Positions 1-64,000 of a DNA stretch of 64,000 nucleotides are shown one piece after another. The stretch is taken from the IMG/VR virus record IMGVR_UViG_3300013094_000017, positions 186,001 through 250,000 of that record; one strand, 5' to 3'. A program made the translations under genes and the position numbers. The notes beneath the pieces were generated by a model. It was not told the origin of the DNA and ran no database searches. It saw only the letters and a program-made list of their open reading frames with translations. Source of the DNA: a virus. Numbering within the stretch: the stretch's first letter is position 1; each line of letters starts with the position of its first letter.

Positions 1-1320
1 AACATTAGCAGAATCGAATAATACCCACCAACGGAAACCATCCCATTGTATGATATCATTTGCGTGAGCTATGGTTGCAACCACTGAATTATCATTAGGT
101 GGAGGTGTTCCTACTCCAGTCCACGCTTCGGTAACACCCTCGCCTTGATTAAGCACAACATCTTCTAAGATAAGATATCTAAGATCGACGTTTTCGCCTT
201 CTGTAGTGTGAGGATTAAATGTCTGAGGATTAATAATAGCATCAATGGTGCCTCGGCTTACCAAGTGAATGTGATCAGTTAAGATTGTGTTAGCAGGTAC
301 AGTATCTTGATCAAAGTTCAGTGCCATCAATGCTTCATTGGTTGGATTAAGACTAATGTAAGCAACTATCTCATTACCGTCTGGTTTGGTCAAGCGTATT
401 TGACTTAGCCCCGCATTAAATTTACCAGGATATAGATCCAATAAATTCATCCAACTTGGACGATCTGGCACTAGATTAGGATCAATCCAGCCCTCGCTGA
501 CATTCATATAATCGTGCGGAACTAATACCGCGGTATTGTTTAATACTAATAATCCGTAATCACCTGATGTAACAACAATCTTACTATCCGGAGTTAGTCC
601 GCCAAATATATTTCCACCATAGAACGCATCATCGTATCCGCCTGCATCGCCTGTGCCGGTTGGTTCAGCAAATACATTTGAAATAATTTTAGTAATGATA
701 CCGAGTTTCTTTACCTTGGCCGGTGGACTGATCCACGCAGGTGCTGTAAATTGTAAAGAAGCAATGCTAAGATCATTATTAAGGCCCTGAGGAATTGCAC
801 GTGATTCAAATGTAGATGTGTCCATCAGTTCAAGATAGCTCAGACTTGTCCAGTCAACATAGTTGTCTGTGGTCTGTAATTCAATTGCTGGATTAAACAA
901 TACAGTAATTTGTTCCCATAGTTGTAATTTTTGATCAAAATTTGATGTCCATATATCAGCCGTAAACGATATCATATAAGGAGTTGGCATCAATCTTTCA
1001 ATGGTATAATTGCCGCCTTGTATGTTTGCGTATTCATTGATAGTTTGTCCGTATGTTGGACTATTAGGATCTTCATCTTCGTATCCGTACTGTCTTTCAC
1101 GTATATTAAGTTTGCTTATATAAGTAGGATCCTGCATGCGCTCGCGATCAAATTTTAGTTCTTTAATATAGCAGGCAATAAACGGTGCGCTGGGCATTAC
1201 GTTTTCAGTATTTTTGTTTAAGATAGCACTAGCTTGTCTAGAAGCATCGCCGTAGCGCACAGGCACTCGAATTACATTGCCGCTTGCGTCTTTATAGGAA
1301 AAATTACTCATTAATCGCAT
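1..1320 (-). CDS. 15: Tail sheath stabiliser/terminator gp15-like, partial
   Basis: Runs off the left edge; about 440 codons are visible. The N-terminal reading (FYDGQIRRY, then MSNFSYKDASGNVIRVPVRYG) matches the start of T4 gp15, which caps the sheath and joins the tail to the neck. T4 gp15 is 272 aa, so this one carries a C-terminal extension of at least 170 residues, with a motif (WDGFRWRFLF) like repeats in the sheath gene. The coordinates use the first in-frame ATG at 1320. The conserved FYDGQ segment lies upstream of it, in frame only back to a TAA near 1384 and without an ATG; an ATG at 1378 is one base out of frame (see findings). It follows gp14 on the same strand. Confidence 0.75.
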   Translation of the reverse strand, partial: MRLMSNFSYKDASGNVIRVPVRYGDASRQASAILNKNTENVMPSAPFIACYIKELKFDRERMQDPTYISKLNIRERQYGYEDEDPNSPTYGQTINEYANIQGGNYTIERLMPTPYMISFTADIWTSNFDQKLQLWEQITVLFNPAIELQTTDNYVDWTSLSYLELMDTSTFESRAIPQGLNNDLSIASLQFTAPAWISPPAKVKKLGIITKIISNVFAEPTGTGDAGGYDDAFYGGNIFGGLTPDSKIVVTSGDYGLLVLNNTAVLVPHDYMNVSEGWIDPNLVPDRPSWMNLLDLYPGKFNAGLSQIRLTKPDGNEIVAYISLNPTNEALMALNFDQDTVPANTILTDHIHLVSRGTIDAIINPQTFNPHTTEGENVDLRYLILEDVVLNQGEGVTEAWTGVGTPPPNDNSVVATIAHANDIIQWDGFRWWVLFDSANV

Positions 1321-1420
1321 AAACTGCGTTAGATAACGTCTTATTTGACCATCATAGAACCATTCGATAATAGTACATCGGCGTTAAACCGAAGCTCCTT
1401 GTGTTTTCTGTATACGCATC

Positions 1421-2620
1421 TTAATTGTCTGCCTTAGGTTTCAATACTTGACTCAATGCTTGACGTTCCGGTACAACCTCGCCAGCGATTGTAGCAGTAT
1501 TATTATTATTGATAAAGCTAGTTTTTTGTGTTTGACGTGTTAGGCTATTGTCTGCCGGCAATCCGTCGACTGGTTTATTAGTCATTGTCATGCGCACATT
1601 ATCTTCAAATTTAATCCAATTTCTACCATTCCAACGGAACAGTCTGTTAGGGAAATAATCAGTGCGTAGATGGAATTGACCATCTACCACGCCATCTGGA
1701 AAACTAGCACCAAATGTATATGGAGCACCGTTAGGTGTTTTATTATCACCAGTTAAATATCCAACGTAGAAATCCTTATCTGGACTGCGTAATACCATGC
1801 TAGCATCAAGTGCAGCAGTTTCGCTGTCTACAGTATCAGTGTCATCGCTGGCATCTGCTGTGTTAACAATTCCGTTGTCACGGGTAGGAATAACATAGAA
1901 TTGATTTGTGTCGTAGCCACTTAACGGAGCATCTGCTTCTGCTTGGGCAATAATAGCATCATTGATAGCAATATTTTGATTGTATGTACTGATGATATCA
2001 CGTAGAGTTTTGTTGCCATCTCCTGCCGGAGCATTAAGAATCTCAGCAAACTCTTGGCTATCAACGAGTGGTTGACATTTAGCACGTAAGAGATGTGGAT
2101 ACCAAGTTTGACTGTAGCCTGTACTAGGACGGGTTACTTCTGTGATCACATAGTATCTGCGCAGGGCAACCATGGCATCATCTAATGCATATTCATCCTT
2201 TTGATGCGGCAATTCGATAACATCACCTGCCATTACCTTACGTCCCAAGGCTTCAAATGTGCTGCGTAAATGAAAGTGTACTAGGATCTCATCATTACTT
2301 AAGAATAGACCAAACTGTGCTAGATTAAACACGCTGTCCATCATTGTGTAAATACCGCGTAGTCTGTAGACATCTGGATCATAATGGCGATCACGGTTTT
2401 CCATAAACACTAGATCTTGTATGCCTAATTCTGGGATAGGATTGGTATTATTTGGAATACTTGGTGTAGCAGTTCCACCCACTTCGTCTGGATTTACGGG
2501 ACCTAAATATTTGTGTATCATACAGTCAGTACCGCCAACTTGAAACTGCTCGTTGATCACACGGTCTAATAATTTAAAGTCGTTGCCCTTCTCCGGGCGA
2601 TATAAGGAAAGTCTTGGCAT
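1421..2620 (-). CDS. 14: Neck protein gp14
   Basis: A 399-aa protein. Residues about 15-200 match the T4 gp14 neck protein layout: an N-terminal stretch with VINEQFQVGGTDCMIHKYLG, then LRSTFEALGRKVMAGDVIEL and a DDAMVALRRYYVITEV segment, in the same order as gp14. gp13/gp14 form the neck that closes the head and takes up the tail. T4 gp14 is 256 aa; the extra 140 C-terminal residues here are low-complexity and polar. Its ATG is 8 nt after an ATAAATA late promoter shared back to back with gp13. The assignment rests on remembered family motifs, not on an alignment. Confidence 0.7.
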   Translation of the reverse strand: MPRLSLYRPEKGNDFKLLDRVINEQFQVGGTDCMIHKYLGPVNPDEVGGTATPSIPNNTNPIPELGIQDLVFMENRDRHYDPDVYRLRGIYTMMDSVFNLAQFGLFLSNDEILVHFHLRSTFEALGRKVMAGDVIELPHQKDEYALDDAMVALRRYYVITEVTRPSTGYSQTWYPHLLRAKCQPLVDSQEFAEILNAPAGDGNKTLRDIISTYNQNIAINDAIIAQAEADAPLSGYDTNQFYVIPTRDNGIVNTADASDDTDTVDSETAALDASMVLRSPDKDFYVGYLTGDNKTPNGAPYTFGASFPDGVVDGQFHLRTDYFPNRLFRWNGRNWIKFEDNVRMTMTNKPVDGLPADNSLTRQTQKTSFINNNNTATIAGEVVPERQALSQVLKPKADN

Positions 2621-2628
2621 AGTAATGT

Positions 2629-2635
2629 TATTTAT
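2629..2635 (-). promoter_or_regulatory. Late promoter for gp14
   Basis: ATAAATA read on the minus strand, 8 nt before the gp14 ATG. It is back to back with the plus-strand late promoter at 2638. Confidence 0.6.
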
Positions 2636-2637
2636 GG

Positions 2638-2644
2638 CTAAATA
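2638..2644 (+). promoter_or_regulatory. Late promoter for gp13
   Basis: CTAAATA ends exactly 5 nt before the gp13 ATG and no Shine-Dalgarno site intervenes, so a T4-like start site falls on the AUG. Confidence 0.65.
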
Positions 2645-2649
2645 TCTGT

Positions 2650-3408
2650 ATGACTGAATTAGAAAACGAACGCCAGATAGTAATCGATTATATCAAAACC
2701 TTCTTAGGTGACGGAATCGTAGACGTAGAATTAGATCCTATCCACTATAATACTGCCATTGATCGAGCTCTTATGCGCTATCGCCAGCGCAGCCAAAACT
2801 CAACCGAAGAAAGTTTTGGATTTATAACCCTACAGGTAGACCAAAATGAATATTTCCTTCCTAAAGAAGTTATGGAAGTTCGTCAGTTATTCCGTCGTAG
2901 TATTGGTAGTCGTAGCGGAGGTGGCGATGGCGGTAGCTTGTTTGAACCGTTTAACCTAGCTTATTCAAATACTTACTTACTATCTAGCTCAAATATGGGC
3001 GGATTAGGCACATATTTTGCTTTTGCTAGTTATCAAAACCTAGTGGGCAAAATGTTTGGTAGCTTTATTAACTTTGATTTCAATCCAACAACAAAGAAAC
3101 TACGTATAGCACAACGTCCTAGAACAGAAGAAAGCGTGCTCATGTGGATGTATAACTATCGTCCAGATTTCAATTTATTCCAAGACAACTACGCAGGTAT
3201 TTGGATCAAGGATTATGCACTGGCCAATGCCAAGATTATGCTAGGCGAAGCACGTGAAAAATTCGCAACTATTGCAGGTCCACAGGGTGGTACTAGCCTA
3301 AATGGTGCGGCAATTAAAGCAGAAGGTACTGCAATGATTGAAAAACTTGACCTAGAATTAACCAATAACTTTGACGGACAAAAACCAATGACATTTGTTA
3401 TTGGCTAA
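2650..3408 (+). CDS. 13: Neck protein gp13
   Basis: A 252-aa protein with the gp13-type N-terminal helical region (IVIDYIKTFLGDGIVDVELD, then AIDRALMRYRQRS) and a central NFDFNPTTKKLRI strand segment seen in T4-like head-completion/neck proteins. It should assemble with gp14 at the portal vertex. T4 gp13 is 309 aa. Divergent from gp14, with a late promoter 5 nt before the start codon. Assignment from motif and neighbourhood. Confidence 0.65.
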   Translation: MTELENERQIVIDYIKTFLGDGIVDVELDPIHYNTAIDRALMRYRQRSQNSTEESFGFITLQVDQNEYFLPKEVMEVRQLFRRSIGSRSGGGDGGSLFEPFNLAYSNTYLLSSSNMGGLGTYFAFASYQNLVGKMFGSFINFDFNPTTKKLRIAQRPRTEESVLMWMYNYRPDFNLFQDNYAGIWIKDYALANAKIMLGEAREKFATIAGPQGGTSLNGAAIKAEGTAMIEKLDLELTNNFDGQKPMTFVIG

Positions 3409-3414
3409 AATTAT

Positions 3415-3443
3415 TTGACATTGTAATCTAATTGTATTATAAT
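3415..3443 (+). promoter_or_regulatory. Consensus sigma70 promoter (dNMP kinase)
   Basis: TTGACA at 3415-3420, a 17-bp spacer and TATAAT at 3438-3443, a perfect match to the bacterial housekeeping consensus. The gene starts 18 bp downstream with AGGAG at 3451-3455. Confidence 0.85.
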
Positions 3444-3461
3444 TGTGCATAGGAGACAATT

Positions 3462-4130
3462 ATGATCATTGGTATTTGCGGTTTCATTGGCGCGGGAAAA
3501 GACACTGCCGCCGACTACTTACAAAACTTCCACGAATTTAGACGCGAATCATTTGCCTGCACACTCAAAGATGCAGTTGCGGCTGTGTTCGGTTGGGATC
3601 GAACCTTGCTTGAAGGGCGGACAAAAGAAGCTCGCGAATGGCGAGAACAGGTAGATCCGTGGTGGGCCGAACGCTTAGGTATGCCAGATCTTACCCCACG
3701 TTGGGTATTACAATACTGGGGCACTGAAGTGTGCCGTCGAGGATTCCATGATGACATTTGGATCTCTAGCTTAGAAAACAAACTTCGCAATAGTAAAGAT
3801 AATGTGGTCATCAGTGACTGCCGTTTTCCAAATGAGATTAACGCAATCAAACGTGCAGGTGGTAAGATTATTTGGGTTACTAGAGGGCCGTTACCTGAAT
3901 GGTACGATGCTGCTGTTAGTATGAACCTAGGGCCAAAACGCAATATGAGTTGGGCTATTAGCACTCATAAGATTGAACAGTTAGGTATTCATGCCAGTGA
4001 AACTGCGTGGGTTGGTACTAAATTTGATGCGGTAATCGACAACGATGGCAGCATTCAAGACCTGTATGATCAGTTACAAGAGATTATTAATGATCAGGAG
4101 TTAGATCTCCCTGTCTCCAAGAAACATTAG
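3462..4130 (+). CDS. 1: Deoxynucleoside monophosphate kinase (T4 gp1-like)
   Basis: A 222-aa P-loop kinase: Walker A GFIGAGKDT at residues 7-15, then a lid/base-binding region and ISDCRFPNEINAIKRAGG, typical of the phage dNMP kinase family that makes dNDPs for phage DNA synthesis. It has its own perfect sigma70 promoter, unlike the late genes around it, so it is probably expressed early. Its last 44 bp overlap, tail to tail, an HNH endonuclease gene on the other strand, whose insertion may have remodelled the C-terminus. Confidence 0.85.
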   Translation: MIIGICGFIGAGKDTAADYLQNFHEFRRESFACTLKDAVAAVFGWDRTLLEGRTKEAREWREQVDPWWAERLGMPDLTPRWVLQYWGTEVCRRGFHDDIWISSLENKLRNSKDNVVISDCRFPNEINAIKRAGGKIIWVTRGPLPEWYDAAVSMNLGPKRNMSWAISTHKIEQLGIHASETAWVGTKFDAVIDNDGSIQDLYDQLQEIINDQELDLPVSKKH

Positions 4131-4464
4131 TAGAATGTAGTACTCGCTGGCAATTTGCGCAGACTGTCTTTAGATTATCATATCGGCAGTTACGTAAATT
4201 GCCATCAACATGATAGACATTAAACTGTTGTGGAAATTTACTAATATATCCACAGCGATCACATTTAAGTTTTTTCCTATATCCTGCCTTAAACCAACTA
4301 GGCATCCCTTCCTTAGATACTCGAGCACAATGGTCACACTGTGACCTATAATGTGGTTTACCCTCTTTATGGTAGTTAATTGCCACTGGTCTTTGCCCGC
4401 AGGTCTTACATAATTTTCGCATATTGTATTTACACGCCCTTTGTCGCGCCCTTTGATCATGCAT
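4087..4464 (-). CDS. HNH homing endonuclease
   Basis: Up to 125 aa. CKTC and CDHC zinc pairs are followed by a KCDRCGY zinc pair and the HNH core (FNVYHVDGNLRNCRYDNLKTVCANC). Many relatives start at MRKLCKTCG, so the ATG at 4422 is an alternative start giving 111 aa. Small free-standing HNH genes of this kind are mobile in T4-like phages. It sits between the dNMP kinase and tail sheath genes and overlaps the former by 44 bp. Confidence 0.8.
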   Translation of the reverse strand: MHDQRARQRACKYNMRKLCKTCGQRPVAINYHKEGKPHYRSQCDHCARVSKEGMPSWFKAGYRKKLKCDRCGYISKFPQQFNVYHVDGNLRNCRYDNLKTVCANCQRVLHSTNVSWRQGDLTPDH

Positions 4465-4491
4465 TTAACCGTGTATTTTTTCCACTTGCCA

Positions 4492-4498
4492 CTAAATA
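4492..4498 (+). promoter_or_regulatory. Late promoter for tail sheath
   Basis: CTAAATA, here 39 nt before the ATG and followed by AAGGAGAT near 4525. The sheath mRNA therefore has a leader and a Shine-Dalgarno site, unlike most late genes in the window. Confidence 0.6.
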
Positions 4499-4537
4499 TA
4501 ACAAAGTAATATAGTAATCCATTAAGGAGATCAAGAA

Positions 4538-7500
4538 ATGGCAACATTACAATCACCAGGCGTACAGGTTCAAGTTATTGACGAAAGTTTCTACACCCCT
4601 GCTGCTCCAGGAACAGTTCCTCTAATATTTGTGGCAAGTGCTTCAAATAAAGAAAATGCTAGCGGCACAGGTACAGCAGCTGGTACATTAGCAGCTAACG
4701 CTGGTCAAGTTTGGACAATTACAAGTCAACGTGATTTAACAGATACATTCGGTACCCCAATTTTCTACACAGATTCAAACAGCAATCCACTTAACGGTGA
4801 CGAGCTAAACGAGTACGGTCTACAAGCTGCTTACAGTTTGTTAGGTGTAAGCTCAAAAGCCTATGTTGTTCGTGCTGATTTAGATCTAGGTCAATTAGTT
4901 CCACAGGCTAGTGTTCCGGAAGGTTCAGCAGTAAGTGGTACATATTGGGTAGATACCAGCAACACATTATACGGTGTTAACGAGTGGGATGCAGTTAACA
5001 AAGTATTTGTTACTAAAACTCCATTAGTTATTGACGACAGCAATGCTAGTACCGCAGCTGATTTAGTTAGCGAAACATATTTCCCTAAAGCAAGTTTTGG
5101 TGTTAAAGGCGATTACGCAGCCGTAGTTACTAAACAAGACACTAACCAAATTTGGTTTAAAAATAGCGATAACGTTTGGGTAGTAGTTGGTTCTAACGAA
5201 GAAACTAATTTCTCTTCAAGTGGCTTTACAAGTGCTTGCTGGCAAACCAGCTGGCCTGTTGCTACAAGCTCAGGATTCGGTGCTGTTACTACAGCTACAA
5301 CATTCTATGTAAACAGTATTCTTGTAACACTAGGTGGCGATGTAACTCCAACAGGAGTAGCAGCAAGTATTAATGCTGCAATGCACACATACGGAGTTGG
5401 CGCAAGAGTAAATTCATCAGGATACTTAGCTTTATATGCAGATGCTACTGCTAAATCAAATGGCACAGCAGTAGATGGTAAAATCTTATTAACACCTGGT
5501 ACATTAACAGATATTACCAAACTTGGACTAGCAACTACAACATACGGTGCTGTTACATTAACTGTAGCTTCGCACACACAAGTTCCACAATACGGTACAG
5601 GTAATAATCCTTCAGGAAGTGTTTACGTTAAAACAACAAGTCCTAATCTAGGTGCTAACTGGGCAATCAAGTATTACAATGGTGCTACACAAACATGGGG
5701 TACAGTAAGTGCTCCAATTTACGCATCATCAGAAGCAGCAATCTACGGTATCGATCAAGCAGGTGGCAAAAATATTGCTACAGGTACATTGTTTATTGAA
5801 AGCAATTATGATCACGGTGATGGTTCTACTGTTGATTCTCCTAAACTAGCAGAATTCAAAGTGTATCGTCGTTCAGCAGTTAGTCCTACAACTGTAAGCA
5901 CTGTGGCAACTACTTCAACATTTGGTAGCACATCAACATTTACAATTCAAGAAACACTAGCAGGTAGTGCAACATATTCTAATGCTGCTACTGTACATAT
6001 TGCTGCTGGCGCAAGTTTAGCAGATTTTGTTACTGCGGTTAGTGCAGCAGGATTAGTAAACGTTTCGGCTTCATACAACGCACTATCAGGCACAGTAAGT
6101 TTAAGCCATAAATTAGGCGGTGACTTTAAATTAGTAGATGGCACACATACTCCATTGGCAACAACATTAGGGTTTACTGCGTATGATTTAACCACACGTA
6201 CAGGTACTGCTAATCTTTATGGTCCTGCTGCGTTTGATACATTTACATTCAAAGCAAGTAACTGGAAACCATTAGCATACGAATCAAAATCAACTGCTCC
6301 GTACACTAATCCAGCAGATGGCCAATTATGGTACAGTTCAATCGTTGACGAAGTTGACGTATTATACCACAATGGTACAACATGGGTAGGTTACCAAGAT
6401 GCTACAGCGTTCCCAACAAGTGATCCAATGGGTCCACAAGTTGTTGCGCTAGCACCAACTACACAAAGCGATGGCACAGACCTAGTAGACGGCGATATCT
6501 GGATTAGCACAGCTGATACAGAAACATATGGCCAAAACATCTACGTTTGGAATGCTACTACATTAAAATGGATCAAACAAGATCCAGCAGATCAAACAAC
6601 ACCAAATGGTTGGTTGTTTGCAGATGCACGTTGGGCTACAAGTGGCCAAGCGTCAGATCCTGCTACAATCGTAGCATTGTTAGGTAGCAACTATTTAGAT
6701 CCAGATGCTCCAGATCCTGCACTATACCCACAAGGTATGCGTTTATGGAACACTCGTCGTAGTGGTTACAATGTTAAGAAATATGTTCAAAACTACATTA
6801 ACATCTATGCTAACAACGGTGAAAATGCTCGCTACGGTAATGATCCAATGGATGGTTCAAATATGACAGTCCCATACTTTGCTGATCGTTGGGTAACAGC
6901 AAGTCCAAATGCAGCAGACGGTTCAGGTTCATTCGGTCGTCACGCACAACGTAGTTTTGTTGTAGAAGGATTCAAAGCATTGATTGATACTAATCAAGCT
7001 ATCCGTGACACAGACACATTAGTGTTTAACTTAATTGCTTGCCCTGGTTATCCAGAAGCTATTCAAAACATGATCGCATTTAACACTGATCGCGGAATTA
7101 CAGCGTTCGTAGTTGGCGATACACCGTTCCGTTTAGCATCAGATGGCACTTCATTAGCTACTTGGGGTAATAACCTAAATAGCGCATTAGATAATAATGA
7201 TACCGGCGCAGTAAGTTACGATGACTTTATGGCTATGTTCTACCCAAGTGGTTACACAAATGACAACACAGGCAACTACATTGTTGTTCCACCAAGCCAT
7301 ATGATGTTACGTACAATTGCTAACAGTGATGCTAAATCATATCCATGGTTTGCTCCAGCAGGCCTACGTCGCGGTGGTGTTGACAATGCTACAGCAGTTG
7401 GTTACTTACTAAATGGTGAGTTCCAAGCAGCTCCACTACCGGAAGCAATTCGTGATGTATTAGCAGGTGTTAAAATTAATCCAATTGCTACATTCCCAGG

Positions 7501-7876
7501 TTCAGGTATTGTTAACTTTGGTAACTACACTCGTGCTAACGCAGCCAGCGCATTAGATCGTATTAACGTGGCTCGTTTAGTTTGCTACCTACGTAGACAA
7601 TTAGAAATCCTTGCTCGTCCGTTCTTATTTGAACCAAACGACAAGATTACACGTAACGAAATCAAATCAGCAACCGAAAGCCTATTGTTAGAATTAGTAG
7701 GACAACGTGCATTGTATGACTTCGTTGTAGTATGCGATGAGTCAAACAATACAAATGCTAGAATTGACCGTAGCGAATTATGGTTAGATATCGCTATAGA
7801 ACCAGTTAAGGCTGTAGAATTTATCTACATCCCACTACGTTTGAAAAATACTGGCGCTATCGCAGCTGGTCTATAA
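4538..7876 (+). CDS. 18: Tail sheath protein gp18, enlarged
   Basis: A 1112-aa contractile sheath protein; T4 gp18 is 659 aa. The N-terminus (SPGVQVQVIDESFYTPAAPGT) and the C-terminal third, from about residue 730 (YVQNYINIYANNGENARYG; YPWFAPAGLRRGG; ALDRINVARLVCYLRRQLE), are the conserved sheath core. Between about residues 200 and 720 lies an insertion rich in Thr/Ser/Gly/Ala and beta-structure. It holds two related segments, PADGQLWYSSIVDEVDVLYH and DGDIWISTADTETYGQNIYV, that look like repeated surface domains. The sheath surrounds the gp19 tube and drives injection. Codon usage is uniform and no frame break is seen, so the length is genuine. Confidence 0.93.
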   Translation: MATLQSPGVQVQVIDESFYTPAAPGTVPLIFVASASNKENASGTGTAAGTLAANAGQVWTITSQRDLTDTFGTPIFYTDSNSNPLNGDELNEYGLQAAYSLLGVSSKAYVVRADLDLGQLVPQASVPEGSAVSGTYWVDTSNTLYGVNEWDAVNKVFVTKTPLVIDDSNASTAADLVSETYFPKASFGVKGDYAAVVTKQDTNQIWFKNSDNVWVVVGSNEETNFSSSGFTSACWQTSWPVATSSGFGAVTTATTFYVNSILVTLGGDVTPTGVAASINAAMHTYGVGARVNSSGYLALYADATAKSNGTAVDGKILLTPGTLTDITKLGLATTTYGAVTLTVASHTQVPQYGTGNNPSGSVYVKTTSPNLGANWAIKYYNGATQTWGTVSAPIYASSEAAIYGIDQAGGKNIATGTLFIESNYDHGDGSTVDSPKLAEFKVYRRSAVSPTTVSTVATTSTFGSTSTFTIQETLAGSATYSNAATVHIAAGASLADFVTAVSAAGLVNVSASYNALSGTVSLSHKLGGDFKLVDGTHTPLATTLGFTAYDLTTRTGTANLYGPAAFDTFTFKASNWKPLAYESKSTAPYTNPADGQLWYSSIVDEVDVLYHNGTTWVGYQDATAFPTSDPMGPQVVALAPTTQSDGTDLVDGDIWISTADTETYGQNIYVWNATTLKWIKQDPADQTTPNGWLFADARWATSGQASDPATIVALLGSNYLDPDAPDPALYPQGMRLWNTRRSGYNVKKYVQNYINIYANNGENARYGNDPMDGSNMTVPYFADRWVTASPNAADGSGSFGRHAQRSFVVEGFKALIDTNQAIRDTDTLVFNLIACPGYPEAIQNMIAFNTDRGITAFVVGDTPFRLASDGTSLATWGNNLNSALDNNDTGAVSYDDFMAMFYPSGYTNDNTGNYIVVPPSHMMLRTIANSDAKSYPWFAPAGLRRGGVDNATAVGYLLNGEFQAAPLPEAIRDVLAGVKINPIATFPGSGIVNFGNYTRANAASALDRINVARLVCYLRRQLEILARPFLFEPNDKITRNEIKSATESLLLELVGQRALYDFVVVCDESNNTNARIDRSELWLDIAIEPVKAVEFIYIPLRLKNTGAIAAGL

Positions 7877-7899
7877 TTAAAGGATAAGGAGCACTTACA

Positions 7900-8526
7900 A
7901 TGGCAATTTCAAGTTTAAGCAAGTTAGGGGTACCGTTAAGCGGTTCCCAAAGTGCTAGCAATCAAGGGTTGTTAATGCCGAAGCTGCAATATCGCTTCCG
8001 TGTATTATTTCAAAACTTCGGAGTTAGCAAACCAACAACAGAATTAACTAAACAGGTTATCTCTTCATCACGTCCGTCACCGGAATTTGAAGAAATCACT
8101 CTAGATGTTTACAACAGCAAGGTTAAACTAGCTGGTAAACCAAAATGGAATGATATCTCAGTAGTAGTACGTGATGATGCAGGTGGTGCAGTTAGCAAGT
8201 TAGTTGGCGAACAATTACAGAAACAATTCGACTTCTTTGAACAAAGTTCTGCATCTTCTGGTATTGATTACAAATTTACTACAGTTATTGAATTATTAGA
8301 CGGTGGTAATGGCGCATACGATCCAGTGGTATTAGAAACATTTGAATTGTATGGCTGCTATGTTAAGAAAGCAGAATACAAACAAGCTGAATACAAAACA
8401 AGTGAAGCAATGGATATCACATTAAGCATTGCTTACGATAACGCTTTACAAGTTAACTCAGCAGGTCAAGCAGTTGGTATTGGTGCAGCAGTTGGTCGTA
8501 CAGTACGTACACTAGCTACAGGCTAA
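7900..8526 (+). CDS. 19: Tail tube protein gp19
   Basis: A 208-aa tube subunit (T4 gp19 is 163 aa), directly behind the sheath gene as in T4. Core features are an N-terminal LQYRFRVLFQNFGV strand pair, SSRPSPEFEEITLDVYNSKV and a C-terminal AEYKTSEAMDITLSIAYDNA strand, the usual tube beta-barrel layout. AAGGAG precedes the ATG. A terminator follows at 8545. Confidence 0.88.
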   Translation: MAISSLSKLGVPLSGSQSASNQGLLMPKLQYRFRVLFQNFGVSKPTTELTKQVISSSRPSPEFEEITLDVYNSKVKLAGKPKWNDISVVVRDDAGGAVSKLVGEQLQKQFDFFEQSSASSGIDYKFTTVIELLDGGNGAYDPVVLETFELYGCYVKKAEYKQAEYKTSEAMDITLSIAYDNALQVNSAGQAVGIGAAVGRTVRTLATG

Positions 8527-8544
8527 TAACAGAAACACAAGAAA

Positions 8545-8570
8545 GGGCGTATACTATACGCTCTTTTTTT
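8545..8570 (+). terminator. Intrinsic terminator after gp19
   Basis: An 8-bp stem GGGCGTAT/ATACGCTC with a 3-nt loop is followed by seven T. It closes the sheath-tube unit just before the next late promoter. Confidence 0.85.
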
Positions 8571-8574
8571 GCGA

Positions 8575-8581
8575 CTAAATA
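8575..8581 (+). promoter_or_regulatory. Late promoter, gp54-like gene
   Basis: CTAAATA ends 5 nt before the ATG at 8587, with no Shine-Dalgarno site. Probably leaderless. Confidence 0.65.
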
Positions 8582-8586
8582 ATTGC

Positions 8587-9786
8587 ATGGCCAATGCTTT
8601 CGTAAATTTTCTTAGTGAAGCTGTAAATGCTTCCGGTAATCTTAGAGACTATCAACATGCTAGTAGATTGTATGTTAATAATTTCTACGACCTTGCTCCG
8701 AAGGCAGGGTGGATTTACTATGTGGTAATGAATGTTAATCCTGCAATAGCTGGGACAATCACTGATCCAGCAGTATCAGCAGCCTTTCAAACTTGGTATG
8801 CTAGATATCACGGTAGTGTGGGATTACTGGCTAAACAAGCAGATCTACCAAAGTTCACAATAGAAACAGAAGTATTAAATCAATACAACAGAAAGACAGT
8901 AATTCAAAAAAAGATTAATTACAATCCATTAAGTTTCACATTCCATGATGATATGGCTAATGCTACAACTAACCTATGGAAGAGTTATTATCAATATTAC
9001 TTTTCAGATAGTCTAGGTGCTAGCAATTCGGGAATCTCTACTTCAATTGTTCCAAAATATGTAGATACCAAGTACCAAGATACAAATGTAAATCAATACG
9101 GTTTAAACAACGGACAGACAGTTCCTTTCTTTATTTCAATTGACATGTATCAGTTAAATCGACAACAATTTACATCATTCAAAATTGTCAATCCGATAGT
9201 TAAAGAATGGGCGCATGATCAATTAGATCAAACACAAGGTAATAGAGTAATGTCAAGTAAGATGACTGTGGAATATGAAACAGTTATATATAATACCGAT
9301 CCTACTAATTTCAGCAGTTTACAAAATCCAGGATTCGCTGCCAGTCATTACGATAATACACCTAGTCCGTTAAGTATTGGCGGAGTAGGCACTAACAGTA
9401 TATTAGGCCCAGGCGGCATTATGGCAGGTGCTAGCGATGTATTTGGATCATTAGCCAACATCGGATCAGCAAGTCCATTAGACATATTAAATACCGCTAT
9501 CAAAGGCGCAAACCTAGTGAGAAATGCTAAGAGTATTTCCAGTGCAGGGATATCACAAGAAGCTAGCGGATTGGTAACAGGAGTGCTAGGTAACATCAGT
9601 GCAACTCCAGCAGGAGTAGTAAACTTAGATGGGACTATTTCACAGGTACCTGCTAGTAATAGAATATCTCAAGGTGTATCGCAATCAGCAGCCGGAATAC
9701 AGCAGGTAATAAGCCCAGCTGGAGTAAATCTACCGTCAATCGGCGGATCTACTAACATAGTGTCTGCTATCGCTAAAATATTATAG
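8587..9786 (+). CDS. 54: Baseplate tail-tube initiator, gp54-like
   Basis: 399 aa from the ATG at 8587; a TTG in the same frame at 8569 lies inside the terminator and promoter and is rejected. The first 250 residues are tube-like strands (LPKFTIETEVLNQYNRKTVI; KINYNPLSFTFHDDM; PFFISIDMYQLNR; KMTVEYETVIY). The C-terminal 130 residues are small-residue repeats ending in AKIL, resembling the T4 gp54 tail. gp54 caps the baseplate hub and nucleates tube polymerisation. gp48, a related protein, is the alternative. Confidence 0.55.
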   Translation: MANAFVNFLSEAVNASGNLRDYQHASRLYVNNFYDLAPKAGWIYYVVMNVNPAIAGTITDPAVSAAFQTWYARYHGSVGLLAKQADLPKFTIETEVLNQYNRKTVIQKKINYNPLSFTFHDDMANATTNLWKSYYQYYFSDSLGASNSGISTSIVPKYVDTKYQDTNVNQYGLNNGQTVPFFISIDMYQLNRQQFTSFKIVNPIVKEWAHDQLDQTQGNRVMSSKMTVEYETVIYNTDPTNFSSLQNPGFAASHYDNTPSPLSIGGVGTNSILGPGGIMAGASDVFGSLANIGSASPLDILNTAIKGANLVRNAKSISSAGISQEASGLVTGVLGNISATPAGVVNLDGTISQVPASNRISQGVSQSAAGIQQVISPAGVNLPSIGGSTNIVSAIAKIL

Positions 9787-9794
9787 GATATAAC

Positions 9795-10178
9795 ATGGCT
9801 GTAACATATAACAACGTACCTAAAGCACCTGCATCGTCGGCATCTAGTTCAGACCAAACCGTACAGGCATTTGATCAATATTATCAAACTCCTATCGCAT
9901 TAAACAATAATGACCTAGTAGCAATGACTGGATTCTTTGAGAAGCGAGGATTTGGAGTAGATTCAGCAGAGTCAACTGCATTGGTAATCCTACAACAGGC
10001 CAAGAAAGATGGGTTTAGTGCCATGCAGGTGATGGATACGTTATCTGGGTTGAACCCTGTAGAAATTAGTGCCCTAGTTGCTGAGATCTTAAATTACAAT
10101 AGATTTAAAACCAGCAGTCTTGGTACATCGCAGAATTATGCACCGTCATCGGAAGTTACAAGAAATATTATAGCATGA
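9795..10178 (+). CDS. Conserved virion protein of T4-like phages
   Basis: 127 aa: a Ser/Ala-rich N-terminus, then a compact helical domain (LVAMTGFFEKRGFG; AESTALVILQQAKKDG; MQVMDTLSG; EISALVAEILNYNR) of a kind I recall next to tail and head-completion genes in T4-like marine phages, where it is annotated as structural. The start overlaps nothing; the end overlaps the gp4 ATG by 4 bp, suggesting translational coupling. Function unknown. Confidence 0.7.
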   Translation: MAVTYNNVPKAPASSASSSDQTVQAFDQYYQTPIALNNNDLVAMTGFFEKRGFGVDSAESTALVILQQAKKDGFSAMQVMDTLSGLNPVEISALVAEILNYNRFKTSSLGTSQNYAPSSEVTRNIIA

Positions 10179-10615
10179 GTTTAAAGTTTAGCCAAGGTGT
10201 TTATAAGGTAAAGAATCCTGAAAAATATGTAGGGTTAGGAAATCCTCGCTATCGCAGTTCGTGGGAAATATCCGTTATGAAGATGTGCGATGAAAATCCT
10301 GCCATCGTACAATGGGCCAGTGAAAGTGTTAAGATACCTTATAGAGATCCACTAACAGGCAAGGCAACAGTGTATGTACCAGACTTCCTTGTGGTGTTCG
10401 TGGACAACAAGAATAAGAAACGTGCTGAACTTTGGGAAGTAAAACCAATCAACCAAACTTTACTCGAGAAGGTAGGAAAGAATAAGTACAATCAAGCACA
10501 GTTCGTTAAGAACCAAGTGAAATGGGCAGCAGCTAAGAACTGGTGCAAACAGAATGGCCTAACATTTAGGATCATTACAGAACACGATTTATATCATCAA
10601 GGTAAAAAACTATGA
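10175..10615 (+). CDS. 4: Head completion protein gp4
   Basis: A 146-aa protein of the gp4/gp50 family (T4 gp4 is 150 aa), which finishes packaged heads and has a TnsA/restriction-endonuclease-like fold. Visible motifs are NPRYRSSWEISVMKMCDENP, VYVPDFLVVF and ELWEVKPINQ, corresponding to the E...PDF...EVK nuclease core. Coupled by 4-bp overlaps to the gene before it and to gp16 after it. Confidence 0.85.
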   Translation: MSLKFSQGVYKVKNPEKYVGLGNPRYRSSWEISVMKMCDENPAIVQWASESVKIPYRDPLTGKATVYVPDFLVVFVDNKNKKRAELWEVKPINQTLLEKVGKNKYNQAQFVKNQVKWAAAKNWCKQNGLTFRIITEHDLYHQGKKL

Positions 10616-11088
10616 CTAAGAAATTAGAAGAGATCTTAGATATCAACCAAAAAGAAGAAACAGTAATTCCTTTATCAGAAGCACCAAAGGCACAGCCGAT
10701 CTTAGATCTACAAGAAAAGCTAGAAGAATTTGATAAGATTTCAGCAGCCTTGCCTAGAGTTAAAGGCCTCGGCGATATGGCAGATGATGAACTAGATGCT
10801 CTGGCTAATAAAGCAGAACAAGCATACGATGATCTAATGGATCTAGGCATGAATGTTGATGCACGCTATGGTTCAAAAATGTTTGAAGTAGCGGCAAATA
10901 TGCTTAATGCGGCTATTACAGCAAAGACAAATAAGATTGAAAAGAAACTTAAAATGGTTGATTTGCAGTTAAAGAAATACAATATTGACAAGAAAACTGC
11001 ACAAGATAACGGTACTGAAGTGCAGGGCGAAGGGTATATACTTACCGATCGTAACAGCATATTAGAGAAACTTAAGAATCTTAAATAA
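10612..11088 (+). CDS. 16: Terminase small subunit gp16
   Basis: A 158-aa, mostly helical, highly charged protein (T4 gp16 is 164 aa). The central coiled coil (DDELDALANKAEQAYDDLMD; AANMLNAAITAKTNKIEKKL) matches the oligomerisation core of T4-type small terminases, which recognise DNA and stimulate gp17. Genomic place between gp4 and gp17 supports the call. Confidence 0.75.
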   Translation: MTKKLEEILDINQKEETVIPLSEAPKAQPILDLQEKLEEFDKISAALPRVKGLGDMADDELDALANKAEQAYDDLMDLGMNVDARYGSKMFEVAANMLNAAITAKTNKIEKKLKMVDLQLKKYNIDKKTAQDNGTEVQGEGYILTDRNSILEKLKNLK

Positions 11089-11111
11089 ATAAAGCATAGG
11101 AACAAACAACC

Positions 11112-11726
11112 ATGACTAAACAATTTAAAGACTATCTAGCAGAAAGCACACGCAAATACGATTTCCGAATCAAAATTGCAGGTGAAGTATCTGCTGATAA
11201 AGAAGCACTTATTAAAGCATTGCTTGGAAAATTTCAATTAGCAGAATTTAAGAAAGCAGGAGTTACTCCAATTCAGGAGTTGCCATTAGACTTTCCTAAG
11301 ATTAAAAATGCTAGTGTGAATATCTATGAAGTAACATTAGATTATCCGGCTACACAGTGGGAACTATCAGAATACATTTGCGCCAATGCAAATATTGTTC
11401 CAGAATCAATTGTAGTGCGTCGCCCACACGAAGCATTAGAAGAATATCAACAACCGCAAGAAGCTCGCACAGAAGCACTATTAACAGATAGTGAATATAA
11501 AGAATCACCAAATGCTAACTTTGATGACTACTATGGCGACAAATACAACACAGGCTTCGTTAAAGAACTTAACGATATCTTAAAATTACAACGCAAAGAA
11601 CGCGGTGAAGAAATCCCAGAATCTAAAGCAGACGATGTTATTAAGAATCCAGGCAAAACTTCAAATGAAATTCCACAATACAAAAATAGTCCAATCAAAC
11701 AAACAGACTATGATCCAAGGAAATAA
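11112..11726 (+). CDS. Putative head-targeted protein with CTS-like N-terminus
   Basis: A 204-aa protein of unknown function. The first 11 residues, MTKQFKDYLAE, resemble the T4 capsid-targeting sequence (MKTYQEFIAE) and end in a gp21-protease-type site (L-A-E). Residues 18-100 form an alpha/beta domain (FRIKIAGEVSADKEALIKAL; SVNIYEVTLDYPATQWELSE) with a ferredoxin-like look; the rest is polar and probably disordered. It sits between the two terminase genes with a Shine-Dalgarno site AGGAAC. Confidence 0.6.
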   Translation: MTKQFKDYLAESTRKYDFRIKIAGEVSADKEALIKALLGKFQLAEFKKAGVTPIQELPLDFPKIKNASVNIYEVTLDYPATQWELSEYICANANIVPESIVVRRPHEALEEYQQPQEARTEALLTDSEYKESPNANFDDYYGDKYNTGFVKELNDILKLQRKERGEEIPESKADDVIKNPGKTSNEIPQYKNSPIKQTDYDPRK

Positions 11727-11728
11727 TT

Positions 11729-13312
11729 ATGAACATGAACGATTTATTAAAAAAACTAGCCGGCTTAGATACTAAGAAAACTTCAGTATTGAAAGAAAGC
11801 GTTAACGAACGCGGTATGTCTATGAATGTAGATGAATGGGAAACAGATCCTGCTGCACACGATCAAGAGTTAATTGACTCATGGCATGATCAGGTAGTTG
11901 ATGCTTTAAATCAATACGAAATTGATGGCCCGCTATCGGATAAAGAATTAGAAGAACTTTGTCGCGCAGTGTCTAGTGATCTAAACGATGAAGTAGATCA
12001 CAAAACTGTTCATAAAATTATTGCAGGTGAATTAGACCAACGTGAACACGATCATGCTAATGATGGGTCATATGACAGCAGTGATGATGCAGCGGCATTG
12101 GCATCAGCAGGTCACGGCAGTGATGAAGATTACGGCACTTATGAAGAAGGTGCAGAGTTTGGCGCATACGATTACGAACAACTAGCACAAGCAGTATACG
12201 ATAAGATCCCACACTTAGATACCAGTGGAAGAGCTGCTGAACTTATCAGCACAGGACACATCTTTGCTAAAAAAATGTTTGGTGATAAAGAAGCCAACTA
12301 TTTGTTTAGACACGAAGACTTCCCTGCAGACTTCGTAAGTTCATATTCATATCTACAAAAACAACACGCAGGAAAAGAAAGCGCAGGTGCTCAAGGTGAC
12401 GTCGGTGGCGCACACGGTGAAGAAACAATCAGCCCAGTACATGGAGAAAGTATGGAAAAAGATCTATCAATGGAAAGTTTAAGAGTACTTTCTGGCTTGA
12501 ACAAAGCAATCAATGAATGTGGTATCCCATCTGCAATGGGCGCAAGCACACCGGCAAGTATTAATATTACCGCTGCCAATGGTTCAGAACTAACTGGAAT
12601 GTTAAAAGACATTATGAATTTAGCTGGCGTACAACAAGTTACTCCGCAACACATGCCGATTGATGTAATAGCATCTCCGGCAGAAGTTGATCATATGCCA
12701 GTAGCACAACACGAACCAGATATGGCCACGCTTATCAAAGCAGTCGACCAACCAGAAGCAAATACTGATAGCATGAATGATCATGAAGAAGAAACAGACG
12801 AATCAAGTGGCGAGAAAGAAGAGAATCGTCCTTGGGATTCTAGCCCACACGAAAAGATTCGTCAAGACGGTGTTCGTAAATTTGGTGATTCAAATTCAGG
12901 AGATGGTAAAGGACGTATTGGTACACAACCAAACGCACGTACAACAGAATCAGTTGCAGAACGTTTATACTCTGAATATAAAAAATTCGTAGCAGAAGCC
13001 GCAGCAGACGAACCAGCAGCTCCGGATGCAGATGCTATTGCTAAACGTAAACGTCTACAAGCAATTAAAGATCGTCAAGAAGATGCAGCAGCAGAAAAAT
13101 CATATAAGAAAGATAGCAATGTTCGCGTGCATCATGCTAAACACGATGATGCTGATATGGACGAAGGATACGATAGCCGTGATGCATATCAAAAGTCTGA
13201 TCCTAAACATCCAGATTTCAAAAAGAACTTTGAAAAGTATCATGCAGCAAATTCTCATAAATCAAGATCAGATGCACTAGCTGATTTTGTTAAGAAGATG
13301 AAATCAAGATAA
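11729..13312 (+). CDS. Large acidic protein, probably virion or prohead associated
   Basis: 527 aa, very acidic and His-rich, with few hydrophobic segments, so largely disordered. An ordered part at about residues 145-215 (YDYEQLAQAVYDKI; GRAAELISTGHIFAKKMFG; NYLFRHEDFPADFVSSYSY) is helical. Its place among packaging genes and its composition fit a scaffold-like or encapsidated protein. No enzyme motif seen. ATG at 11729 or 11735 is possible. Followed by a strong terminator. Confidence 0.65.
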   Translation: MNMNDLLKKLAGLDTKKTSVLKESVNERGMSMNVDEWETDPAAHDQELIDSWHDQVVDALNQYEIDGPLSDKELEELCRAVSSDLNDEVDHKTVHKIIAGELDQREHDHANDGSYDSSDDAAALASAGHGSDEDYGTYEEGAEFGAYDYEQLAQAVYDKIPHLDTSGRAAELISTGHIFAKKMFGDKEANYLFRHEDFPADFVSSYSYLQKQHAGKESAGAQGDVGGAHGEETISPVHGESMEKDLSMESLRVLSGLNKAINECGIPSAMGASTPASINITAANGSELTGMLKDIMNLAGVQQVTPQHMPIDVIASPAEVDHMPVAQHEPDMATLIKAVDQPEANTDSMNDHEEETDESSGEKEENRPWDSSPHEKIRQDGVRKFGDSNSGDGKGRIGTQPNARTTESVAERLYSEYKKFVAEAAADEPAAPDADAIAKRKRLQAIKDRQEDAAAEKSYKKDSNVRVHHAKHDDADMDEGYDSRDAYQKSDPKHPDFKKNFEKYHAANSHKSRSDALADFVKKMKSR

Positions 13313-13333
13313 TACCTTAGACATAGTCAACCA

Positions 13334-13360
13334 AATAGCCTCTACGGAGGCTATTTTTTT
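13334..13360 (+). terminator. Intrinsic terminator before gp17
   Basis: A 9-bp stem AATAGCCTC/GAGGCTATT with TACG loop, then a T-run. It ends the gp16 unit. Confidence 0.88.
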
Positions 13361-13362
13361 CA

Positions 13363-13369
13363 TTAAATA
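13363..13369 (+). promoter_or_regulatory. Late promoter, gp17
   Basis: TTAAATA ends 5 nt before the gp17 ATG; no Shine-Dalgarno site. Confidence 0.65.
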
Positions 13370-13374
13370 AACAT

Positions 13375-14964
13375 ATGGCAAGTAAATCATTAGACGGTAA
13401 CCTAGTAAAGAAAGCACACTCTACTCAGAAGTATACCAATCAACAAATTGAAGACCTTCTAAAGTGTAGCGATCCTAGTACGGGTCCGGCATATTTTCTA
13501 GCAAACTTTTTCTTTATACAGCATCCTACTAAAGGTAAGATCTCGTATAAAGCATTCCAATATCAGGAAGAATTATTAGAAAGCTATCACTCACATAGAT
13601 TCAGTGTAAACATGCTAGGTCGTCAGATGGGTAAAACGACCACTGCCGTGGGATATCTCTTATGGTATGCTATGTTTGTTGACAACAGCACTATCTTAAT
13701 TGCCGCACACAAATACACAGGTGCTAAAGAAATTATGCAACGCTTACGCTACGCATATGAAACTTGCCCAGATCATATTCGATGCGGTGTTACAAGTTAC
13801 AATAAAGAATCAATTGAATTTGACAACGGTAGCCGCATAGTAGCACAGACAACAACAGAAACAACAGGTCGTGGTATGTCACTATCACTACTATACTGTG
13901 ATGAGTTTGCGTTCGTTCCACCTAACGTAGCTTCTGAGTTTTGGACTTCAATATCTCCTACACTAGCCACAGGTGGTAAGGCTATTATTACAAGTACTCC
14001 AAACAGTGATGAAGATCAATTTGCACAGATTTGGAATGAAGCTAATAAGCGATTTGACGAATACGGTAACGAAACTGAAGTAGGACGTAACGGCTTTGCT
14101 CCTTACATGGCTATTTGGAATCAGCATCCAGATCGCGATGAAAAATGGAAAGCAGAAGAAATGTCGCGTGTGGGCGAAGAACGTTTCCGCCGTGAACATA
14201 ATTGCGAATTCTTAATCTTCGACGAAACCTTGGTTAACGCTATTAGCCTTTCTGATATGGAAGGCAGAGAACCTATTATGAAAATGGGGCAAGCACGTTG
14301 GTACAAGAAAATCAATCCTGCTAGCACATACATTGTATCATTAGATCCTAGCCTGGGCACAGGTGGAGATTATGCTGCTATTGAGATCTTAGAAGTACCT
14401 AGTATGGAACAAGTAGGTGAGTGGCATCATAATATGACACCCGTACAAGCACAAGCCCGTATACTACGAGACCTATTAAAGTATATCGAAGATCAATGTT
14501 CCTTACAGGGTGTTACCCCGAGCATTTATTATTCTATCGAAAACAATACAGTAGGCGAAGCTGCCTTGGTTGCTATTAATGAATTAGGTGAAGAATCATA
14601 CCCCGGCATGTTCTTAAGCGAGCCGATTAAGAAAGGACACGTTCGTCGTTTTCGTAAAGGATTTAACACAACACATTCGGCTAAAATCAATGCCTGTGCC
14701 AAACTAAAACAACTAATCGAATCACGCCAGCTTAAGGTGTACAGTAAGACCTTAATTAGCGAACTCAAAACATTTGTGGCTGCAGGTATTACCTACAAAG
14801 CCAAAACAGGACAGCACGACGACTTAGTTTCAAGCCTGTTGCTGGCCATGCGTATGATATTAATACTGCAAGATTGGGATCCAAGCATCTATGAAAAGAT
14901 GCGAGATCATACAGGGTTAGAGGAACACGATCTTCCTATGCCTATCTATATCAGCTCTTACTAA
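13375..14964 (+). CDS. 17: Terminase large subunit gp17
   Basis: A 529-aa packaging motor. N-terminal ATPase: Walker A LGRQMGKTTT at residues 81-90, Walker B LLYCDEFAF near 170. C-terminal RNase H-like nuclease: YIVSLDPSLGTGGDYAA near 318 (first Asp), SIENNT, and GQHDDLVSSLL near 482 (last Asp pair). These are the standard TerL motifs. T4 gp17 is 610 aa, so this is a compact version. Leaderless late promoter upstream; its own small subunit gp16 lies 2.3 kb earlier. Confidence 0.97.
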   Translation: MASKSLDGNLVKKAHSTQKYTNQQIEDLLKCSDPSTGPAYFLANFFFIQHPTKGKISYKAFQYQEELLESYHSHRFSVNMLGRQMGKTTTAVGYLLWYAMFVDNSTILIAAHKYTGAKEIMQRLRYAYETCPDHIRCGVTSYNKESIEFDNGSRIVAQTTTETTGRGMSLSLLYCDEFAFVPPNVASEFWTSISPTLATGGKAIITSTPNSDEDQFAQIWNEANKRFDEYGNETEVGRNGFAPYMAIWNQHPDRDEKWKAEEMSRVGEERFRREHNCEFLIFDETLVNAISLSDMEGREPIMKMGQARWYKKINPASTYIVSLDPSLGTGGDYAAIEILEVPSMEQVGEWHHNMTPVQAQARILRDLLKYIEDQCSLQGVTPSIYYSIENNTVGEAALVAINELGEESYPGMFLSEPIKKGHVRRFRKGFNTTHSAKINACAKLKQLIESRQLKVYSKTLISELKTFVAAGITYKAKTGQHDDLVSSLLLAMRMILILQDWDPSIYEKMRDHTGLEEHDLPMPIYISSY

Positions 14965-14967
14965 ATA
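14961..14967 (+). promoter_or_regulatory. Late promoter
   Basis: CTAAATA, formed across the end of gp17 (TAC TAA ATA), 6 nt before the next ATG. Confidence 0.6.
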
Positions 14968-14973
14968 TACATT

Positions 14974-16944
14974 ATGGACGCTATCAATTTAATATCACAA
15001 GATTTATTCGACAAGGTGCGTAGCCGCTATTCTAACCTAGAAATGGGTGACGAAGATGGCAACGTAACGTCAGATCCTCGCGAAGCACGCTTTTTTGACT
15101 TTGATTACACTGTTGAAGGTAACAATATAGGCCGTGTTAGTATTTCAATCAACGAGCGCGGATCACTTAAAGTATTCTACGGACAAGGTATCTTAGAAGG
15201 TACTGATCCAATAACACAAGAAATGTGGTTTGATTTCTTAAGAGAAATGCGATTATTTGCCAAACGTAGATTAATGCGTTTTGATACACGCGATATTACC
15301 AAGTCCAATTTAGATAAAAACGATTTTCAATACCTAGCAAACACAGGGTCAAAGGAAGAGAACATGTCAGAAAGCAAAATGTACGGTAGCTCAAAAAGCA
15401 GTTACCTCCCACTAGAAAAAACACGCCTAATTATCCGTCACAACAAAGCAGTTGACGAAGAACAACGTGGATCACGTAGCCGCAACATCAACGCATTATA
15501 CGTTGAAAATGCCGAAGGCGAGCGTTTCAAATATCCATATATTCATCTAGCAGGTGCCAAAGCCATGCAACGCCATGTGGCCAACGGCGGTCGTCCGTAC
15601 GATGAGTGTGGCAATGCTATTATTAAAATGAGTGAACAGATTGCTCAGTTAAATGCTTTCAAACGTCACGTTGGTAAACATGATAGCATGCACAATGAAG
15701 CAAACGATATCATGGAAAAAGCCAGCATGAAGCTAGAACACCTACGTGGGCAGATCAATGCTTTATGCAAACAAGGACACTACGAAAGTTGGAAAGAAAG
15801 TTATATTCCAGAAGAAGGTGGCGAGATTGGCAACATTGATCAAGCAACTATGGAAAACTACAAGAGCAAATTTACAGTTAGTACATTTGCTGAAGACCTA
15901 GCACAGTACTTCCCACTTATACACTCTATTATGCAAGAAGCAGGTACAGTTGATTTAGATGACTATGTAGGCGAAGCTAAAGAAGAATATTGCGATAGTT
16001 GCGATAAAGTTATTAGCAAATGCACCTGCGATGAAGACGACCTAGACGAGCATGTAGGATTTGATGCATTTGAATCATGGGCTAACGCAGTAACTGAAGG
16101 CAAACTAACAGATGACGAAATTGCTAATTTGAAAGATTTGATCAGTGGCCAAGACTTTACTCTAGGAGTAGACGGTACTAATGCTATTGAATCATTACAG
16201 GATATCGGTATTGATGATCCTGATCTACTCGCAGCATTGGCAGAATTAGCCAACGTAAATTCAGAAGCAGATCCAAAACCAACTATTGGCGCATGGTTAA
16301 GTAAATTCGATCCAGATGCTGCTCACGCATTAGGATTAGAACATGAACAGTCTGCTGCCCCTGCTCCGGAAGAAGCACCAGCTGAAGAAGAAGGCTATGA
16401 AGATCATATGGCCACAAACAAATTTGCACATTATAATAAAATGAAAACAGCAGGTGCAAAACCAAAAGAGCCAAATTTAAGTGTGGGTCAAAAACTTAAG
16501 AGTATTGTTAAAGGTGCTCAAGCATGGGTTAACAATAAACCAGATAGCGACAGTGATTTGGATCTTGGTGAAGAAGATGAAATCGGTGGCGAAATGCCAC
16601 AAGAAGAAGTTACTCTACAAGATATTGCCGAAATGGTTAAGAGCTTCTATGATAGAGAAACTAAGAAGTTTCCACTAGGCAAAACCGGTGTTGTTACTAA
16701 AGTACGTAAAGAGATGGGCGACAATGCTGCCGAATTAGCAGAACGTTTAGTGGACCATTTAGAAGATACCTGCGATGAAGAGCAACAAAACGATATGGCA
16801 CTTGAACCAAACGATAGTCAAAGCCCAATACACGGCGGAGAACCACGCAGCCCAGAAACAGATGACAGAGGTTGGTTTGGTCACGACGAGGTAGAACAAG
16901 AAGCATTTGAAGATATTCTACGTTTATCAGGCATCAAAAAATAA
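14974..16944 (+). CDS. Large conserved phage protein, function unknown
   Basis: 656 aa. Residues 1-130 form an alpha/beta domain (FFDFDYTVEGNNIGRVSISI; LKVFYGQGILEG; MWFDFLREMRLFAKRRLMRF). Residues 140-320 are helical with basic patches. A CDSC...CTC cysteine cluster near residue 345 could bind zinc. The C-terminal half is acidic and looks disordered, with a late helical piece (LQDIAEMVKSFYDRETKKF). Late promoter and place between gp17 and gp32 suggest a virion-associated or packaging role, but no function can be read from the sequence. Confidence 0.65.
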   Translation: MDAINLISQDLFDKVRSRYSNLEMGDEDGNVTSDPREARFFDFDYTVEGNNIGRVSISINERGSLKVFYGQGILEGTDPITQEMWFDFLREMRLFAKRRLMRFDTRDITKSNLDKNDFQYLANTGSKEENMSESKMYGSSKSSYLPLEKTRLIIRHNKAVDEEQRGSRSRNINALYVENAEGERFKYPYIHLAGAKAMQRHVANGGRPYDECGNAIIKMSEQIAQLNAFKRHVGKHDSMHNEANDIMEKASMKLEHLRGQINALCKQGHYESWKESYIPEEGGEIGNIDQATMENYKSKFTVSTFAEDLAQYFPLIHSIMQEAGTVDLDDYVGEAKEEYCDSCDKVISKCTCDEDDLDEHVGFDAFESWANAVTEGKLTDDEIANLKDLISGQDFTLGVDGTNAIESLQDIGIDDPDLLAALAELANVNSEADPKPTIGAWLSKFDPDAAHALGLEHEQSAAPAPEEAPAEEEGYEDHMATNKFAHYNKMKTAGAKPKEPNLSVGQKLKSIVKGAQAWVNNKPDSDSDLDLGEEDEIGGEMPQEEVTLQDIAEMVKSFYDRETKKFPLGKTGVVTKVRKEMGDNAAELAERLVDHLEDTCDEEQQNDMALEPNDSQSPIHGGEPRSPETDDRGWFGHDEVEQEAFEDILRLSGIKK

Positions 16945-16968
16945 CCGAAAATAATTGTCAATTAACCA

Positions 16969-16998
16969 TTGACATGATAAATAAAGCTGTGTTATAGT
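16969..16998 (+). promoter_or_regulatory. Promoter of gp32
   Basis: TTGACA at 16969, 18-bp spacer, TATAGT at 16993. The -35 is half of a 7-bp inverted repeat TGTCAAT/ATTGACA. A GATAAATAAAG late-type box lies inside the spacer, so early and late transcription could both start here. The 80-nt leader could carry autoregulation as for T4 gp32; no pseudoknot was established. Confidence 0.7.
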
Positions 16999-17079
16999 TA
17001 ACGCTATGCACAGTTTTTTCTTTTAGTCAGTTGGCTTTAAGAGAATGGCACATTAAATTTTATAATAAGGAAAATCATT

Positions 17080-18102
17080 ATGGCAACACTCGCAGAAATC
17101 AGAGCAAAACTTCAAGCATCAAGTCAACAAAACGGCGACCGTCAAGGTGGCGGTGACAACGCAATTTACCCACATTGGAATATCGCAGAAGGAACAAACG
17201 CAACCGTACGTTTCTTACCTGACGCAGATCCAAACAACACTTTCTTCTGGATCGAACGAGCAATGATCAAATTGCCTTTCGCAGGAGTTAAAGGTGAAAC
17301 AAATAGTAAACCAGTAACTGTACAAGTACCTTGTATGGAAATGTGGGGCGAAACTTGTCCAATCTTAACTGAAGTACGTCCTTGGTTTAAGGATAAGAGT
17401 TTAGAAGAACAAGGTCGTAAGTACTGGAAAAAGAAATCATATCTATTCCAAGGCTTTGTGGTAGATAGTAGCTATCAAGAAACTGGTACACCACCAGCAA
17501 ATCCAATCCGTCGATTCATTATCGGAAGTCAAATCTTTAATATCGTTAAGGCAGCATTGCTTGACCCAGATATGGAAGAATTGCCAACAGATTATGTACG
17601 TGGCGTTGATTTCAAAATCACTAAGACATCGAAAGGTGGCTATGCAGATTACTCAACTTCAAATTGGGCTCGTCGTGAACGTGCGTTAAGCGAAGAAGAA
17701 TTGTCAGCAATTAAGACAAACAACTTGTTTAATCTCAAGGACTTCTTACCTAAGAAACCAGGTGATGTAGAACTTCAAGTTATGAAAGAAATGTTTGAAG
17801 CATCAGTAGATGGTGAAGCATATGACGCAGATCGTTGGGGTCAATACTTTAAACCTAGTGGTTACAATGCTCCAGCAGGCTCAGCAGCAGCGGCTCCAGT
17901 AGCTGAAAGTGCACCGGCAGCAGTGGCAGCACCTGTAGTTAAGGCAGCACCAATTCCTGAAATCAATGAAGATGAAGATTTACCATTTGACGCAGATGCT
18001 CCAGTAGCAACAGCCAGCGCACCTACTCCAACAGGTAGTGACAGTGCTAGCTCACGTGCTCAAGACATCTTAGCAGCAATCCGCAATCGCTCACAAGCGT
18101 AA
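17080..18102 (+). CDS. 32: Single-stranded DNA-binding protein gp32
   Basis: A 340-aa SSB (T4 gp32 is 301 aa). The basic N-terminal B domain is followed by the OB core (NATVRFLPDADPNNTFFWIE; KKKSYLFQGFVVDSSYQETG; NPIRRFIIGSQIFNIVKAAL) and an acidic, Ala/Pro-rich C-terminal tail (EINEDEDLPFDADAP) that recruits replication and recombination proteins. In T4 gp32 the core carries a zinc ion bound by His-Cys3; only two Cys (CMEMWGETC) are seen here, so zinc binding is doubtful. Head of the recombination cluster. Confidence 0.93.
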   Translation: MATLAEIRAKLQASSQQNGDRQGGGDNAIYPHWNIAEGTNATVRFLPDADPNNTFFWIERAMIKLPFAGVKGETNSKPVTVQVPCMEMWGETCPILTEVRPWFKDKSLEEQGRKYWKKKSYLFQGFVVDSSYQETGTPPANPIRRFIIGSQIFNIVKAALLDPDMEELPTDYVRGVDFKITKTSKGGYADYSTSNWARRERALSEEELSAIKTNNLFNLKDFLPKKPGDVELQVMKEMFEASVDGEAYDADRWGQYFKPSGYNAPAGSAAAAPVAESAPAAVAAPVVKAAPIPEINEDEDLPFDADAPVATASAPTPTGSDSASSRAQDILAAIRNRSQA

Positions 18103-18112
18103 GGGGTGCTAA

Positions 18113-19174
18113 ATGAAATCATTTGATATCTCAAAATTCCGCAAGGGATTGACTAAAAGTATTGATGGTCTTGGTATTGGATTTAACGATCCAACCGATT
18201 GGATTTCAACTGGCAACTATGCACTAAACTATCTTATCTCAGGGGACTTCTTTAAGGGAGTTCCCCTTGGTAAGGTAACAGTGTTTGCTGGTGAATCTGG
18301 TGCAGGAAAATCATACATCTGTTCAGGTAACATTATCAAGGCAGCACAAGAGCAAGGCATTTACGTTATCTTAGTTGATAGCGAAAACGCACTTGACGAA
18401 GCATGGTTACATGCTTTAGGTGTTGATACTACAGAAGATAAACTTCTTAAGTTAAACATGGCTATGATTGATGATGTGGCAAAAACTATCAGTGAGTTTA
18501 TGAAAGAATATAAAGGTATGCCTGCAGAAGAGCGTCCAAAAGTATTATTTGTAATTGACTCATTAGGCATGTTATTAACTCCAACTGATGTAAATCAATT
18601 TGAAGCAGGTGAAATGAAAGGTGATATGGGTCGTAAACCTAAAGCACTTACAGCACTTGTACGTAATTGTGTAAATCAGTTTGGTACATATAATGTAGGT
18701 ATGGTGTGTACTAATCACACATACGCAAGTCAAGATATGTTTGATCCAGATGACAAAATTTCCGGCGGTCAGGGCTTTATCTATGCAAGTTCAATTGTAG
18801 TAGCAATGCGTAAATTGAAACTTAAAGTAGATGCAGACGGTAACAAAACTTCAGAAGTGCATGGCATTCGTTCGGCATGTAAGATCATGAAAACACGTTA
18901 TGCTAAACCTTTTGAAGCTGTTCAAGTTGAAATTCCTTACACAACAGGTATGGCACCAACTAGTGGACTAGTTGACCTATTTGAAGCAAAAGGTGTATTA
19001 ACTAAGAGCGGTAATAAGTTACAATATGTAAACAAAGCAACAGGTGAAATTACATCAGAGTTTCGTAAGAATTGGTCAGAAGAAAAACTAATGGCCATTA
19101 TGAAAGAATGGGATGATACTGCTACAACTGTTAGTAGCGAAGCATTAGTAGATACAGAAGGCGAGGACGCATAA
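18113..19174 (+). CDS. uvsX: RecA-like recombinase UvsX
   Basis: A 353-aa RecA/RadA-type strand-exchange ATPase (T4 UvsX is 391 aa). Walker A GESGAGKS at residues 60-67; Walker B VLFVIDSLGML near 144; loop region with MVCTNHTYASQDMFDPDDKISGGQGF. It loads on gp32-coated ssDNA with UvsY and drives recombination-dependent replication. Ten bp after gp32, so co-transcribed. Confidence 0.96.
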   Translation: MKSFDISKFRKGLTKSIDGLGIGFNDPTDWISTGNYALNYLISGDFFKGVPLGKVTVFAGESGAGKSYICSGNIIKAAQEQGIYVILVDSENALDEAWLHALGVDTTEDKLLKLNMAMIDDVAKTISEFMKEYKGMPAEERPKVLFVIDSLGMLLTPTDVNQFEAGEMKGDMGRKPKALTALVRNCVNQFGTYNVGMVCTNHTYASQDMFDPDDKISGGQGFIYASSIVVAMRKLKLKVDADGNKTSEVHGIRSACKIMKTRYAKPFEAVQVEIPYTTGMAPTSGLVDLFEAKGVLTKSGNKLQYVNKATGEITSEFRKNWSEEKLMAIMKEWDDTATTVSSEALVDTEGEDA

Positions 19175-19175
19175 A

Positions 19176-19424
19176 ATGGATGACAGTTTAATTATGGAAA
19201 TATGGGATACATTCAAAGAGTATATCCCGGAAAAAAATAAAGACACAGCGGCAAATCATTATGTCGATTATCTGTTAGGTAAGGATGTAGAACCAAGTGT
19301 CTTAGAAACTTTCGTAGGTTACGATTCACATCTTGACGATGCTATTAAGGCAGTAGTTGAAGAAGAAAAAGGCTACGAGGAAGAAGAAAGTGATTGGAGT
19401 GATGACTCGGACGAGGATTACTAA
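19176..19424 (+). CDS. Small acidic protein between uvsX and uvsY
   Basis: 82 aa: helical N-terminus (MEIWDTFKEYIPEKNKDTAANHYVDYLL in two parts) and a strongly acidic tail (EEEESDWSDDSDEDY). Small genes of this type follow uvsX in T4-like marine phages. Role unknown; the acidic tail could mimic DNA or contact gp32-binding partners. One-base overlap with uvsY. Confidence 0.7.
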   Translation: MDDSLIMEIWDTFKEYIPEKNKDTAANHYVDYLLGKDVEPSVLETFVGYDSHLDDAIKAVVEEEKGYEEEESDWSDDSDEDY

Positions 19425-19882
19425 TGGCACACTGGTACGCAAAGGTTAGTAAGGACATTACTCACCTACCAGAGTGTATCGATCACTTCTATAAAGAACT
19501 GGAAGATGCTAAACGCGAAGTTAAGATCTATGGTAACATAGAAAAGGCCAGCGCGGCACTTCCAGGCATTGTAGAGCAACGTTTCAATCAGCTTCAAGAA
19601 ATTGAAGCTGTATTGGAATACCTAAACATTGAACTACGTCGGGTTAGATCTAAGACATTTAAGAAATATCTTGAGAACTATCAACGTGCGTTAAGTTCGC
19701 GTGATGTTGAAAAATATGTTGATGGAGAAGCAGACGTAGTTGATATGGAAAAGATCATTAACGAGTTTGCCCTACTACGCAACCAATGGATCGGCATTAT
19801 CAAAGCCGTTGACCAAAAGCAATGGCAAATTACTAATATTGTTAAACTGCGAGCAGCAGGCCTAGAAGACGCGAGTCTATAA
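19424..19882 (+). CDS. uvsY: Recombination mediator UvsY
   Basis: 152 aa (T4 UvsY 137 aa). All helical, with the C-terminal pattern DVVDMEKIINEFALLRNQWI...KAVDQKQWQITNIVKLRAAGLED matching the UvsY oligomerisation end. UvsY displaces gp32 to load UvsX. Position directly after uvsX and one-base overlaps on both sides support the call. Confidence 0.78.
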   Translation: MAHWYAKVSKDITHLPECIDHFYKELEDAKREVKIYGNIEKASAALPGIVEQRFNQLQEIEAVLEYLNIELRRVRSKTFKKYLENYQRALSSRDVEKYVDGEADVVDMEKIINEFALLRNQWIGIIKAVDQKQWQITNIVKLRAAGLEDASL

Positions 19883-21081
19883 TGTACATTGAAGATTTGA
19901 TTGACCGTTTAGCCTGTTACGGGAATTACCTATTTCATTCTCCGTTGACTATTGCTTATGTCGATATTACTATCGTAACTAGTTTATCTGACCAGATACA
20001 ACGAGGCAACGCATACACTGAGAAGCAGCGTGGTTTGGCCTTACGGATAGTATCAAAGTATGTTGGAGTATTATCTGCCGATCTAGGATTTGATGTTGGC
20101 ACATTGTTAAAGAATCCACAGTTTAGTAATCCCATACGAGTAATATCTGGTATTAAATCTATCAGCATTGTAGACCGCGGGACTGGTCCAGTTCTAGCAG
20201 TACAGTTTCCGTATAATCAAGAGCTAGTTGATAATATTAAGAAATATAAAGACAGCTTAACAAATTTTCAAGCAATTAATATCAATTGGAATTCTGAAGA
20301 GAAATATTGGGAATTTGGTTTCACTGAACCTAATATTCAATTCTTATGTTCATTTATTGACATAGGGTTTGTTGCAGACGAGCAATTTCTAAAATACAGA
20401 ACTGAAATACAAGAAATAGAACATCGCATAGATGAATATGTTCCTATCGTAGAATATGTCAATGGACACTTTAGATATCGTAATGTAGTAGATCATATTC
20501 CACAACCTACTTCACTGAATCTTGTAGAAGTATTATTACATGCAAGGCGGCACGGTATTAATTGTTGGGACGAATCTATAGACATCGCATTAGAATCAGT
20601 TGATCCGGTAATATATAAATTTCTAAAGAATTCATCAGGTGAAGTTTCATTTCCGCCCGGTGAAACAGAATTAGATCAAATAAGTGATATACTTACCTTC
20701 TCAGAGAATGTATTATTTGTAATACCCGGCGGCACAGAGATAGATCACTTAAAGTATGTACATGAGTATCTAAACTCATCTAAGTATCAAAACGAACAAA
20801 TGACTGTGATGTTTAGATTAGACAGTAGCTCAGGTAGAATGTGTAATGAATATATTAAAGAACATAAACTAAACACACCACTGTCTGATAAGATTAAATT
20901 TGTTTTTGTTAGTGGTAAGATTCCTAAACCACTAATCGAATCGGGCAAGACCTTTGATGTCATTGTTCACTTTGGTACGAACAGTGCTCATTATACATTA
21001 AAGAATTTTGTTAAGAATCATCACAATGTTATTAGTATGAACCTACCTAACAGAAAAAATAGGGAAATAAATTTTGGCTAG
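19882..21081 (+). CDS. UvsW-associated protein with HARP-like region
   Basis: 399 aa, not firmly recognised. Residues 100-160 (VLAVQFPYNQELVDNIKKYK; INWNSEEKYWEFGFTEPNIQFL) look like the HARP/substrate-recognition repeat of SMARCAL1-type annealing helicases. The C-terminal half (ENVLFVIPGGTEIDHLKYVH; FDVIVHFGTNSAHYTLKNF) resembles a degenerate RecA-like fold without Walker motifs. It overlaps uvsW by 8 bp in an UvsX-UvsY-X-UvsW operon, so a role as a partner of UvsW in fork regression is a reasonable but untested inference. Confidence 0.5.
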   Translation: MYIEDLIDRLACYGNYLFHSPLTIAYVDITIVTSLSDQIQRGNAYTEKQRGLALRIVSKYVGVLSADLGFDVGTLLKNPQFSNPIRVISGIKSISIVDRGTGPVLAVQFPYNQELVDNIKKYKDSLTNFQAININWNSEEKYWEFGFTEPNIQFLCSFIDIGFVADEQFLKYRTEIQEIEHRIDEYVPIVEYVNGHFRYRNVVDHIPQPTSLNLVEVLLHARRHGINCWDESIDIALESVDPVIYKFLKNSSGEVSFPPGETELDQISDILTFSENVLFVIPGGTEIDHLKYVHEYLNSSKYQNEQMTVMFRLDSSSGRMCNEYIKEHKLNTPLSDKIKFVFVSGKIPKPLIESGKTFDVIVHFGTNSAHYTLKNFVKNHHNVISMNLPNRKNREINFG

Positions 21082-22528
21082 TTGTAAAATAGTAATTAAA
21101 GACGAAGTGAATATTAAGATTGAAAATCTCGATCTTGATACTCGCAAGGCCTTGGTTAGAAAATTCAAGTACGAAGATCCAACTGCACGCTATCGTCCTA
21201 GCTATAAATTAGGCAGATGGGATGGTGCGGTTAGTTTCTTTGGCCTAGGTGGTACAACATATCTGTATATGCTACCACAGGTACTTGAGGAACTTGAGAA
21301 ACGAAATTACTATATCGAAGTAGAAGATCTGCGCACTAGTCCGTTACTTGAATTTGATCTAGTAGATGAAGAATATTGGGGTGATTTATGCTGGCCCGAA
21401 GGACACAGATTTGCTGGTGAACCTATTAGACTGCGTGACGATCAGGTTGAAGTTGTAAACAAATTCTTGGAAAATCCGCAGTGTATCCAAGAAATCGCAA
21501 CGGGCTTTGGTAAGACAATTACTACTGCTACACTTGCTAAGATATGCGAAAAGTATGGACGTACTATTACTATTGTTCCAAACAAAAGTTTAGTTGAGCA
21601 AACAGAAGAAGACTTTATTAACTGTAGATTAGATGTAGGAGTGTACTATGGAGATCGTAAAGATTTAAACAAGACACATACTATCTGTACTTGGCAAAGT
21701 TTAAACATACTTGATAAGAAAAATCAAGATGATAACGAACTATTAAGTATTGCAGAATTCCTAGAAGGGGTTAGTACAGTAATGGTCGATGAAGTACATA
21801 TGGCCAAAGCAGAAGTCCTAAAGAAATTGTTAACACACAATATTTCTCATGCACCAATACGTTGGGGCCTGACTGGTACTGTGCCTAAAGCAGAAATTGA
21901 TCAACTAAACATCAAGGTGTCATTGGGCGAAGTTGTACACGAAGTCAAAGCTCACGAGTTACAAGAGAAGGGCGTGCTAAGTAATTGTCACGTTAACATC
22001 GTTCAAACCGCAGAATGGAAAGAGTTTGGAGGGTACGCTGAGGAACTAAAATACCTCGTAACTAATAAAGAGCGAATGGATTTTGTTACTAGATTAGTAC
22101 AGTCAATAGGTGATACAGGTAATACATTAGTTCTGGTTGACAGAATTGAAACAGGACGTATAATAACAGATGCTATCGAAGATTCAGTCTTCATCAGCGG
22201 CAACGTGAAAACTACTAAGAGAAAAGAAGAATATAATGAAGTGGCAATTAATGATAACAAGATTATTGTGGCGACTTACGGTGTGGCCGCTGTGGGTATT
22301 AATATCCCTCGTATTTTTAATATGGTTCTTTTGGAGCCCGGAAAGAGCTTTGTTCGAGTTATCCAAAGTATTGGACGAGGCATTAGAAAAGCCGACGACA
22401 AAGACTTCGTTCAAATATGGGACATCACTGCTAGCACAAAATACGCTAAACGACATTTAACAGAAAGAAAACGGTTCTATAAAGAAGCAAAGTATCCGTT
22501 TACAATTGACAAGGTAAAGTACCAATAA
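21074..22528 (+). CDS. uvsW: Helicase UvsW
   Basis: A 484-aa SF2 helicase (T4 UvsW 503 aa) that unwinds R-loops and regresses forks. N-terminal DNA-binding domain (KFKYEDPTARYRPSYKLGRW) then Walker A IATGFGKTIT at 141-150, DEVH box near 238, motif III LTGT, motif VI VIQSIGRGIRK near 440. TTG start, overlapping the preceding gene by 8 bp. Confidence 0.94.
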   Translation: MASCKIVIKDEVNIKIENLDLDTRKALVRKFKYEDPTARYRPSYKLGRWDGAVSFFGLGGTTYLYMLPQVLEELEKRNYYIEVEDLRTSPLLEFDLVDEEYWGDLCWPEGHRFAGEPIRLRDDQVEVVNKFLENPQCIQEIATGFGKTITTATLAKICEKYGRTITIVPNKSLVEQTEEDFINCRLDVGVYYGDRKDLNKTHTICTWQSLNILDKKNQDDNELLSIAEFLEGVSTVMVDEVHMAKAEVLKKLLTHNISHAPIRWGLTGTVPKAEIDQLNIKVSLGEVVHEVKAHELQEKGVLSNCHVNIVQTAEWKEFGGYAEELKYLVTNKERMDFVTRLVQSIGDTGNTLVLVDRIETGRIITDAIEDSVFISGNVKTTKRKEEYNEVAINDNKIIVATYGVAAVGINIPRIFNMVLLEPGKSFVRVIQSIGRGIRKADDKDFVQIWDITASTKYAKRHLTERKRFYKEAKYPFTIDKVKYQ

Positions 22529-23245
22529 TTAAGTGGCTCGTTTAGAATCCCAATATGCTTTCCGTGCTGCTGACATTCGTTGTTTAGTTTCGTTAGACAT
22601 TACTCTGCCTTTCATTTTATTAGACATGTCTTTTTTCTGAGCATCTGTTTTAGCAGGCATAGATTTACCCTTGTTACCTTTTGATATTTTTTGTTTAGTT
22701 TCTTCAGAGTGTTTATACCCTTTTCTTGATTCTAATATTTTATCAACTGTTGATTGGGCAACAACCTTTCCTTTATGTGATTCTGATAATTTTAGTTTTT
22801 GTTTATCGGACATTGATTTGCCTTTATTTGGACTAGGTTTGCCTTTACGGGCTGCTGACATTTTTTGTCGTGTTTCTGCTGAAACGATTTTACCTGCGTG
22901 ACGTATAGACATTGCCTGGGAAAAGTTTAATTTTGCTATTTCGTAGAATTTACCTTTAGATACATGCCTTATTTGATTGGAATTTTCTACCCGTAGTACC
23001 ATCCACGCAGCGTACCACATCTTGTTAATGTGATCTATATCCTCTAACATTTTTGGCAATAGTATGTGAACTAATCGATGTTCTTGTGCTGTGAGAGAAA
23101 CTAAATTATTTTTATTATTCCCTCCACCTAGACATTTTGGAATAATGTGATGAATTTCTTTATATGTTTCTTTTGATAATTCTCTTGATCTTGCTCGATC
23201 AATGATGCTATAATAACACTTAGTATACTTGTTATCTAAATACAT
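22529..23245 (-). CDS. HNH homing endonuclease with NUMOD3 repeats
   Basis: 238 aa. N-terminal HNH (EIHHIIPKCLGGGNNKNNLV; LTAQEHRLVHILL), then at least five NUMOD3-like DNA-binding repeats (SAETRQKMSAARKGKPSPNK; SEETKQKISKGNKGKS; SNETKQRMSAARKAYW). Its stop abuts the uvsW stop and its start lies 50 bp before the next plus-strand gene, the arrangement of a mobile intergenic endonuclease. Confidence 0.9.
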   Translation of the reverse strand: MYLDNKYTKCYYSIIDRARSRELSKETYKEIHHIIPKCLGGGNNKNNLVSLTAQEHRLVHILLPKMLEDIDHINKMWYAAWMVLRVENSNQIRHVSKGKFYEIAKLNFSQAMSIRHAGKIVSAETRQKMSAARKGKPSPNKGKSMSDKQKLKLSESHKGKVVAQSTVDKILESRKGYKHSEETKQKISKGNKGKSMPAKTDAQKKDMSNKMKGRVMSNETKQRMSAARKAYWDSKRAT

Positions 23246-23295
23246 AGGTAATGTCCTTTTGTAAAATATAGTATACGTATTTACGGAGATTTAAA

Positions 23296-23799
23296 ATTCA
23301 AATCCTAACTTTAGAAAATAAAACGTACTACCTAAATGATCTACCAGATGAAGTAGATGATGATCTCAGATTTAGTGTATTAGATAATAGTGATTCGAAT
23401 AATCCAGATTACTTTTTCATTCCACTGATCTTCTTAGAATCATTTACCGCGCCGGCAGCAGTATTGAAAGTTGGTCCTTACGAAATTACTATGCCATTAG
23501 ATTGGTGTACTATTGTAGGTGATGCAGACGGTCCTGAGATGGAAGTATTACCATTGACCAGTTTAAATGATAGAGGATTCAAAACATTTTGTTTCAATCC
23601 ATTAGAATCATTTCGCCCGGAACTACTAGAGATTGATATCATTAATGTCTATCAAGATGTCAAATGGTATTTTCCAAAGATGAAACCCGGACAATTATTA
23701 TGCACTCCCTTACACAGCGGTGAGAATCCAACGTGTGCTTATTTTGTTAAAGAAGTAAGTCGTCAGAGTGAAATAGTAGATTACACCAAGTGTTGGTAA
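23296..23799 (+). CDS. Conserved T4-like phage protein, AUU start
   Basis: 167 aa if started at ATT 23296. GGAG at 23285 is correctly spaced before it, an in-frame stop lies upstream near 23270, and the next in-frame candidate is TTG at 23464, which would delete the conserved N-terminus (IQILTLENKTYYLNDLPDEV). Further on: FFIPLIFLESFTAPAAVLKV and EVLPLTSLNDRGFKTFCFNP. I recall this family, usually starting MQILTLENKTY, near recombination genes in T4-like marine phages; function unknown. The homing endonuclease gene just upstream may have replaced the original ATG. Confidence 0.75.
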   Translation: MQILTLENKTYYLNDLPDEVDDDLRFSVLDNSDSNNPDYFFIPLIFLESFTAPAAVLKVGPYEITMPLDWCTIVGDADGPEMEVLPLTSLNDRGFKTFCFNPLESFRPELLEIDIINVYQDVKWYFPKMKPGQLLCTPLHSGENPTCAYFVKEVSRQSEIVDYTKCW

Positions 23800-23800
23800 T

Positions 23801-24019
23801 ATGATATTTAATAATACAACTGGTCACTATAACACAGTAGTCGGAAATCATGCCTTATCTAACAACAACACAGGAAATTATAATGTTGCATTTGGATATC
23901 AGGCAATGGGATATGTTACTCCTGCAGAACCGTTTACTGAATGGTATAAAGCCGCAGTTAAAGAAAAAGGATTAACTCCACATAAGGTAGATGAAGATGG
24001 CAGAACATTTGGATATTAA
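23801..24019 (+). CDS. Small protein with tail-fibre-type repeats
   Basis: 72 aa. Residues 3-37 are two copies of the GxYNTxxGxxAL/M repeat found in long phage fibres and trimeric adhesins; the remainder (EPFTEWYKAAVKEKGLTPHK) is unrelated and helical. A fibre fragment fused to another tail, lodged among replication genes. Overlaps the next gene by 29 bp. It may be a relic or a small independent protein. Confidence 0.55.
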   Translation: MIFNNTTGHYNTVVGNHALSNNNTGNYNVAFGYQAMGYVTPAEPFTEWYKAAVKEKGLTPHKVDEDGRTFGY

Positions 24020-24458
24020 ACGAGAACTAGCAGGGGTAGATCTTAGGAACTACAATTTCTACGACAACCTAACTGAAGGTGAAAAGAAATCATTTAGTCC
24101 TTATATCCTGATGCGATACGTTAGTAATTCGGACGGGGACAGAGAAATACAAGAATGGTTTATTGAGATGACCAATGAGCTAGTGAATAAAGATCACTGG
24201 AATCTTAGTAAGAATCATAAAGCTCTACTATGGAAACTATTTGCAGGTGTAGGAGTTGGTGCTCATATGCGCCATCAATATCTTAAAGCTGGCGCAAAAG
24301 AAAAAGCAAATAAGATTGAAAAACTACTATGCGAACTCTATCCAGCGATGAAAATGAGTGATATTAAATTGCTTGCTAGTATGATGACCAAAGAAGATAA
24401 ACAAGAGTTATTTGACAAAATGGGCTTTGATAAGAAGCAAAGAAAGGAGTATGAATAA
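23991..24458 (+). CDS. Clamp-loader small subunit-like (gp62?)
   Basis: 155 aa, helical (FSPYILMRYVSNSDGD; EMTNELVNKDHWNLSKNHKA; MSDIKLLASMMTKEDKQELF). Length and the pattern of N-terminal -PY/F-x-x-R, a central NHK-LLW helix and a C-terminal helical hairpin resemble gp62 of T4-like marine phages, the helper of the gp44 clamp loader. gp44, gp45 and gp43 are not in the window, so this is tentative. AAGG near 23984 favours ATG 23997 over 23991. Confidence 0.5.
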   Translation: MKMAEHLDIKRELAGVDLRNYNFYDNLTEGEKKSFSPYILMRYVSNSDGDREIQEWFIEMTNELVNKDHWNLSKNHKALLWKLFAGVGVGAHMRHQYLKAGAKEKANKIEKLLCELYPAMKMSDIKLLASMMTKEDKQELFDKMGFDKKQRKEYE

Positions 24459-24763
24459 TGGAAAATCCAAATCGTTGGGTTATTGTAGAAATTAAGACAC
24501 CTAAGGAAACTATCCAAAAAGTATTTGCTGGATGGAGTGGTGGATACTTAGATGGTGACAGTTGGAAACTTAATAGCGGTATTGTAGAAGCCAAAGAAGA
24601 TGGCGACTATTGGTTATTCACTGGCCACAGTGGCAATGTATATCGCTGTTTCAAATATGGTTACGGCATGACCAATTATATGGGCAGTATTTACAGCAGT
24701 TGGATTAACCAACTGCCTGAAGACACAACTATGACTATATTAGACAATTATCCTGCAGCCTAA
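24458..24763 (+). CDS. Conserved hypothetical protein
   Basis: 101 aa, beta-rich (RWVIVEIKTPKETIQKVFAG; DYWLFTGHSGNVYRCFKYGY) with many aromatic residues. One-base overlaps on both sides place it in the gp62-like/DnaE-like operon. I do not recognise a function. Confidence 0.7.
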   Translation: MENPNRWVIVEIKTPKETIQKVFAGWSGGYLDGDSWKLNSGIVEAKEDGDYWLFTGHSGNVYRCFKYGYGMTNYMGSIYSSWINQLPEDTTMTILDNYPAA

Positions 24764-25458
24764 TGATTAAACTAGAAGAGCAACCATTCGGATGTGTGCA
24801 TTGTGGCAAGAGTTTTATGAAAGAAAAAACTCTGATTGCTCACATGTGCGAGCAAAAAAGACGAGCTCTTCAAAAAGATGAGAAGCGGGTACTAACAGGT
24901 ATGATTACCTATAACCGATTCTATCAATTGACTCAAAATGCCAAGAAGAACAAGACCTATGAAGAATTCTGTAAGAGTTCTTATTACAATGCGTTTGTTA
25001 AATTTGGCAGCTTTGTTAACAATGTAAATCCATTGTATCCAGATAAGTTTATCGACTTTGTGATCAAAAGCGGAGTTAAACTAGATCACTGGTGTCGTGA
25101 CGAACTGTACGAAACATACTTGTACGAGATGTTGAAAGTAGAACCAGTTGAGGCAGCAGTACAGCGCACACTTACAACCATGATGGAATGGGGTGATATC
25201 AGCCAAGCGCAGTTCAATCATTACTTTAACTATGTTAATCATAATCGAGCAGTTAGTGATATACGCAATGGCAAGATTAGTCCGTGGGTTATGTTAAATT
25301 GTAAGAGTGGCAAAGATATGGTCAGTGGGTTTAATGATGAGCAGTTAGAAATGATAGCACCTGCGTTTGATGTACCATTTTGGTTAAAGAAGTTCAAGAC
25401 AACACCAGCAGACGTTACCCTAGTTAAAGAGATATGCAAGGAAGCAGGCATAGCATGA
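24763..25458 (+). CDS. Zinc-finger protein coupled to DnaE-like gene
   Basis: 231 aa. N-terminal C2HC-type finger: FGCVHCGKSFMKEKTLIAHMCEQ (C-x2-C, H-x3-C spacing in two parts at residues 10-30). The rest is helical with a repeated VNH/YxxF pattern and no known enzyme motif. Its TGA overlaps the ATG of the DnaE-like gene (ATGA), so the two are probably made together; a nucleic-acid-binding partner of that protein is the simplest reading. Confidence 0.65.
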   Translation: MIKLEEQPFGCVHCGKSFMKEKTLIAHMCEQKRRALQKDEKRVLTGMITYNRFYQLTQNAKKNKTYEEFCKSSYYNAFVKFGSFVNNVNPLYPDKFIDFVIKSGVKLDHWCRDELYETYLYEMLKVEPVEAAVQRTLTTMMEWGDISQAQFNHYFNYVNHNRAVSDIRNGKISPWVMLNCKSGKDMVSGFNDEQLEMIAPAFDVPFWLKKFKTTPADVTLVKEICKEAGIA

Positions 25459-26051
25459 GAGTACAATGCGACATTGATATAGACTTTGCCAATAGAGAAG
25501 ATATCCTGGCCAAAATACCTCATGTGATTGCCACTCGCAACGACAAGGGTGAAATTAAGAAACACAACACAGGTGTATATCTACAAAAGATTCCTGTAGA
25601 TCCCATGACCAATATGGCCACTATTGATTACGAGACTGCAGAAGCTCGAGGATACTTTAAGATAGATTTCTTAAATGTTAATGTCTATCAGGGTGTTAAG
25701 AACGAAGAGCATATTAACCAATTGATGAGTGTTGAGCCGCTTTGGGATTTACTATATGAAAAAGAAGTATGTGATCAACTATTTCATGTCAACGGATATG
25801 ATAGATTACTAGCAGGACTCAAACCTACAAGTATATTAGAGCTTGCCACAGTGTTGGCACTTATACGTCCAGGTAAGAAACATCTAGTGGTTAAATGTGC
25901 GGCTGAAGGATTTGATAGTATACAAGATGAGGTATGGGCCAAGACTGATGAAGGGTACAGCTTTAAACGTTCTCACGGAGTAGCCTACGCACATGTGATT
26001 GTAATGCAGTTAAATCTTATCTGTGAAAGAGTTAGTTACGGTTTTTCTTAA
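25455..26051 (+). CDS. Minimal DnaE-like (family C) polymerase core
   Basis: 198 aa from the ATG at 25455. Motifs follow the bacterial DnaE order: CDIDIDFANREDIL (palm D-x-D), HNTGVYLQKIPVDP, then GYFKIDFLNV (third catalytic Asp, DnaE KFDFLGL), LKPTSILELATVLALIRPG (DnaE RL-P...ALFRPGP) and FKRSHGVAYAHVIVMQ (DnaE FNKSHAAAYALVSYQ). The PHP domain, most of the fingers, and the beta-binding and OB domains are missing; DnaE is about 1160 aa. Whether it polymerises is unknown. Its 3' end overlaps a minus-strand gene by 20 bp. Confidence 0.7.
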   Translation: MRVQCDIDIDFANREDILAKIPHVIATRNDKGEIKKHNTGVYLQKIPVDPMTNMATIDYETAEARGYFKIDFLNVNVYQGVKNEEHINQLMSVEPLWDLLYEKEVCDQLFHVNGYDRLLAGLKPTSILELATVLALIRPGKKHLVVKCAAEGFDSIQDEVWAKTDEGYSFKRSHGVAYAHVIVMQLNLICERVSYGFS

Positions 26052-26415
26052 CGCTACGAATTAACTGAATTGATTTACGTTTAACTCTTTTCTCAGCTAG
26101 CTCGCTTAAATTAACAATCGGCCCAAATACTATTTCAATATCTTTGCTGTTGAATGTTTTGATGTATTCACGATAAGGAATCATATCCTGCTTTAAGAAT
26201 ATGTTAATTGGAATTTTTCTATTAGACTCCCACCACCATACTTCGCCGGATTCTAAGAATGCTTTCTTTTCTTCTTCAGTTCGTATAATAGCAAAATCGT
26301 ATATGCTAGTTACATTTGAATCGAAGTTGATTAGTATGCCTATGTATTCTAGATCATTTGATCTAACACAGGTCATAAAAGGATAATTGGTTTTGAACTC
26401 GTTTCTAGTTGTCAT
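26032..26415 (-). CDS. Hypothetical protein
   Basis: 127 aa from ATG 26415 (an upstream in-frame start at 26433 would overlap the divergent promoter). Alpha/beta, with EYIGILINFDSNVTSIYDFA and a Trp cluster (GEVWWWESNRK), and a basic C-terminus. Lone minus-strand gene in a plus-strand module, tail to tail with the DnaE-like gene; possibly a moron. Function unknown. Confidence 0.55.
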   Translation of the reverse strand: MTTRNEFKTNYPFMTCVRSNDLEYIGILINFDSNVTSIYDFAIIRTEEEKKAFLESGEVWWWESNRKIPINIFLKQDMIPYREYIKTFNSKDIEIVFGPIVNLSELAEKRVKRKSIQLIRSVKKNRN

Positions 26416-26423
26416 TGATCGCC

Positions 26424-26430
26424 ATAAATA
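26424..26430 (+). promoter_or_regulatory. Late promoter
   Basis: ATAAATA ends 5 nt before the ATG at 26436; no Shine-Dalgarno site. Confidence 0.62.
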
Positions 26431-26435
26431 CACAT

Positions 26436-27272
26436 ATGAAATTACCAGTCTATTTATATACCAACCTATTCGAAGTAATACTAGATTTGGACAACAACAA
26501 TAGGATTAACAACGTTATGTATCAACGCGAGCTAAAATTACAAAAAGGACTGAAGAATACAGTACAGCTCCAGTTCAAAAATAGTGACCAAAAACTGTTA
26601 AATATCTCCTCAAATCAATTCGTTTTCACTCTATTTGACACCGTAAATCAACGAAATCTGATCGAAAAGGATGTAGAAATTTTAGACGATGGTACTACCC
26701 TAGCTTTGCGTGGATTAGGTCAAGTTACATTAACGGAAAGTGATTTAGAAGGTTGCGAAAGTGTATATTATAGTGCTGCTATTAAAGCATTAGACAGTGA
26801 CGGAAGTTATGTTCCTACGTATGCTAACACCTATTACGGCGTTGGTGCTACTGTAGAAGTGCGTCACGATATATTTCCTGTGCTACTACCTAGCCAAGAA
26901 GTTAATAACTTCGATGTGTATTTCAACGCAGATCAAAATGCACAGCGGTACGAATACTACAGTGGCAACCTAAACGGGCATCCAGAGTTCAAATCAAACG
27001 TAGCATTGCACACAGTGGCCACATACATGACCAAATATAAAGGACAGGTCATTATCGAAGGTACCTTAGAAAACGATCCAGCTACATTTGGTAATTATGC
27101 TGTTATCAGCACCAAAACATATAATGGCGCTTCGGGTATCGATTACACAAACTTTAACGGATTATTTTCAAAGATACGTATCCGTTACATACCAGCAAAG
27201 AATCCAGTAACACAATTAAACAATGATACCGTATATGCAGGAACGGTTGACAGAGTGCTCTATAGAAGTTAA
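26436..27272 (+). CDS. Virion structural protein
   Basis: 278 aa from ATG 26436. Beta-rich throughout: MKLPVYLYTNLFEVILDLDN, then QFVFTLFDTVNQRNLIEKDV and FSKIRIRYIPAKNP. I recall similar proteins annotated as structural in T4-like marine phages. The leaderless late promoter supports a virion role although it lies among replication genes. Confidence 0.62.
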   Translation: MKLPVYLYTNLFEVILDLDNNNRINNVMYQRELKLQKGLKNTVQLQFKNSDQKLLNISSNQFVFTLFDTVNQRNLIEKDVEILDDGTTLALRGLGQVTLTESDLEGCESVYYSAAIKALDSDGSYVPTYANTYYGVGATVEVRHDIFPVLLPSQEVNNFDVYFNADQNAQRYEYYSGNLNGHPEFKSNVALHTVATYMTKYKGQVIIEGTLENDPATFGNYAVISTKTYNGASGIDYTNFNGLFSKIRIRYIPAKNPVTQLNNDTVYAGTVDRVLYRS

Positions 27273-27297
27273 AATATTTGTTTTAACTGTGAGTTGA

Positions 27298-27304
27298 CTA
27301 AATA
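27298..27304 (+). promoter_or_regulatory. Late promoter of GIY-YIG gene 1
   Basis: CTAAATA, 5 nt before the conserved hairpin at 27310, so the transcript should begin with the hairpin. Confidence 0.6.
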
Positions 27305-27309
27305 AGAAT

Positions 27310-27339
27310 GTAGTTCGCGGGCGTCGGAACCCCAACTAC
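27310..27339 (+). ncRNA. 5'-terminal hairpin of GIY-YIG mRNA, copy 1
   Basis: A 30-nt element GTAGTTCGCGGG, 8-nt loop CGTCGGAA, CCCCAACTAC. Outer 6-bp stem GTAGTT/AACTAC, an asymmetric internal loop (CGC opposite C), inner 3-bp GGG/CCC. The same architecture recurs at 60259 with a different loop, again between a late promoter and a GIY-YIG gene. Confidence 0.65.
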
Positions 27340-27364
27340 TTTAACATTATTAAGGAATGTCAAC

Positions 27365-28123
27365 GTGATTATTTACCCTTCATCAAGAGTATTACCGTAT
27401 GTTTACATCGGAATACATAAAATAACTGGTCATATCTATATCGGATCAAGAACTGCAGAGAATTTAAAATTACCGTCTCATTTAGATTTATTTAGATACC
27501 GAACTTCTTCTAAAACAGTTAGACCCGAGTTTGATCAATATAATTGGACGATTGTAGCAGAGTTTTTCAATGGGAACGACGCATATGATTTCGAACAAGA
27601 ATTAATTTATTGTAATTGGCACAACCTATTACTTATGAACAAAAATTGTCATTACAATAGCAAAAAAAGATTTAAAGCCGTTAAAGGAATACCTAAACCG
27701 GAAGGATTTGGACAAATAGTTCGTGATAGAATGATAGGTAAATGCAAAGGCCCACAATCTAAAGATCATATAGAGAAAAGAGCAAATTCTCGCAGAGGGA
27801 AAACCGCGACCGATGAACAAAAACAAAAATATAGTTTAGCCCAACAAAAGAGGTACAGTACAACAGCAGATTCTGAAATAACTAGAAAAAGAAAAAGCGA
27901 TTCACATAACGGGGTCTATGAAATAAAATCCCCAGATGGTAGAGTTTGGATAACTGATGTTGGATTAAAAGAGTTTGCTACGATACATCAGGATGAATTA
28001 AAGATTTCATATTGGCAGTTGTTCAATGCTTATAGAAAGTGCTATAATAATACTAGCACCATCCGTAAAAGAAAAGATAACAACAATTGGCAGGTAACTA
28101 GAATTGACAAATTTGATAACTGA
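27365..28123 (+). CDS. GIY-YIG homing endonuclease
   Basis: 252 aa, GTG start. GIY-YIG core at residues 12-95 (YVYIGIHKITGHIYIGSRTA; LDLFRYRTSSKTV; NDAYDFEQELI with the conserved Glu). Then a basic NUMOD3-like stretch (RRGKTATDEQKQKYSLAQQK) and a C-terminal VYEIKSPDGRVWITDVGLKE segment, as in phage NUMOD/IENR-type DNA binding. Inserted directly before gp61, overlapping it by 20 bp. Confidence 0.88.
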   Translation: MIIYPSSRVLPYVYIGIHKITGHIYIGSRTAENLKLPSHLDLFRYRTSSKTVRPEFDQYNWTIVAEFFNGNDAYDFEQELIYCNWHNLLLMNKNCHYNSKKRFKAVKGIPKPEGFGQIVRDRMIGKCKGPQSKDHIEKRANSRRGKTATDEQKQKYSLAQQKRYSTTADSEITRKRKSDSHNGVYEIKSPDGRVWITDVGLKEFATIHQDELKISYWQLFNAYRKCYNNTSTIRKRKDNNNWQVTRIDKFDN

Positions 28124-29108
28124 TACAGTACTCCTACTCTGGAAAACAGGAAGAAAAACAAAACAGACTTCTAGCGGATGGATTTCCGGAAATGCTCCTT
28201 GTTGTGTACATCGAGGAGAAAAACCAGATCGAAGAGGTCGTGGCGGAATCTTGACTGCAAGTGGAGGGTTCCAGTGGCACTGTTTCAATTGCGGATTTAA
28301 AGCAGGATGGCAACCAGGTAAGCTACTCAGCAAGAACACTAAAGATTTACTCACATGGATGGGTCTACCCGACACCGAGCTCAACAAACTAAACTTAGAA
28401 GCCCTACGTGAAAAAGACGCAATACCCGCACCTACTAAGACATTTTCATTTGAACTACTAGATGTAGCCTTGCCTGAAGAGTGCAAGCCCATACTTGAGT
28501 GGGCTGCCGAGGGGTGTACCGAGTCCGACCTAGCAGATGTTATAGAGTACATACTAAGTAGAGGACTAACACTAGAAGACTATACGTGGCATTGGAGTGC
28601 GGCTGCTGGCTATCGTGATAGGGTCATTATACCCTTCTATGCTGGTAAAGGACAGATAGTAGGCTACACTGGTCGTAAGATTAAAGATGGCAAGCCCAAA
28701 TACCTTACCCATGCTCAAAATGGGTATGTGTTTAATCTAGATGCCCAAACCAACGATAGGAAGTATTGCATAGTAGTAGAAGGTCAATTTGACGCCATAG
28801 CTATAAGCGGTGTTGCTATTATGCATAACGATCCTAACGACATACAGGTAGCACGCATTAACGCATTAGCACGTGAAGTAATAGTGGTACCAGACAGAGA
28901 CAGAGCTGGCGCTAAGATGTTAAATGCCGCAATAGCTAATGGGTGGAGCATGAGTCTACCACCGTGGGGTGATGATGTTAAGGATGTAGCGGACGCAGTG
29001 AAGAAATATGGCAAGGTCTATACCCTAGCCACAATCTTACACTATCGAGAATCAAATAAGATTAAATTAGAGATACAAAAGAAAAAACTAGAGAGCCTAC
29101 ATGACTAA
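28104..29108 (+). CDS. 61: DNA primase gp61
   Basis: 334 aa (T4 gp61 342 aa), TTG start. Zinc-binding domain with CCVH and CFNC at about residues 33-62, RNA polymerase domain with Toprim motifs VVEGQFDAIAISG near 223 and VVPDRDRAG near 258. It makes primers as part of the gp41-gp61 primosome; gp41 follows with an 8-bp overlap. The start overlaps the GIY-YIG gene, so the insertion may have altered the original start codon. Confidence 0.94.
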   Translation: MTNLITDTVLLLWKTGRKTKQTSSGWISGNAPCCVHRGEKPDRRGRGGILTASGGFQWHCFNCGFKAGWQPGKLLSKNTKDLLTWMGLPDTELNKLNLEALREKDAIPAPTKTFSFELLDVALPEECKPILEWAAEGCTESDLADVIEYILSRGLTLEDYTWHWSAAAGYRDRVIIPFYAGKGQIVGYTGRKIKDGKPKYLTHAQNGYVFNLDAQTNDRKYCIVVEGQFDAIAISGVAIMHNDPNDIQVARINALAREVIVVPDRDRAGAKMLNAAIANGWSMSLPPWGDDVKDVADAVKKYGKVYTLATILHYRESNKIKLEIQKKKLESLHD

Positions 29109-30555
29109 TACAGATTACAGCTATGATATACAGAAACTATACTTGGAGATGTTCTTAAGCGACGCAGAAACGTTTGTTCGCTGTCAAAGCATCTTTGAGC
29201 CCGAAAACTTTGATCAAAAGTTACGTGAGACAGCCAAGTTTATGACTGAGTATGTAGATCAATACAAAGTTATGCCAGAGGCAAGTATTATCAATGCTAG
29301 CTGTAAGATGACATTAGAACCAGCAGTATTACCTAAACAAAACTACGAGTGGTTACTAACAGAGTTTGAAAACTTTAGTCGTCACAAGGGACTTGAGCGT
29401 GCTATTCTTAAATCAGCTGACCTGCTTGAAAAGGGCGATTACGGTCCTGTAGAAAAGCTAGTTAAGGATGCTATACAGATTAGCCTAACCAAAGACATGG
29501 GCACAGACTACTGGCATGACCCTAGAGCACGCCTAATGAAGCTCAAAGACAATGCAGGACAGGTCAGTACAGGTTGGCCCACTGTAGATCGTAAACTATA
29601 CGGCGGCTTTAAACGCGGCGAATTAAACATTTGGTGTGCAGGTTCAGGGGGTGGTAAGAGTTTATTCCTTGCTAACTTGGGCGTTAACTTTGCACTTGCT
29701 GGACTCAATGTCATTTACTTTACATTCGAGTTGAGCGAAGAACTAGTGGGCATGCGTGTGGACAGTATGGTTACAGGTGTAGCCACACGTGATGTATTCA
29801 AGAGCTTAGATGATGTGGAAATGAAGGTTAAATTGACGGGTCGGAAGGCAGGAGGAATGCAGATAAAATACATGCCTTCTGGGAAGAATTGTAATGATTT
29901 GAGGTCGTATTTGAAGGAATATGAAGTCAAAACAGGCAAAAAACCTGACATATTATTAGTGGACTACTTAGACCTTATGATGCCTCTATCGGTGAAGGTT
30001 AGTCCAAGTGATTTATTTGTTAAAGACAAGTATGTAAGTGAAGAACTACGTAACCTTGCCATGGAAAGTCAAACAGTGGTTGTAACTGCGGCACAGTTGA
30101 ATCGTGCGGCTGTAGAAGAGATTGAGTTTGATCACAGTCATATTAGTGGCGGGTTAAGTAAGATTCAAACAGCAGATAACGTAATTGGTATCTTTACTAG
30201 CCGTGCTATGAAAGAACGCGGTCGCTATCAAATACAGTTTATGAAAACACGTAGTTCAAGCGGTGTTGGACAGAAAGTAGATCTAGAGTTTAATGTAGAC
30301 AGTCTACGCATCAGCGACCTAGGTGAAGAAGAAGGTGAGCAATCCTTTAATCAACAACGTACTGGCACTACAGCTAATATTGTAAATCAGTTTAAAAAGA
30401 CCAGCACAGTAACAGCCAACAACGTAGATACCGAAACAGGTGAGATACGCAGTGCTGATCCAGCAGATGGTGTAGCAGTGGGCAAGGTACGAGGATCAGC
30501 TGGTAGTAGCAAGATTCGCGAGATGCTGGCTAATCTAAACTCAGAAAAAGATTAA
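29101..30555 (+). CDS. 41: Replicative helicase gp41 (DnaB-like)
   Basis: 484 aa (T4 gp41 475 aa). N-terminal helical domain, then RecA-like core: Walker A CAGSGGGKS near residue 180, Walker B DILLVDYLDLM near 285, VVVTAAQLNR and the ISGGLSKIQTADNVIGI region near 350. Hexameric 5'-3' helicase of the fork. Acidic Ser-rich C-terminus. Overlaps gp61 by 8 bp. Confidence 0.95.
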   Translation: MTNTDYSYDIQKLYLEMFLSDAETFVRCQSIFEPENFDQKLRETAKFMTEYVDQYKVMPEASIINASCKMTLEPAVLPKQNYEWLLTEFENFSRHKGLERAILKSADLLEKGDYGPVEKLVKDAIQISLTKDMGTDYWHDPRARLMKLKDNAGQVSTGWPTVDRKLYGGFKRGELNIWCAGSGGGKSLFLANLGVNFALAGLNVIYFTFELSEELVGMRVDSMVTGVATRDVFKSLDDVEMKVKLTGRKAGGMQIKYMPSGKNCNDLRSYLKEYEVKTGKKPDILLVDYLDLMMPLSVKVSPSDLFVKDKYVSEELRNLAMESQTVVVTAAQLNRAAVEEIEFDHSHISGGLSKIQTADNVIGIFTSRAMKERGRYQIQFMKTRSSSGVGQKVDLEFNVDSLRISDLGEEEGEQSFNQQRTGTTANIVNQFKKTSTVTANNVDTETGEIRSADPADGVAVGKVRGSAGSSKIREMLANLNSEKD

Positions 30556-30558
30556 ATA
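30552..30558 (+). promoter_or_regulatory. Late promoter
   Basis: TTAAATA, partly inside the gp41 stop, 5 nt before the ATG at 30564. Confidence 0.62.
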
Positions 30559-30563
30559 GTCAT

Positions 30564-31247
30564 ATGACTAAGTTTGCCCCACCTATTGAACCACATAAAG
30601 AACTAAATCCTGCTCTATGGGATGGTAACACCATTAAACCCGAAGTACAGGTTGCACTGCTACGCATTGCCAAGGAGTTCTTTAAGTTCCTTGAGATCAA
30701 TACCAAGATCAACGATATAGTTATTTCGGGCAGCCAAGCAAACTATAACTACACCAGTCATAGTGATATTGACCTACACTTAATAGTTCCAATGGAAAAT
30801 ATCCAATGTGACGAACCAATTGAAGCACTGTTTGATACCAAACGCAAACTATGGAAGGCCAAACATACTATTGATATCTACGGTATTCCAGTAGAGTGTT
30901 ACGCAGAAGATCGTGCCAAACCGGCTGTTAGCTCCAGCTACAGTCTAATACATAATAAGTGGATTAAAGAACCAGACAGCAGTCGTGTAGAATATAACAG
31001 ATCACAAGTAGAACACTCTGTCAAGGTGTGGACTACATTGATCGATCACGCAGTTGGTACTCAAGACCTAACAGAGCTACAACGACTAACAGAACTACTA
31101 ATGACCTATCGTAAAGTTGGACTGGCCCAGCAGGGTGAGTTTGGTCCAGCTAATCTTACGTTTAAGAGCCTACGTAATGCAGGCACCCTTGAGCGCCTAC
31201 ATACTGCATTGAATCAAACTCGAGACAACGACCTTAGCTTGGATTAG
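30564..31247 (+). CDS. Nucleotidyltransferase-fold protein
   Basis: 227 aa. Residues 48-75 carry the pol-beta superfamily signature: VISGSQANYNYTSHSDIDLH (GS-x10-D-x-D), and a third acidic position may lie in HTIDIYGIPVECYAE near residue 108. Substrate unknown; relatives include minimal and tRNA/antibiotic nucleotidyltransferases. The late promoter suggests a virion or late function. It overlaps, tail to tail, the glycosyltransferase gene by 14 bp. Confidence 0.75.
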   Translation: MTKFAPPIEPHKELNPALWDGNTIKPEVQVALLRIAKEFFKFLEINTKINDIVISGSQANYNYTSHSDIDLHLIVPMENIQCDEPIEALFDTKRKLWKAKHTIDIYGIPVECYAEDRAKPAVSSSYSLIHNKWIKEPDSSRVEYNRSQVEHSVKVWTTLIDHAVGTQDLTELQRLTELLMTYRKVGLAQQGEFGPANLTFKSLRNAGTLERLHTALNQTRDNDLSLD

Positions 31248-31896
31248 CGGGAACTACCTGCGGGATATATTTCATAGCTAGATTTACACGCATCTGCGGA
31301 CTTTGTCCGGGCCAGTGCATGATCCAATCGCCCGGCTGCCATTGACCACTGGTGCCTAATTTATCCAACTGACTATCAGCATCGGTATGACAGCCATCGG
31401 AAAAGCAGGCCGCATTAAGTGTACGCTGCGGCACAATCTTAACAATATCCTTGTATTCTTCTAGAGTATCAATCATAACCTGCTGTTCTTTCCAATCATG
31501 GTGTTGATATTGAGGCATCTTGCTCATGATCATTTCTAACCAGCCGCGCCCTTGTTCTGTATTACGAACCATGAGCATGCCCGCATTGATACCGTTCCAA
31601 TAGGTGGCCAGCATCACATGATAGTTGTTATCAGCTACATCTTCTATCTTGGTGCTGAAGTTTGTGATCAGTGCATCGCAGTCTTTCCATAGAATCCATT
31701 CTACCTCGGGATTCATGCGACAAATAGCCAGTAGGCCGTCTATCTTGGCAAAGCCCGGAGGCATGCCGTAGTTGCTGTCCAGCACAGCAAATGGATAGCC
31801 ATGTGCTTCACAGTACTTTAATCCATTTTGATCCCAGGTCAAAGGACTGAGATAAGCGTATCCTTGATCGTGCATAGTTGCCACTGCCATTACCAT
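31234..31896 (-). CDS. Glycosyltransferase (GT34/GMA12-like)
   Basis: 220 aa. Contains EWILWKDCDALITN near residue 67 with a D-x-D motif for metal and nucleotide sugar, NAGMLMVRNTEQGRGWLEMI near 103, and a C-terminal DWIMHWPGQ segment, typical of galactosyltransferases of the GMA12/MNN10 group. It may decorate DNA, virion or host surface sugars. AAGGAA precedes the ATG; 10 bp behind another transferase-like gene. Confidence 0.75.
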   Translation of the reverse strand: MVMAVATMHDQGYAYLSPLTWDQNGLKYCEAHGYPFAVLDSNYGMPPGFAKIDGLLAICRMNPEVEWILWKDCDALITNFSTKIEDVADNNYHVMLATYWNGINAGMLMVRNTEQGRGWLEMIMSKMPQYQHHDWKEQQVMIDTLEEYKDIVKIVPQRTLNAACFSDGCHTDADSQLDKLGTSGQWQPGDWIMHWPGQSPQMRVNLAMKYIPQVVPANPS

Positions 31897-31906
31897 ATTA
31901 GGTTCC

Positions 31907-32683
31907 TTAAAAGTAAAATATATTTGGACGCCATGGATAGTTAACTTCCAAGCGTTCTAGTGTTTCGTTCTTGCGTGTTTCTATCCACATGGTCTTGCCC
32001 AGAGCCAGCCCCACAGCGCAGGGGCTACTCATACTGGTGATCAGCATTTCGCTGCCCTGTATGACCTGTGCCATGTTATAGAATGTGGGCGTAACATGGT
32101 GAGGTACAGAAACATTCATAGTGGAGCAGAACCAATCGTGATCCTCTTTGAGTCCAATGAACACTGCTTGATCAGCTAGCCCCCAATCCAACCAACTGCG
32201 CCATTGAGGGCTTTCCACTGCATTGCCTTCTTGATAGCGAGGGCCCCGGAAGATCACATAGGGACGGCCGGGAATCTTAATGGGCTCGCGACATTCCATG
32301 TAGGGTTCAACCTGTAGGGGTATGCGATACTGATCTAGGTCCATGCCCAGAGCTCGAGCATATTGATTGGCAAAGTTACGGGGAAATACACCAGTTTCAT
32401 GATGTCGAGCCGCTTCGTCTAGATCATAGTCCACTGGTTCACCCTGCCAGACGGTAAAGCCCGAGATATAAGGTTGATGCAGAATAAAATCCCGCATGCT
32501 GTCAAAGTCCTCAATACGCATGCGACCTCGATGCACACCAACATCACCCCAACCTAGTTTTTCTCGCACCATCTGCTCTAGATTGTGTAGTTTAAGATAT
32601 AAGTGTCCCCCACCTAGAGCTCGCACCACGCTCAGAGAGTTGAACACATCCCCTGTAGTACCTGAATGGCTGAATGTTTTCAT
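31907..32683 (-). CDS. GT-B glycosyltransferase-like protein A
   Basis: 258 aa. Starts MKTFSHSGTTGDVFNSLSVV, shares a HSGTTGD start and an HxGRM motif with the protein at 59448, and has a C-terminal SSPCAVGLALGKTMWIETRKN region like heptosyltransferase/GT9 folds. The conserved Gly-rich N-terminus would bind the acceptor side. Leaderless late promoter. Exact sugar unknown. Confidence 0.6.
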   Translation of the reverse strand: MKTFSHSGTTGDVFNSLSVVRALGGGHLYLKLHNLEQMVREKLGWGDVGVHRGRMRIEDFDSMRDFILHQPYISGFTVWQGEPVDYDLDEAARHHETGVFPRNFANQYARALGMDLDQYRIPLQVEPYMECREPIKIPGRPYVIFRGPRYQEGNAVESPQWRSWLDWGLADQAVFIGLKEDHDWFCSTMNVSVPHHVTPTFYNMAQVIQGSEMLITSMSSPCAVGLALGKTMWIETRKNETLERLEVNYPWRPNIFYF

Positions 32684-32689
32684 ATAGAC

Positions 32690-32696
32690 TATTTAA
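32690..32696 (-). promoter_or_regulatory. Late promoter, glycosyltransferases
   Basis: TTAAATA on the minus strand, 6 nt before the ATG at 32683. The 100 bp upstream hold the palindrome TAACTGCGCAGTTA and a GCGC-rich hairpin. Confidence 0.6.
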
Positions 32697-32796
32697 ACGG
32701 GGGTCAGGACAGGCTGCCAAGATCCGAGCGCGAAGCGCCTAGCGCGAAAAAATTCTAGGTCTTTAACTGCGCAGTTAACTCCAGCTGGATCAGTCT

Positions 32797-33009
32797 CTAG
32801 CCCAGGTCCTGTCCCTGGTTTAACAGCTCTATAGCATCAACTACCTGATCGTGGTCCACATAGTAACGTATATGCTGCTGTCCTCGGGGATCCTGCCAAC
32901 GTAAGAGCCACGTGGTGCCAATCTCAGCCACAGCAAATACATAGCCTAATTGATTACGTATGGGTCCTATACGCCAGTGTGTGACAGCGTGAAAATCGTG
33001 ATCGAACAT
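32797..33009 (-). CDS. Hypothetical protein, 70 aa
   Basis: Beta-rich small protein (VTHWRIGPIRNQLGYVFAVA; GTTWLLRWQDPRGQQHIRYY); no known domain. The late promoter is 5 nt before its ATG. Divergent from the plus-strand promoter at 33028. Confidence 0.55.
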   Translation of the reverse strand: MFDHDFHAVTHWRIGPIRNQLGYVFAVAEIGTTWLLRWQDPRGQQHIRYYVDHDQVVDAIELLNQGQDLG

Positions 33010-33014
33010 ATGGT

Positions 33015-33021
33015 TATTTAA
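33015..33021 (-). promoter_or_regulatory. Late promoter
   Basis: TTAAATA on the minus strand, 5 nt before the ATG at 33009. Confidence 0.6.
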
Positions 33022-33027
33022 CTCGAG

Positions 33028-33056
33028 TTGACAGCAGGACTAAGATAGTGTATAAT
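33028..33056 (+). promoter_or_regulatory. Consensus sigma70 promoter
   Basis: TTGACA at 33028, 17-bp spacer, TATAAT. Divergent from a minus-strand late promoter 7 bp away. Drives the zinc-ribbon gene at 33087. Confidence 0.85.
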
Positions 33057-33086
33057 ATAAGCTCACAATCTGATATAAGGTGTTAT

Positions 33087-33275
33087 ATGAGCAATCCCTG
33101 TCAACACTGCCGTAAGGACATGCCATTCGGAGCCATGATATGTCCATGGTGTAGAAGTAGAGTAGATACATTAGATACTGGTATCATTGGATGGTTTCTA
33201 TTGGTCATAGCCTTGGCTTGGATTTGGGTCAACTGGTTACTGCCCTTATGGCATTGGCTCACACACATATTCTGA
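33087..33275 (+). CDS. Zinc-ribbon membrane protein
   Basis: 62 aa from ATG 33087 with AAGG upstream. MSNPCQHCRKDMPFGAMICPWC is a four-Cys ribbon (C-x2-C, C-x2-C), followed by one transmembrane helix (GWFLLVIALAWIWVNWLLPL). The same ribbon-plus-helix design recurs in the 51-aa gene at 49488. Confidence 0.7.
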   Translation: MSNPCQHCRKDMPFGAMICPWCRSRVDTLDTGIIGWFLLVIALAWIWVNWLLPLWHWLTHIF

Positions 33276-33346
33276 TCTATATATAGACCAAAAAAAATTG
33301 TGCAAAAAAATTTTAAACCATGAAATCTATTCCTTAAGGACTAATC

Positions 33347-33589
33347 TTGTACATACAACTGACCAACAGTCATCCAGACTACCTAAATGAACCTATTATA
33401 ATTAACACACATAACATAGTGACTGTCTACACACAAGAAGTGGCACCTAACCTTAGAGTAACATGTATACACTGTCCTCCCTACGGTACTTGGAATGTGC
33501 AGGAAAGCATAAGTGAAGTAAGAGCCAGGTTAGACCGGGTAACGCCTAGTGAAAGGCAAAAGGCTGTACCTGAGGTTAAGAGTGCATAA
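33347..33589 (+). CDS. Hypothetical protein, TTG start
   Basis: 80 aa. Beta-rich N-terminus (EPIIINTHNIVTVYTQEV) then CIHCPPYGTWNVQESISEVR. A TTG start after TAAGGAC is the only well-placed choice. No domain recognised. Confidence 0.5.
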   Translation: MYIQLTNSHPDYLNEPIIINTHNIVTVYTQEVAPNLRVTCIHCPPYGTWNVQESISEVRARLDRVTPSERQKAVPEVKSA

Positions 33590-33884
33590 GCATAGAGTCA
33601 CCCTGTATAGTGAGAACATATACGTATGGGATGCTTTGAGCCTATACGATACTTACTCGAATATGCCTACTCCTAGAGCTAACCTGCCCGTAGATGATCT
33701 AACTGTGATCGAATACTTTAGTCATACCCGAGAAGCAGCATGGGCAGAGCAGCAGGCTGATATTCAGCTAATACTGGTCAAAGATGAAGTCAAGCATGCT
33801 TATACTTGTGAAGTTAGTATATGTGCGGACCTAACTGATAGACAGTATGCGGACTATATACTCCGAGGCCTACGTATAGAGTAA
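33582..33884 (+). CDS. Hypothetical protein, GTG start
   Basis: 100 aa from GTG 33582, preceded by GAGG and overlapping the previous stop by 8 bp; a GTG at 33549 is an alternative. Alpha/beta, acidic in the middle (ADIQLILVKDEVKHAYTCEV). Function unknown. Confidence 0.5.
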   Translation: MHKHRVTLYSENIYVWDALSLYDTYSNMPTPRANLPVDDLTVIEYFSHTREAAWAEQQADIQLILVKDEVKHAYTCEVSICADLTDRQYADYILRGLRIE

Positions 33885-34060
33885 AAAAATTGCCGCGCAA
33901 AAATTTAAATGGTTGGAGAACCATGGCCATGGTGATTGCGCTCCACTGATGGAAGATTTGGCAAGCTAGCTGCTGCTGCAAGCATGCTTGTAGCATGTAT
34001 ACCGGTCCACCCCACCTGGCCCCACCATCCCCCACCACCCCCCACCTGGTGCCTCAAGCC
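33885..34060. other. Structured non-coding stretch between convergent genes
   Basis: No gene. Holds a TGGTT/AACCA hairpin, the palindrome CCATGGCCATGG, AAGCATGCTT, and a C-rich tract (34010-34043) whose complement is a G-quadruplex-type motif. Confidence 0.6.
34010..34043 (-). repeat. G-quadruplex-type motif
   Basis: On the minus strand four G-runs of 6, 5, 4 and 4 bases are separated by 4, 5 and 6 nt. Striking in an AT-rich genome. It lies just past the terminator of the minus-strand gene at 34101. Confidence 0.65.
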
Positions 34061-34087
34061 AAAAAAAAGGGCACCTAAGTGCCCCCT
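34061..34087 (-). terminator. Terminator of minus-strand gene 34101
   Basis: On the minus strand a GGGGCAC/GGTGCCC stem is followed by eight T, a few bases after the stop codon. Confidence 0.85.
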
Positions 34088-34100
34088 AATGACCTCAGCT

Positions 34101-34451
34101 CTAATCTAATCTACTGCCACCATAGGCCTTCAAGCCTAGCTCGTTAACTAATACTTCAGCGTAGGCATACGCACCCGCTTCCTTAACGCTAACGCTCTGC
34201 GTAGGATAGCCTGCTGGATCCCACAACTGTAAGCCTCCATTGTATGCTTTACGGAAGCCTACACTGGCTAACCACTTGCCCAACTTGCTGTTCGTGCGCA
34301 CATCGTATACAGTGACCCAACCAAAGCCACATGCATCACGCTCGCCTACCTTGCTGTACATGTCAGCAGCCGCTAGCTTGCTTACTGCTAGAGCCTTGGC
34401 TAATACTTGTTCTACGAAGTCTTGCTTTAGTTCAGTTGCTTTTAGTTCCAT
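34101..34451 (-). CDS. Hypothetical early protein, 116 aa
   Basis: Helical N-terminus rich in Ala/Lys, then GFGWVTVYDVRTNSKLGKWL and NGGLQLWDPAGYPTQSVSVK strands. Similar small proteins are common in phage early regions; no function known. It has its own early promoter and the GGAGAAACAAA leader. Confidence 0.65.
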   Translation of the reverse strand: MELKATELKQDFVEQVLAKALAVSKLAAADMYSKVGERDACGFGWVTVYDVRTNSKLGKWLASVGFRKAYNGGLQLWDPAGYPTQSVSVKEAGAYAYAEVLVNELGLKAYGGSRLD

Positions 34452-34481
34452 TTTGTTTCTCCGTTGTGTTAGTGTATACGT

Positions 34482-34510
34482 AGTATAATATCAAACCTGC
34501 CAGCTGTCAA
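34482..34510 (-). promoter_or_regulatory. Early promoter P34.5
   Basis: TTGACA, 17 bp, TATACT, followed by the shared leader ACTAACACAACGGAGAAA and the ATG. Confidence 0.85.
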
Positions 34511-34515
34511 CTACT

Positions 34516-34830
34516 TTATGCCAACTCCTTAAGCTCACGCTGTAGCTTCTTCAATTGCTTCTGTAAGTCCTTAAGCTTCACAGCCGCGCTAATATCAATC
34601 GCATGCTTAAACTTCTTATTCTCCCAATCTCTGTCACTAACAATAGCATCCACATACATGTCAACAATAGTCTTTAGTGTAGCGTTCCACTTAGCACCGT
34701 CTAAGCACGTGTCCCAACATTCAATCTCATACTTGTCTGCAATGTAGTCATCAAGCTCACTTAAGCGTTCAATCACTTCTGTTTCAATGTCGTTAGCTAC
34801 ATCGTCAATTGTTTTAATTTTCTTAGCCAT
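34516..34830 (-). CDS. Hypothetical coiled-coil protein
   Basis: 104 aa, acidic N-terminal half (DDVANDIETEVIERLSELDD) and a C-terminal Lys/Leu heptad stretch (AAVKLKDLQKQLKKLQRELK). Early promoter and leader upstream. Function unknown. Confidence 0.65.
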   Translation of the reverse strand: MAKKIKTIDDVANDIETEVIERLSELDDYIADKYEIECWDTCLDGAKWNATLKTIVDMYVDAIVSDRDWENKKFKHAIDISAAVKLKDLQKQLKKLQRELKELA

Positions 34831-34861
34831 TTTGTTTACCTCGTTGCGTTAGTGTCTGTGT

Positions 34862-34890
34862 AGTATACTATCGATTAAACCCTAAGTCAA
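34862..34890 (-). promoter_or_regulatory. Early promoter P34.9
   Basis: TTGACT, 17 bp, TATACT, then the shared leader (here ACTAACGCAACGAGG). Confidence 0.82.
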
Positions 34891-34891
34891 C

Positions 34892-35086
34892 CTATTTCTT
34901 TACTCGAACAGTGAATAGACTGCCTAGTAGGGCTGTGGCTAACCAAGTGTTGAATGTGTAGGGAATAGCCAATGCGGGGAATAAAGTATCCAATGACCAT
35001 ATGGTTAAGATAGGTCCTAGAATGACTGCTAAGATACCTAATACTACTAGGCCTAGTACGCCAAAGGCTTTGGTGGATGATTTCAT
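34892..35086 (-). CDS. Small membrane protein
   Basis: 64 aa with two hydrophobic helices (GVLGLVVLGILAVILGPIL and a C-terminal one) joined by a short loop. TAATG overlap with the 50-aa gene upstream, so translationally coupled. Possibly acts on the host membrane; unknown. Confidence 0.6.
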   Translation of the reverse strand: MKSSTKAFGVLGLVVLGILAVILGPILTIWSLDTLFPALAIPYTFNTWLATALLGSLFTVRVKK

Positions 35087-35238
35087 TAGTTTAGATCCTT
35101 ATGATAGAATTGGTCCATTTGGTATAGGCTCACACAGGTTAGTACGAGGATACCTAATAGTCCCAATGTTGAGGGTGTGTTAACTTCATATGCTATAAGA
35201 GCAAGTAGCAAGGCCTTGCTGGTATATATCTTAATCAT
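35086..35238 (-). CDS. Small membrane protein, 50 aa
   Basis: MIKIYTSKALLLALIAYEVN, then a second hydrophobic segment (TLGLLGILVLTCVSLY). Leader with GGAG and an early promoter 34 bp upstream of the start; coupled to the next gene through TAATG. Confidence 0.6.
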   Translation of the reverse strand: MIKIYTSKALLLALIAYEVNTPSTLGLLGILVLTCVSLYQMDQFYHKDLN

Positions 35239-35271
35239 TTAATTTCTCCTAGTGTTGTAATGCATGAGTGC

Positions 35272-35300
35272 ATTATATAGTCTAAGCGGCCTTATGTCAA
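35272..35300 (-). promoter_or_regulatory. Early promoter P35.3
   Basis: TTGACA, 17 bp, TATAAT. The TGA inside the -35 is the stop codon of the 29-aa gene upstream. Confidence 0.83.
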
Positions 35301-35386
35301 CTTCGGATGGCACGGATGCCTAGGGTGAGGATGAGGCCAAACACTAGGATCACTGCTATAGGTATTAGGGCTACTAGGTTGTACAT
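35297..35386 (-). CDS. Single-helix membrane peptide, 29 aa
   Basis: MYNLVALIPIAVILVFGLIL followed by a short basic end. GGAG before the ATG and TAATG coupling to the gene upstream. Its stop is the TGA of the next promoter's -35. Confidence 0.55.
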   Translation of the reverse strand: MYNLVALIPIAVILVFGLILTLGIRAIRS

Positions 35387-35649
35387 TATAATACTCCTTC
35401 TGATTCTAGTTCAGCTACTGCTTCGTTGAATAGGCTTTCTAGGTCGCGGACTTGGTTGGCCACTCTAATGTCTTTCCGACGCTTACGGAGTGCTGTGCCT
35501 TTCTGATACATTAAAGGGTGATGCAGTTTACAGTATACTGCACCATCCACTAGGTCCTTTGATCCACACTCGGTTGGATTATCGCCAAGCCATTGACATC
35601 CGAGTGCTCTAACCAGGGCTAGATCAAGTACCGGATTATTTGTTTTCAT
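35386..35649 (-). CDS. Putative zinc-binding protein, 87 aa
   Basis: GCQWLGDNPTECGSKDLVDG then YCKLHHPLMYQKG gives a C-x8-C...C-x2-HH arrangement. The rest is basic then acidic helix (RKRRKDIRVANQVRDLESLF). I recall this as a CxW-type zinc motif of small phage proteins. Overlaps the next gene upstream by 14 bp. Confidence 0.6.
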   Translation of the reverse strand: MKTNNPVLDLALVRALGCQWLGDNPTECGSKDLVDGAVYCKLHHPLMYQKGTALRKRRKDIRVANQVRDLESLFNEAVAELESEGVL

Positions 35650-35872
35650 TGTTAACCATCTTCTTTACTAGTTTTTCAGTATCGATGCCCATATCTTTTA
35701 ATATGATCAGCATGACTGTTGATGTTTCTACTCGGCCGGCAGTGCGTTCCTGGTGTGCAATGATCACCAAGAGGGCAATCAAACTCCACCACTGCCAACC
35801 CCAACCTAAGTTGAGGGTGGCCAGTACTAGACCGTAGGTTAGATATAATGCTACGTTTAATATCTTATCCAT
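35636..35872 (-). CDS. Membrane protein, 78 aa
   Basis: Two hydrophobic helices (ILNVALYLTYGLVLATLNLG; WWSLIALLVIIAH) and a polar C-terminus. Overlaps the AAA+ gene stop by one base, same operon. Confidence 0.58.
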   Translation of the reverse strand: MDKILNVALYLTYGLVLATLNLGWGWQWWSLIALLVIIAHQERTAGRVETSTVMLIILKDMGIDTEKLVKKMVNNENK

Positions 35873-36732
35873 TAGGCACGACGCATACAGGTTGTTGAAG
35901 CCATAGCCTGCCAGTTGCTGGGAAAGCTCTTGCGCAGGTCAGCTACCTTAAGTACCATGCGTAGGCTTAGCTCTCTGAGCTTGGCCGCGTTCACAGTGAT
36001 GAAGTTAACGATCTCATCTTTGGTCACCTGTTCAAACTCATAGTCATCTAACATACCTTCATTAACAATCTGCTTGATGCGCAGGATCTTCTCGCGGTCT
36101 GTGTCCATCTCTAAGTCGATGTAATGGCAACGACTTTCGAGCGCATCTAAGTGGTCCTTCAATCGTTTGCTTTTCACATGATGGAATTTAATATTAGTGA
36201 TAAAGATCGCCGCACCTTTGAACTCAAACCTGTCTGGAATGCCTTCACTGCGTAGCATACGGCTGTCAGTGTTCCAAGCAATGTATCGCTTCTTGCTACT
36301 ATCTAATGCGCCCTTGAGGATGTTAAGGCTAAGGTCTTCCATAAGAATACTGTCGCAGTCATCGAACACTATAACGTTGCCTTCGTCTGCGAATTCGTAT
36401 AACTTAGCATATAGTCCGAGGCTACTCATCGCACCTTTGACCACTTCGTATTTAGGTTTCTTATTACCTAACGTGTTGAATAGATCGTCCTTGCTGAGTA
36501 CTGCCTCAACACCAAAGCTCTTACCTACACCTGGGGGACCACTTACGATCATAGCACGTACATCGCCATGCTTGACTGCTTTGGTCATGTCAGTTAAGAT
36601 ACTGAAGCGAGCACTTAGGCGTTCAATGATCTCTTCGTCAGTCTCTAAAGCCACTGATAGTTCTAAGGCCTTAATCGCATCGGTATCAAACTCTAGTACT
36701 GATACGCCACCACTCTTATTTGCTTTTGCCAT
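35872..36732 (-). CDS. AAA+ ATPase
   Basis: 286 aa. Walker A SGPPGVGKS near residues 64-72, Walker B VIVFDDCDSIL near 119, sensor-1 type AAIFITNIKF near 175, arginine-rich region ALESRCHYIDLEMD. The C-terminal lid has LRELSLRMVLKVADLRKS. Similar small AAA+ ATPases occur in many phages, of unknown substrate; roles in remodelling replication or transcription complexes are possible. Own early promoter. Confidence 0.88.
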   Translation of the reverse strand: MAKANKSGGVSVLEFDTDAIKALELSVALETDEEIIERLSARFSILTDMTKAVKHGDVRAMIVSGPPGVGKSFGVEAVLSKDDLFNTLGNKKPKYEVVKGAMSSLGLYAKLYEFADEGNVIVFDDCDSILMEDLSLNILKGALDSSKKRYIAWNTDSRMLRSEGIPDRFEFKGAAIFITNIKFHHVKSKRLKDHLDALESRCHYIDLEMDTDREKILRIKQIVNEGMLDDYEFEQVTKDEIVNFITVNAAKLRELSLRMVLKVADLRKSFPSNWQAMASTTCMRRA

Positions 36733-36764
36733 TTGCTTTCCTTGTTTTGTTAGTGTAAGTGTGT

Positions 36765-36793
36765 ATTATAACACCTAGCCTAGGCCTTGTCAA
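36765..36793 (-). promoter_or_regulatory. Early promoter P36.8
   Basis: TTGACA, 17 bp containing CCTAGG, TATAAT. Located inside the 3' end of the 44-aa gene upstream. Confidence 0.84.
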
Positions 36794-36914
36794 CCACTTC
36801 TTTTTCAACAGTGGCGCCTGTATACTTCTGGCCTGCCTTGTGAATCAATCCCCAAGGATAGTATGTAATAGTTCCGCCCGAAGCAGAAGTTTTTGTAGTG
36901 CCTGGTGTGTTCAT
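36780..36914 (-). CDS. Small protein, 44 aa
   Basis: Thr/Gly-rich start then GTITYYPWGLIHKAGQKYTG and a charged end. GGAG before the ATG, which follows the previous stop by one base. Its last codons contain the next promoter. Unknown. Confidence 0.5.
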   Translation of the reverse strand: MNTPGTTKTSASGGTITYYPWGLIHKAGQKYTGATVEKEVVDKA

Positions 36915-36915
36915 G

Positions 36916-37005
36916 TTATACTCCGAATACCAATTTGCCTAATAAGAACCCTGCAAAAAACAGGGCCACCCAACCTACTAAACGATCTCCCCAGTTAGGC
37001 TCCAT
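36916..37005 (-). CDS. Single-helix membrane peptide, 29 aa
   Basis: MEPNWGDRLVGWVALFFAGF then LLGKLVFGV: one transmembrane helix. Starts inside the end of the 68-aa gene and ends one base before the next ATG. Confidence 0.55.
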   Translation of the reverse strand: MEPNWGDRLVGWVALFFAGFLLGKLVFGV

Positions 37006-37201
37006 AGTATTCTGCTCCTTCATCATACTCGTCGGCAGTGTCTTCGTCTTCTTCAAAGAAGCCTTCCAACTCAGTAGCGCAGAAGTCCTCGACAGCCGCT
37101 TCGCTCATTGTGGTCATTAAGCTGGTTGCCAACCACATTGGGTCAACGATGCCTTCTACCATTAGATCATAAAGCCTGTTAGTGTATTTGCGTGTTGCCA
37201 T
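36995..37201 (-). CDS. Acidic hypothetical protein, 68 aa
   Basis: Helical N-terminus (NRLYDLMVEGIVDPMWLATS) and an acidic tail (EEDEDTADEYDEGAE). Early promoter and full leader upstream. Confidence 0.62.
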   Translation of the reverse strand: MATRKYTNRLYDLMVEGIVDPMWLATSLMTTMSEAAVEDFCATELEGFFEEDEDTADEYDEGAEYYGA

Positions 37202-37231
37202 TTTGTTTCTCCGTTGTGTTAGTGTAAGTGC

Positions 37232-37260
37232 ATTATAGCAGGAGTTAGCCCAAATGTCAA
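37232..37260 (-). promoter_or_regulatory. Early promoter P37.2
   Basis: TTGACA, 17 bp, TATAAT, leader CACTTACACTAACACAACGG then GAGAAACAAA. Confidence 0.87.
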
Positions 37261-37261
37261 C

Positions 37262-37417
37262 CTATGTTCTTGCTATGATAGCCTGTGAGTAGATGATAGA
37301 TCCCAGAACCTCTGCGGAGGAGGTCACTCCACCTTGTAGCTCCCAACCATTGGCCAAGGCTGCACGTATTTCCTTTTCAACCTCTGCTAAGGTACCTGTG
37401 ACAATCTTGTATCGCAT
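37262..37417 (-). CDS. DUF1737-like protein, 51 aa
   Basis: MRYKIVTGTLAEVEKEIRAA, then NGWELQGGV and a terminal IIYSQAIIAR: the pattern of the small DUF1737 fold (YKLVTG...GWEL-G...QA). Role unknown. One base after the TraR-like gene. Confidence 0.7.
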   Translation of the reverse strand: MRYKIVTGTLAEVEKEIRAALANGWELQGGVTSSAEVLGSIIYSQAIIART

Positions 37418-37418
37418 A

Positions 37419-37676
37419 TTAACCTTTCTCTGCTAGTTCCTGACACCAGACGCATCGTGTGCAGCCTAGGATGGCCTGTCTGCGAGGTTCCGGAATGGCC
37501 TCACCACAGTCCTCACACTCGGTTAGACTTGGTTGTGCCGCTTGCTCTGCTAGTCGACGCTGAACATCAGCTACCGCGTTCATGTTTAGGTGGATGGCGT
37601 GAATCTGGCCTAACTCTTCTTCGGCTCTGTTATCCATGAAGTTATCTTCTTGGTGCAATACATCTTTAGTTGTCAT
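37419..37676 (-). CDS. DksA/TraR-like C4 zinc-finger protein
   Basis: 85 aa. The C-terminal half CEDCGEAIPEPRRQAILGCTRC plus CQELAEKG is the C4 zinc finger of the DksA/TraR family (C-x2-C-x17-C-x2-C). The helical N-terminal arm (RAEEELGQIHAIHLNMNAVA) is short, as in TraR and phage homologues. Such proteins bind the RNA polymerase secondary channel and can mimic DksA plus ppGpp. Here it could retune host transcription early in infection. Middle gene of a three-gene unit. Confidence 0.85.
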   Translation of the reverse strand: MTTKDVLHQEDNFMDNRAEEELGQIHAIHLNMNAVADVQRRLAEQAAQPSLTECEDCGEAIPEPRRQAILGCTRCVWCQELAEKG

Positions 37677-37788
37677 TAGATTTGCCTTTGTGTTTGGTCT
37701 TGCGGGTGAACTTGGTACGGTCCTTCTCTACCTTTGCTTTGAAAGGAAGATCCTTGTTGAATAGTGCATAGTGTCTGCGTACTGTCAT
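37666..37788 (-). CDS. Small basic protein, 40 aa
   Basis: MTVRRHYALFNKDLPFKAKV then many Lys/Arg. First gene of the unit with the TraR-like and DUF1737-like genes; overlaps the former by 11 bp. Possibly nucleic-acid binding; unknown. Confidence 0.55.
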   Translation of the reverse strand: MTVRRHYALFNKDLPFKAKVEKDRTKFTRKTKHKGKSNDN

Positions 37789-37821
37789 TTTAATCTTTCT
37801 GCTCGTTTTCATAGTGTAAGT

Positions 37822-37850
37822 ATTATACTACCTTAAACCTCTGATGTCAA
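37822..37850 (-). promoter_or_regulatory. Early promoter P37.8
   Basis: TTGACA, 17 bp, TATAAT, then ACTTACACTATGAAAACGAG, a variant leader. Confidence 0.84.
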
Positions 37851-37859
37851 CCCCTAAAT

Positions 37860-37980
37860 GAGGTCAAGAGAAAGCCCGCAACATGCAGGCTTTTTCTTAG
37901 GTCTAGCTATATGTTAGGTTTAGTAACTTTACATACCATGCCCTTTCTTCAAAATTGATTTAAGTGTTATCTCTTACTAA
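37860..37980 (-). ncRNA. Candidate small RNA between orphan promoter and hairpin
   Basis: A consensus promoter (37986-38014) has no gene of useful size before a strong hairpin (AAGCC-GC/GC-GGCTT, 37871-37895) about 110 nt downstream. The only ORF is 10 codons. A transcript of about 110-120 nt is predicted. Confidence 0.4.
37871..37895. terminator. Hairpin, possible bidirectional terminator
   Basis: AAAGCC-x-GC stem around AACAT with a T-run on the plus side and a weaker TTTCTCTT run on the minus side. Confidence 0.5.
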
Positions 37981-37985
37981 ACTAC

Positions 37986-38014
37986 ATTATACTATCTTAA
38001 ACGAATCCTGTCAA
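37986..38014 (-). promoter_or_regulatory. Early promoter P38.0 (orphan)
   Basis: TTGACA, 17 bp, TATAAT, lying partly in the 3' end of the gene at 37997. No ORF with a start codon follows within 190 bp. Confidence 0.78.
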
Positions 38015-38440
38015 TGCTCGTTGGTATCGTTCCTCTTGGTGTCGTGCCCAACTCATCTCTAGGCCATGCTGTATACGCTCCCTATCAAACCATTCAGCTA
38101 GGGCAGGAAACTCGATTAACGGTAGTTCTATACCATAGTCATCTTCGAACCAATCTGTTCTGATCTTCCAGGTCTCTGGTACCAAGTTTCGATGCACACC
38201 GATGTTGGTTTCGATCATTAATCGTTTCCATTTGCGAACCAATGTGTTTATGGTATTGGTCCAATAGGTATTGGCCCATGTGTTTGGTTGTGTCCTGGAC
38301 AATGCTTCTCGAGCTTGGTCTAATCGAATGCCCAAGGCATCCAACTCATACTCAGTGGGGAATAGGTTCTTAGGTTCCCAATCGCCTAGATCTAAGGGCA
38401 ATACCACTGCCTCTGGCTCTTTAGGTTTAAACCAACGCAT
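37997..38440 (-). CDS. Hypothetical protein, 147 aa
   Basis: Trp-rich helical protein (YELDALGIRLDQAREALSRT; NTYWTNTINTLVRKWKRLMI; LEMSWARHQEERYQRALTGF). No domain recognised. Overlaps the 94-aa gene upstream by 14 bp. Confidence 0.6.
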   Translation of the reverse strand: MRWFKPKEPEAVVLPLDLGDWEPKNLFPTEYELDALGIRLDQAREALSRTQPNTWANTYWTNTINTLVRKWKRLMIETNIGVHRNLVPETWKIRTDWFEDDYGIELPLIEFPALAEWFDRERIQHGLEMSWARHQEERYQRALTGFV

Positions 38441-38711
38441 CTTCTAACTCCTCGGGAATGTCATTTAGGACCTTGCGCTTCTTAGTCTCTGCTATCAAGC
38501 AGGCCTGCACTTCTGCATTGCCGTTGGCAAAGCCTATGGCGAATAGGAATGCCAGTGCATCCTCTTTGGTGCTGGGATACTTAAGTTCCACTAGGTCGAT
38601 GTCCTTGTGTCCGCATTTGATTAGGATCTTTACTCGGTGATAACTGTTGGCATATCGAACTTTGAGTTTACCGTCGAGTCTACTAACGCCTGCGTGTGTG
38701 TATGATTTCAT
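38427..38711 (-). CDS. Hypothetical protein, 94 aa
   Basis: Alpha/beta: GKLKVRYANSYHRVKILIKC, then DLVELKYPSTKEDALAFLFA and an acidic C-terminus. First gene after promoter P38.7. Unknown. Confidence 0.6.
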   Translation of the reverse strand: MKSYTHAGVSRLDGKLKVRYANSYHRVKILIKCGHKDIDLVELKYPSTKEDALAFLFAIGFANGNAEVQACLIAETKKRKVLNDIPEELEDALV

Positions 38712-38741
38712 AGGTCTTTCCTGTTCTATCAGTGTATAGCT

Positions 38742-38770
38742 AGTATACTACCATTAGCCCAAAATGTCAA
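38742..38770 (-). promoter_or_regulatory. Early promoter P38.7
   Basis: TTGACA, 17 bp, TATACT. The TGA of the -35 is the stop codon of the 57-aa gene. Confidence 0.84.
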
Positions 38771-38940
38771 TAGACTTCTTTGGTGATATAGAATACTTCC
38801 GCGGGATACTTCTCTTTGAACTCATCCGTGCCTGTGAACTTGTTCAGTTCAGTAGCATTGAAGAATACCTTATGCAATGCTGTCTTATGTGTCTTACGAT
38901 CACTGACCGTTAGATAAACTGATGTGGCGCGTCCTGCCAT
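38767..38940 (-). CDS. Small protein, 57 aa
   Basis: MAGRATSVYLTVSDRKTHKT, then VFFNATELNKFTGTDEF and VFYITKEVY. Compact alpha/beta. One base after the 65-aa gene; its stop is shared with the next -35. Confidence 0.6.
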   Translation of the reverse strand: MAGRATSVYLTVSDRKTHKTALHKVFFNATELNKFTGTDEFKEKYPAEVFYITKEVY

Positions 38941-38941
38941 G

Positions 38942-39139
38942 TTAGACCTCTTCTATTGAATGTGGAGGAAAGCTGAACTTCAAACTGTTCCTGCCTGTGT
39001 TGGCTGCCTCTGCACGTTTGAATGCTTCAAGTGCGCCTTCTTTAGTATCTGCTTCTACGACGATGTGATCAGTCTCAGTGTGGTTAAATTCATCCCATCC
39101 CGGCATCTCATATTCGTAGCGTACAATGTATCTTGCCAT
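38942..39139 (-). CDS. Hypothetical protein, 65 aa
   Basis: MARYIVRYEYEMPGWDEFNH then HIVVEADTKEGALEAFKRAE, a small ferredoxin-like beta-alpha-beta pattern. Start at 39139 follows the early leader; the longer frame to 39199 would include the promoter. Confidence 0.65.
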   Translation of the reverse strand: MARYIVRYEYEMPGWDEFNHTETDHIVVEADTKEGALEAFKRAEAANTGRNSLKFSFPPHSIEEV

Positions 39140-39170
39140 TTTGTTTCTCCGTTGCGCTAGTGTATGTGTT

Positions 39171-39199
39171 ATTATAGCATACACTAGCCCAAAAGTCAA
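39171..39199 (-). promoter_or_regulatory. Early promoter P39.2
   Basis: TTGACT, 17 bp, TATAAT, shared leader (ACTAGCGCAACGGAGAAA). Confidence 0.85.
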
Positions 39200-39457
39200 C
39201 TAGTATTGCACCACACGCACAATCTGCGTTAAGTAAGCCCAACGCGGCTCACCTTTAGTGTCTGTGTAGTCACAACCTGCACGTCCATTCTTAATGTCTG
39301 CTTCTACGTTTTCTAACGTAACAGTTTCTGCAGGCTCACTGCCAAACCCACTGCGTATAACTACCACGCTACCTGCACGTACATCATCAATGTCAACGCC
39401 AGTGCCAGCAATGCCACTGCGTCTAATTGCGCTAATTAAATCTAATGTGTTGCTCAT
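39200..39457 (-). CDS. Hypothetical protein, 85 aa
   Basis: MSNTLDLISAIRRSGIAGTG, then beta-rich VRAGSVVVIRSGFGSEPAET and RWAYLTQIVRVV; SH3-like small beta protein. Start set by the early leader. Confidence 0.62.
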   Translation of the reverse strand: MSNTLDLISAIRRSGIAGTGVDIDDVRAGSVVVIRSGFGSEPAETVTLENVEADIKNGRAGCDYTDTKGEPRWAYLTQIVRVVQY

Positions 39458-39487
39458 TTTGTTTCTCCGTTTTGTTAGTGTAAGTGC

Positions 39488-39516
39488 ATTATAGCGCATT
39501 TCTGCGCTATTGTCAA
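39488..39516 (-). promoter_or_regulatory. Early promoter P39.5 with dyad spacer
   Basis: TTGACA, 17 bp, TATAAT. The spacer and -10 form a perfect dyad ATAGCGCA-GAAA-TGCGCTAT. Confidence 0.86.
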
Positions 39517-39519
39517 CCA

Positions 39520-39729
39520 TTATTTTTCTTGCATTACAATGTTGTTAGTGCGTAATTGTTCTGCAGCCTGCGCAAATGCACGCACAACATCTTCTTCGTT
39601 GTTATAATCGCTACTAATAAAGCTAGCGTTACGTTGTGTTAGCGTGTCGTATGTAAAGCCTACAATAAGTCTAAACAGACCCTTGTTTGTTTTTAATACT
39701 TTTGCGTGTGCTAGTGTGTTTGTTTGCAT
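39520..39729 (-). CDS. Hypothetical protein, 69 aa
   Basis: MQTNTLAHAKVLKTNKGLFR, LIVGFTYDTLTQRNASFI, then DVVRAFAQAAEQLRTNN: beta-alpha small protein. Early leader ends at its ATG. Confidence 0.62.
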   Translation of the reverse strand: MQTNTLAHAKVLKTNKGLFRLIVGFTYDTLTQRNASFISSDYNNEEDVVRAFAQAAEQLRTNNIVMQEK

Positions 39730-39760
39730 TTGTGTTGCTCCGTTTTGTTAGTGTAAGTGC

Positions 39761-39789
39761 ATTATAGCACCCACACTAACATTTGTCAA
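39761..39789 (-). promoter_or_regulatory. Early promoter P39.8
   Basis: TTGACA, 17 bp, TATAAT, shared leader. Confidence 0.86.
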
Positions 39790-39794
39790 CCTCT

Positions 39795-40064
39795 TTATGC
39801 CTGTACGCAGGTACCTCTGACCATGTGAAGGCTTCTGCGCCCAGTGCGTGTGCTGGCAGTTAACCCATGTGCATTTAACAATGCTTCCGTCCTTCCTGCT
39901 ACCTTCTCGCCTAGCCCGTGATATACCACCATGCCCACATAGCGTTTACTTTCCCAGGTGCGGTGGTTTGCGCTGTCAGTCCATGCCATGCCTAGCTCTG
40001 CGCCCAATTGTTTGGCCGCGGTTCTTACTGCATTACGGAATTCTAATGTGTTTGCTGTTTGCAT
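39795..40064 (-). CDS. Hypothetical protein, 89 aa
   Basis: MQTANTLEFRNAVRTAAKQL, then AWTDSANHRTWESKRYVGMV and TEALLNAHGLTASTRTGRR. Start at 40064 follows GGAGAAACAA; an upstream ATG at 40076 lies in the leader. Confidence 0.6.
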   Translation of the reverse strand: MQTANTLEFRNAVRTAAKQLGAELGMAWTDSANHRTWESKRYVGMVVYHGLGEKVAGRTEALLNAHGLTASTRTGRRSLHMVRGTCVQA

Positions 40065-40093
40065 TTGTTTCTCCATTTGTTTAGTGTAAGTGT

Positions 40094-40122
40094 ATTATAA
40101 CACAGGTATTACCAAAAGTCAA
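40094..40122 (-). promoter_or_regulatory. Early promoter P40.1
   Basis: TTGACT, spacer containing GGTAATACC, TATAAT. Confidence 0.85.
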
Positions 40123-40377
40123 CTATCTTTTGGGCCATATGGCGTCTAGAGTCTCTACCTTCTGGCGATTCATTTCCTGGGTGATCTGTTCGTCCTTACC
40201 ATATACTCGTTCGCGGTACATGCGTTCGAAGCAACGACCCAGACCTTCTGCACTCTTATTACCCCAGGAGGTTTCGTAGCGACCATCGTCATTGGTCTTT
40301 AGATCTAACATCTGGGCTATCTCTAGCCCAAATGCTTCTGCTTCTGCGGATGTAGAAAATTTACTTACGATCATCAC
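40123..40377 (-). CDS. Hypothetical protein, 84 aa
   Basis: MMIVSKFSTSAEAEAFGLEI and a helical remainder with RCFERMYRERVYGKDEQIT. Five bp after the 107-aa gene, same transcript. Unknown. Confidence 0.58.
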   Translation of the reverse strand: MMIVSKFSTSAEAEAFGLEIAQMLDLKTNDDGRYETSWGNKSAEGLGRCFERMYRERVYGKDEQITQEMNRQKVETLDAIWPKR

Positions 40378-40382
40378 TGCTC

Positions 40383-40706
40383 CTATGCTAGGTTATAACG
40401 ATAGATGATGCCCTGTGGAGTAACCTTCTTAACAAAGCCCAGCTCTGTCCAGTCCTCTTCCAACCAAGCCAATGTCTTAGGATTCTTAAGCCATCCTCCA
40501 TCAATCTTAATGCTCACACCCTTCTTACCATATGCTTCATAAATTTTGCCAGTGGTAATCTCGCCTAATGCCACCATCATCGCATCAACTTGACGGCGTA
40601 GAGAAAATGGATAGTGACTCTTGTTGTTTAGATTGCGTTGACGAGCGTCTTGTGATGCCCACCATTTGTTTGGTGCTTCTTCAGTGTTGAGTAATAGTGT
40701 TTTCAT
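40383..40706 (-). CDS. Hypothetical protein, 107 aa
   Basis: Basic; LRRQVDAMMVALGEITTGKI, KKGVSIKIDGGWLKNPKTLA, LGFVKKVTPQGIIYRYNLA. Winged-helix-like alternation of helices and a terminal beta hairpin; possibly DNA binding. Early promoter upstream. Confidence 0.6.
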   Translation of the reverse strand: MKTLLLNTEEAPNKWWASQDARQRNLNNKSHYPFSLRRQVDAMMVALGEITTGKIYEAYGKKGVSIKIDGGWLKNPKTLAWLEEDWTELGFVKKVTPQGIIYRYNLA

Positions 40707-40736
40707 TTTGTTGCTCCGTTGTGTTAGTGTAAGTGC

Positions 40737-40765
40737 ATTATAGCATAGGTATTACCTGTTGTCAA
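40737..40765 (-). promoter_or_regulatory. Early promoter P40.7
   Basis: TTGACA, spacer with AGGTAATACCT, TATAAT, shared leader. Confidence 0.86.
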
Positions 40766-40784
40766 CCCCTATCTTATGCCAAGA

Positions 40785-40822
40785 GAAAGGGCTGTGAACA
40801 ACATTATGTCCACAGCCCTTAT
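40785..40822 (-). terminator. Probable terminator after gene 40879
   Basis: A 10-bp stem AAGGGCTGTG/CACAGCCCTT followed on the minus strand by TTCTCTT. A second hairpin GGCTTAC/GTAAGCC lies beside it at about 40832-40846. Confidence 0.6.
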
Positions 40823-40878
40823 GATAGGGTGGGCTTACCGTAAGCCACTACCTCACAAACCACACCCCACGGAGCAAC

Positions 40879-41319
40879 CTATGCAAAGTCTTTGTTATAT
40901 TGATTACGCTTTGCCTCACACTTGTCTTTAAACTCTGCCCAAGTGCCTGAAAAAATTACGTTGTCGTTGTTAGTGCCAACAGTGACAACCTCAACCTTGT
41001 TCTTGTAAACATGGTACTCATATTCCTGCCAATTGTCCACACCTGGCTTAGGTGGATACAAGTAGAACTGCCCTGGACCATCTTTAAAGTGTGCTACCAA
41101 CTGCGCGGCCAAACATCCCATACCATTGGCAACCTTTTCTGTCTTAGCACCCAAACCATTTACAATTGCAATTGGGCTAAGGAATTCAGCAAGCTCTAAA
41201 CCATGTCCTTCCATGTAGCCATCATATTGGCGATATAACTTAATGATTGGCGTGTGCTTCTCTTTGCCATTCTTTTGAGTGTAAGTGTCATAAACCCATG
41301 TTAAACTGCGTGTACCCAT
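40879..41319 (-). CDS. Conserved phage protein, 146 aa
   Basis: Opens MGTRSLTWVYDTYTQKNGKE, TPIIKLYRQYDGYMEGHGLE, a start I recall from widespread phage and bacterial hypothetical proteins. Then beta-rich EYEYHVYKNKVEVVTVGTNN and FSGTWAEFKDKC. Enzymatic role not evident. Confidence 0.72.
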   Translation of the reverse strand: MGTRSLTWVYDTYTQKNGKEKHTPIIKLYRQYDGYMEGHGLELAEFLSPIAIVNGLGAKTEKVANGMGCLAAQLVAHFKDGPGQFYLYPPKPGVDNWQEYEYHVYKNKVEVVTVGTNNDNVIFSGTWAEFKDKCEAKRNQYNKDFA

Positions 41320-41349
41320 TTTGCTTCTCCGTGTTGTTAGTGTAAGTGC

Positions 41350-41378
41350 ATTATAGCACCCCCTAGGGGTTTTGTCAA
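41350..41378 (-). promoter_or_regulatory. Early promoter P41.4
   Basis: TTGACA, spacer with palindrome CCCCTAGGGG, TATAAT. Confidence 0.86.
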
Positions 41379-41400
41379 CCCCTTTAAGCGGGGTCTTACT

Positions 41401-41835
41401 CTAGGAGTCTTGTTCTTCTTCCTCGTACTCAGGTTCATCGTACGGTGGGTCAGTGTCAATAACAACCTTACCGAATGTAAGCTCAGCACCATCACTGCCT
41501 ACTGCAAACTGCTCTTCGAAGTCTACTACGTTGCCACCTTCCATCCATAGGCTGTCCGAAGTATCGTTGATGTCACTAAGTAGGATACACCCAATGCCAC
41601 CTGCATCCACAGGATACTCACGGCCTTGCTCATCCTCATAGTTACCATCACCGTGGGCGGTACTGAAGTAAGCAAAGCGAACACCATTGGCTAATTTGAA
41701 TACACCTTGTGCACCGCGCCAGTTGTCTTGTCCCTTAGGAAAGAACAGCTCACACGCTTCTTGCCACTGTGGGTGCATTACATAGCACAAGTCACCGATC
41801 CAATACTTTCCTGCTGGCATAGTTCCGTAATTCAT
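41401..41835 (-). CDS. Conserved hypothetical protein, 144 aa
   Basis: MNYGTMPAGKYWIGDLCYVM, FAYFSTAHGDGNYEDEQGRE, VDAGGIGCILLSDI: the pattern of a DUF4241-like or jacalin-free beta protein seen in many phages and bacteria ('G-YWIGD-CYV'). Acidic C-terminus. Function unknown. Confidence 0.68.
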   Translation of the reverse strand: MNYGTMPAGKYWIGDLCYVMHPQWQEACELFFPKGQDNWRGAQGVFKLANGVRFAYFSTAHGDGNYEDEQGREYPVDAGGIGCILLSDINDTSDSLWMEGGNVVDFEEQFAVGSDGAELTFGKVVIDTDPPYDEPEYEEEEQDS

Positions 41836-41865
41836 TTTGTTTCTCCGTTGTGTTAGTGTAAGTAC

Positions 41866-41894
41866 ATTATAACATCGGTATTACCACTTGTCAA
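41866..41894 (-). promoter_or_regulatory. Early promoter P41.9
   Basis: TTGACA, spacer with GGTAATACC, TATAAT, shared leader. Confidence 0.86.
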
Positions 41895-41897
41895 CCC

Positions 41898-42113
41898 CTA
41901 GATAGCATCAGCCTCTTCAACGTTATACTGCGTGATGTCGTCCTCAAGGATCTCAATAGCCGTCACACGCACTTCGTTATCAGTGGTCATACCGCCGAGG
42001 ACATTCTTGTAGTCCAAGAGTTCTTGTGCATACTCAAGAGCCTGGTCTCGGTTATCGAACGGTTCGTCGTGTGTGATCTCAGCACGCACTGTGGTGTAGA
42101 TGACTGTCTTCAT
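41898..42113 (-). CDS. Hypothetical protein, 71 aa
   Basis: MKTVIYTTVRAEITHDEPFD, then helical QALEYAQELLDYKNVLGG and EVRVTAIEILEDDITQYN. ATGA overlap with the gene upstream. Confidence 0.6.
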   Translation of the reverse strand: MKTVIYTTVRAEITHDEPFDNRDQALEYAQELLDYKNVLGGMTTDNEVRVTAIEILEDDITQYNVEEADAI

Positions 42114-42316
42114 TCTGCTGTCTCCATTGACATCTCTTGCAAGCGGTCATACGCATTAACAAAGTCCTCGCAAAGCAGACGCATACGATGCATAGCCTGC
42201 TCTTCGCTGTCGCTTAGGCCAATGTCTTCAAAGTCGTAACCGTCTTCTAGAACATTAACGCAATCGCGCAAATCACCTAAGGTGTTTTCGAACCTGCAAT
42301 AACTCATATTAGCCAT
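42110..42316 (-). CDS. Widespread small phage protein, 68 aa
   Basis: MANMSYCRFENTLGDLRDCV is a start I recall from many small phage proteins; the rest is an acidic helix with a Met-rich end. Early leader upstream. Function unknown. Confidence 0.68.
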   Translation of the reverse strand: MANMSYCRFENTLGDLRDCVNVLEDGYDFEDIGLSDSEEQAMHRMRLLCEDFVNAYDRLQEMSMETAE

Positions 42317-42346
42317 TTTGTTTCTCCGTTGTGTTAGTGTAAGTGC

Positions 42347-42375
42347 ATTATAGCAGGTAAAACCTGCTATGTCAA
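42347..42375 (-). promoter_or_regulatory. Early promoter P42.4 with dyad spacer
   Basis: TTGACA, 17 bp, TATAAT; dyad ATAGCAGGT-TT-ACCTGCTAT spans spacer and -10. Confidence 0.87.
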
Positions 42376-42378
42376 CCC

Positions 42379-42579
42379 CTAATTAGCAAACTCTTCTATG
42401 CAATCTAATACTTCTTCTAACTGCATAATAACATCTTCGATGTTGTTGTGGATAGTGTAGCAGACATCCTCGTCTTCAGGAAGTGCATCTTTGTAGACTG
42501 CAAATGCTTTCTGTTGCAAGCGGTTTGCAGTGTGAAGTGCTTCGATAGCGGCTTCTAGGTGTTGTTTGGCTAGTGACAT
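42379..42579 (-). CDS. Hypothetical helical protein, 66 aa
   Basis: All helical (QHLEAAIEALHTANRLQQKA; NNIEDVIMQLEEVLDCIEEF), acidic. Early leader upstream. Confidence 0.62.
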   Translation of the reverse strand: MSLAKQHLEAAIEALHTANRLQQKAFAVYKDALPEDEDVCYTIHNNIEDVIMQLEEVLDCIEEFAN

Positions 42580-42609
42580 AATGTTTCTCCGTTGTGTTAG
42601 TGTAAAGCT

Positions 42610-42638
42610 ATTATAGCACCAATGGTAAAACCTGTCAA
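42610..42638 (-). promoter_or_regulatory. Early promoter P42.6
   Basis: TTGACA, spacer with GGTTTTACC, TATAAT. The TGA in the -35 is the stop of the membrane protein upstream. Confidence 0.86.
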
Positions 42639-42856
42639 CCGATATAGTGAACTATTAATCCAACTACGCCTGTGAGCAGCATCACACCGTTCACAACGAT
42701 TAAGCTGGCCTTGCGCCATTCTATAGCTATAGCAAACCATATAGCACCGCCTACGCACAGCAACAGGGGCCCTTGTGGGTAGTATCCTAAGCTGTTAACT
42801 GCTGTGCCAACGATTAAGATCGTTGTAGCTATCCATTCTAATATTAAGATTCTCAT
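42635..42856 (-). CDS. Membrane protein, 73 aa
   Basis: Start at 42856 (ATGA overlap with the SleB gene). MRILILEWIATTILIVGTAV and two further hydrophobic stretches, PLLLCVGGAIWFAIAI and ASLIVVNGVMLLTGVVGLIV. Its partnership with a wall hydrolase suggests a lysis accessory role such as a holin, which is inference. Confidence 0.55.
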   Translation of the reverse strand: MRILILEWIATTILIVGTAVNSLGYYPQGPLLLCVGGAIWFAIAIEWRKASLIVVNGVMLLTGVVGLIVHYIG

Positions 42857-43398
42857 ATGTCTAAAGTACTTCCTAATCCTTTGTGATAGAACAAATGTTG
42901 TCCCACCTTGGTTATATACTGCGTACGGTCTGCCCAAGCCGGCGATACATATGATGCATGATACATTAAAGCCTGCTGTAGGGGTCTTACACGTACCTTA
43001 TCCACCAGCACGCTATGCGCAATCATTTGACTCTCAGCCCACAACACACCCTTGGGCTTGTCCAACTTCTTCTTAAGTGTCCACGAGAACTGTGCCTTTG
43101 CGTGGACTACCTTGCACACACTGTTACCCCAATGGCCCGTCTTGAGTCTGTTTAAGGTTACCTGTGCAACTGCGTATTTGCCCTGCACCGGCTCCACCCC
43201 AGCTTCGTAGTATACATTCTCTGCTAGACAAGTCAAGTCATTTTTTGTGTAATGGACATTCTCATCTGTCTGCACAAGAAAAGCCTTGATCTCACGGACC
43301 TCATTGTGGACCTCAGTGATCTCACGTTGCTGGAACGACAGCAATGCTACCACTGCCGTTCCAGTTGCCGCTATGAGTAAATTACTCTTCGTCAACAC
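42853..43398 (-). CDS. SleB-type cell wall hydrolase, membrane anchored
   Basis: 181 aa from GTG 43398 (a longer frame reaches 43437). N-terminal membrane anchor LLIAATGTAVVALLSF, a linker, then the Hydrolase_2/SleB core: CLAENVYYEAGVEPVQGKYA, VAQVTLNRLKTGHWGNSVC, QFSWTLKKK, and C-terminal MYHASYVSPAW. These enzymes cleave peptidoglycan glycan strands. The uncleaved anchor suggests a signal-anchor-release type lysis enzyme or membrane-tethered hydrolase. It overlaps the Api92-like gene by 17 bp. Confidence 0.85.
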   Translation of the reverse strand: MLTKSNLLIAATGTAVVALLSFQQREITEVHNEVREIKAFLVQTDENVHYTKNDLTCLAENVYYEAGVEPVQGKYAVAQVTLNRLKTGHWGNSVCKVVHAKAQFSWTLKKKLDKPKGVLWAESQMIAHSVLVDKVRVRPLQQALMYHASYVSPAWADRTQYITKVGQHLFYHKGLGSTLDI

Positions 43399-43954
43399 TG
43401 TCTGCTTCCCACATCTCTTGGTTTTCGGAGATGGCAAAAGTATCGTCTAACTCTTGCGGTAGTTGATCACGAGCGCCTTGTGCATCACCCCAGTCTTGGT
43501 AGTAGTCATCATTGCCGTCTTGATAGATGCCAGCGAACTGCATACCACCTTCATAGTAGTAGCCAAGCACATCAAAGCCCGCTTCTTCCAAGAACGCATA
43601 AGCGCCTACTGGCGGAGCCCAAGCACTGTCAAAGTGCAGGGTGATGCTGTGGAAGCCGTCAATGGTCTCATTGATCTCGTAGTATTCATCCTCACTGCCA
43701 ACATCCCACTTGGTTCCCCAATTGCTCACGCACCAGTCATACCAAGTGCTGTAGCCATATTTCTCAAGGTTGGCTTCATATAGGGCCTGTAGTTCAGCAT
43801 CATCAGTACCTGGAGCACTGGTGATCATCAAAGCCTCGGGCACAGGAGCGAACTCCTGTAGCAATACCCCACGCTTAAAGGCCTCTTCGACACGCTGGAT
43901 CTGACCAGCATCTTTGTGAGTAAGTGTTACGATATTCTGGCACCAGTTTGGAAT
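43382..43954 (-). CDS. Api92-like protein, AUU start
   Basis: 190 aa if read from ATT 43954. The expected N-terminus of this family (PNWCQNIVTLTHKDAGQIQR) is present and in frame, but the position of the initiator ATG is ATT, preceded by AGGAACCCAAA. The first ATG/GTG/TTG alternatives lie more than 50 codons downstream. The body has YDWCVSNWGTKWDVGS and the C-terminal YYYEGGMQFAGIYQDG, the ferredoxin-like Api92/DUF1281 domain common in phages and mobile islands. Function unknown. Early promoter upstream. Confidence 0.8.
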   Translation of the reverse strand: MPNWCQNIVTLTHKDAGQIQRVEEAFKRGVLLQEFAPVPEALMITSAPGTDDAELQALYEANLEKYGYSTWYDWCVSNWGTKWDVGSEDEYYEINETIDGFHSITLHFDSAWAPPVGAYAFLEEAGFDVLGYYYEGGMQFAGIYQDGNDDYYQDWGDAQGARDQLPQELDDTFAISENQEMWEADSVDEE

Positions 43955-43993
43955 TTTGGGTTCCTACCTTTCTTAATTTGTTAGTGTAAGTGC

Positions 43994-44022
43994 ATTATAG
44001 CACCTTTCGGTGCTATGGTCAA
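43994..44022 (-). promoter_or_regulatory. Early promoter P44.0 with dyad spacer
   Basis: TTGACC, 17 bp, TATAAT; dyad ATAGCACC-GAAA-GGTGCTAT spans spacer and -10. Confidence 0.84.
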
Positions 44023-44277
44023 CTAGCATTCGTAAAGTTTAACTCCAGGATCTAACTGCTTCAACTCATTCGCCGCCTGTGTTAGAAACTTAAAATTCCT
44101 ACGAACAGTGGCCGCATCTAGCTCGCCATCACAGGTCAAGTTCTCTGGTGATAGTTTGCCATCGATGATATCTGCAATGTGTTGTCGGTCTTGGGCAGTG
44201 GCCAACGACAGAGGTTTATTCCCCCATATGGCACGCCATTGGTTTTCTGCTTGGATAAAGGACTTTAGTGTTTTCAT
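44023..44277 (-). CDS. Hypothetical protein, 84 aa
   Basis: Helical: MKTLKSFIQAENQWRAIWGN, TAQDRQHIADIIDGKLSPEN, VRRNFKFLTQAANELKQ. Early leader upstream; the -35 of the next promoter follows its stop directly. Confidence 0.62.
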   Translation of the reverse strand: MKTLKSFIQAENQWRAIWGNKPLSLATAQDRQHIADIIDGKLSPENLTCDGELDAATVRRNFKFLTQAANELKQLDPGVKLYEC

Positions 44278-44307
44278 TACGTTTCTCCGTGTTGTTAGTG
44301 TAAGTGC

Positions 44308-44336
44308 ATTATAGCACCTACACTAATCTCTGTCAA
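44308..44336 (-). promoter_or_regulatory. Early promoter P44.3
   Basis: TTGACA, 17 bp, TATAAT, shared leader. Confidence 0.86.
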
Positions 44337-44343
44337 CCTCTAT

Positions 44344-44616
44344 CTAGGCCATCTCTACCATGTTAGCAGGCACACGCCAAGCACCTTGTGGTGTATCGAT
44401 AACGATGTTCTTAATAGCGATCTTCTTAACGGTGCCTCGAATGGTTTGACGGCTACGGCTTGAAGTAAACTGGACAGCGTCACCTACACGGAATGTTCTT
44501 AGGTTCAATCGAGCGTTACGGCTTCGGACATACTTGATTGACTCTACGATTGAGTTGATATCCGCATCAGTCAATTCTGAAGTTAGGATTAGTTCATTGA
44601 TTTTGGCTACTGACAT
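44344..44616 (-). CDS. Small SH3/KOW-like protein, 90 aa
   Basis: N-terminal helices (NELILTSELTDADINSIVES), then FRVGDAVQFTSSRSRQTIRG, TVKKIAIKNIVIDTPQGAWR: a KOW/SH3-type beta barrel pattern (VGD-V-F...G-V-K). Such domains bind RNA or ribosomal and transcription factors; no target known. Confidence 0.65.
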   Translation of the reverse strand: MSVAKINELILTSELTDADINSIVESIKYVRSRNARLNLRTFRVGDAVQFTSSRSRQTIRGTVKKIAIKNIVIDTPQGAWRVPANMVEMA

Positions 44617-44644
44617 AGTCTGCTCCTTAAGTGTTTAAGTGTGT

Positions 44645-44673
44645 AGTATAACATCGGTATTACCAAATGTCAA
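44645..44673 (-). promoter_or_regulatory. Early promoter P44.6
   Basis: TTGACA, spacer with GGTAATACC, TATACT. TGA of the -35 is the stop of the gene at 44670. Leader diverges (CTTAAACACTTAAGGAGC). Confidence 0.84.
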
Positions 44674-44951
44674 CCTAAAAAGAATTCAATCTCTTTAATA
44701 AGATCTTCCTTCACTGGCTTGTCTTCGTCGCCATGCACATACGCGGCGAACTCCTCTTCATGCCAGCGTTCAAATGTGCTAGTCATTAGCCAATTGAATA
44801 TCTTTTCTGCTGACTCCTGCTTAACCTTAGCGCGGAACGCTTCCAATGCCTTAGCACTGTCGCCTTCTGTCCAGTAGGTAAGTCCGTCTTGCTCAACTAG
44901 CAGGCCTGCTTCGATTGCTAGTTGTTCTGTTGCGGAAAAGGTTGTGCTCAT
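44670..44951 (-). CDS. Hypothetical protein, 93 aa
   Basis: Helical, acidic (SAKALEAFRAKVKQESAEKI; FERWHEEEFAAYVHGDEDKP). ATGA overlap with the 43-aa gene upstream. Confidence 0.6.
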   Translation of the reverse strand: MSTTFSATEQLAIEAGLLVEQDGLTYWTEGDSAKALEAFRAKVKQESAEKIFNWLMTSTFERWHEEEFAAYVHGDEDKPVKEDLIKEIEFFLG

Positions 44952-45079
44952 GCCATTACTCCTTGTTTAACCTTGCGCCAATCCCAACGTGCCTGTGTGT
45001 ATGCACGACGGCTAAGTGTAAAGCCTGGGCAGTTCTTGCAGGCCCAAGCTACGAAGTGAACTTGCTCTACGTTACTCAT
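44948..45079 (-). CDS. Small protein, 43 aa
   Basis: MSNVEQVHFVAWACKNCPGF then basic, Trp-containing RRAYTQARWDWRKVKQG. CKNC could be half of a zinc site. ATGA couplings to both neighbours. Confidence 0.58.
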   Translation of the reverse strand: MSNVEQVHFVAWACKNCPGFTLSRRAYTQARWDWRKVKQGVMA

Positions 45080-45231
45080 AAGCCACAAGCCTCGTAGAAG
45101 CGTCCATAGTCAAAGCGACTGTTCATTGCCTTAGCAACATCTGCAAAAGCCTTAGCCGCTTGCTTGCGTGCATCCAAGTCTGCGATACCTGCTAGTTCTT
45201 TTGCCATTGCAATAAAGTGTTTACGTGACAT
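45076..45231 (-). CDS. Small helical protein, 51 aa
   Basis: MSRKHFIAMAKELAGIADLD, ARKQAAKAFADVAKAMNSRF, then FYEACGL. I recall similar 50-60 aa proteins from phage and plasmid genomes. GGAGAAACACAAG leader ends at its ATG. Confidence 0.62.
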   Translation of the reverse strand: MSRKHFIAMAKELAGIADLDARKQAAKAFADVAKAMNSRFDYGRFYEACGL

Positions 45232-45263
45232 CTTGTGTTTCTCCGTTTTGTTAGTGTGTAGCT

Positions 45264-45292
45264 ATTATAACACCGGTTTTACCTTTAGTCAA
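45264..45292 (-). promoter_or_regulatory. Early promoter P45.3
   Basis: TTGACT, spacer with GGTAAAACC, TATAAT. The next gene's stop overlaps the -35. Confidence 0.85.
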
Positions 45293-45530
45293 CCTCAATT
45301 AACTTTAATTCGTAGAACATATCCTGCGCCAAGTCTACGCTGACAAAGTCAATAGCATACTCTTCGCCACTCTCTTCACCTGTACCGTAGAAGCGACCTG
45401 TACTGAGATCCTCTCCCAGATCTAATAAGTCCTGGTCAGTATCCCAATAGTCAATGCGGATGCCCTCGCAATTGAATGGAACATACACTGCGGCACGGCC
45501 TACGATCTCTTTAACCTTATCTAAGCTCAT
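45285..45530 (-). CDS. Acidic hypothetical protein, 81 aa
   Basis: MSLDKVKEIVGRAAVYVPFN, RIDYWDTDQDLLDLGEDLST, EEYAIDFVSVDLAQDMFY. ATGA overlap with the 128-aa gene upstream. Confidence 0.6.
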   Translation of the reverse strand: MSLDKVKEIVGRAAVYVPFNCEGIRIDYWDTDQDLLDLGEDLSTGRFYGTGEESGEEYAIDFVSVDLAQDMFYELKLIEVD

Positions 45531-45913
45531 ACCTTCTCCTTTGCAACAATCTTAGGTTCACGTCCACTGCCATCGCTGATGTAGCCTAACACTAAGGTCT
45601 CCATAGCCCGCTTAGCCTCTTGCACGGCTTCCCAAGCAAGGTCTTCTGCGGTGCCGTCTTTGAATACTTCCATGGCATCCTCGTACAAGAAGCCACCTAC
45701 ATAAGCATCACCTAGCTCGATGTCCTTGTAGTAGGCCACAGCGCGAAGCATGAACCAATCTAATTCATACGCATCAATCTTGCGACAAAGGTCTTCAACG
45801 TCTGTTACAGTGTCATCAAAGCAGTCTCTGGGGCTAATATCTTCCCAGGACTTTTCGATCTTAACAGTAAAGCCATCCATTTCAAGCTGGCCTAGTGTTT
45901 CCCAATGGCGCAT
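45527..45913 (-). CDS. Acidic hypothetical protein, 128 aa
   Basis: MRHWETLGQLEMDGFTVKIE, ISPRDCFDDTVTDVEDLCRK, FMLRAVAYYKDIELGDAYVG: the pattern of a small alpha/beta family I recall in phages, unannotated. Early leader (GGAGAATG) upstream. Confidence 0.62.
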   Translation of the reverse strand: MRHWETLGQLEMDGFTVKIEKSWEDISPRDCFDDTVTDVEDLCRKIDAYELDWFMLRAVAYYKDIELGDAYVGGFLYEDAMEVFKDGTAEDLAWEAVQEAKRAMETLVLGYISDGSGREPKIVAKEKV

Positions 45914-45942
45914 ATCATTCTCCGTTTGTTTAGTTTAAGTGC

Positions 45943-45971
45943 ATTATAGCACAGGTATTACCAAAGGTCAA
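45943..45971 (-). promoter_or_regulatory. Early promoter P45.9
   Basis: TTGACC, spacer with GGTAATACC, TATAAT. TGA of the -35 is the stop of the gene at 45968. Confidence 0.84.
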
Positions 45972-46129
45972 TCCCAAAATTTATTAATAATCTCTTCTGC
46001 TTCCCTCATAGCACCATCAAAGTCACCAGCACCTAAGCAGAAGATCTCTCCGCTGTAGTGTAAGCACCAGCAGTTCAAGTGTAGATCAAATTCTACATCG
46101 TAACCAGTTTCTAATACATGTACAGCCAT
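45968..46129 (-). CDS. Small protein, 53 aa
   Basis: MAVHVLETGYDVEFDLHLNC, WCLHYSGEIFCLGAGDFDGA, MREAEEIINKFWD. AAGGAGAAT before ATG 46129. Small beta-alpha protein with several Cys. Confidence 0.58.
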   Translation of the reverse strand: MAVHVLETGYDVEFDLHLNCWCLHYSGEIFCLGAGDFDGAMREAEEIINKFWD

Positions 46130-46139
46130 AATATTCTCC

Positions 46140-46307
46140 TTATAAACTTGCGGTATCAATTTCTACGTCCGCTAGGACAATAGTAACATCCCACGGCTTC
46201 TTAGCACCTAGTAGGCCTGCTGCGAGTCTTTGTGCGGCAAAGCTAGACTCTGCTTTCACTTCAATCTTCTTGCTCTTGTAGAACGCTATATACATATATG
46301 TTCGCAT
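46140..46307 (-). CDS. Small protein, 55 aa
   Basis: MRTYMYIAFYKSKKIEVKAE, SSFAAQRLAAGLLGAKKPWD, VTIVLADVEIDTA: beta-alpha-beta layout. AAGGAGTAC precedes the ATG. Confidence 0.6.
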   Translation of the reverse strand: MRTYMYIAFYKSKKIEVKAESSFAAQRLAAGLLGAKKPWDVTIVLADVEIDTASL

Positions 46308-46336
46308 AGTGTACTCCTTGTTGTTAGTGTGTAAAC

Positions 46337-46365
46337 ATTATAGCGTAGGTTTTTCCATTTGTCAA
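46337..46365 (-). promoter_or_regulatory. Early promoter P46.3 (minus)
   Basis: TTGACA, 17 bp, TATAAT. Diverges from the plus-strand copy at 46389; the pair marks the switch of gene direction. Confidence 0.85.
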
Positions 46366-46388
46366 GCATTATATTGGTAATATTTTGG

Positions 46389-46417
46389 TTGACAGGTATT
46401 ACCAGCGATGCTATACT
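46389..46417 (+). promoter_or_regulatory. Early promoter P46.4 (plus)
   Basis: TTGACA, spacer with GGTATTACC, TATACT, then ACACTAACAACACGGAGAAC. The only clear plus-strand copy of the full promoter-leader element. Confidence 0.87.
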
Positions 46418-46447
46418 ACGTATACACTAACAACACGGAGAACTAAA

Positions 46448-46642
46448 ATGGGTACACCACTAATTGGAATGACGCTTGCAGATGCCTGCAGTATTGTTAA
46501 GGCCTATGCTGATCTACAAGGCTTACCGTTCTTAGAAGGTTTGATGGAAATGGATGCAGGCTATGATGACTTGGACCTTGAGGATCAAAGGGCCTGCAAC
46601 ATGGTATTGAAAGCTGGTCGAGAGATGTTTGCCCCAGTGTAG
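46448..46642 (+). CDS. Hypothetical protein, 64 aa
   Basis: MGTPLIGMTLADACSIVKAY, ADLQGLPFLEGLMEMDAGYD, then an acidic helix. Start set by the early leader (GGAGAACTAAA). Unknown. Confidence 0.65.
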   Translation: MGTPLIGMTLADACSIVKAYADLQGLPFLEGLMEMDAGYDDLDLEDQRACNMVLKAGREMFAPV

Positions 46643-46646
46643 TATA

Positions 46647-46692
46647 GTGGGAGTAGGTACGCAGGACACATCCTACTCCCCCGTCCTGCTTG
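46647..46692 (+). terminator. 3' structured element: terminator or pseudoknot
   Basis: GGGAGTAGG pairs with CCTACTCCC (9 bp), and GCAGGAC in the loop pairs with GTCCTGC downstream (7 bp), followed by TTGTTTT. The two stems interlock. Confidence 0.6.
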
Positions 46693-46856
46693 TTTTGGGC
46701 TAACATAGGCCACTACCTAACCACTGATCAGAACGTGGTCGCAGGTTAACACAGGCGCGGCATCACTATGTATAGCCTCATAGGGTTTCCTATAGGAGCA
46801 ATCGATCAGCATCCTCCTAACTCTCTCCCTCTTTATGCCTGACGTTCACGGTTTAC
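46693..46856. other. Non-coding, hairpin-rich spacer before tRNA
   Basis: No ORF. Contains ACCAC/GTGGT and CTATAGG/CCCTATG hairpins. Could hold another small RNA; no tRNA motif seen. Confidence 0.4.
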
Positions 46857-46933
46857 TGGTGCTCCGTCAGGGATTCGAACCCTGCCTCCCACGTTATGAG
46901 CATGGTACTCTCTACCTAGTGAGTTACCAGAGC
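46857..46933 (-). tRNA. tRNA with CAU anticodon (Met or Ile2)
   Basis: 77 nt with encoded ACCA end. Acceptor GCTCTGG/ACGGAGC (one mismatch at 7-66), D stem ACTC/GAGT, anticodon stem CCATG/CGTGG with loop CTCATAA, T stem CAGGG/CCCTG with TTCGAAT. CAU could be Met, or Ile if modified to lysidine; sequence alone does not decide. A promoter lies 17 bp upstream. Confidence 0.93.
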
Positions 46934-46949
46934 AAAAACTTATACATTA

Positions 46950-46978
46950 ATAATACTATATCTATTCAGTTTTGTCAA
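46950..46978 (-). promoter_or_regulatory. Promoter of tRNA
   Basis: TTGACA, 17 bp, TATTAT on the minus strand, start site predicted about 10 nt before the tRNA. Confidence 0.75.
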
Positions 46979-46985
46979 CTGTTAG

Positions 46986-47006
46986 TGGGCCTACCTTGAC
47001 TCGAAC
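46986..47006 (-). pseudogene. 3' part of split tRNA gene
   Basis: Minus strand: T-loop GTTCGAGTC, CAAGG, acceptor strand TAGGCCC and discriminator A; no CCA (CTA). The acceptor strand pairs with GGGCCTG at 47706, 700 bp away. Confidence 0.65.
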
Positions 47007-47012
47007 TAAATA
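47006..47012 (+). promoter_or_regulatory. Late promoter of HNH gene
   Basis: CTAAATA, 5 nt before the ATG at 47018; it begins at the base where tRNA homology stops. Confidence 0.6.
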
Positions 47013-47017
47013 CTATT

Positions 47018-47695
47018 ATGAAACTAGAACTTACTCCGCAGCGTATTGCAGCTAACAAAAAGAACTGCCTACTAGGAGGAGCAGCATTTGCCGCTAAAAT
47101 GTCATCAGCATATAATGCTAATCCCAGCTATTGTAATCAATGCAGCACTATATTACCTCAGAGCAAGAAAAACAATAAATTCTGTAATTCCTCTTGTTCT
47201 GCAAAATATAGCAATGCACGCAAGGACTATTCAAAGTTCACACCAGGACCTGTTCCTAAACCTAAAGATCCTACAGCGGGGTCAGCACCCTATAGTACAT
47301 TATTCCGTTGTGAGTGTAAACATTGCGGAGTAATTAAGCTGTATCGATCTCAAACCAAGTATTGTCCTGAACACAGGGATCTTTATAGCCACGCAGGCCG
47401 AGCTAAGTATTGGTTCACATTTAACGTGTTTCATTACCCTGATCTGTTTGATCTAAACTGGGTTAACTCTGTGGGATTTCGAAGCTCTTCTAATCCCAAT
47501 GGAGTTACTAGGGATCATAAAGTAAGTGTCAATGACGCCATTCGAAACAACTATGATCCCTATTACATAAAGCACGTACTCAACTGTGAGCTAATGCTAT
47601 TCGCTGAAAATAATAAAAAGAAAACCAAGTCCTCTATCACCTATGCAGAGCTAGTCATACAAGTTAACCTGTATGATCAGTCTCTGACCAACTGA
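47018..47695 (+). CDS. HNH endonuclease inserted in a tRNA gene
   Basis: 225 aa. Zinc pairs CNQC and CNSSC at residues 38-61, CECKHC and YCPEH near 97-118, then the HNH region GVTRDHKVSVNDAIRNNYDP and VLNCELMLFAENNKKKTKSS. Relatives usually end a few residues after KSSITY; here the frame continues VIQVNLYDQSLTN, encoded by the antisense of the tRNA 5' part. Direction is opposite to the tRNA. Confidence 0.82.
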   Translation: MKLELTPQRIAANKKNCLLGGAAFAAKMSSAYNANPSYCNQCSTILPQSKKNNKFCNSSCSAKYSNARKDYSKFTPGPVPKPKDPTAGSAPYSTLFRCECKHCGVIKLYRSQTKYCPEHRDLYSHAGRAKYWFTFNVFHYPDLFDLNWVNSVGFRSSSNPNGVTRDHKVSVNDAIRNNYDPYYIKHVLNCELMLFAENNKKKTKSSITYAELVIQVNLYDQSLTN

Positions 47696-47706
47696 GCTAC
47701 AGGCCC
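47673..47706 (-). pseudogene. 5' part of split tRNA gene
   Basis: Minus strand: GGGCCTG acceptor, TA, D-arm GCTC-AGTTGGTCA-GAG. Best match by eye is a tRNA-Ile/Met type start. The anticodon arm cannot be rebuilt with confidence, so amino-acid identity is not assigned. Confidence 0.7.
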
Positions 47707-47715
47707 TAAAACTAC

Positions 47716-47795
47716 AGTGTGAGATCCCAAAGTATCCTTATGGGACGATTTATCTATCCGCTGCGCAGTACTATGTACATCGCCAATCTCACACT
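47716..47795 (-). ncRNA. Cloverleaf-like structured RNA
   Basis: 80 nt closed by a perfect 10-bp stem AGTGTGAGAT/ATCTCACACT. Inside: an arm ending GTAC-ATA-GTAC flanked by GCG/CGC, a weak GAT/ATC hairpin, and CCCA-AAG/CTT-TGGG with GATA loop and one bulge. No T-loop TTC motif, so not a tRNA. A perfect TATAAATA late promoter lies 4-5 nt before the stem. T4 also makes non-tRNA stable RNAs in its tRNA cluster. Confidence 0.6.
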
Positions 47796-47799
47796 TCTT

Positions 47800-47807
47800 T
47801 ATTTATA
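47800..47807 (-). promoter_or_regulatory. Late promoter of structured RNA
   Basis: TATAAATA, exact T4 late consensus, on the minus strand. Confidence 0.7.
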
Positions 47808-47846
47808 ACTCAAATGATGTTATACTACACTATATGACTTATAGTA

Positions 47847-48125
47847 TTACCTAGAATAAGTTAACTTGTTCAACAGTTCCTGCCCACAGACTCCCTCAGC
47901 AATGTCCATGAGTGCAGCCACAGTAGGTTGATGAGCATGTACTTGAGTGGGATCATTTCGCCCAGAGATTAATCTAGCAGTCTGAATCTCACGAGCTCGA
48001 ACACTGGCACCTAGAATCAAATAGAATGATTCATTGGCGAACCGCTCCATGGCAGGAGTATTATCATATACCTGCTGAACTTTTCTCACTATCTTCTTTG
48101 GTTTATATACTTTAACTTCACTCAT
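47847..48125 (-). CDS. RNA polymerase omega subunit-like (RpoZ)
   Basis: 92 aa. Residues 29-88 follow bacterial omega: NESFYLILGASVRAREIQTA (omega NRFDLVLVAARRARQM), then a charged loop and QPTVAALMDIAEGVCGQELL (omega [20 protein letters not shown]). Length agrees with omega (about 90 aa). Omega clamps beta-prime and forms part of a ppGpp site. A phage copy could replace the host subunit. Own early-type promoter upstream; AAGGAA before the ATG. Confidence 0.65.
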   Translation of the reverse strand: MSEVKVYKPKKIVRKVQQVYDNTPAMERFANESFYLILGASVRAREIQTARLISGRNDPTQVHAHQPTVAALMDIAEGVCGQELLNKLTYSR

Positions 48126-48186
48126 ATCATTTCCTTAAGGTTATGCAGCGGGGTCACTACATATATAGTGTTATACTATAAGATAC

Positions 48187-48215
48187 ATTATACACTATAT
48201 ACACTAGTAAGTCAA
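48187..48215 (-). promoter_or_regulatory. Promoter of omega-like gene
   Basis: TTGACT, 17 bp, TATAAT, 62 bp before the ATG. The leader contains one GTAGTGACCCCGCTGC box. Confidence 0.78.
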
Positions 48216-48574
48216 TGTATACTGTATATAGTATAGAATATAAGCTATTAAGATATAGTGAGTATAGTATATAGTATAAGAGATCTATATATACTATACA
48301 GCGGGGTCACTACATATACAGTAATATAGTATACAGTAATACAGTATACTGTATATACGGTGGGACCTATCGATATATAAGAGGGTATTAGGCAAGGTCA
48401 GAACCGCTAGGCCAAGGTCTAAATATGGTCAAGAATGGTGGCCAAATGGTGGATTCATGGGAGGTTTTTCTGTGAGATTATGGTAAAATCACTATAGAAA
48501 CTGTGGGAAAATTGCTGCAAAATTTTTTGAAGGTGGGTGGGGAGAGAGGCTATGCTAGAATACTTCCCCAATGG

Positions 48575-48643
48575 TTCACCTATTTTCTCATACCTTGTTC
48601 ACCTATTTTCTCATACCTTGTTCACCTATTTTCTCATACCCTG
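48575..48643 (+). repeat. Three tandem 23-bp iterons
   Basis: Unit TTCACCTATTTTCTCATACC followed by TTG, at 48575, 48598 and 48621; the third differs by one base (CCCTG). Perfect phasing of two helical turns. Confidence 0.92.
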
Positions 48644-48853
48644 TTCTTACTATTCTCACAGTTCTCATGCAGCGGGGTCATACTGTATATAGTATATATA
48701 GTAATAAGTTCCCACTATAGCAAAAGCTCTTTAACTAGGTGTATAGTTCTAGCATACTCTCTTATACTGTATATAGTGTGTATACACTGCATGTATTAGA
48801 TATACTGCATATAAGGTTATATGTATTAGATATAGTGTATATAGTGTATAGTA

Positions 48854-48882
48854 TTGACTTCTAGTAGTATATAGTGTATACT
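48854..48882 (+). promoter_or_regulatory. Promoter of 49-kb operon
   Basis: TTGACT, 17 bp, TATACT, reading toward the small membrane-protein genes. Confidence 0.75.
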
Positions 48883-48978
48883 GACTGTATGTATAGATTA
48901 TGAGTAGCAGAGTATATATAGATACCAGCACTTATACATAGTCTATTAATATTGTCCTCACCCACTCAAGGATCTACT

Positions 48979-49077
48979 ATGTTTGCCATATGGTCAGCTA
49001 TTATACTATTATTGCTTAATGGTTCTATACTCAGTGCAGTATTTGTTTTAACCATATACATGATCAAGTGCGGTTAA
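48979..49077 (+). CDS. Single-helix membrane peptide, 32 aa
   Basis: MFAIWSAIILLLLNGSILSA then VFVLTIYMIKCG. AAGGA before the ATG. Confidence 0.5.
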   Translation: MFAIWSAIILLLLNGSILSAVFVLTIYMIKCG

Positions 49078-49215
49078 TGAACCTATTAGATTTCGTATAG
49101 TTTAATTTATTCACTGTATATAAACTCATAGTTTAGTTATACGTATATATTTAAACTCTCAAGATCTTCCTCTAACTCCTAGAGTATCTAGTAAATATCC
49201 ATTTGGATCCTGCCT

Positions 49216-49425
49216 ATGTTATTATTCTTTAGTTTATACATTATCTTTGGTCTAGCCCTGGCTGCTCTTGCACACTACCTACTGGATCAGGACCTGATCA
49301 CTGAACAGCATATGGTTCTGCACTTTGGTCTAATTGTTCTAGTCAGTTTGATCTTTAGTCTTCCATTTATAGTCTATGTGTTGGTCAATGCGTTATGGAA
49401 CTGCTTTAGTGAGTCTAAGCTCTAG
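49216..49425 (+). CDS. Membrane protein, 69 aa
   Basis: Two transmembrane helices (LYIIFGLALAALAHYLL; FGLIVLVSLIFSLPFIVYVL) with a charged loop DQDLITEQH. Unknown; size and topology would also suit a class II holin. Confidence 0.55.
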   Translation: MLLFFSLYIIFGLALAALAHYLLDQDLITEQHMVLHFGLIVLVSLIFSLPFIVYVLVNALWNCFSESKL

Positions 49426-49429
49426 CCTC

Positions 49430-49458
49430 TTGACCCCGTGAGTCATTTAGTCTATACT
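49430..49458 (+). promoter_or_regulatory. Early promoter P49.4
   Basis: TTGACC, 17 bp, TATACT. Its -35 region (TTGACCCCG) resembles the GGGGTCA boxes of the non-coding region in reverse. Confidence 0.78.
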
Positions 49459-49487
49459 ATAAGTGACTTCACTTAAGGAAAATTCTC

Positions 49488-49643
49488 ATGCGCCCATGTC
49501 CCCACTGCACCCGAAGGGTTGATGACTCAGCTAATCGGTGTCCCTACTGCACCAGTTGGATCACTCCCGTACCCAATACTGAGGTCAGGGATCTAATTGG
49601 TCTGGTCATAGTCATATGGCTCATATATAAGTTTTGGGGCTAA
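49488..49643 (+). CDS. Zinc-ribbon membrane protein, 51 aa
   Basis: MRPCPHCTRRVDDSANRCPY then C: four-Cys ribbon, then a helix (LIGLVIVIWLIYKFW). Paralogue in design of 33087. AAGGAAAATTC before the ATG. Confidence 0.65.
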   Translation: MRPCPHCTRRVDDSANRCPYCTSWITPVPNTEVRDLIGLVIVIWLIYKFWG

Positions 49644-49644
49644 C

Positions 49645-49893
49645 ATGACTTGGCGTAGGGATCTTGATGTACTGCAAAAGAACTTCACCAATTGGATCTT
49701 CACCAATTGGATGCTGATACCTCTTGTTAATAAGGCCAGTGGACTAGCTGATGTTAATCAAAGGATGCAGGCCCTGTACCCTGGTCCCTATAGTGTAATA
49801 GAAAAATTTGATCCCCGTCGAGGGTTGTTTGTTCTAGACCTAGAGTTTGCTAGCCCTCAAGCTCGTACTTTATGGCTACTCAAGTGGAGTTAA
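49645..49893 (+). CDS. LKW-family small protein 1
   Basis: 82 aa ending in FASPQARTLWLLKWS. Helical N-terminus with a repeat FTNWIFTNW, strand GLFVLDLEF, then the C-terminal signature. First of the group; AUG one base after the previous stop. Confidence 0.68.
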   Translation: MTWRRDLDVLQKNFTNWIFTNWMLIPLVNKASGLADVNQRMQALYPGPYSVIEKFDPRRGLFVLDLEFASPQARTLWLLKWS

Positions 49894-49894
49894 T

Positions 49895-50137
49895 ATGAAA
49901 TACTTTTGGCCCGGACCCGGTGCAGATCCTGTACTCACCCACAGATTTAAAGTTAGCCTAGTCACTGATGAAATGTGGCTGTGGTGCGAACAATATGATA
50001 GTGGTCTGAGTGTAGACCGTGACTTTAGACGTTGGAATATTGAGTTTGGCCAGAACCGAGGCCGTGACCATGATGTCATACAGTTTGAATGGGAGCAGGC
50101 GGCAATTATGTTTGCTCTAAAGTTTGAGACCCTATAA
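49895..50137 (+). CDS. LKW-family small protein 2
   Basis: 80 aa from ATG 49895, ending WEQAAIMFALKFETL. Contains EMWLWCEQYDSG and FRRWNIEFG, the helix plus W-x-x strand seen in other members. Confidence 0.68.
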   Translation: MKYFWPGPGADPVLTHRFKVSLVTDEMWLWCEQYDSGLSVDRDFRRWNIEFGQNRGRDHDVIQFEWEQAAIMFALKFETL

Positions 50138-50523
50138 TGTGGGATAAGATTCAGGACTGGTATCTAACCTGGCGCACTGGCCGACCTCGCCAGGTACGTG
50201 AGTTTGAAGCATGGGCAGAAGTTACAATAGTCAAGCGTGCTAACACAGCCGAGGCTATGTTTAGGAACTTCAAGTATGTGTTTACAGTTGACTACAACAA
50301 GTTCTTTTTTGATGCTGGCATGTTTATGGAGTTAGACCCAGGAACTAAACCATATATGTTTCCACAGCGTGAGTTAGGTGATAACTTAGTCTATGCTCAC
50401 CTGCGTGGAGAGGAAATGCCAATTGGCCTGTTTCTTATAACTGACTTAGGTGATGAAGATAGACTTTATGTTGCCACAAACAACGGCAAGGATGCTACTA
50501 TGATAGCACTATTATACGGTTGA
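50137..50523 (+). CDS. LKW-family small protein 3 (divergent)
   Basis: 128 aa ending NGKDATMIALLYG, a weakened form of the signature. N-terminal DWYLTWRTGRPRQVREFEAW. One-base overlap with the previous gene; its TGA is part of the next promoter's -35. Confidence 0.6.
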   Translation: MWDKIQDWYLTWRTGRPRQVREFEAWAEVTIVKRANTAEAMFRNFKYVFTVDYNKFFFDAGMFMELDPGTKPYMFPQRELGDNLVYAHLRGEEMPIGLFLITDLGDEDRLYVATNNGKDATMIALLYG

Positions 50524-50548
50524 CTTTTTTGGTAATACCGTGTATACT
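50520..50548 (+). promoter_or_regulatory. Early promoter P50.5
   Basis: TTGACT, spacer with GGTAATACC, TATACT. Confidence 0.82.
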
Positions 50549-50574
50549 TAATTTTTGTTAATAGAAAGCTCTAT

Positions 50575-50691
50575 ATGAAAAAGATCTCTCGACTAAGTGA
50601 TTTCCCTTATTCGATTCTTAAAACGAGAAAAGGACCTAACATGGTTCAGATTATGGCAAGGAAACTAACATGCGAGAAATATTTGCACTAA
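50575..50691 (+). CDS. Possible peptide, 38 aa
   Basis: MKKISRLSDFPYSILKTRKG then basic. Directly behind the promoter, GAAAGC upstream. Weak support; could be an untranslated leader. Confidence 0.35.
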   Translation: MKKISRLSDFPYSILKTRKGPNMVQIMARKLTCEKYLH

Positions 50692-50819
50692 CAGTATTGT
50701 TTATGGTGTTTATTGGAATTCCATTGATCTTATACTGGCACTACATTACCCTAGCCTCTAAAGCAGAATCCGATATTGAACAGTTTACTCGTCAACTACG
50801 TGAAGAAAGAAACAAATGA
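50670..50819 (+). CDS. Single-pass membrane protein, 49 aa
   Basis: MREIFALTVLFMVFIGIPLI helix then a charged coil (SKAESDIEQFTRQLREERNK), spanin- or anchor-like topology. ATGA overlap with the next gene. Confidence 0.55.
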   Translation: MREIFALTVLFMVFIGIPLILYWHYITLASKAESDIEQFTRQLREERNK

Positions 50820-51001
50820 AAATCTACTTTGAAAAATTAAATTGGGCCCGTGCGATTGCAATCGCATTTACTATTTGGGGCAGTGTATGCAACTATCCAG
50901 AACGCGGCCTATGGGGCATTGTTGATGCTGTAGTTCTTGTTTGGCTATTATACGCTTTAGGCTATTGGGCCGCGGAGACCGATCGTGCGTCACAAGATTA
51001 A
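50816..51001 (+). CDS. Membrane protein, 61 aa
   Basis: Two hydrophobic helices (ARAIAIAFTIWGSVC; GIVDAVVLVWLLYALGYW). Coupled by ATGA to the gene before. Confidence 0.55.
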   Translation: MKIYFEKLNWARAIAIAFTIWGSVCNYPERGLWGIVDAVVLVWLLYALGYWAAETDRASQD

Positions 51002-51149
51002 CACACCAACTGTGTACACTTTACCTTCGGCGGGCGAAGCACATGCTTTCGTTAAAGGAGTTAACGTTGGATCAAAAAGTAAGGATAAAACTATAGTTGT
51101 TTACCCTTGGGGTCGAGAGGAAGTTGAGGTAATAGTATATGCGTCATAG
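50985..51149 (+). CDS. Small protein, 54 aa, GTG start
   Basis: VRHKINTPTVYTLPSAGEAH, AFVKGVNVGSKSKDKTIVVY, then WGREEVEVIVYAS. Overlaps both neighbours (17 and 11 bp). Small beta protein. Confidence 0.45.
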   Translation: MRHKINTPTVYTLPSAGEAHAFVKGVNVGSKSKDKTIVVYPWGREEVEVIVYAS

Positions 51150-51396
51150 AACTAAAACCTTACGCGAAGGCCGTTGGTACAAACTATTCAAAAGTACTAA
51201 TCCTAAAACTGGTCGATCCAGCTATACCATACAGGTTGATGTGTATAATTTACGAGCGTGGGATAATGATGTGATACGCAAGCATTTTGACCCAGCAGGC
51301 AATCGTGGTAGTAAACACGGCACACGTTGGAAGTACGGTAATAAAGAAACGGCAGAAAAAGTATTGCTAATGGCAATGATAAAATTTGGAGAATAA
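51139..51396 (+). CDS. LKW-like small protein, 85 aa
   Basis: Basic; SYTIQVDVYNLRAWDNDVIR, GTRWKYGNKETAEKVLLMAM, ending IKFGE. Helix, W-x-Y strand and C-terminal helix with A-x-x-MA-M-I-K-F resemble the LKW design, so a distant member. Confidence 0.55.
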   Translation: MRHRTKTLREGRWYKLFKSTNPKTGRSSYTIQVDVYNLRAWDNDVIRKHFDPAGNRGSKHGTRWKYGNKETAEKVLLMAMIKFGE

Positions 51397-51397
51397 T

Positions 51398-51661
51398 ATG
51401 GATTACAAAAGATTTCGATTTTGGTTTATGCTGTCATTCTGTGTAAATTTTCTAATAGGATTCTCCCAACTGATCTTTGGCTACAATCATTACATTGATC
51501 ACAAATGGTTACTGTTAAGAGTTAGTCTAATTCTTAGTACCTGTAATTTTGTCTGTGCCAAAGTAATGTACACTAGATATAAGCAGGTCATCCAAGATGA
51601 AAAGGATGAAGTGTGGAGAATCTTATCAACTAACTATGAACATCAAATGGAGACCTTCTAA
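51398..51661 (+). CDS. Membrane protein, 87 aa
   Basis: From ATG 51398 (GGAG upstream). Two helices (RFWFMLSFCVNFLIGFSQLI; LLLRVSLILSTCNFVCAKVM) and an acidic helical tail. One-base overlap with the next ATG. Confidence 0.55.
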   Translation: MDYKRFRFWFMLSFCVNFLIGFSQLIFGYNHYIDHKWLLLRVSLILSTCNFVCAKVMYTRYKQVIQDEKDEVWRILSTNYEHQMETF

Positions 51662-51801
51662 TGGAAATGTTTTTTGGATTTGCCATGGGCCTGGGAACAG
51701 GGGTATGGGCAATGAATTATCTTTGGGAAGAAAAAATCCGAGAGATTATTCGTACAGGCGAGTATACCAGTCTGGTCAACCCTCCAGTTGACAAACCCTA
51801 A
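51661..51801 (+). CDS. Small membrane-associated protein, 46 aa
   Basis: MEMFFGFAMGLGTGVWAMNY, LWEEKIREIIRTGEY, then Pro-rich end. Its 3' end contains the next promoter. Confidence 0.5.
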   Translation: MEMFFGFAMGLGTGVWAMNYLWEEKIREIIRTGEYTSLVNPPVDKP

Positions 51802-51816
51802 CATCTAGTATATACT
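51788..51816 (+). promoter_or_regulatory. Early promoter P51.8
   Basis: TTGACA, 17 bp, TATACT, start site at or just before the ATG at 51824, so little room for a ribosome binding site. Confidence 0.8.
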
Positions 51817-51823
51817 ATACAAT

Positions 51824-52027
51824 ATGAATGTACAAAGATTAAGCGAATTAATTAATAACGCACATATTCTAGCTCGGGTATGCGTGGCCAACCCTCGATT
51901 GACCAAAGATGAACAGGATATATGTGAGAGTAATCTACGCACCTTAATTGCAGGGCTGTATGCAGAACTAAACGAATCAGCCCCGAATCATGAACGGCTA
52001 CCGGACTCTATAAAGAGTGATTACTAA
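51824..52027 (+). CDS. Small helical protein, 67 aa
   Basis: MNVQRLSELINNAHILARVC, LTKDEQDICESNLRTLIAGL. No Shine-Dalgarno site; very short leader from the consensus promoter. Confidence 0.55.
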   Translation: MNVQRLSELINNAHILARVCVANPRLTKDEQDICESNLRTLIAGLYAELNESAPNHERLPDSIKSDY

Positions 52028-52028
52028 T

Positions 52029-52163
52029 ATGCATGAACTATCTCCTTGGATTGCTAGCCTACTTGCTGCCGTGGTAGCAGTGAATATATTTGCTTTGGTA
52101 TTCCTTATCATATATGGGCTAGCACACCTATGGGAACGTAAATACAAGGAAGAGGATCAATGA
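52029..52163 (+). CDS. Single-pass membrane protein, 44 aa
   Basis: LLAAVVAVNIFALVFLIIYG helix, then a charged tail (HLWERKYKEEDQ). ATGA overlap with the next peptide. Confidence 0.5.
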   Translation: MHELSPWIASLLAAVVAVNIFALVFLIIYGLAHLWERKYKEEDQ

Positions 52164-52246
52164 GATATAAGAAAATCTACATAGCGGTTATGGCCGCACT
52201 TCACGGGCATAAGCGTGATCCACTTGCGTCCTCACACTGGTACTAA
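52160..52246 (+). CDS. Possible peptide, 28 aa
   Basis: MRYKKIYIAVMAALHGHKRD then PLASSHWY. Coupled by ATGA; AAGAGG upstream. Tentative. Confidence 0.35.
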   Translation: MRYKKIYIAVMAALHGHKRDPLASSHWY

Positions 52247-52250
52247 TATC

Positions 52251-52448
52251 ATGCTAGATCCTATTCGTCAACAAGTATTAACTATTGCTAATAATAACTC
52301 GATGATGTATGTTCACGAAACATATCTTGTTCGTTACACCCGTGATATTGTATTAGCCACTATTGCAGATTTAGAGCTCAACGGCTATGACGATGCAGCC
52401 AATCAACTCAGAGTTACATGGAAAGGACTCCTAGATGACCCCCAATAA
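52251..52448 (+). CDS. Hypothetical protein, 65 aa
   Basis: Helical: MLDPIRQQVLTIANNNSMMY, YTRDIVLATIADLELNGYDD. Start at 52251 preferred over an in-frame ATA/ATC-rich extension. Overlaps the next gene by 14 bp. Confidence 0.55.
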   Translation: MLDPIRQQVLTIANNNSMMYVHETYLVRYTRDIVLATIADLELNGYDDAANQLRVTWKGLLDDPQ

Positions 52449-52671
52449 ACTTCATGCATTAAAGGGTATTGCTTTTCTTTTGGTAGTAGTAATATCAGTA
52501 CTGATCCTAGTATGTCACCTAGGAGTAACACCTAGACTGTCAGATGATCAGCGGGCTAAGAATGCCGCAGAAGATCTGGGCTGTGAGTACCTGGGTCGCA
52601 CCCATGATGTACCTCGTGTGGGCTTTATGGACTGCGGTGACGGTGACATTCAAATGATGAGGGTATACTAA
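52435..52671 (+). CDS. Membrane-anchored small protein, 78 aa
   Basis: Helix GIAFLLVVVISVLILVCHLG, then a soluble part with two Cys (EDLGCEYLGRTHDVPRVGFM; DCGDGDIQMMRVY). Could be periplasmic. One-base overlap with the next gene. Confidence 0.55.
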   Translation: MTPNKLHALKGIAFLLVVVISVLILVCHLGVTPRLSDDQRAKNAAEDLGCEYLGRTHDVPRVGFMDCGDGDIQMMRVY

Positions 52672-52898
52672 TGAAACCTGTAATTAAACAAATGTGGCAG
52701 GATGCATTTGATTATGCATTTGATGTCAGTGAACGAGGTCCTAACCTCAGCATGGCCCATATGAATGAAGTGGCATTAGAAAAGTTTGCTGAACTGGTTG
52801 TTCGAGATTGTGCTGATCATATACTCAACTGTACTGATAGATATCGTAAAGAGTATTTTGCACACTTAATTTTAGACCAATATGGGATTAAAGAATAA
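52671..52898 (+). CDS. Conserved small phage protein, 75 aa
   Basis: Helical: MKPVIKQMWQDAFDYAFDVS, MNEVALEKFAELVVRDCADH, then YFAHLILDQYGIKE. 'LEKFAELIV-DC' proteins of this size are common in T4-like phages; function unknown. Confidence 0.62.
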   Translation: MKPVIKQMWQDAFDYAFDVSERGPNLSMAHMNEVALEKFAELVVRDCADHILNCTDRYRKEYFAHLILDQYGIKE

Positions 52899-53086
52899 TG
52901 GAATGTGTATATAGTTTAGGGCCTTTTTGTTGGCATACTGCTCTCAAGTTTTATATTTGGTTGGCTGGTATTATAATGATTTGGACCATGGTGGGTGTTA
53001 ACTGGTATGTGAGTTACAAAAATAATCAACGCATTAAAGAACTACGTGCTCGTATTAGAGCTCGTGAAGGAAAGGATAGCATATGA
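52898..53086 (+). CDS. Membrane protein, 62 aa
   Basis: Helix FYIWLAGIIMIWTMVGVNWY then a basic coil (NNQRIKELRARIRAREGKDS). ATGA-type overlap with the next gene. Confidence 0.55.
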   Translation: MECVYSLGPFCWHTALKFYIWLAGIIMIWTMVGVNWYVSYKNNQRIKELRARIRAREGKDSI

Positions 53087-53274
53087 ATCGTAGCGCATGG
53101 TGGTTGTATTGGGTATCGATGATTTATCTAACAGTGGGTATGTTTGATATATTCATCTACAGGTTTTGTCGTACAGGGTATATCCAAGCAGTATGGGTAG
53201 TGGTATTAAGTTTGCCATTATGGATTAGACCATTGGCACGCAAGTTAAACATGAAATGTGTCTGGGAGGCATGA
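53083..53274 (+). CDS. Membrane protein, 63 aa
   Basis: Two helices (WLYWVSMIYLTVGMFDIFIY; GYIQAVWVVVLSLPLWIRPL). Coupled on both sides by ATGA. Confidence 0.55.
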   Translation: MNRSAWWLYWVSMIYLTVGMFDIFIYRFCRTGYIQAVWVVVLSLPLWIRPLARKLNMKCVWEA

Positions 53275-53441
53275 TGAGTCATTTTAGAGATTGGTATCAA
53301 GAAAACGATGTAGAGATTACTTGGGCCTTAATTGGTTCTTTAACTGCATTTGGTATTACAGAACTAGGTCAAGGTGATTACCTGTGGGCTACTTTTGATT
53401 TTGCCTTTGCCTGTATTAATTTTATGTTTAGAAAGGCATAA
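53271..53441 (+). CDS. Membrane protein, 56 aa
   Basis: From ATG 53271: MMSHFRDWYQENDVEITWAL, then hydrophobic segments around IGSLTAFGITELG and TFDFAFACINFMF. Confidence 0.52.
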   Translation: MMSHFRDWYQENDVEITWALIGSLTAFGITELGQGDYLWATFDFAFACINFMFRKA

Positions 53442-53442
53442 T

Positions 53443-53664
53443 ATGGCTTATGTTGACGTTGAAGTAGAAGTAGAGTTAGATATGTTCAGTGATAAGGAAC
53501 TTATCGAAGAATGTAAATTACGTGGAATGTCTGTTGATGGGGGTGTAGAACATTACTCTGCTCATGATGTCATCCGTGACATCTATAATGCCAAGGCCCG
53601 TGGACAAGACTACGAGCCTTTGTTACGTGATCTATTCTATCGCACACTTGGACGGGTATGCTAA
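53443..53664 (+). CDS. Acidic hypothetical protein, 73 aa
   Basis: MAYVDVEVEVELDMFSDKEL then helical (VIRDIYNAKARGQDYEPLLR). The opening is that of a family I recall from tailed phages (VEVDLDDFSDEEL). Overlaps fhs by 7 bp. Confidence 0.6.
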   Translation: MAYVDVEVEVELDMFSDKELIEECKLRGMSVDGGVEHYSAHDVIRDIYNAKARGQDYEPLLRDLFYRTLGRVC

Positions 53665-55265
53665 CTGATATAGAAATTAATCAAGGGTACAAGCCCTTAA
53701 AGCTCTCAAAGCTGGCCTCTGGGCTAGGCATTGGGGGTAGCGTACAAGAGTGGGGGCCAAATAAGGCCAAGATAGCATTTGATGAAGTTAAGAGCCTTAC
53801 CCAGGGTAAATTGATCTTAGTCACAGCCATCACCCCCACCCCCGCAGGTGAGGGTAAGACCACAACCACCATAGGCCTAGCTGATGGGCTACGCAAATTA
53901 AACTACTCAAGCATAGTATGCCTACGTGAGCCAGCCCTGGGCCCGGTGTTTGGTATGAAGGGTGGGGCTACCGGGGGTGGTCATGCCCAGGTCTACCCTA
54001 TGGAGGATATCAACTTACACTTTACAGGTGACTTCCACGCAGTTGCCTGCGCACACAACTTACTCAGCAGTATGATTGATAATCACTTACATTGGGGCAA
54101 TGCGCTACGGTTAGACACTAGCAAGATCACATGGCGCAGAGTCAGCGAAATGAATGACCGTAGCTTACGCAGTACAGTAGTAGGGTTAGGAGCTCATAAC
54201 AGCATCACCCGTGAAGAGGGCTTTGATATAGTAGTAGCCTCTGAGGTAATGGCTATATTGTGTCTAGCTGAAGATTTCAAAGACCTAAAGAAACGTCTGG
54301 GTAAGATCACAGTTGGGTATACCTTAGATGGTAAGCCCGTTACAGCTAAACAGTTAAAGGCGCATGGGGCTATGGCAGCCTTACTTAAAGATGCTGTCAA
54401 CCCTAACCTAGTACAGACTTTAGAAGGTACCCCAGCACTAGTTCATGGCGGCCCATTTGCTAACATAGCACACGGATGTAATAGTGTTATTGCTACCAAG
54501 TTAGGTTTGAAACTTGCTGACTATGTGGTAACAGAAGCAGGCTTTGGTGCTGACCTAGGTGCTGAGAAGTTTATTAATATTAAGTGTCGTAAGAGTGGAT
54601 TACGGCCAGATGCAGTAGTCCTTGTGGCCACTGTTAGAGCAATTAAGTACTGGGGTAATTATGATAATTTGGACAAACATATGGCTAACATCAAAGGTTG
54701 GTATAACTTACCTTGTATCGTGGCTATTAATCGTTTTGCAGACGATTCTGATGAAGATATTGCTGAACTAATAGAACATTGTCGAGAAAGAGATGTTGAA
54801 GCAGTAGAGTGTACACATTTTGCAGATGGCGGGGTAGGTGCTCAAGAACTAGCACACGAAGTTGTCTTGGCCATTGACCAATCAAGCAAGCAGATGGAAT
54901 TGACCTATGCTGATGAAGATACATTATGGACTAAGATAAATCATATTGCCAAGAGAATATACGGTGCCGAAGGTGTTCATATGGATGCTAAAGTATCAGC
55001 ACAGTTAGATCTACTACAGAAACATTATGGAAAGTATCCAATCTGTATTGCCAAAACACAGAGCAGTTTCAGTGATGATCCTACAGATAAGAACTCAGCA
55101 ACAGACATACACACACTAACTGTGCGTGAGCTACGCCTGTGTACCGGAGCAGAGTTTATTGTGGCAGTATGCGGTAACATCATGACCATGCCAGGACTAC
55201 CAGAACGGCCAAACGCTGAACGTATTGGTATTGACCGACAAGGGCGTATTGAGGGATTAGACTAA
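53658..55265 (+). CDS. fhs: Formate-tetrahydrofolate ligase
   Basis: 535 aa (bacterial enzymes about 555-560). Makes 10-formyl-THF from formate, THF and ATP. P-loop TPTPAGEGKTTTTIGLADGL near residues 60-79, followed by LREPALGPVFGMKGGATGGG, HFTGDFHAVACAHNLLSSMI and DRSLRSTVVGLG, all family signatures; C-terminal CGNIMTMPGLPERPNAERIG is intact. It looks full length and functional. Product feeds purine and, via other C1 carriers, thymidylate synthesis. It sits in the operon of LKW and membrane genes, overlapping both neighbours. The first 700 bp look more G-rich than the rest. Confidence 0.96.
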   Translation: MLTDIEINQGYKPLKLSKLASGLGIGGSVQEWGPNKAKIAFDEVKSLTQGKLILVTAITPTPAGEGKTTTTIGLADGLRKLNYSSIVCLREPALGPVFGMKGGATGGGHAQVYPMEDINLHFTGDFHAVACAHNLLSSMIDNHLHWGNALRLDTSKITWRRVSEMNDRSLRSTVVGLGAHNSITREEGFDIVVASEVMAILCLAEDFKDLKKRLGKITVGYTLDGKPVTAKQLKAHGAMAALLKDAVNPNLVQTLEGTPALVHGGPFANIAHGCNSVIATKLGLKLADYVVTEAGFGADLGAEKFINIKCRKSGLRPDAVVLVATVRAIKYWGNYDNLDKHMANIKGWYNLPCIVAINRFADDSDEDIAELIEHCRERDVEAVECTHFADGGVGAQELAHEVVLAIDQSSKQMELTYADEDTLWTKINHIAKRIYGAEGVHMDAKVSAQLDLLQKHYGKYPICIAKTQSSFSDDPTDKNSATDIHTLTVRELRLCTGAEFIVAVCGNIMTMPGLPERPNAERIGIDRQGRIEGLD

Positions 55266-55507
55266 TGGCAGTTGTTTGGGAAAATAGAGAAAAGAGTAGA
55301 TTCTTAGTATCAGGACCTTTCGATGAAAGTATGCCTAATCTATATGTTATTATTGCTGATTTTGGTTGGTATATCGAGCATACTGACGAAATAGAATATT
55401 GGATGGATCAGCATTTGCCTCAAGGAAGACATCATCGAGAGGGGATGGTTATATCGTTTGATAATCCCAAAGACTGTTCGCATTTCTTATTAAGGTGGAT
55501 GGTTTGA
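55265..55507 (+). CDS. LKW-family small protein 4
   Basis: 80 aa. IADFGWYIEHTDEIEYWMDQ helix, then GMVISFDNPKDCSHFLLRW and MV. One-base overlap with fhs. Confidence 0.68.
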   Translation: MAVVWENREKSRFLVSGPFDESMPNLYVIIADFGWYIEHTDEIEYWMDQHLPQGRHHREGMVISFDNPKDCSHFLLRWMV

Positions 55508-55812
55508 GTCATTCTGCCTATAGAGAAATTACAAAACCTTATTGGGATCATCATGACGATGTATATGCCGATGAAGTAGAAAATGGTTGGGAGCCAAAGT
55601 TTACATCTTGGTATCAACACACTATTGTAAACGACATTGCCCGTGGTGGATTTGATTGGCATTTTGATACCTACGAACAGATTGCCAAATGGATTCCTGA
55701 GAACGTGGAAGATTGGGCTAACAATGCACAATGGCTCAAGGTCAGTGATTGCATCTATGTTAGATTTAAGCGTGAAAAAGATTATGTTTGGTTTATGTTG
55801 AAGTGGGGCTAA
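55504..55812 (+). CDS. LKW-family small protein 5
   Basis: 102 aa from TTG 55504 (ATG 55495 is an alternative). Ends VRFKREKDYVWFMLKWG; internal FDWHFDTYEQIAKWIPENVE. Confidence 0.65.
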   Translation: MSHSAYREITKPYWDHHDDVYADEVENGWEPKFTSWYQHTIVNDIARGGFDWHFDTYEQIAKWIPENVEDWANNAQWLKVSDCIYVRFKREKDYVWFMLKWG

Positions 55813-55813
55813 T

Positions 55814-56029
55814 ATGCCAAGAAACGGCGAATACGAATTGTTTACCTATAAAGGTACAATTGTCTGCATGGATGACCCGGATATCCCGAGAATAGAATTC
55901 TCTGAAGAAATTGCCGAGTGGATACGTGAGCAAGACCATTTAATGTGGCGTTCATTATCACCGCCCAATCAAGATATATTCTACCTAAAACCTAAACTAT
56001 ATATGATGTGGAAGTTAAAGTGGGTATGA
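55814..56029 (+). CDS. LKW-family small protein 6
   Basis: 71 aa, ending YLKPKLYMMWKLKWV, preceded by EEIAEWIREQDHLMWRSL. ATGA overlap with the next gene. Confidence 0.66.
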   Translation: MPRNGEYELFTYKGTIVCMDDPDIPRIEFSEEIAEWIREQDHLMWRSLSPPNQDIFYLKPKLYMMWKLKWV

Positions 56030-56229
56030 ATGGTTTCCAACAATCAGTACAATCAATAAAGGAAAATTTTGCTTGGTCTACAATCTGTAGCAGCCGAGAC
56101 TTTAGACATCAAGCTCAATGGGTTATTGATAATCTAGGCCCGCAAGGTATTAGATGGGAATATTCTCAAACAAAATACTACTTAAAAACAGAACAAGACA
56201 AATTATTATTTCTATTGAGGTGGAGTTAA
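56026..56229 (+). CDS. LKW-family small protein 7
   Basis: 67 aa from ATG 56026. HQAQWVIDNLGPQGIRWEYS then YLKTEQDKLLFLLRWS: a clear member with helix, G-x-x-W strand and signature. Confidence 0.68.
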   Translation: MNGFQQSVQSIKENFAWSTICSSRDFRHQAQWVIDNLGPQGIRWEYSQTKYYLKTEQDKLLFLLRWS

Positions 56230-56414
56230 TGCTAATACCTGTTGAAACTGTACATAAGGCTGTTAGGGATCTCGAATCTCACGGGGATATAACCCAAACT
56301 ATGTTTGAAGATCGTTATCGCTGTAGTCTTTGTCCCAGCGATAGTCTAGAGCATTATGATGTTATTTTTGATACACCTCAAGCTGCTATTATGTTTATAA
56401 TGAAATGGTCATGA
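56229..56414 (+). CDS. LKW-family small protein 8
   Basis: 61 aa from ATG 56229 (TAATG overlap). Ends VIFDTPQAAIMFIMKWS. CSLC pair in the middle. Confidence 0.68.
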   Translation: MLIPVETVHKAVRDLESHGDITQTMFEDRYRCSLCPSDSLEHYDVIFDTPQAAIMFIMKWS

Positions 56415-56415
56415 G

Positions 56416-56739
56416 ATGAAAACAATTTGGTTAAAGAGTCCTATTGCAGAACTATGGTGGAAGTTCTGGCCTGGGAAGATCATTGACCTACCGATGCCAG
56501 ATGGCTTTATGTCTGAAATTGTATGGGGTGTTGTAACAGTAGGAACAAATATGTCTGAGCAGTATTACAATATGCTGGTCTGGATGGAAGAACATGTAGG
56601 AGTAAAAGGACGTGATTGGAATTGGCAAATTCATACAACTACTGAATTATTACACTATAAATCTGAAACTAGATTAGCTATTAAACTTCGACGTGGTAAA
56701 GAAAAACAAGCAAGTATAATAGCATTAAAATTCTCATGA
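56416..56739 (+). CDS. LKW-family small protein 9
   Basis: 107 aa. YNMLVWMEEHVGVKGRDWNW is the clearest form of the helix-G-W-x-W element; ends KEKQASIIALKFS. ATGA overlap with the next gene. Confidence 0.68.
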   Translation: MKTIWLKSPIAELWWKFWPGKIIDLPMPDGFMSEIVWGVVTVGTNMSEQYYNMLVWMEEHVGVKGRDWNWQIHTTTELLHYKSETRLAIKLRRGKEKQASIIALKFS

Positions 56740-57038
56740 TATTAAATCGTACACAATTTGCCATACACTTTAACAATCTGCAACCTGGACTAGGTAATCG
56801 CAGTAGTGCCTTATGGAGTCCCGAAGAATATCTTAGAGTAAACAAATCTGTGGCATTTGTTTGTGTTAAACCTATTAACGTATCGGCGATAGGAAAAATA
56901 GTATATTGGAACTGGTGCAAGAAACACTTACAAGGAAAAGTAGCCTGCTACAGCAGCGATGATATTAACGAAGAAGAATGGTGGGGATTTACTAATCCCG
57001 ATGATATTGTATTTTGGATGCTAAGATGGGCGAACTAA
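56736..57038 (+). CDS. LKW-family small protein 10
   Basis: 100 aa ending GFTNPDDIVFWMLRWAN; VYWNWCKKHLQGKVACYSSD in the middle. Confidence 0.66.
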   Translation: MILNRTQFAIHFNNLQPGLGNRSSALWSPEEYLRVNKSVAFVCVKPINVSAIGKIVYWNWCKKHLQGKVACYSSDDINEEEWWGFTNPDDIVFWMLRWAN

Positions 57039-57316
57039 TAAACTCAAATACATTCGCTGATAATACAGAGAACTCTAAAGACAGAGAAGATTGGTTACTT
57101 AGACGTAACAGATACTGGATGAGATTGCGTGCAGTCCATCGTGAGTTTAATGCTCTTAAAGGTGGGAATTACTCAGCAGGTGACGAACTTTTTGTCAAAT
57201 ACCTGCAAGATACCTACGGAGTTCAAATGCATGTTGAAAACACCCATATTACTGCCCTCTACAATGTAGTAGACAAATCAAAATATCTGTTATTCTTAAT
57301 GAAATTTGATGTATGA
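57026..57316 (+). CDS. LKW-family small protein 11
   Basis: 96 aa from ATG 57026. ELFVKYLQDTYGVQMHVENT then VVDKSKYLLFLMKFDV. Overlaps its neighbours by 13 and 4 bp. Confidence 0.64.
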   Translation: MGELINSNTFADNTENSKDREDWLLRRNRYWMRLRAVHREFNALKGGNYSAGDELFVKYLQDTYGVQMHVENTHITALYNVVDKSKYLLFLMKFDV

Positions 57317-57705
57317 GTTTTGGCGGCTTTTCGTTACCGTTTATAGGCACTAAAGAGGAATATCAAGAGCTAATGGCCAAACAAGAAATAGCAAAACGTA
57401 CACTCAATCTGTATAAGAATCTATTATGGCGGTATCGTCTTAGGACTGAGATCTCTATCAAGTGGCCCATTGGGTGGACACCACAGGATCATTTGGGCAA
57501 TAGTGCTGAAAGCTCAGACCCTAATGTTTGGTACCGTGATTGGTTTGAACAGCATGCTGGTCGTCAAGGATGGGCATGGGATTGGCGTATTGGTCAAACG
57601 CATACTTACGAACTTGATCCATTAGTTGAGGTGCATGATACATTACGCATTAAGTTTCGTGACCCAAAAATAGCAACCTTGTTTATATTAACTTGGGTAA
57701 GATAA
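57313..57705 (+). CDS. LKW-family small protein 12
   Basis: 130 aa. YRDWFEQHAGRQGWAWDWRI then LRIKFRDPKIATLFILTWVR. N-terminal extra helix with EEYQELMAKQEIAKRTLNLY. Confidence 0.67.
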   Translation: MSFGGFSLPFIGTKEEYQELMAKQEIAKRTLNLYKNLLWRYRLRTEISIKWPIGWTPQDHLGNSAESSDPNVWYRDWFEQHAGRQGWAWDWRIGQTHTYELDPLVEVHDTLRIKFRDPKIATLFILTWVR

Positions 57706-58017
57706 ATGGCAAAAAGTAGTTTTGAAGAGAGTCTTGAGGATATGATAATTCAGGAATGGTCTGAAAGTTGGGATCATGCCGTCTTAGATGAGCTATGGGG
57801 AAATACACCTAAGACCTACAGCATAAAAAAATCTTGGCGTGATCGCAGAGGCAGACAGATGCATCGCATTTCGGTCAGCGGTCGTGTGCTGGAATGGTTA
57901 GAAACTACACAGTCACAATACGGTAAATCAAATCCAGAATGGTGGAAGTTCCAAAATGAGATCAACATCACAGATAAGATGTTAAGTATGTTGATACTAA
58001 GATGGGGTAAGGAATGA
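57706..58017 (+). CDS. LKW-family small protein 13
   Basis: 103 aa. VLEWLETTQSQYGKSNPEWW then INITDKMLSMLILRWGKE. ATGA overlap with the next gene. Confidence 0.67.
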   Translation: MAKSSFEESLEDMIIQEWSESWDHAVLDELWGNTPKTYSIKKSWRDRRGRQMHRISVSGRVLEWLETTQSQYGKSNPEWWKFQNEINITDKMLSMLILRWGKE

Positions 58018-58283
58018 TGTATAAAGTAACAAAATTAGATGGTAGATTTGCTGGATCAGATCGATACAAGTATTACATCAGCCCTAAGGGAAGAACTCCG
58101 TTTAATATAGTTAAACCTTTGTTCAACGATTGGCGCACATGGTGTTGGGCCACATGGGGACCAGCTAGCGAACGTGATTGGTATGCAAATGTTGACTGGG
58201 CATGGGATACTGAACACAATCATCTACGCATCTATCTGCGCAGTGATAAACAATTATCTATGTTCCACCTCAAGTGGGGTTAA
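58014..58283 (+). CDS. LKW-family small protein 14
   Basis: 89 aa. FNDWRTWCWATWGPASERDW, NVDWAWDTEHNHLRIYL, RSDKQLSMFHLKWG. Last of the array; two ATG in tandem (58014, 58017). Confidence 0.67.
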   Translation: MMYKVTKLDGRFAGSDRYKYYISPKGRTPFNIVKPLFNDWRTWCWATWGPASERDWYANVDWAWDTEHNHLRIYLRSDKQLSMFHLKWG

Positions 58284-58286
58284 ATA
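58280..58286 (+). promoter_or_regulatory. Late promoter
   Basis: TTAAATA over the stop of the previous gene, 5 nt before ATG 58292. Confidence 0.6.
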
Positions 58287-58291
58287 GTCGT

Positions 58292-58480
58292 ATGAGCAAC
58301 TACAACAAAGTACAGAATCAGATCAAACTGTTAGAAATCAAATTGAATAAATTTAGATTATACGAGCAAGAGATAAGATCAACAGATCAATGGAATACGA
58401 GACGTATTGATGATTGTGTTAAATCTCAGGAGAAATTAGTTGAGATGATCAAGTACTGGCGTGGTAAATTGCCTAGCTAG
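58292..58480 (+). CDS. Small coiled-coil protein, 62 aa
   Basis: Almost all helix (NQIKLLEIKLNKFRLYEQEI; DCVKSQEKLVEMIKYWRG), basic. Leaderless late promoter suggests a virion or assembly role. Not an LKW member. Tail to tail with the next gene, 8-bp overlap. Confidence 0.6.
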   Translation: MSNYNKVQNQIKLLEIKLNKFRLYEQEIRSTDQWNTRRIDDCVKSQEKLVEMIKYWRGKLPS

Positions 58481-59234
58481 CAGCAAATATTACCTGTGCC
58501 GCGCCACTACCTGCTGGCGCATCTAAGATAGTCCAATCCATGCCCAAGACTGGTGTTTGGTGTATATGGCTACGTGGTATCCAATACTTATCTACATCAA
58601 TCTTAAGTTGATCAACGATATTGCTAAACACACTGTCCAAACAGATAACTGCCTGAGCGCCTTCGATTACCTTAAGCCAATCAAACACACAATCAGTAAT
58701 ACCTTCTGTGATATTAATCACTTGCCAGTCAGCGGGAACATTACTTAGATCTGGTTCACATTTAAACGAACTACCTTCTGTATGAGTTACAATGTAGTTT
58801 TTGTTCTTAACTACTCGATCATATAGAGCTGTTTCACGTGCAGGATTGCGGGTAATACATTCATCTAATTTCCATTTGTTTAGGAATGGAACACCTGCTT
58901 TGGTATATTTGAATTCATCAAAGTGTTGTATTTGAAAATAAGGAACTTGAGCAAGTTCCGGAACTGCATTAAGACTTTGGTACAAGCAAATAGTTTCTGT
59001 TACGCCCAATGCTTTGAGTCGTTTCATTGGTTCAGAATAAAAGAAATCACCTCGACTATCGACTGGGATTGGAATCCAGTTGACCCAGGGCGCCACATCG
59101 CGCACACTGGACCAAAAGGGTTCACAAATTGGCCAATAAATTTCATTTCCTTGATCTGCATAGTATTTGGCAATAGGAAGACCTATAACTAAATCCCCCA
59201 GCCCTCTCGATTGTAGTATTCCTAATTTACTCAT
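58473..59234 (-). CDS. GT-B glycosyltransferase-like protein B
   Basis: 253 aa from ATG 59234. MSKLGILQSRGLGDLVIGLP is the Gly-rich N-terminal motif of GT9/heptosyltransferases; VIEGAQAVICLDSVFSNIVD is the C-terminal acceptor/ADP-sugar region. TAATG overlap with the gene upstream. Confidence 0.68.
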   Translation of the reverse strand: MSKLGILQSRGLGDLVIGLPIAKYYADQGNEIYWPICEPFWSSVRDVAPWVNWIPIPVDSRGDFFYSEPMKRLKALGVTETICLYQSLNAVPELAQVPYFQIQHFDEFKYTKAGVPFLNKWKLDECITRNPARETALYDRVVKNKNYIVTHTEGSSFKCEPDLSNVPADWQVINITEGITDCVFDWLKVIEGAQAVICLDSVFSNIVDQLKIDVDKYWIPRSHIHQTPVLGMDWTILDAPAGSGAAQVIFAAS

Positions 59235-59383
59235 TAATAATTGTCCATCCATACTGATAAAACATTAGCCTGTCCGTATATAGCATAGGCTTGTTGTGTT
59301 GCTTCGTAATTGTTACGGGCTGAAACTACAGTCTCACCCCAACCACCATTTGGAAAACGATAACGTACCTTAAAGCTAAACAT
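59234..59383 (-). CDS. Small protein, 49 aa
   Basis: MFSFKVRYRFPNGGWGETVV, SARNNYEATQQAYAIYGQA, then VLSVWMDNY: beta-beta-alpha-beta. AAAGGGC upstream and an early promoter. Coupled to the transferase gene. Confidence 0.62.
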   Translation of the reverse strand: MFSFKVRYRFPNGGWGETVVSARNNYEATQQAYAIYGQANVLSVWMDNY

Positions 59384-59416
59384 AATATGCCCTTTCTAAG
59401 TTAACAGCATAAACAT

Positions 59417-59445
59417 ATTATAGTATCTATTACCGGTTTTGTCAA
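59417..59445 (-). promoter_or_regulatory. Early promoter P59.4
   Basis: TTGACA, 17-bp spacer containing CCGGTAATA, TATAAT. Serves the 49-aa gene and transferase B. Confidence 0.84.
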
Positions 59446-59447
59446 CC

Positions 59448-60233
59448 TTAAAAGTAGTGTAATCCCGGGTGTTCTTTGAAGTAACATTCATTTCTAGTTA
59501 TCTCTAAATCTCTACGTGCTTCACACCAAATTTCCTGATGTCCTAGTCCAATTGCCACGCTGAGCGCCACGCTTTGATTGCCTATAAATGCATCAGCACC
59601 TGCGATGTATTCAGCTACTTCAAGTAGAGAGCCTGTAGGTTGATAAGGAATTTCCCAACCTGTTGCAGATTTAAATGCTTCGTACTCTTCTGGCAAGCCC
59701 AAAAAGAATGCTCGATCTTCAAAACCCTGTAAGGCCCAATCATTCCAAATAGGACTTAACTGAGGTGGTAACCATCGTGCAGTACGATTGATAGCAATGT
59801 TACGTCCTTCAACAGTCTTAATATCTGGTACTGTGAGCCAAGCATTATTTCGTAGTTCTGTTAACACTTCCGGATCTACAATACCAAACGCAGCCCCATA
59901 TACATCTACATAATTGCCCGGATGACGAATAAACAGTGGACGAAACTTATCTAGGTTATGTGTGATTTCGTCTACTGAAGGATTTAATTTAGCAAACTTT
60001 GTGATATAAGGTTGTGCTTCTAACAGACCTTTGATGAATTCGTAGTCCGTGTCGTTCATACGCCCTGCATGGAATGAGGGACTTTCTACACCATAATAAT
60101 GTCGACTAAGAAAGTCAATTTGGTCCATGTGTAGATAAAACGCACCACCACCAAAATGTTGTACTATGGGCAAACTGTAGATTAAGTCACCTGTTGTACC
60201 GCTATGGACGAAAGAGTTTGAAGTAATAATCAT
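59448..60233 (-). CDS. GT-B glycosyltransferase-like protein C
   Basis: 261 aa from ATG 60233 (AAGGAATATT upstream). SNSFVHSGTTGDLIYSLPIV and FHAGRMNDTDYEFIKGLLEA align with protein A at 31907; C-terminal GADAFIGNQSVALSVAIGLG is the GT9-like acceptor motif. Paralogue of A; sugar unknown. Confidence 0.65.
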   Translation of the reverse strand: MIITSNSFVHSGTTGDLIYSLPIVQHFGGGAFYLHMDQIDFLSRHYYGVESPSFHAGRMNDTDYEFIKGLLEAQPYITKFAKLNPSVDEITHNLDKFRPLFIRHPGNYVDVYGAAFGIVDPEVLTELRNNAWLTVPDIKTVEGRNIAINRTARWLPPQLSPIWNDWALQGFEDRAFFLGLPEEYEAFKSATGWEIPYQPTGSLLEVAEYIAGADAFIGNQSVALSVAIGLGHQEIWCEARRDLEITRNECYFKEHPGLHYF

Positions 60234-60247
60234 AATATTCCTTAATA

Positions 60248-60255
60248 TATAAATA
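60248..60255 (+). promoter_or_regulatory. Late promoter of GIY-YIG gene 2
   Basis: TATAAATA, exact T4 late consensus, 3 nt before the hairpin at 60259. Confidence 0.65.
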
Positions 60256-60258
60256 TGT

Positions 60259-60288
60259 GTAGTTCGCGGGATTGGCGTCCCCAACTAC
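60259..60288 (+). ncRNA. 5'-terminal hairpin of GIY-YIG mRNA, copy 2
   Basis: GTAGTTCGCGGG, loop ATTGGCGT, CCCCAACTAC: same 30-nt length, same stems and internal loop as copy 1 at 27310, different 8-nt loop. Confidence 0.65.
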
Positions 60289-60316
60289 TCTAACAGTTTA
60301 CAAGGAACTATCAGCA

Positions 60317-61108
60317 ATGACTATTTACTACCTATATATCAAGACCCACAAAATAACTGGACTTAAATATCTCGGGCAAACATCTGCATCTGATCCGCAT
60401 AAGTATCCTGGCTCAGGAGTTGATTGGAAAAATCATCTTAAAGAACACGGATATAACTATACTACTGAAATTCTAAGAGAATGTCAATCAAAAGACGAAC
60501 GTAGAGAATGGGGATTATATTATAGTAATTTATGGAATGTAGTAGAAAGTGAAGAATGGGCTAATCGTATTCCAGAAACTGGCGGCGGTGGCAATATCAC
60601 CCCAGAAGGTTGTGCAAAAGCAGTTAATACTAGAAAACAAAAAGGAAGTTATAAACGAAATGAATCTGCTATTGCAAAAGGATTAGAAACAAGATTACTA
60701 AAATACGGAACAACAAATACCTCAACTCCTGCTGGTATAGTCAAAGGACTTGAAACTAAAAAACGAAATGGAACATCTGGTAATAATTTAACTCCTGAAC
60801 GTATTGCTAAATGTTTAGAGACTAAGAAGAAAAATGGTACAATGAATAGCAATACCCCTGAGTCAATTGCTAAAGGACTTAATACTAAAACAATTAACAG
60901 AAATACACCAAATTCACCCACGGTAATATCTAAGGCACTTGAAACTCGCCGTCGAAATGGCACCATGAATACATCAACTCCTGAATCGATTGCAAAACGA
61001 ACAGAAACTCGCAAAAAACGCATACAAGAAGGTACAGACGGAGTAATAATGAAGGTAGTTTGTCCACATTGTAATAAAGAAGGCGGGCAATCGATTATGG
61101 CACTTTGA
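60317..61108 (+). CDS. GIY-YIG homing endonuclease with NUMOD repeats
   Basis: 263 aa from ATG 60317 (AAGGAAC upstream). GIY-YIG core YYLYIKTHKITGLKYLGQT at residues 3-21 with catalytic ERREWGLYYSNLWNVV further on, then at least five 20-residue repeats (TPESIAKGLNTK, TPERIAKCLETKKKNGT) and a CPHC half zinc site at the C-terminus. Confidence 0.88.
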   Translation: MTIYYLYIKTHKITGLKYLGQTSASDPHKYPGSGVDWKNHLKEHGYNYTTEILRECQSKDERREWGLYYSNLWNVVESEEWANRIPETGGGGNITPEGCAKAVNTRKQKGSYKRNESAIAKGLETRLLKYGTTNTSTPAGIVKGLETKKRNGTSGNNLTPERIAKCLETKKKNGTMNSNTPESIAKGLNTKTINRNTPNSPTVISKALETRRRNGTMNTSTPESIAKRTETRKKRIQEGTDGVIMKVVCPHCNKEGGQSIMAL

Positions 61109-61129
61109 TAATTGCAAAAATCGCAATAC

Positions 61130-61158
61130 TTGACAGATCTTGAGCAAGGTGTTATTAT
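61130..61158 (+). promoter_or_regulatory. Promoter of secreted hydrolase
   Basis: TTGACA, 17 bp, TATTAT. The 90-nt leader has a CACC/GGTG hairpin and two GGGAGG sites, the second (61233) before ATG 61247. Confidence 0.75.
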
Positions 61159-61246
61159 ATATAAAGTTATCTCAGGGAGGTAAATGGGATAACTAAACTT
61201 GCGTCACCAAAATATCGGTGGTGCTAAACAAAGGGAGGTGCAAAGT

Positions 61247-61768
61247 ATGAGAGTATTTTTCTCAAAGATAGCGGCCTTGGTCGTAGCTCTAACAATATGT
61301 ATGACAGCTAGAGCGAATGAAGTAACCGACGTGCAGTTAACACGTCAGCTAACATGTTTAGCACAAAACATTTACCATGAAGCAGGCAGTGAAAGTATTC
61401 AAGGTAAAGTGGCTGTAGCACAAGTGACAATTAACCGTGCCAACAGTGGTAGATTTCCTAGTACCATATGTGGTGTAGTAAATCAAAAGACAGTCGTAGC
61501 AGATAAAACAATCTGCCAGTTCGATTGGGCCTGTGACCCTATTGCTCTAAACCGCAGAATATATAATGCGGCCTATCAAGAGAGTTACAGGGTAGCAGAG
61601 TTAGTTCTACTAGGTGGTAAGAGAGTAGAAGAGCTAGGCGAAAAGACCATGTATTTTCATAATACACAATCTAATCCACACTGGCCATTGCAACGTATTG
61701 CCCGCATAGGCAACCACGTATTCTATACCAGTGATACAGAAACAAGAAAGGTAGCATATAATAAATAA
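61247..61768 (+). CDS. SleB-type cell wall hydrolase, secreted
   Basis: 173 aa from ATG 61247, GGGAGG upstream. Signal peptide VFFSKIAALVVALTICMTAR with A-R-A|N cleavage near residue 24. SleB core: CLAQNIYHEAGSESIQGKVA, VAQVTINRANSGRFPSTICG, QFDWACDP, TMYFHNTQSNPHW. Paralogue of the anchored enzyme at 42853 but exported by a cleavable signal. Confidence 0.86.
   Translation: MRVFFSKIAALVVALTICMTARANEVTDVQLTRQLTCLAQNIYHEAGSESIQGKVAVAQVTINRANSGRFPSTICGVVNQKTVVADKTICQFDWACDPIALNRRIYNAAYQESYRVAELVLLGGKRVEELGEKTMYFHNTQSNPHWPLQRIARIGNHVFYTSDTETRKVAYNK
61761..61767 (+). promoter_or_regulatory. Late promoter
   Basis: ATAAATA, 5 nt before ATG 61773. Confidence 0.62.
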
Positions 61769-61772
61769 GACT

Positions 61773-62453
61773 ATGAGAGCTAGAGAATTTATTATTGAAA
61801 ACAAGCGAGGTACACCAGAGGTTTTCCTAGATATGGATGGTGTCCTTGCTGACTTTTTTGCAGAGTATGCTAACCTAGCAGGAGTGAAAAGCGGTAGCTA
61901 TCGTGACATTCCTCCAGCTAAAGCAGATCCAACGCTACAAAAAATGGTGGGCACTGATTTCTTTGCCCGCCTTCCTAAATTTCCAAGTACTGACAGTCTA
62001 GTCAGTATGACAGTAAAGATGTTTGGACACTATCATATTTGCAGTAGCCCATTACGTGGCGACTTTGAAGGTAGTGAAAAATACAAAAAGATTTGGATCA
62101 AACAACATTTGAATCCACAACCAGTAGACATCCTTATTACACCAAACAAAGCCAAATATGCAGTACAAGCAGATGGTACTCCAAACATCTTAATTGATGA
62201 CCGTGGTAGTAACATCAGTGCTTGGGAAGCCGCAGGCGGAGTTGGTATTAAATATCAAGCAGATGAAGATGGTCTTGATGTAGTATTAGCAGGCTTCAAG
62301 CGTGCAGTAGATATCGTCAAAGGTCGTATGAAACACGAGCCACAGCAACTGACCAGCAAAGATAGATCAAGTGGCAAACTAATTGCCAAGAGTGGCGATG
62401 AAGAAGAACATCCAAGTTCGCCAGCAGATCTAAAGAATAAAGAAGTAGCATAA
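61773..62453 (+). CDS. HAD 5'(3')-deoxyribonucleotidase-like, CTS-like start
   Basis: 226 aa. MRAREFIIEN resembles a capsid-targeting sequence. Then HAD motif I VFLDMDGVLADFFAEYANLA (nucleophile Asp20), motif II HICSSPLRG near 90, motif III lysine in PNKAKYAV and motif IV NILIDDRGSNISAW near 140, as in NT5C-type nucleotidases. A disordered polar tail follows residue 190. The late promoter and N-terminus suggest packaging in the head; that is inference. Confidence 0.8.
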   Translation: MRAREFIIENKRGTPEVFLDMDGVLADFFAEYANLAGVKSGSYRDIPPAKADPTLQKMVGTDFFARLPKFPSTDSLVSMTVKMFGHYHICSSPLRGDFEGSEKYKKIWIKQHLNPQPVDILITPNKAKYAVQADGTPNILIDDRGSNISAWEAAGGVGIKYQADEDGLDVVLAGFKRAVDIVKGRMKHEPQQLTSKDRSSGKLIAKSGDEEEHPSSPADLKNKEVA

Positions 62454-62454
62454 G

Positions 62455-62461
62455 GTAAATA
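62455..62461 (+). promoter_or_regulatory. Late promoter
   Basis: GTAAATA, 5 nt before ATG 62467. Confidence 0.6.
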
Positions 62462-62466
62462 CTTGT

Positions 62467-63174
62467 ATGAGAGCAAATGAATTAATATCAGAAATGGGTT
62501 GGGGCGCAGACAGCCAAAAAGCAGGCACTGAACAAAATGCCCGTGATTGGGAACATGTTATGGCCAAACATACTAACAGTAGCCCAGAGGTCAAAACAAT
62601 CTTAAAGATGCTACGCCAAGGCAATTGGAAAGCAGCCTACGCTGAGAAAGAAGCCCTAGGTAACGGTGGCAAGAGTGTTGACTTTTGGCTAGCACATGCC
62701 AAGAAACAAGGCTATACAGAATCACTTGAAAAACGTCTTGCAGAAGAAATCGATCAAGACGAGTATACCAACGAAGCAGACATGGTGCAGAGTAATTTAC
62801 ACACTATTATCCGTATGGCAGAAGAATTAAGCAAGATCCTAGAAGTTAACGAAGATATGGCAGAATGGGCTCAAGAAAAGATTGCCGTGGTTAAATCTAT
62901 GATTGTTACTGTTGGAGATTATATCATCAGCCAACATGAACAGGGTAATGTACAACATACAGACGAAGAATTTGAACTAGATGAAAAGACATCACCTAAA
63001 CTATGCCGCAGTGGTAAACGTCTAGGACGTAGCGACTATTCAAGTTGCGTATCACAAGGGTTAAGAGCCCACACATCAAAAGGTAAAGGCCATACAGATG
63101 GACATGGCAACTATCTAAAAGGTAAGAAAGCCAAAAGTACTAGATACGGTGGCGATGTACCTGACTACAGCTAA
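62467..63174 (+). CDS. Putative head-associated protein with CTS-like start
   Basis: 235 aa. MRANELISEM mirrors the preceding protein's start. Helical body (NTIIRMAEELSKILEVNEDM type region near residues 115-150) and a basic, Gly/Ser-rich C-terminus (CRSGKRLGRSDYSSCVSQGL; HGNYLKGKKAKSTRYGG) that could bind DNA. Probably packaged or prohead-associated; function unknown. Confidence 0.6.
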   Translation: MRANELISEMGWGADSQKAGTEQNARDWEHVMAKHTNSSPEVKTILKMLRQGNWKAAYAEKEALGNGGKSVDFWLAHAKKQGYTESLEKRLAEEIDQDEYTNEADMVQSNLHTIIRMAEELSKILEVNEDMAEWAQEKIAVVKSMIVTVGDYIISQHEQGNVQHTDEEFELDEKTSPKLCRSGKRLGRSDYSSCVSQGLRAHTSKGKGHTDGHGNYLKGKKAKSTRYGGDVPDYS

Positions 63175-63200
63175 CACAAATAATCAAGCCCATTTAGGGC

Positions 63201-63229
63201 TTGACTTATATCTGCATCTATGCTACTAT
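63201..63229 (+). promoter_or_regulatory. Promoter of Gly-rich protein
   Basis: TTGACT, 17 bp, TACTAT. The -35 overlaps a CAAGCCC/GGGCTTG hairpin that may end the upstream transcript. A TATAAATA late box follows at 63235. Confidence 0.68.
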
Positions 63230-63234
63230 TATGT

Positions 63235-63242
63235 TATAAATA
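63235..63242 (+). promoter_or_regulatory. Late promoter
   Basis: TATAAATA, 31 nt before ATG 63274; leader contains AAGGAG. Confidence 0.6.
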
Positions 63243-63273
63243 TCTTTAGTAAACCTTTTCAAGGAGTAAGATA

Positions 63274-63612
63274 ATGAAAAAACTATTAGTAGCTCTAGTA
63301 TTAACAATGTTCGCAACATCAGCAATGGCACATGGATACGGTCGCGGAGGATATTATGGCGGGTACCACGGTGGATACGGTGGCGGTTATGGTTGGGTCG
63401 CACCATTAGCAATCGGCGGGTTGATTGGATATGAATTATCACAACCACGAACAGTCGTAGTTACACCTCCTCCTGTGGTATATCAACAACAACCTATTAT
63501 CGTACAACAAGCCCCTAGTGTGTTGCCTCCAGCACCGTACGGTTATCACTACGAAAATATGTTAGATGCTAATTGTAACTGCTATAAAACTGTGTTAGTA
63601 GTCAATCAATAA
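63274..63612 (+). CDS. Secreted Gly/Tyr-rich protein
   Basis: 112 aa. Signal peptide [19 protein letters not shown] with A-M-A|H cleavage, a GYG-repeat stretch (residues 20-41), a hydrophobic piece ([12 protein letters not shown]) and a Pro/Gln-rich region. Looks like bacterial periplasmic glycine-zipper or YXWGXW-type proteins, so likely host-derived. Role in the phage unknown. Confidence 0.72.
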
Positions 63613-63944
63613 TGGTACCTACAATAACAGTAACTGAATCAGCAGTTAATAAAGTAAGCAAACTATTAGCCGACGAAGGTAATCCCAATCTTAAACTACG
63701 CATCTTTGTCGAAGGTGGCGGATGCACAGGATTCCAATATGGATTTACCTTTGAAGAAAATCAAAACGATGATGACTTTGTTATCACTCAAAATGAAGTT
63801 ACATTCTTAGTTGATACTATGAGCTATCAGTATATGGTTGGTTCGGAAATAGATTATACAGAAAGTCTAATGGGTAGCCAATTCCAAATACGTAATCCTA
63901 ATAGTATCGGAACTTGCGGTTGCGGAAGTAGTTTCGCAGTATAA
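63612..63944 (+). CDS. A-type iron-sulfur carrier (ErpA/IscA-like)
   Basis: 110 aa, the usual family length. Three conserved Cys: [12 protein letters not shown] (Cys38) and GTCGCGSSF (CGC near 102). Carries Fe-S clusters to apoproteins. Similar genes occur in T4-like marine phages as auxiliary genes. One-base overlap with the gene before and TAATG with the gene after. Confidence 0.93.
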
Positions 63945-64000
63945 TGCTATATCAAGCACTGAAACCATATTCTATCCTATTGCAACATGACGAAACTCGC
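63944..64000 (+). CDS. Start of unidentified gene, partial
   Basis: 19 codons visible ([19 protein letters not shown]) before the window ends. TAATG overlap with the Fe-S carrier gene suggests coupling. Confidence 0.5.
   Translation, partial: MLYQALKPYSILLQHDETR

Follow-up and report, generated by a model that had tools for sequence, protein, structure and literature searches.

A probable array of PeSL-type composite promoter modules with a spacer element in an uncultured jumbo-phage lineage

The window is a stretch of 64,000 nucleotides from an IMG/VR virus record (IMGVR_UViG_3300013094_000017, positions 186,001 to 250,000). A pattern search between positions 34482 and 46417 identified 24 promoters of the form TTGACN-N17-TATA(A/C)T, 23 on the minus strand and one, divergent, on the plus strand (Table 1). 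When the hexamer pairs were tried at spacings of 12 to 23 bp, the 17 bp spacing accounted for all of these, 16 bp gave a single pair, at 43236 and within a gene, and zero consensus pairs were found at the other spacings in this region. This agrees with the first-pass annotation, which had described about two dozen near-identical promoters with an invariant 17-bp spacer. Across the entire 259,419-bp record TTGACN-N17-TATANT was matched 53 times compared to 0 for the reversed pattern. An extended -10 (TGN) was frequent, with the T present in 21/24 and the G in 18/24 window promoters. The modules are predicted to use the host RNA polymerase, and the promoter type suggests early timing. By simple gene calls ten of the 23 minus-strand promoters served one gene, nine served two and three served three. 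An endolysin-like gene (42853-43437) sits in the same block.

Table 1. Promoters of the cluster and their features, in window coordinates
Feature	Position	Strand	Search or folding
TTGACA-N17-TATACT, leader ACGTATACACTAACACAACGGAGAAACAAA, gene 34101-34451	34482-34510	-	pattern search
TTGACT-N17-TATACT; stop TAG of upstream gene 1 nt ahead	34862-34890	-	
TTGACA-N17-TATAAT; leader match weaker	35272-35300	-	
Promoter of AAA ATPase gene 35872-36732; spacer AGGCCTAGGCTAGGTGT	36765-36793	-	
TTGACA-N17-TATAAT and exact leader 20-mer (37212-37231)	37212-37260	-	
Preceded by separate hairpin/terminator-like sequence, 37871-37894	37822-37850	-	
Promoter without shared leader	37986-38014	-	
Upstream gene's stop is TGA within TTGACA	38742-38770	-	
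TTGACT directly adjoined by upstream stop TAG	39171-39199	-	
8-bp hairpin ATAGCGCA-GAAA-TGCGCTAT (39491-39510) formed by spacer and half of -10	39488-39516	-	fold z -2.9
TTGACA-N17-TATAAT, shared leader present	39761-39789	-	
Spacer contains GGTAATACC (40105-40113)	40094-40122	-	
GGTAATACC (40748-40756), exact leader 20-mer (40717-40736); separate upstream hairpin 40787-40820	40717-40765	-	
-35 box in 7-bp hairpin AGGGGTT-GACAA-AACCCCT (41365-41383)	41350-41378	-	fold z -3.5
Contains GGTAATACC (41877-41885)	41866-41894	-	
9-bp hairpin with GGTTTTACC (42350-42370); exact leader 20-mer (42327-42346)	42327-42375	-	fold z -2.8
GGTTTTACC (42624-42632); upstream stop is TGA within TTGACA	42610-42638	-	
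8-bp hairpin ATAGCACC-GAAA-GGTGCTAT overlaps -10 (43997-44016)	43994-44022	-	fold z -3.4
TTGACA-N17-TATAAT, shared leader present	44308-44336	-	
GGTAATACC (44656-44664); upstream stop is TGA within TTGACA	44645-44673	-	
Contains GGTAAAACC (45275-45283)	45264-45292	-	
GGTAATACC (45954-45962); upstream stop is TGA within TTGACC	45943-45971	-	
First promoter of minus-strand block; divergent from 46389 promoter	46337-46365	-	
Divergent promoter; spacer GGTATTACC (46395-46403); -35-spanning inverted repeat 46375-46404	46389-46417	+	fold z only -1.3
Same promoter type, beyond range of first-pass annotation; GGTAATACC (50531-50539)	50520-50548	+	

A near-identical unit of about 60 bases ends one gene and begins the next at most small takeover genes. 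A stop codon was located -18 to +7 nt from TTGACA in 17/23 window promoters, and in four the stop of the upstream gene was the TGA of TTGACN itself. The module holds, in about 60 bp, a stop codon, a predicted host-sigma70 promoter with extended -10, a leader and a start codon. The leader part is A/C-rich and unstructured, with a GGAG ribosome site. The fusion of stop codon and -35, the hairpins of the -35/spacer region and a GGTAA(A/T)ACC element had been missed in the first-pass annotation.

The leader is shared in a graded manner. TACACTAACA was exact in 13/24 promoters and present with at most two substitutions in 20/24, and GGAGAAACAAAATG had six minus-strand and 0 plus-strand occurrences. 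In the entire record the full 20-mer GCACTTACACTAACACAACG was found exactly three times and with at most three mismatches nine times, all within the cluster, compared to 0 for the control; that most promoters carry the full 20-mer, as had been proposed, was therefore an overstatement. Equal occurrence of the leader in random intergenic DNA had been named as evidence against the proposal. The leader was absent from the other sigma70-like promoters inspected in this genome and is therefore not a property of intergenic DNA in general. Leader folding was weaker than in shuffles (-0.61 compared to -1.81 in the folding window centred at +50, z +3.9), consistent with an open ribosome-binding leader. 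The predicted +1 by sigma70 geometry is the A of ACACTAAC, and therefore GCACTT, the first six bases of the leader as originally quoted, is probably discriminator and not UTR. The suggested selection on the 5' UTR fits the unfolded leader. A boxA-like antitermination role was considered for GCACTTACAC, which resembles lambda boxA, and was dropped as the same geometry places GCACTT before +1.

Stems of at least 7 bp from -15 to the -10 box were present in 6/24 window promoters compared to 0.3 in shuffles (maximum 2 in 100 sets), and in 14/128 in relatives compared to 2.1 (maximum 6). Mean folding energy in the relatives was -7.70 compared to -5.75 in shuffles (sd 0.19). The folding excess was centred on the -35/spacer and became a deficit in the leader. 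This enrichment suggests that promoter and terminator overlap. The hairpins recur although their sequences are unrelated from promoter to promoter, and by eye the hairpin at one junction stays paired despite changed bases (L041:4897 compared to L042:206). A test of RNA-level pairing by G-U versus A-C mismatches leaned in the expected direction, at 6 versus 2 (null 1.9 versus 1.2), on a small number of cases. Spacer hairpins with the U-run shape of a terminator were seen outside the window in the same genome at G000:38839 (AATAGGGC-TTGACA-GGCCCTATTTTTTT) and G000:46432, and also in relatives. The cultured Stenotrophomonas phage RAS14 showed candidate terminators with the -35 box in the loop. 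The spacer hairpins of the window had no clean U-run and none was picked up by the terminator scan, so these are candidate sites of termination only. In a subset of modules the -35/spacer region would also encode an RNA hairpin in the transcript coming from upstream. Termination in vivo may occur there, and the same bases would then close or shorten the incoming transcript and begin the following one. Most window promoters were without a strong hairpin. N4-type hairpin promoters were rejected as a model because the stem positions vary while -35 and -10 stay fixed.

The spacer palindromes could instead be DNA operators or cruciforms and not RNA hairpins, which is unlikely for the set as a whole but is probably correct for GGTAA(A/T)ACC. 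This almost invariant element occupies about a third (~30%) of spacers. Its 9-bp inverted repeat GGTnnnACC was present in 9/24 window spacers compared to 0.03 expected, and 65/71 occurrences of its four A/T forms lay within promoter spacers. The long stems, however, vary in sequence and position between promoters and would not be read by one protein, and some span the -35 box and are then followed by a U-run. GGTAAAACC was exact in 39 cases and had one mismatch in eight (five at the centre base), while 135 spacers differed by two or more. The register of the 9-mer moves among 9, 10 and 11 with the spacing held at 17. The 9-mer was present in at least 118 IMG/VR stretches, which together with its near-invariance points to a regulator common to many environmental phages. 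GGTAA(A/T)ACC is most likely a putative operator, which would bind a protein competing with RNA polymerase.

The core GGTnnnACC of GntR/FadR (PdhR-type) operators is present in the phage spacers. The Escherichia coli PdhR box, bound by a GntR/FadR-type regulator, has the consensus (A)ATTGGTnnnACCAAT(T) with core GGTnnnACC (PMC7660256). The phage 9-mer has the same 9-bp core, and several E. coli sites are TGGTaaaACC. Unlike the PdhR box, the phage element is an incomplete full palindrome with a strand-biased centre (AAA 39, TTT 8) and a right flank that is mostly not A (left T 78%; right T 43%, A 30%, G 25%). The completed form TGGTnnnACCA was not the rule, as T..A flanks occurred in 8/49. No GntR-type protein (PF00392) was found in six phage records, and a search of 257 Gb of bacterial genomes for the promoter-spaced 9-mer gave 112 scattered matches and no clear host signal. 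It is doubtful that the element is an operator for a host PdhR/FadR-type metabolic regulator or a new phage regulator. On that reading a whole lineage of large phages would make a defined half of its takeover genes respond to the carbon status of the host, or would titrate the regulator with numerous decoy sites.

Among cross-phage promoter pairs with a homologous neighbour gene, both genes were retained in 21, the upstream gene only in 119 and the downstream gene only in 193. Identity dropped across the module with distance from the retained gene, and therefore crossovers fall inside the module. Alignment ends clustered in modules (233/997 compared to 79.8), which is weak support only as gene edges confound the count. 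Contig L044 was 99.94% identical over 30 kb and too close to inform on shuffling. The recombinational spread of a cassette proposed in the first-pass annotation is largely borne out, with the modification that the cassette is a joint and gene order switches within it. Their likeness may also make the modules recombination joints, where phages would swap single genes with one another.

Plain strong sigma70 promoters related by common descent, with the modules as recent cassette copies and the hairpins and GGTAA(A/T)ACC as passengers, would be another account. Some copies do share descent, as module columns were linked beyond chance (three pairs at 80% or more compared to 0.00 expected). Leader likeness was also higher within one phage (0.53) than between phages, even where the downstream genes were homologous (0.48; background 0.45). 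However, the mismatch spread of GGTAAAACC is not that of decay, the 9-mer shifts register at constant spacing, and hairpins recur with differing sequence. The correlation of spacer and leader similarity was not significant (Mantel r 0.12, p 0.13), and this account as a whole is improbable. Some single folds were unremarkable (46389), but chance formation of hairpins and motif in short AT-balanced spacers is highly improbable, as set-level tests beat all shuffles in both window and relatives.

The cluster is likely an array of composite modules of the kind termed PeSL, the promoter-early stem-loop cassettes of RB49-type phages (PMC4503421), in a jumbo-phage lineage and with an added spacer element. 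Units that combine promoter and terminator are known in T4-type coliphages, and such units would then shape the takeover region in an uncultured jumbo-phage lineage as well. The nearest cultured relatives by terminase were PA5oct/Paride-like Pseudomonas phages (55% identity), and a megablast search with the cluster found no match among cultured phages. The presence of composite units in this distant lineage implies that they either arose long ago or re-evolve readily. The modules would supply a mechanism by which small host-takeover genes are quickly exchanged one at a time.

By description, T4 early promoters are similar in that they depend on host sigma70 and drive many small genes. Stoperators and spacer operators (mycobacteriophage L5, tet operator) are repeated short sites overlapping the promoter -35/spacer, a likeness again by description. 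TTGAC-N17-TATAAT gave 11 matches in PA5oct, and by eye neither spacer hairpins nor GGTAA(A/T)ACC were obvious at them. PeSL cassettes were reportedly described by Arbiol et al. 2010 and Comeau et al. 2014 in RB49/phi1 and further T4-like phages. A PeSL trait is the formation of mini-circles when neighbouring units exchange. PeSL and this phage have in common a sigma70-consensus promoter with 17-bp spacer, a stem-loop in the spacer or across the -35, a leader shared before the start codon, one or a few small genes per unit and shuffling at the units. In this phage the strong sigma70-like promoter lies in an intergenic unit, the stem-loop within or overlapping the promoter is a property of the set and not of every promoter, and gene shuffling between related phages is seen as a sequence pattern with junctions in the module. 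RB49 had hairpins within the 17-bp spacer and a shared leader, with stems of at least 7 bp in 4/10 promoters compared to 0.22 expected. In contrast to RB49, this phage is a jumbo phage of unrelated DNA, its window hairpins occur in a minority of promoters and lack a U-run, and its lineage carries GGTAA(A/T)ACC, absent from the listed RB49 promoters. On the best reading of these sequences the PeSL design was already known, and what appears new is its occurrence in a jumbo-phage lineage together with the GGTAA(A/T)ACC spacer element.

The window covers positions 186001-250000 of an IMG/VR virus record of 259,419 bp, which encodes a contractile-tail sheath protein, a replicative helicase and a terminase with 55% identity to its counterparts in the Pseudomonas jumbo phages PA5oct, MIJ3 and Paride. 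Between 34482 and 46417 we found 24 promoters matching TTGACN-N17-TATA(A/C)T; 23 are on the minus strand and the remaining one is divergent. When the same hexamers were counted at all spacings from 12 to 23, 24 pairs were spaced at 17 and one, an intragenic pair, at 16. This bore out the first-pass annotation, which had described about two dozen near-identical promoters with an invariant 17-bp spacer. TTGACN-N17-TATANT had 53 matches genome-wide compared to 0 for the reversed pattern. An extended -10 TG was common among the window promoters. We infer early timing and use of the host polymerase.

The promoters are fused into gene-to-gene modules, typically about 60 bp from stop to start codon. 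The upstream stop codon lies from 18 nt inside to 7 nt before TTGACA at 17 of 23 window promoters, and at four the TGA within TTGACA doubles as the stop codon.

Coordinates of features (window positions unless a record is named)
Feature	Position	Strand	Observation
Divergent promoter	46389	+	
TGA of TTGACA as stop codon	45971, 44673, 42638, 38770	-	
Promoter hairpin			TAGCAGGT-TTT-ACCTGCTA
Promoter hairpin			ATAGCACC-GAAA-GGTGCTAT
Promoter hairpin			ATAGCGCA-GAAA-TGCGCTAT
Separate upstream hairpins	40787-40820, 37871-37894		Strong; directly upstream of promoters lacking a spacer hairpin
Terminator-form hairpins, same phage outside the window	G000:38839-38867, G000:46432-46460		-35 box is the loop of a GC hairpin, then a U-run in the spacer
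Spacer pairing with the -35 box, contig G006 of locus L054	e.g. 7304, 8247, 21939		e.g. TTGACAGGGCACAAGCCCTGTCATATAAT
DksA/TraR C4 zinc finger gene	37419-37676	-	Small protein inside the regulon; PF01258, E 4e-10
Cell wall hydrolase/endolysin-like gene	42853-43437	-	PF07486, phrog_938; within the supposedly early block
tRNA-Met gene	46857-46933	-	Single; anticodon CAT; adjoins the divergent promoter pair
Gene-poor AT-rich stretch	48142-48894		A repeat containing GCAGCGGGGTCA, in three copies; numerous TATAGTGTATA repeats, direct and inverted; 23-bp tandem GTTCACCTATTTTCTCATACCTT; may be an origin or a regulatory RNA region

Scanning IMG/VR for the promoter-leader junction recovered 21 loci with a regulon of the same kind. 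Among promoter pairs across phages, homologous neighbours were shared on both sides in 21, upstream only in 119 and downstream only in 193; the pairs are mutually non-independent and these counts describe a pattern, not probabilities. Two of the related loci (L041 and L042) share single-gene blocks, which they carry in different order, and their alignment blocks join at the promoter-leader. When the upstream gene alone was shared, identity was elevated as far as the spacer and had disappeared ahead of the ATG. With the downstream gene alone in common, the leader showed elevated identity and upstream sequence was close to background. The positions of these drops place the crossovers within the module. 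Leader similarity was higher within a phage than between phages. The comparison supports the recombinational spread proposed earlier in a modified form, in which the cassette acts as a recombination joint.

The leader core TACACTAACA was present at 20 of 24 window promoters with up to two substitutions, and GGAGAAACAAAATG in six leaders. Across the full record, the 20-mer first reported as the shared leader had 3 exact matches and 9 with up to three mismatches, all in this cluster, and the shared leader was not found at promoters read elsewhere in the genome. The usual sigma70 geometry puts +1 at the A that follows GCACTT. This makes GCACTT the probable discriminator and ACACUAAC the beginning of the transcribed leader. 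DksA-like proteins act at promoter discriminators, and the DksA/TraR-type protein may be linked to the conserved one here. The leader is less folded than its own shuffles, which fits the suggested selection on the 5' UTR if this favours an open ribosome-binding region.

A subset of the spacers contains an additional element, GGTAA(A/T)ACC. GGTNNNACC was present in 9 of 24 window spacers (0.03 expected), and GGTWWWACC occurred 54 times in 190 distinct spacers from loci chosen by leader, not by motif. Its four A/T forms fell within promoter spacers in 65 of 71 occurrences. GGTAAAACC was exact in 39 spacers; 8 others differed from it by one base, 5 of them at the central A/T, and 135 by at least two. 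This distribution indicates a conserved site and not a decaying copy. A collection scan found at least 118 stretches with the element, where a half-swapped control gave 28 and the opposite orientation 42; the spacer was 17 bp in 157 of 170 distinct element-bearing cases. Within the window the element was confined to the 46.4-40.1 kb half (9/13 versus 0/11 promoters; Fisher p 0.0006, split picked post hoc). Its presence tracks the upstream gene (27 pairs versus 10.2) better than the downstream one (25 versus 15.4). The first-pass annotation overlooked this element; overall its observation was confirmed and its interpretation held in part. The element shares its core with the PdhR box of E. coli, an operator of the GntR/FadR type (PMC7660256). 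Its flanking palindrome, however, is incomplete, its centre is strand-biased, and no GntR protein turned up in the six phage records searched. For these reasons it is labelled only an operator-like element, which a regulator would bind.

Hairpins were also found inside the promoters. Perfect stems of at least 7 bp, searched from -15 to the end of the -10 box, occurred in 6 window promoters compared to a mean of 0.3 and maximum of 2 in hexamer-preserving shuffles. The three hairpins listed share position and differ in sequence. Of 128 distinct promoters from related contigs, 14 had such a stem compared to 2.1 in shuffles, and mean folding energy lay below that of shuffles by about ten standard deviations of the null. 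Folding was maximal over the -35/spacer and reversed in the leader. Further terminator-form promoter hairpins were found in relatives, and Stenotrophomonas phage RAS14 has candidates. Transcription would terminate at such hairpins.

Phage RB49 was the positive control for the promoter-hairpin test. In this phage, TTGACA and TATAAT are separated by spacers such as GGGGATC-GGT-GATCCCC, and a shared leader comes next. These units are the PeSLs (promoter-early stem-loops) reportedly named by Arbiol et al. 2010 and Comeau et al. 2014. PeSLs mediate gene shuffling between related T4-like phages (PMC4503421). The window units have the PeSL anatomy and shuffling, with a putative terminator role. The window system is a variant of known PeSL-type units and is itself new.

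Follow-up and report, generated by a model that had tools for sequence, protein, structure and literature searches.

The early accessory genes with which T4-type phages take over the host are small, closely packed and host-directed, and lie in runs outside the structural clusters. The array described here, in a 259-kb phage, is likewise a run of small, tightly packed genes outside the structural clusters; the T4-type genes are mostly unrelated to one another, however, whereas the array appears to reuse one fold. A second comparable system is found in Bacillus phage G, where a zinc-ribbon domain is present in ~35 copies (PMC7824862). Giant phages in general carry a majority of genes without known function.

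The array and its C-terminal domain

Inspection of ORFs revealed eleven genes of 61-130 aa each in series on the plus strand at 55265-58283 of the window (i.e. the whole 64,000-nt stretch that was analysed, positions 186,001 to 250,000 of IMGVR_UViG_3300013094_000017). The junctions between the genes range from about -24 to +2 nt (ATGA, TAATG, TAAATG). Inspection of the sequence made corrected starts likely for a2 (TTG 55504), a4 (ATG 56026), a5 (ATG 56229) and a8 (ATG 57026). The genes are as follows, the E-values being those of an independent profile that is defined below, and the relatives those found by BLAST.

55265..55507, plus strand: a1, 80 aa, ends HFLLRWMV; E=1.9e-7
55504..55812, plus strand: a2, ~102 aa from TTG 55504 (or 105 aa from GTG 55495), ends WFMLKWG; E=2.2e-4; relatives in L178/L161
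55814..56029, plus strand: a3, 71 aa, ends MWKLKWV; E=1.2e-4; relative in the 28-gene array of L142 (41%, 6e-16)
56026..56229, plus strand: a4, 67 aa from ATG 56026, ends LFLLRWS; E=6.3e-6
56229..56414, plus strand: a5, 61 aa, ends MFIMKWS; E=0.0018, motif part only
56416..56739, plus strand: a6, 107 aa, ends IIALKFS; E=0.0015, helix part only; nearest paralogue a9 (phmmer 1.2e-5); relatives in L185 (36%)
56736..57038, plus strand: a7, 100 aa, ends FWMLRWAN; E=3.8e-5; relative in L112 (37%, 2.7e-14)
57026..57316, plus strand: a8, ~96 aa from ATG 57026, ends FLMKFDV; matches an ORF inside the family array of another phage, L178 (32%, 7e-6)
57313..57705, plus strand: a9, 130 aa, N-terminal helix and family domain, ends FILTWVR; E=3.6e-8; relatives at 46%
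57706..58017, plus strand: a10, 103 aa, ends LILRWGKE; assigned on the C-terminal motif
58014..58283, plus strand: a11, 89 aa, ends FHLKWG; E=2.5e-4; relative in L176

The pattern [FLIMVYW]x[LMFI][KRTH][WF]x(0-4)-stop is present in all 11 array ORFs; its background rate is 4 per 1,061 ORFs across 190 kb of this record and 50 per 3,391 ORFs in DNA of related phages. Against this background eleven consecutive endings of this kind are not due to chance, and the tandem series with a C-terminal signature noticed in the first-pass annotation is thus confirmed for every gene. In each the domain forms the extreme C-terminus, with 0-10 residues between the motif and the stop codon.

Queries with single members were insufficient to gather the family; with a9, BLAST and tblastn gave no match in 50,697 phages and, in viral contigs, matched the same phage only. 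A back-translated motif pattern followed by iterated profiles was used, and over 600 members were collected. The domain comprises ~70 residues (W...W[LC]xxx-G...W...FxF-D-xx-DAMLFKL[TR]W(GG)). Conserved Cys/His pairs are absent from the 69-position profile, which has a single Cys at 22%. A related family profile matched 651 ORFs, compared with no shuffled decoys, at E<=1e-3, and the match was C-terminal in 625 of the 651, all from other phage DNA. The independent profile was built from 634 members of other phages, the window phage being left out of training. Recovery of the array by such a profile had been named beforehand as a test, and nine of the eleven genes (a1-a7, a9 and a11), together with the outlying gene b2, ranked above all other ORFs of the genome; a8 and a10 were not recovered in this search. 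Alone among the eleven, a5 and a10 had no direct BLAST relative. A profile made from the window alone aligned with the family profile at E=4e-8 (hhalign).

Further genes with the array-type ending, absent from the first-pass list, are b1, b2 and c1. Another gene, b4, is kept in related phages and is possibly a diverged member.

49645..49893, plus strand: b1, 82 aa, outlying member, ends LWLLKWS; relative in G001 (L075; 36%, 1.7e-6, BLAST)
49895..50137, plus strand: b2, 80 aa, outlying member, ends MFALKFETL; E=1.1e-6; relatives in L128 (39%, BLAST)
51139..51396, plus strand: b4, 85 aa, ends LLMAMIKFGE; 51% to ORFs in L212/L230/L234
Record position 14480-14734, outside the window and 170 kb away: c1, motif ending

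Taken together, sequence comparison and structure prediction demonstrate that the eleven array genes are paralogues of one small domain, for which we coin the name FKLxW domain, that each paralogue is separately conserved and encoded in tightly coupled operons, and that the domain has multiplied massively in a group of large phages, T4-like ones among them. As judged from its sequences, the family is without a name in the libraries searched. Pfam, PHROGs, NCBIfam and PADLOC gave no recurrent profile match among 110 members, but isolated matches to single members; those to TumE, Imm51, LnsA and SspC involved one member each and were judged to be chance. Eight window members had no PHROGs or Pfam match at E<=1e-3, no sequence match for the family was found in the PDB, and no description of it was found in the literature; the word 'paralog' is absent from the paper on Sinorhizobium jumbo phage AP-J-162 (PMC11242549).

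Conservation, amplification and predicted fold

The expansion proposed in the first-pass annotation proved far larger than could be seen from the window. The copy number is at least 143 in one large phage contig and 107, 91, 85 and 82 in others, with at least 28 members within 8 kb in L142, and in the best-measured case the family fills roughly 7% of the genome. Sinorhizobium phage Phosso has ~50 copies, Atu_ph07 has five and the PA5oct-like phages three, while a profile search found none in T4, phiKZ, phage G and eight other control phages. On bacterial genomes a 41-bit motif pattern identified one real prophage (Rhizobium, L251), carrying a pair of members; a match in Novosphingobium (L252) was not at the end of an ORF and was judged to be chance.

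Members in other phages hold their array position and order across contigs, and 15 collinear reciprocal best hits were found between two arrays from other phages. Orthologue pairs of members from other phages have a median dN/dS of 0.136, with none above 1, and one member is 100% conserved across 11 PA5oct-like phages. The only close relative of the window array is identical at a9. An origin of the arrays by recent tandem duplication was rejected, as just 11 of 487 neighbouring pairs are similar at 1e-5. For the wider family, the rapid divergence that had been suggested is therefore unsupported. The same data bear on whether the arrays might be self-propagating or neutral clutter, grown by recombination and without individual function. 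While extreme copy numbers and a presence that varies between related phages would fit this, the purifying selection found for members of other phages, the maintained gene order and the near absence of recent duplicates contradict it, and we consider it extremely improbable.

AlphaFold predicts a beta-alpha-beta-beta-alpha structure for the family (pLDDT 90.8, pTM 0.78) in which the motif is the C-terminal helix. The model of a9, the one array gene modelled, has the same order of elements (E45-50 H72-81 E89-96 E108-115 H118-128), so the shared fold anticipated in the first-pass annotation is supported by a confident prediction. We had considered that the motif might be the last strand of a ferredoxin-like beta-alpha-beta-beta-alpha-beta fold; this is ruled out because the motif is modelled as a helix. 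The predicted order resembles a ferredoxin-like fold minus its last strand, but the chain ends in a helix without a fourth strand, and neither Foldseek nor profile searches gave a significant match to RRM or ferredoxin-like domains. In the PDB the family model had no Foldseek match at E<=1e-3, the best RRM being 4erd (TM 0.41, prob 0.28). In BFVD, Foldseek matched the model at a probability close to 1 (E 5e-3 to 6e-4) to proteins of 'uncultured Caudovirales phage' such as A0A6J5TB89 and A0A6J5L7N8. These probably belong to the same family, though they are unnamed and unannotated and add no function.

The likeness to RRM-type domains raises the question of nucleic acid binding, i.e. that the paralogues might be RRM or ferredoxin-like regulators each directed to another RNA or DNA site, by analogy with the zinc ribbons of phage G. 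The order of elements and the presence of 4erd in the weak PDB list are consistent with this, and exposed aromatic side chains could stack on bases. On the other hand there is no significant fold match, the tryptophans occur in all members and look structural, and a conserved basic patch is lacking. The pI of members extends from 4.4 to 10 with a median of 6.1, many being below 5, so that there is no single charge class; this spread favours diverse partners over one nucleic acid role. Binding of nucleic acid is thus a distinctly unlikely general function.

Coupling of the genes and the codons of the motif

The tight and overlapping junctions of the window array bear out the translational coupling that had been proposed. 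The TTGAGGTGG of a4 forms a Shine-Dalgarno (SD)-like site ahead of a5. In the densest arrays the Arg-Trp codons of the motif (AGG TGG) also serve as the ribosome-binding site of the next gene, as read from the sequence. The motif arginine is AGG in 51 of 101 coupled members, compared with 12.5% elsewhere (P=1.6e-19), and SD matches of at least 6 nt occur in 52 genes where synonymous shuffling gives 16+-3.

Such a bias could mean that the motif is a feature of the DNA, with unrelated proteins converging on LRW endings because AGGTGG is needed as a ribosome-binding site. However, conservation in the family profile reaches 45 residues upstream of the motif (W24, W36, FxF and DAM), most members have K, T or A in place of R with no SD site there, the profile also recognises MIJ3_00115 (15 nt from its neighbour) and 97 uncoupled ORFs, and a fold is predicted at high confidence. 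As the whole explanation this is very improbable and largely excluded; it survives as an added layer, and the double use of the codons, for a conserved protein motif and for the ribosome-binding site of the next gene, is a checkable point on how phage genes are packed.

Probable roles of the proteins

The window array lies among small accessory genes behind FTHFS, far from the head and tail cluster; in related phages there is no array behind FTHFS. Matches to a sigma70-like consensus (TTGACA/T-17-TATACT) occur upstream at 50520 and 51788, although the total of 49 against 41 expected is near chance for the region. No T4-type late promoter (TATAAATA) is present between 47.8 and 60.2 kb; the frequency of TATAAATA is at or below chance across the whole window, so that the lack of this sequence around the array is a poor guide to the time of expression. 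On the basis of position, upstream promoter matches and lack of a late promoter, the proteins would most likely be made early and act on host proteins.

We favour the view that the paralogues are small binding proteins, each conserved in its own right and each directed to a different protein of the host or the phage, and would give this an even chance of being correct. Each would be a small protein-binding module in which the conserved aromatic and aliphatic core maintains the fold, and every paralogue would owe its own partner to its variable surface and N-terminus. The host partners would be proteins of defence, transcription, metabolism or proteolysis, and there may be phage proteins among the partners; the varied targets that the first-pass annotation supposed are likewise an inference. 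Strong purifying selection, not the usual outcome of an arms race with the defences of a host, counts against this reading. Nor need all members work alike, since some contain transmembrane segments or are extended at the C-terminus; the long ones have transmembrane helices or unique extensions. No informative fusion partner was found among the long members.

The same coupled, collinear arrays with position-specific orthologues, along with the common fold and conserved C-terminal helix, might also be expected if the paralogues were subunits with fixed places in one hetero-oligomeric assembly, packed through that helix. Yet the copy number ranges from 1-5 to over 100 between phages, members can be scattered over the genome, three are dispersed in MIJ3 and the Rhizobium prophage has a pair. 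With a range from 1 to >100, the single fixed assembly offered earlier as an alternative is unlikely. Minor virion proteins are another candidate (decorating the virion, or carried inside it and ejected along with the DNA, with the domain serving as a packaging tag), since large phages package numerous small proteins and the prophage pair is near a large repetitive gene, possibly for a tail fibre. We give this little credence, as the window array is in an accessory region distant from the head and tail cluster, and the domain is predicted to be a folded core rather than a linear tag.

With one predicted fold in up to 100 or more different copies, the family gives the impression of an extensive toolkit made up of small proteins. 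Extending the preferred reading of separate binders, the fold could be a general scaffold for a repertoire of 50-150 effectors per genome, each with its own host or phage target and under purifying selection, and with motif codons acting as ribosome-binding sites. We put this forward tentatively, as somewhat more likely to be wrong than right. If up to ~100-140 genes of one phage have one fold, a sizeable block of dark matter becomes a single question of binding. This can be tested now, since Phosso of Sinorhizobium, Atu_ph07 of Agrobacterium and the PA5oct-like Pseudomonas phages, which carry the family, can be grown on laboratory strains.

The FKLxW profile lacks the Zn-binding Cys/His knuckles of the phage G type. 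Both families are lineage-specific expansions of a small domain in jumbo phages, but the zinc ribbon is a metal-binding domain of a different fold that has expanded in one lineage, and to far fewer copies than FKLxW.

Kinship of the array genes

The virus record (259,419 bp) is that of a large T4-like phage, whose terminase is 55% identical to those of the Pseudomonas phages PA5oct and MIJ3 and 49% to that of Sinorhizobium phage Phosso. The eleven open reading frames (ORFs) of the array were all found, on a single strand and in the order that the first-pass annotation had described, with junctions of about -24 to +2 nt. All eleven end in the C-terminal motif noted there; by comparison, 190 kb of this record contain 4 such ORFs among 1,061, and related phage DNA contains 50 among 3,391. 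The array, its surroundings and one distant motif-ending gene are listed here, with positions counted in the window (186001-250000 of the record) unless marked otherwise:

48140-48960: few genes; TATACTATA-like palindromes recur many times and TTCACCTATTTTCTCATACC is present three times, perhaps marking an origin or a regulatory region
49645-49893: b1, further motif-ending gene, 5.5 kb upstream of the array
49895-50137: b2, second such gene
50137-50523, + strand: 128-aa ORF directly behind b2, ending in GKDATMIALLYG, resembling a degenerate motif; no match to the family profile
51139-51396, + strand: ORF of 85 aa with LLMAMIKFGE as its last residues; its conservation in related phages is 51%, and it may be a single-copy family relative that has diverged
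53658-55265, + strand: complete formate-tetrahydrofolate ligase gene (Pfam FTHFS, E=1e-227), 76-79% conserved in about 26 other viral contigs; by its sequence a phage-borne one-carbon metabolism gene
55265-58283, + strand: the array, genes a1 to a11
58473-60284, - strand: two ORFs downstream of the array, of 259 aa and 278 aa, which on visual inspection resemble glycosyltransferases of the heptosyltransferase kind
Record position 14480: c1, third further motif-ending gene

Pairwise similarity within the array is at noise level (a6-a9 scores best with 1.2e-5, and the value for most pairs is >0.01), so internal comparison alone is weak and the case for kinship was built on outside sequences. The back-translated motif pattern (A-M-L-F-K-L-x-W) matched viral contig DNA in at least 120 stretches, and among the 80 loci listed a stop lies within six codons in 86 of 103 matches. 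Profiles iterated from these loci gathered about 600-650 ORFs and no shuffled decoys at E<=1e-3, with 625 of 651 matches placed C-terminally. An independent family model (634 members, 69 positions), trained with this phage excluded, placed a9, a1, b2, a4, a7, a3, a2, a11, a6 and a5 ahead of every other ORF in the genome, upholding their proposed kinship; a6 matches in the helix part only and a5 in the motif part only. The model did not recover a8 and a10. A direct relative of a8 lies within another phage's array (7e-6), and the C-terminal motif is the sole basis for membership of a10. A profile made from the window only matches the family profile with E=4e-8 (hhalign).

The FKLxW domain and its predicted fold

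We call this small C-terminal unit the FKLxW domain. Its consensus is W-x(16-20)-[ED][VIL]xx-W-[LC]xxx-G-x(5)-[WY]-x(14)-[FIV]xF-[KR]Dxx-D-A-M-L-F-K-L-[TR]-W(-GG). AlphaFold, given a representative with 110 relatives (pLDDT 90.8, pTM 0.78), predicts a strand, a helix, two to three strands and a helix, the motif lying inside the final helix. The last 85 residues of the a9 model (pLDDT 78 for the whole chain and above that within the domain) have the same predicted order, preceded by an extra N-terminal helix, so the widely differing N-termini remarked on earlier would correspond to an extension plus the first strand. Searches of the PDB by fold found no significant match and by sequence none, and matches in BFVD are uncharacterised proteins from uncultured phages. 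Pfam, PHROGs, NCBIfam and PADLOC have no family for the domain.

Some members carry additional elements. Those at L165:2480-3082 and in Phosso (L058:17043-17537) have hydrophobic segments N-terminal to the domain that resemble membrane anchors, and a 156-aa ORF of locus L127 (- strand) consists of DGPAxxxxDGxxxW repeats (MORN-like) with the family motif at its end (near 10080-10103).

Spread and evolution of the arrays

At E<=0.01 the copy numbers per contig are 107 (417 kb), 91 (462 kb), 85 (465 kb) and 82 (436 kb), with 33 in a 39-kb fragment and 8 in the phage studied here; a 561-kb contig has at least 143 (150 of 236 candidates scored). From the median length of 86 aa, we estimate that 107 copies take up some 28 kb, or roughly 7% of the genome that carries them. 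The 154-kb contig L142 has about 28 family genes consecutively in 8 kb, one orthologous to a3. At E<=1e-3 Phosso has 50 members, Atu_ph07 5 and MIJ3 3, one of the last being 100% conserved across 11 PA5oct-like phages; none was found in T4, phiKZ, phage G, PAU, CcrColossus, BcepSauron, XacN1, S-PM2, 121Q, Hallingskeid or Lak-B5. A Rhizobium prophage (L251) has a pair, beside which (644-5658) several small ORFs end in DxxLxAKLS variants, possibly another small paralogous family sharing a C-terminus.

Array neighbours are seldom similar (at 1e-5, 11 out of 487 pairs of adjoining genes), which rules out fresh duplication as the source of the arrays; similar pairs number 42 within loci and 1,323 between them. 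The arrays of contigs L103 and L192 are collinear, with 15 reciprocal best hits in perfectly kept order. Over 137 orthologue pairs, many of them interdependent, the median dN/dS is 0.136 and no pair exceeds 1, contradicting for the wider family the earlier description as rapidly diverging, as measured on members from other phages. The sole close relative of the window array, L013, is identical at a9. Of 27 related contigs that share the FTHFS gene, only that of the identical phage has such an array behind it; the array block is accessory.

Coupling, possible function and precedent

In dense arrays the L-R-W codons are often CTG AGG TGG, in which GAGGTG, a few bases ahead of the following start codon, is a Shine-Dalgarno site. 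Among 101 coupled members, 51 encode the motif arginine by AGG, compared with 12.5% in the remaining parts of the genes (P=1.6e-19, overstated since many members share ancestry, though the effect itself is clear). Of 505 coupled genes, 52 have a Shine-Dalgarno match of at least 6 nt, whereas synonymous shuffling leaves 16+-3. In the window the a4-a5 junction (TTGAGGTGGAGTTAATG) is an example and a1-a2 probably a second. This overlap is not the whole cause of the motif, because the arginine position is occupied by K, T or A in the majority of members and conservation extends far upstream.

The FKLxW family comprises many separately conserved paralogues with one predicted fold, encoded by coupled genes in an accessory location. 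We infer that its members bind proteins, the partner differing by member, because they have no common charge (pI 4.4-10), variable surfaces and N-termini, no conserved polar cluster of the kind suggesting a common enzyme, and copy numbers from 1 to more than 100. A fixed assembly of the members, nucleic-acid binding and a virion role all appear less likely than such varied binding. These binders would probably be made early, given sigma70-like promoter matches upstream in the same block (TTGACT-17-TATACT at 50520, TTGACA-17-TATACT at 51788), although the promoter evidence is weak.

The order of elements is similar to that of the RRM/ferredoxin-like fold minus the last strand, a resemblance only. 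We found no description of the family in the literature, in a search lying mostly outside subscription journals and preprints. None of the libraries searched has a name for it. The zinc ribbons of phage G are likewise one small domain expanded in a jumbo phage (PMC7824862), so that the domain is new while the kind of expansion is already known.
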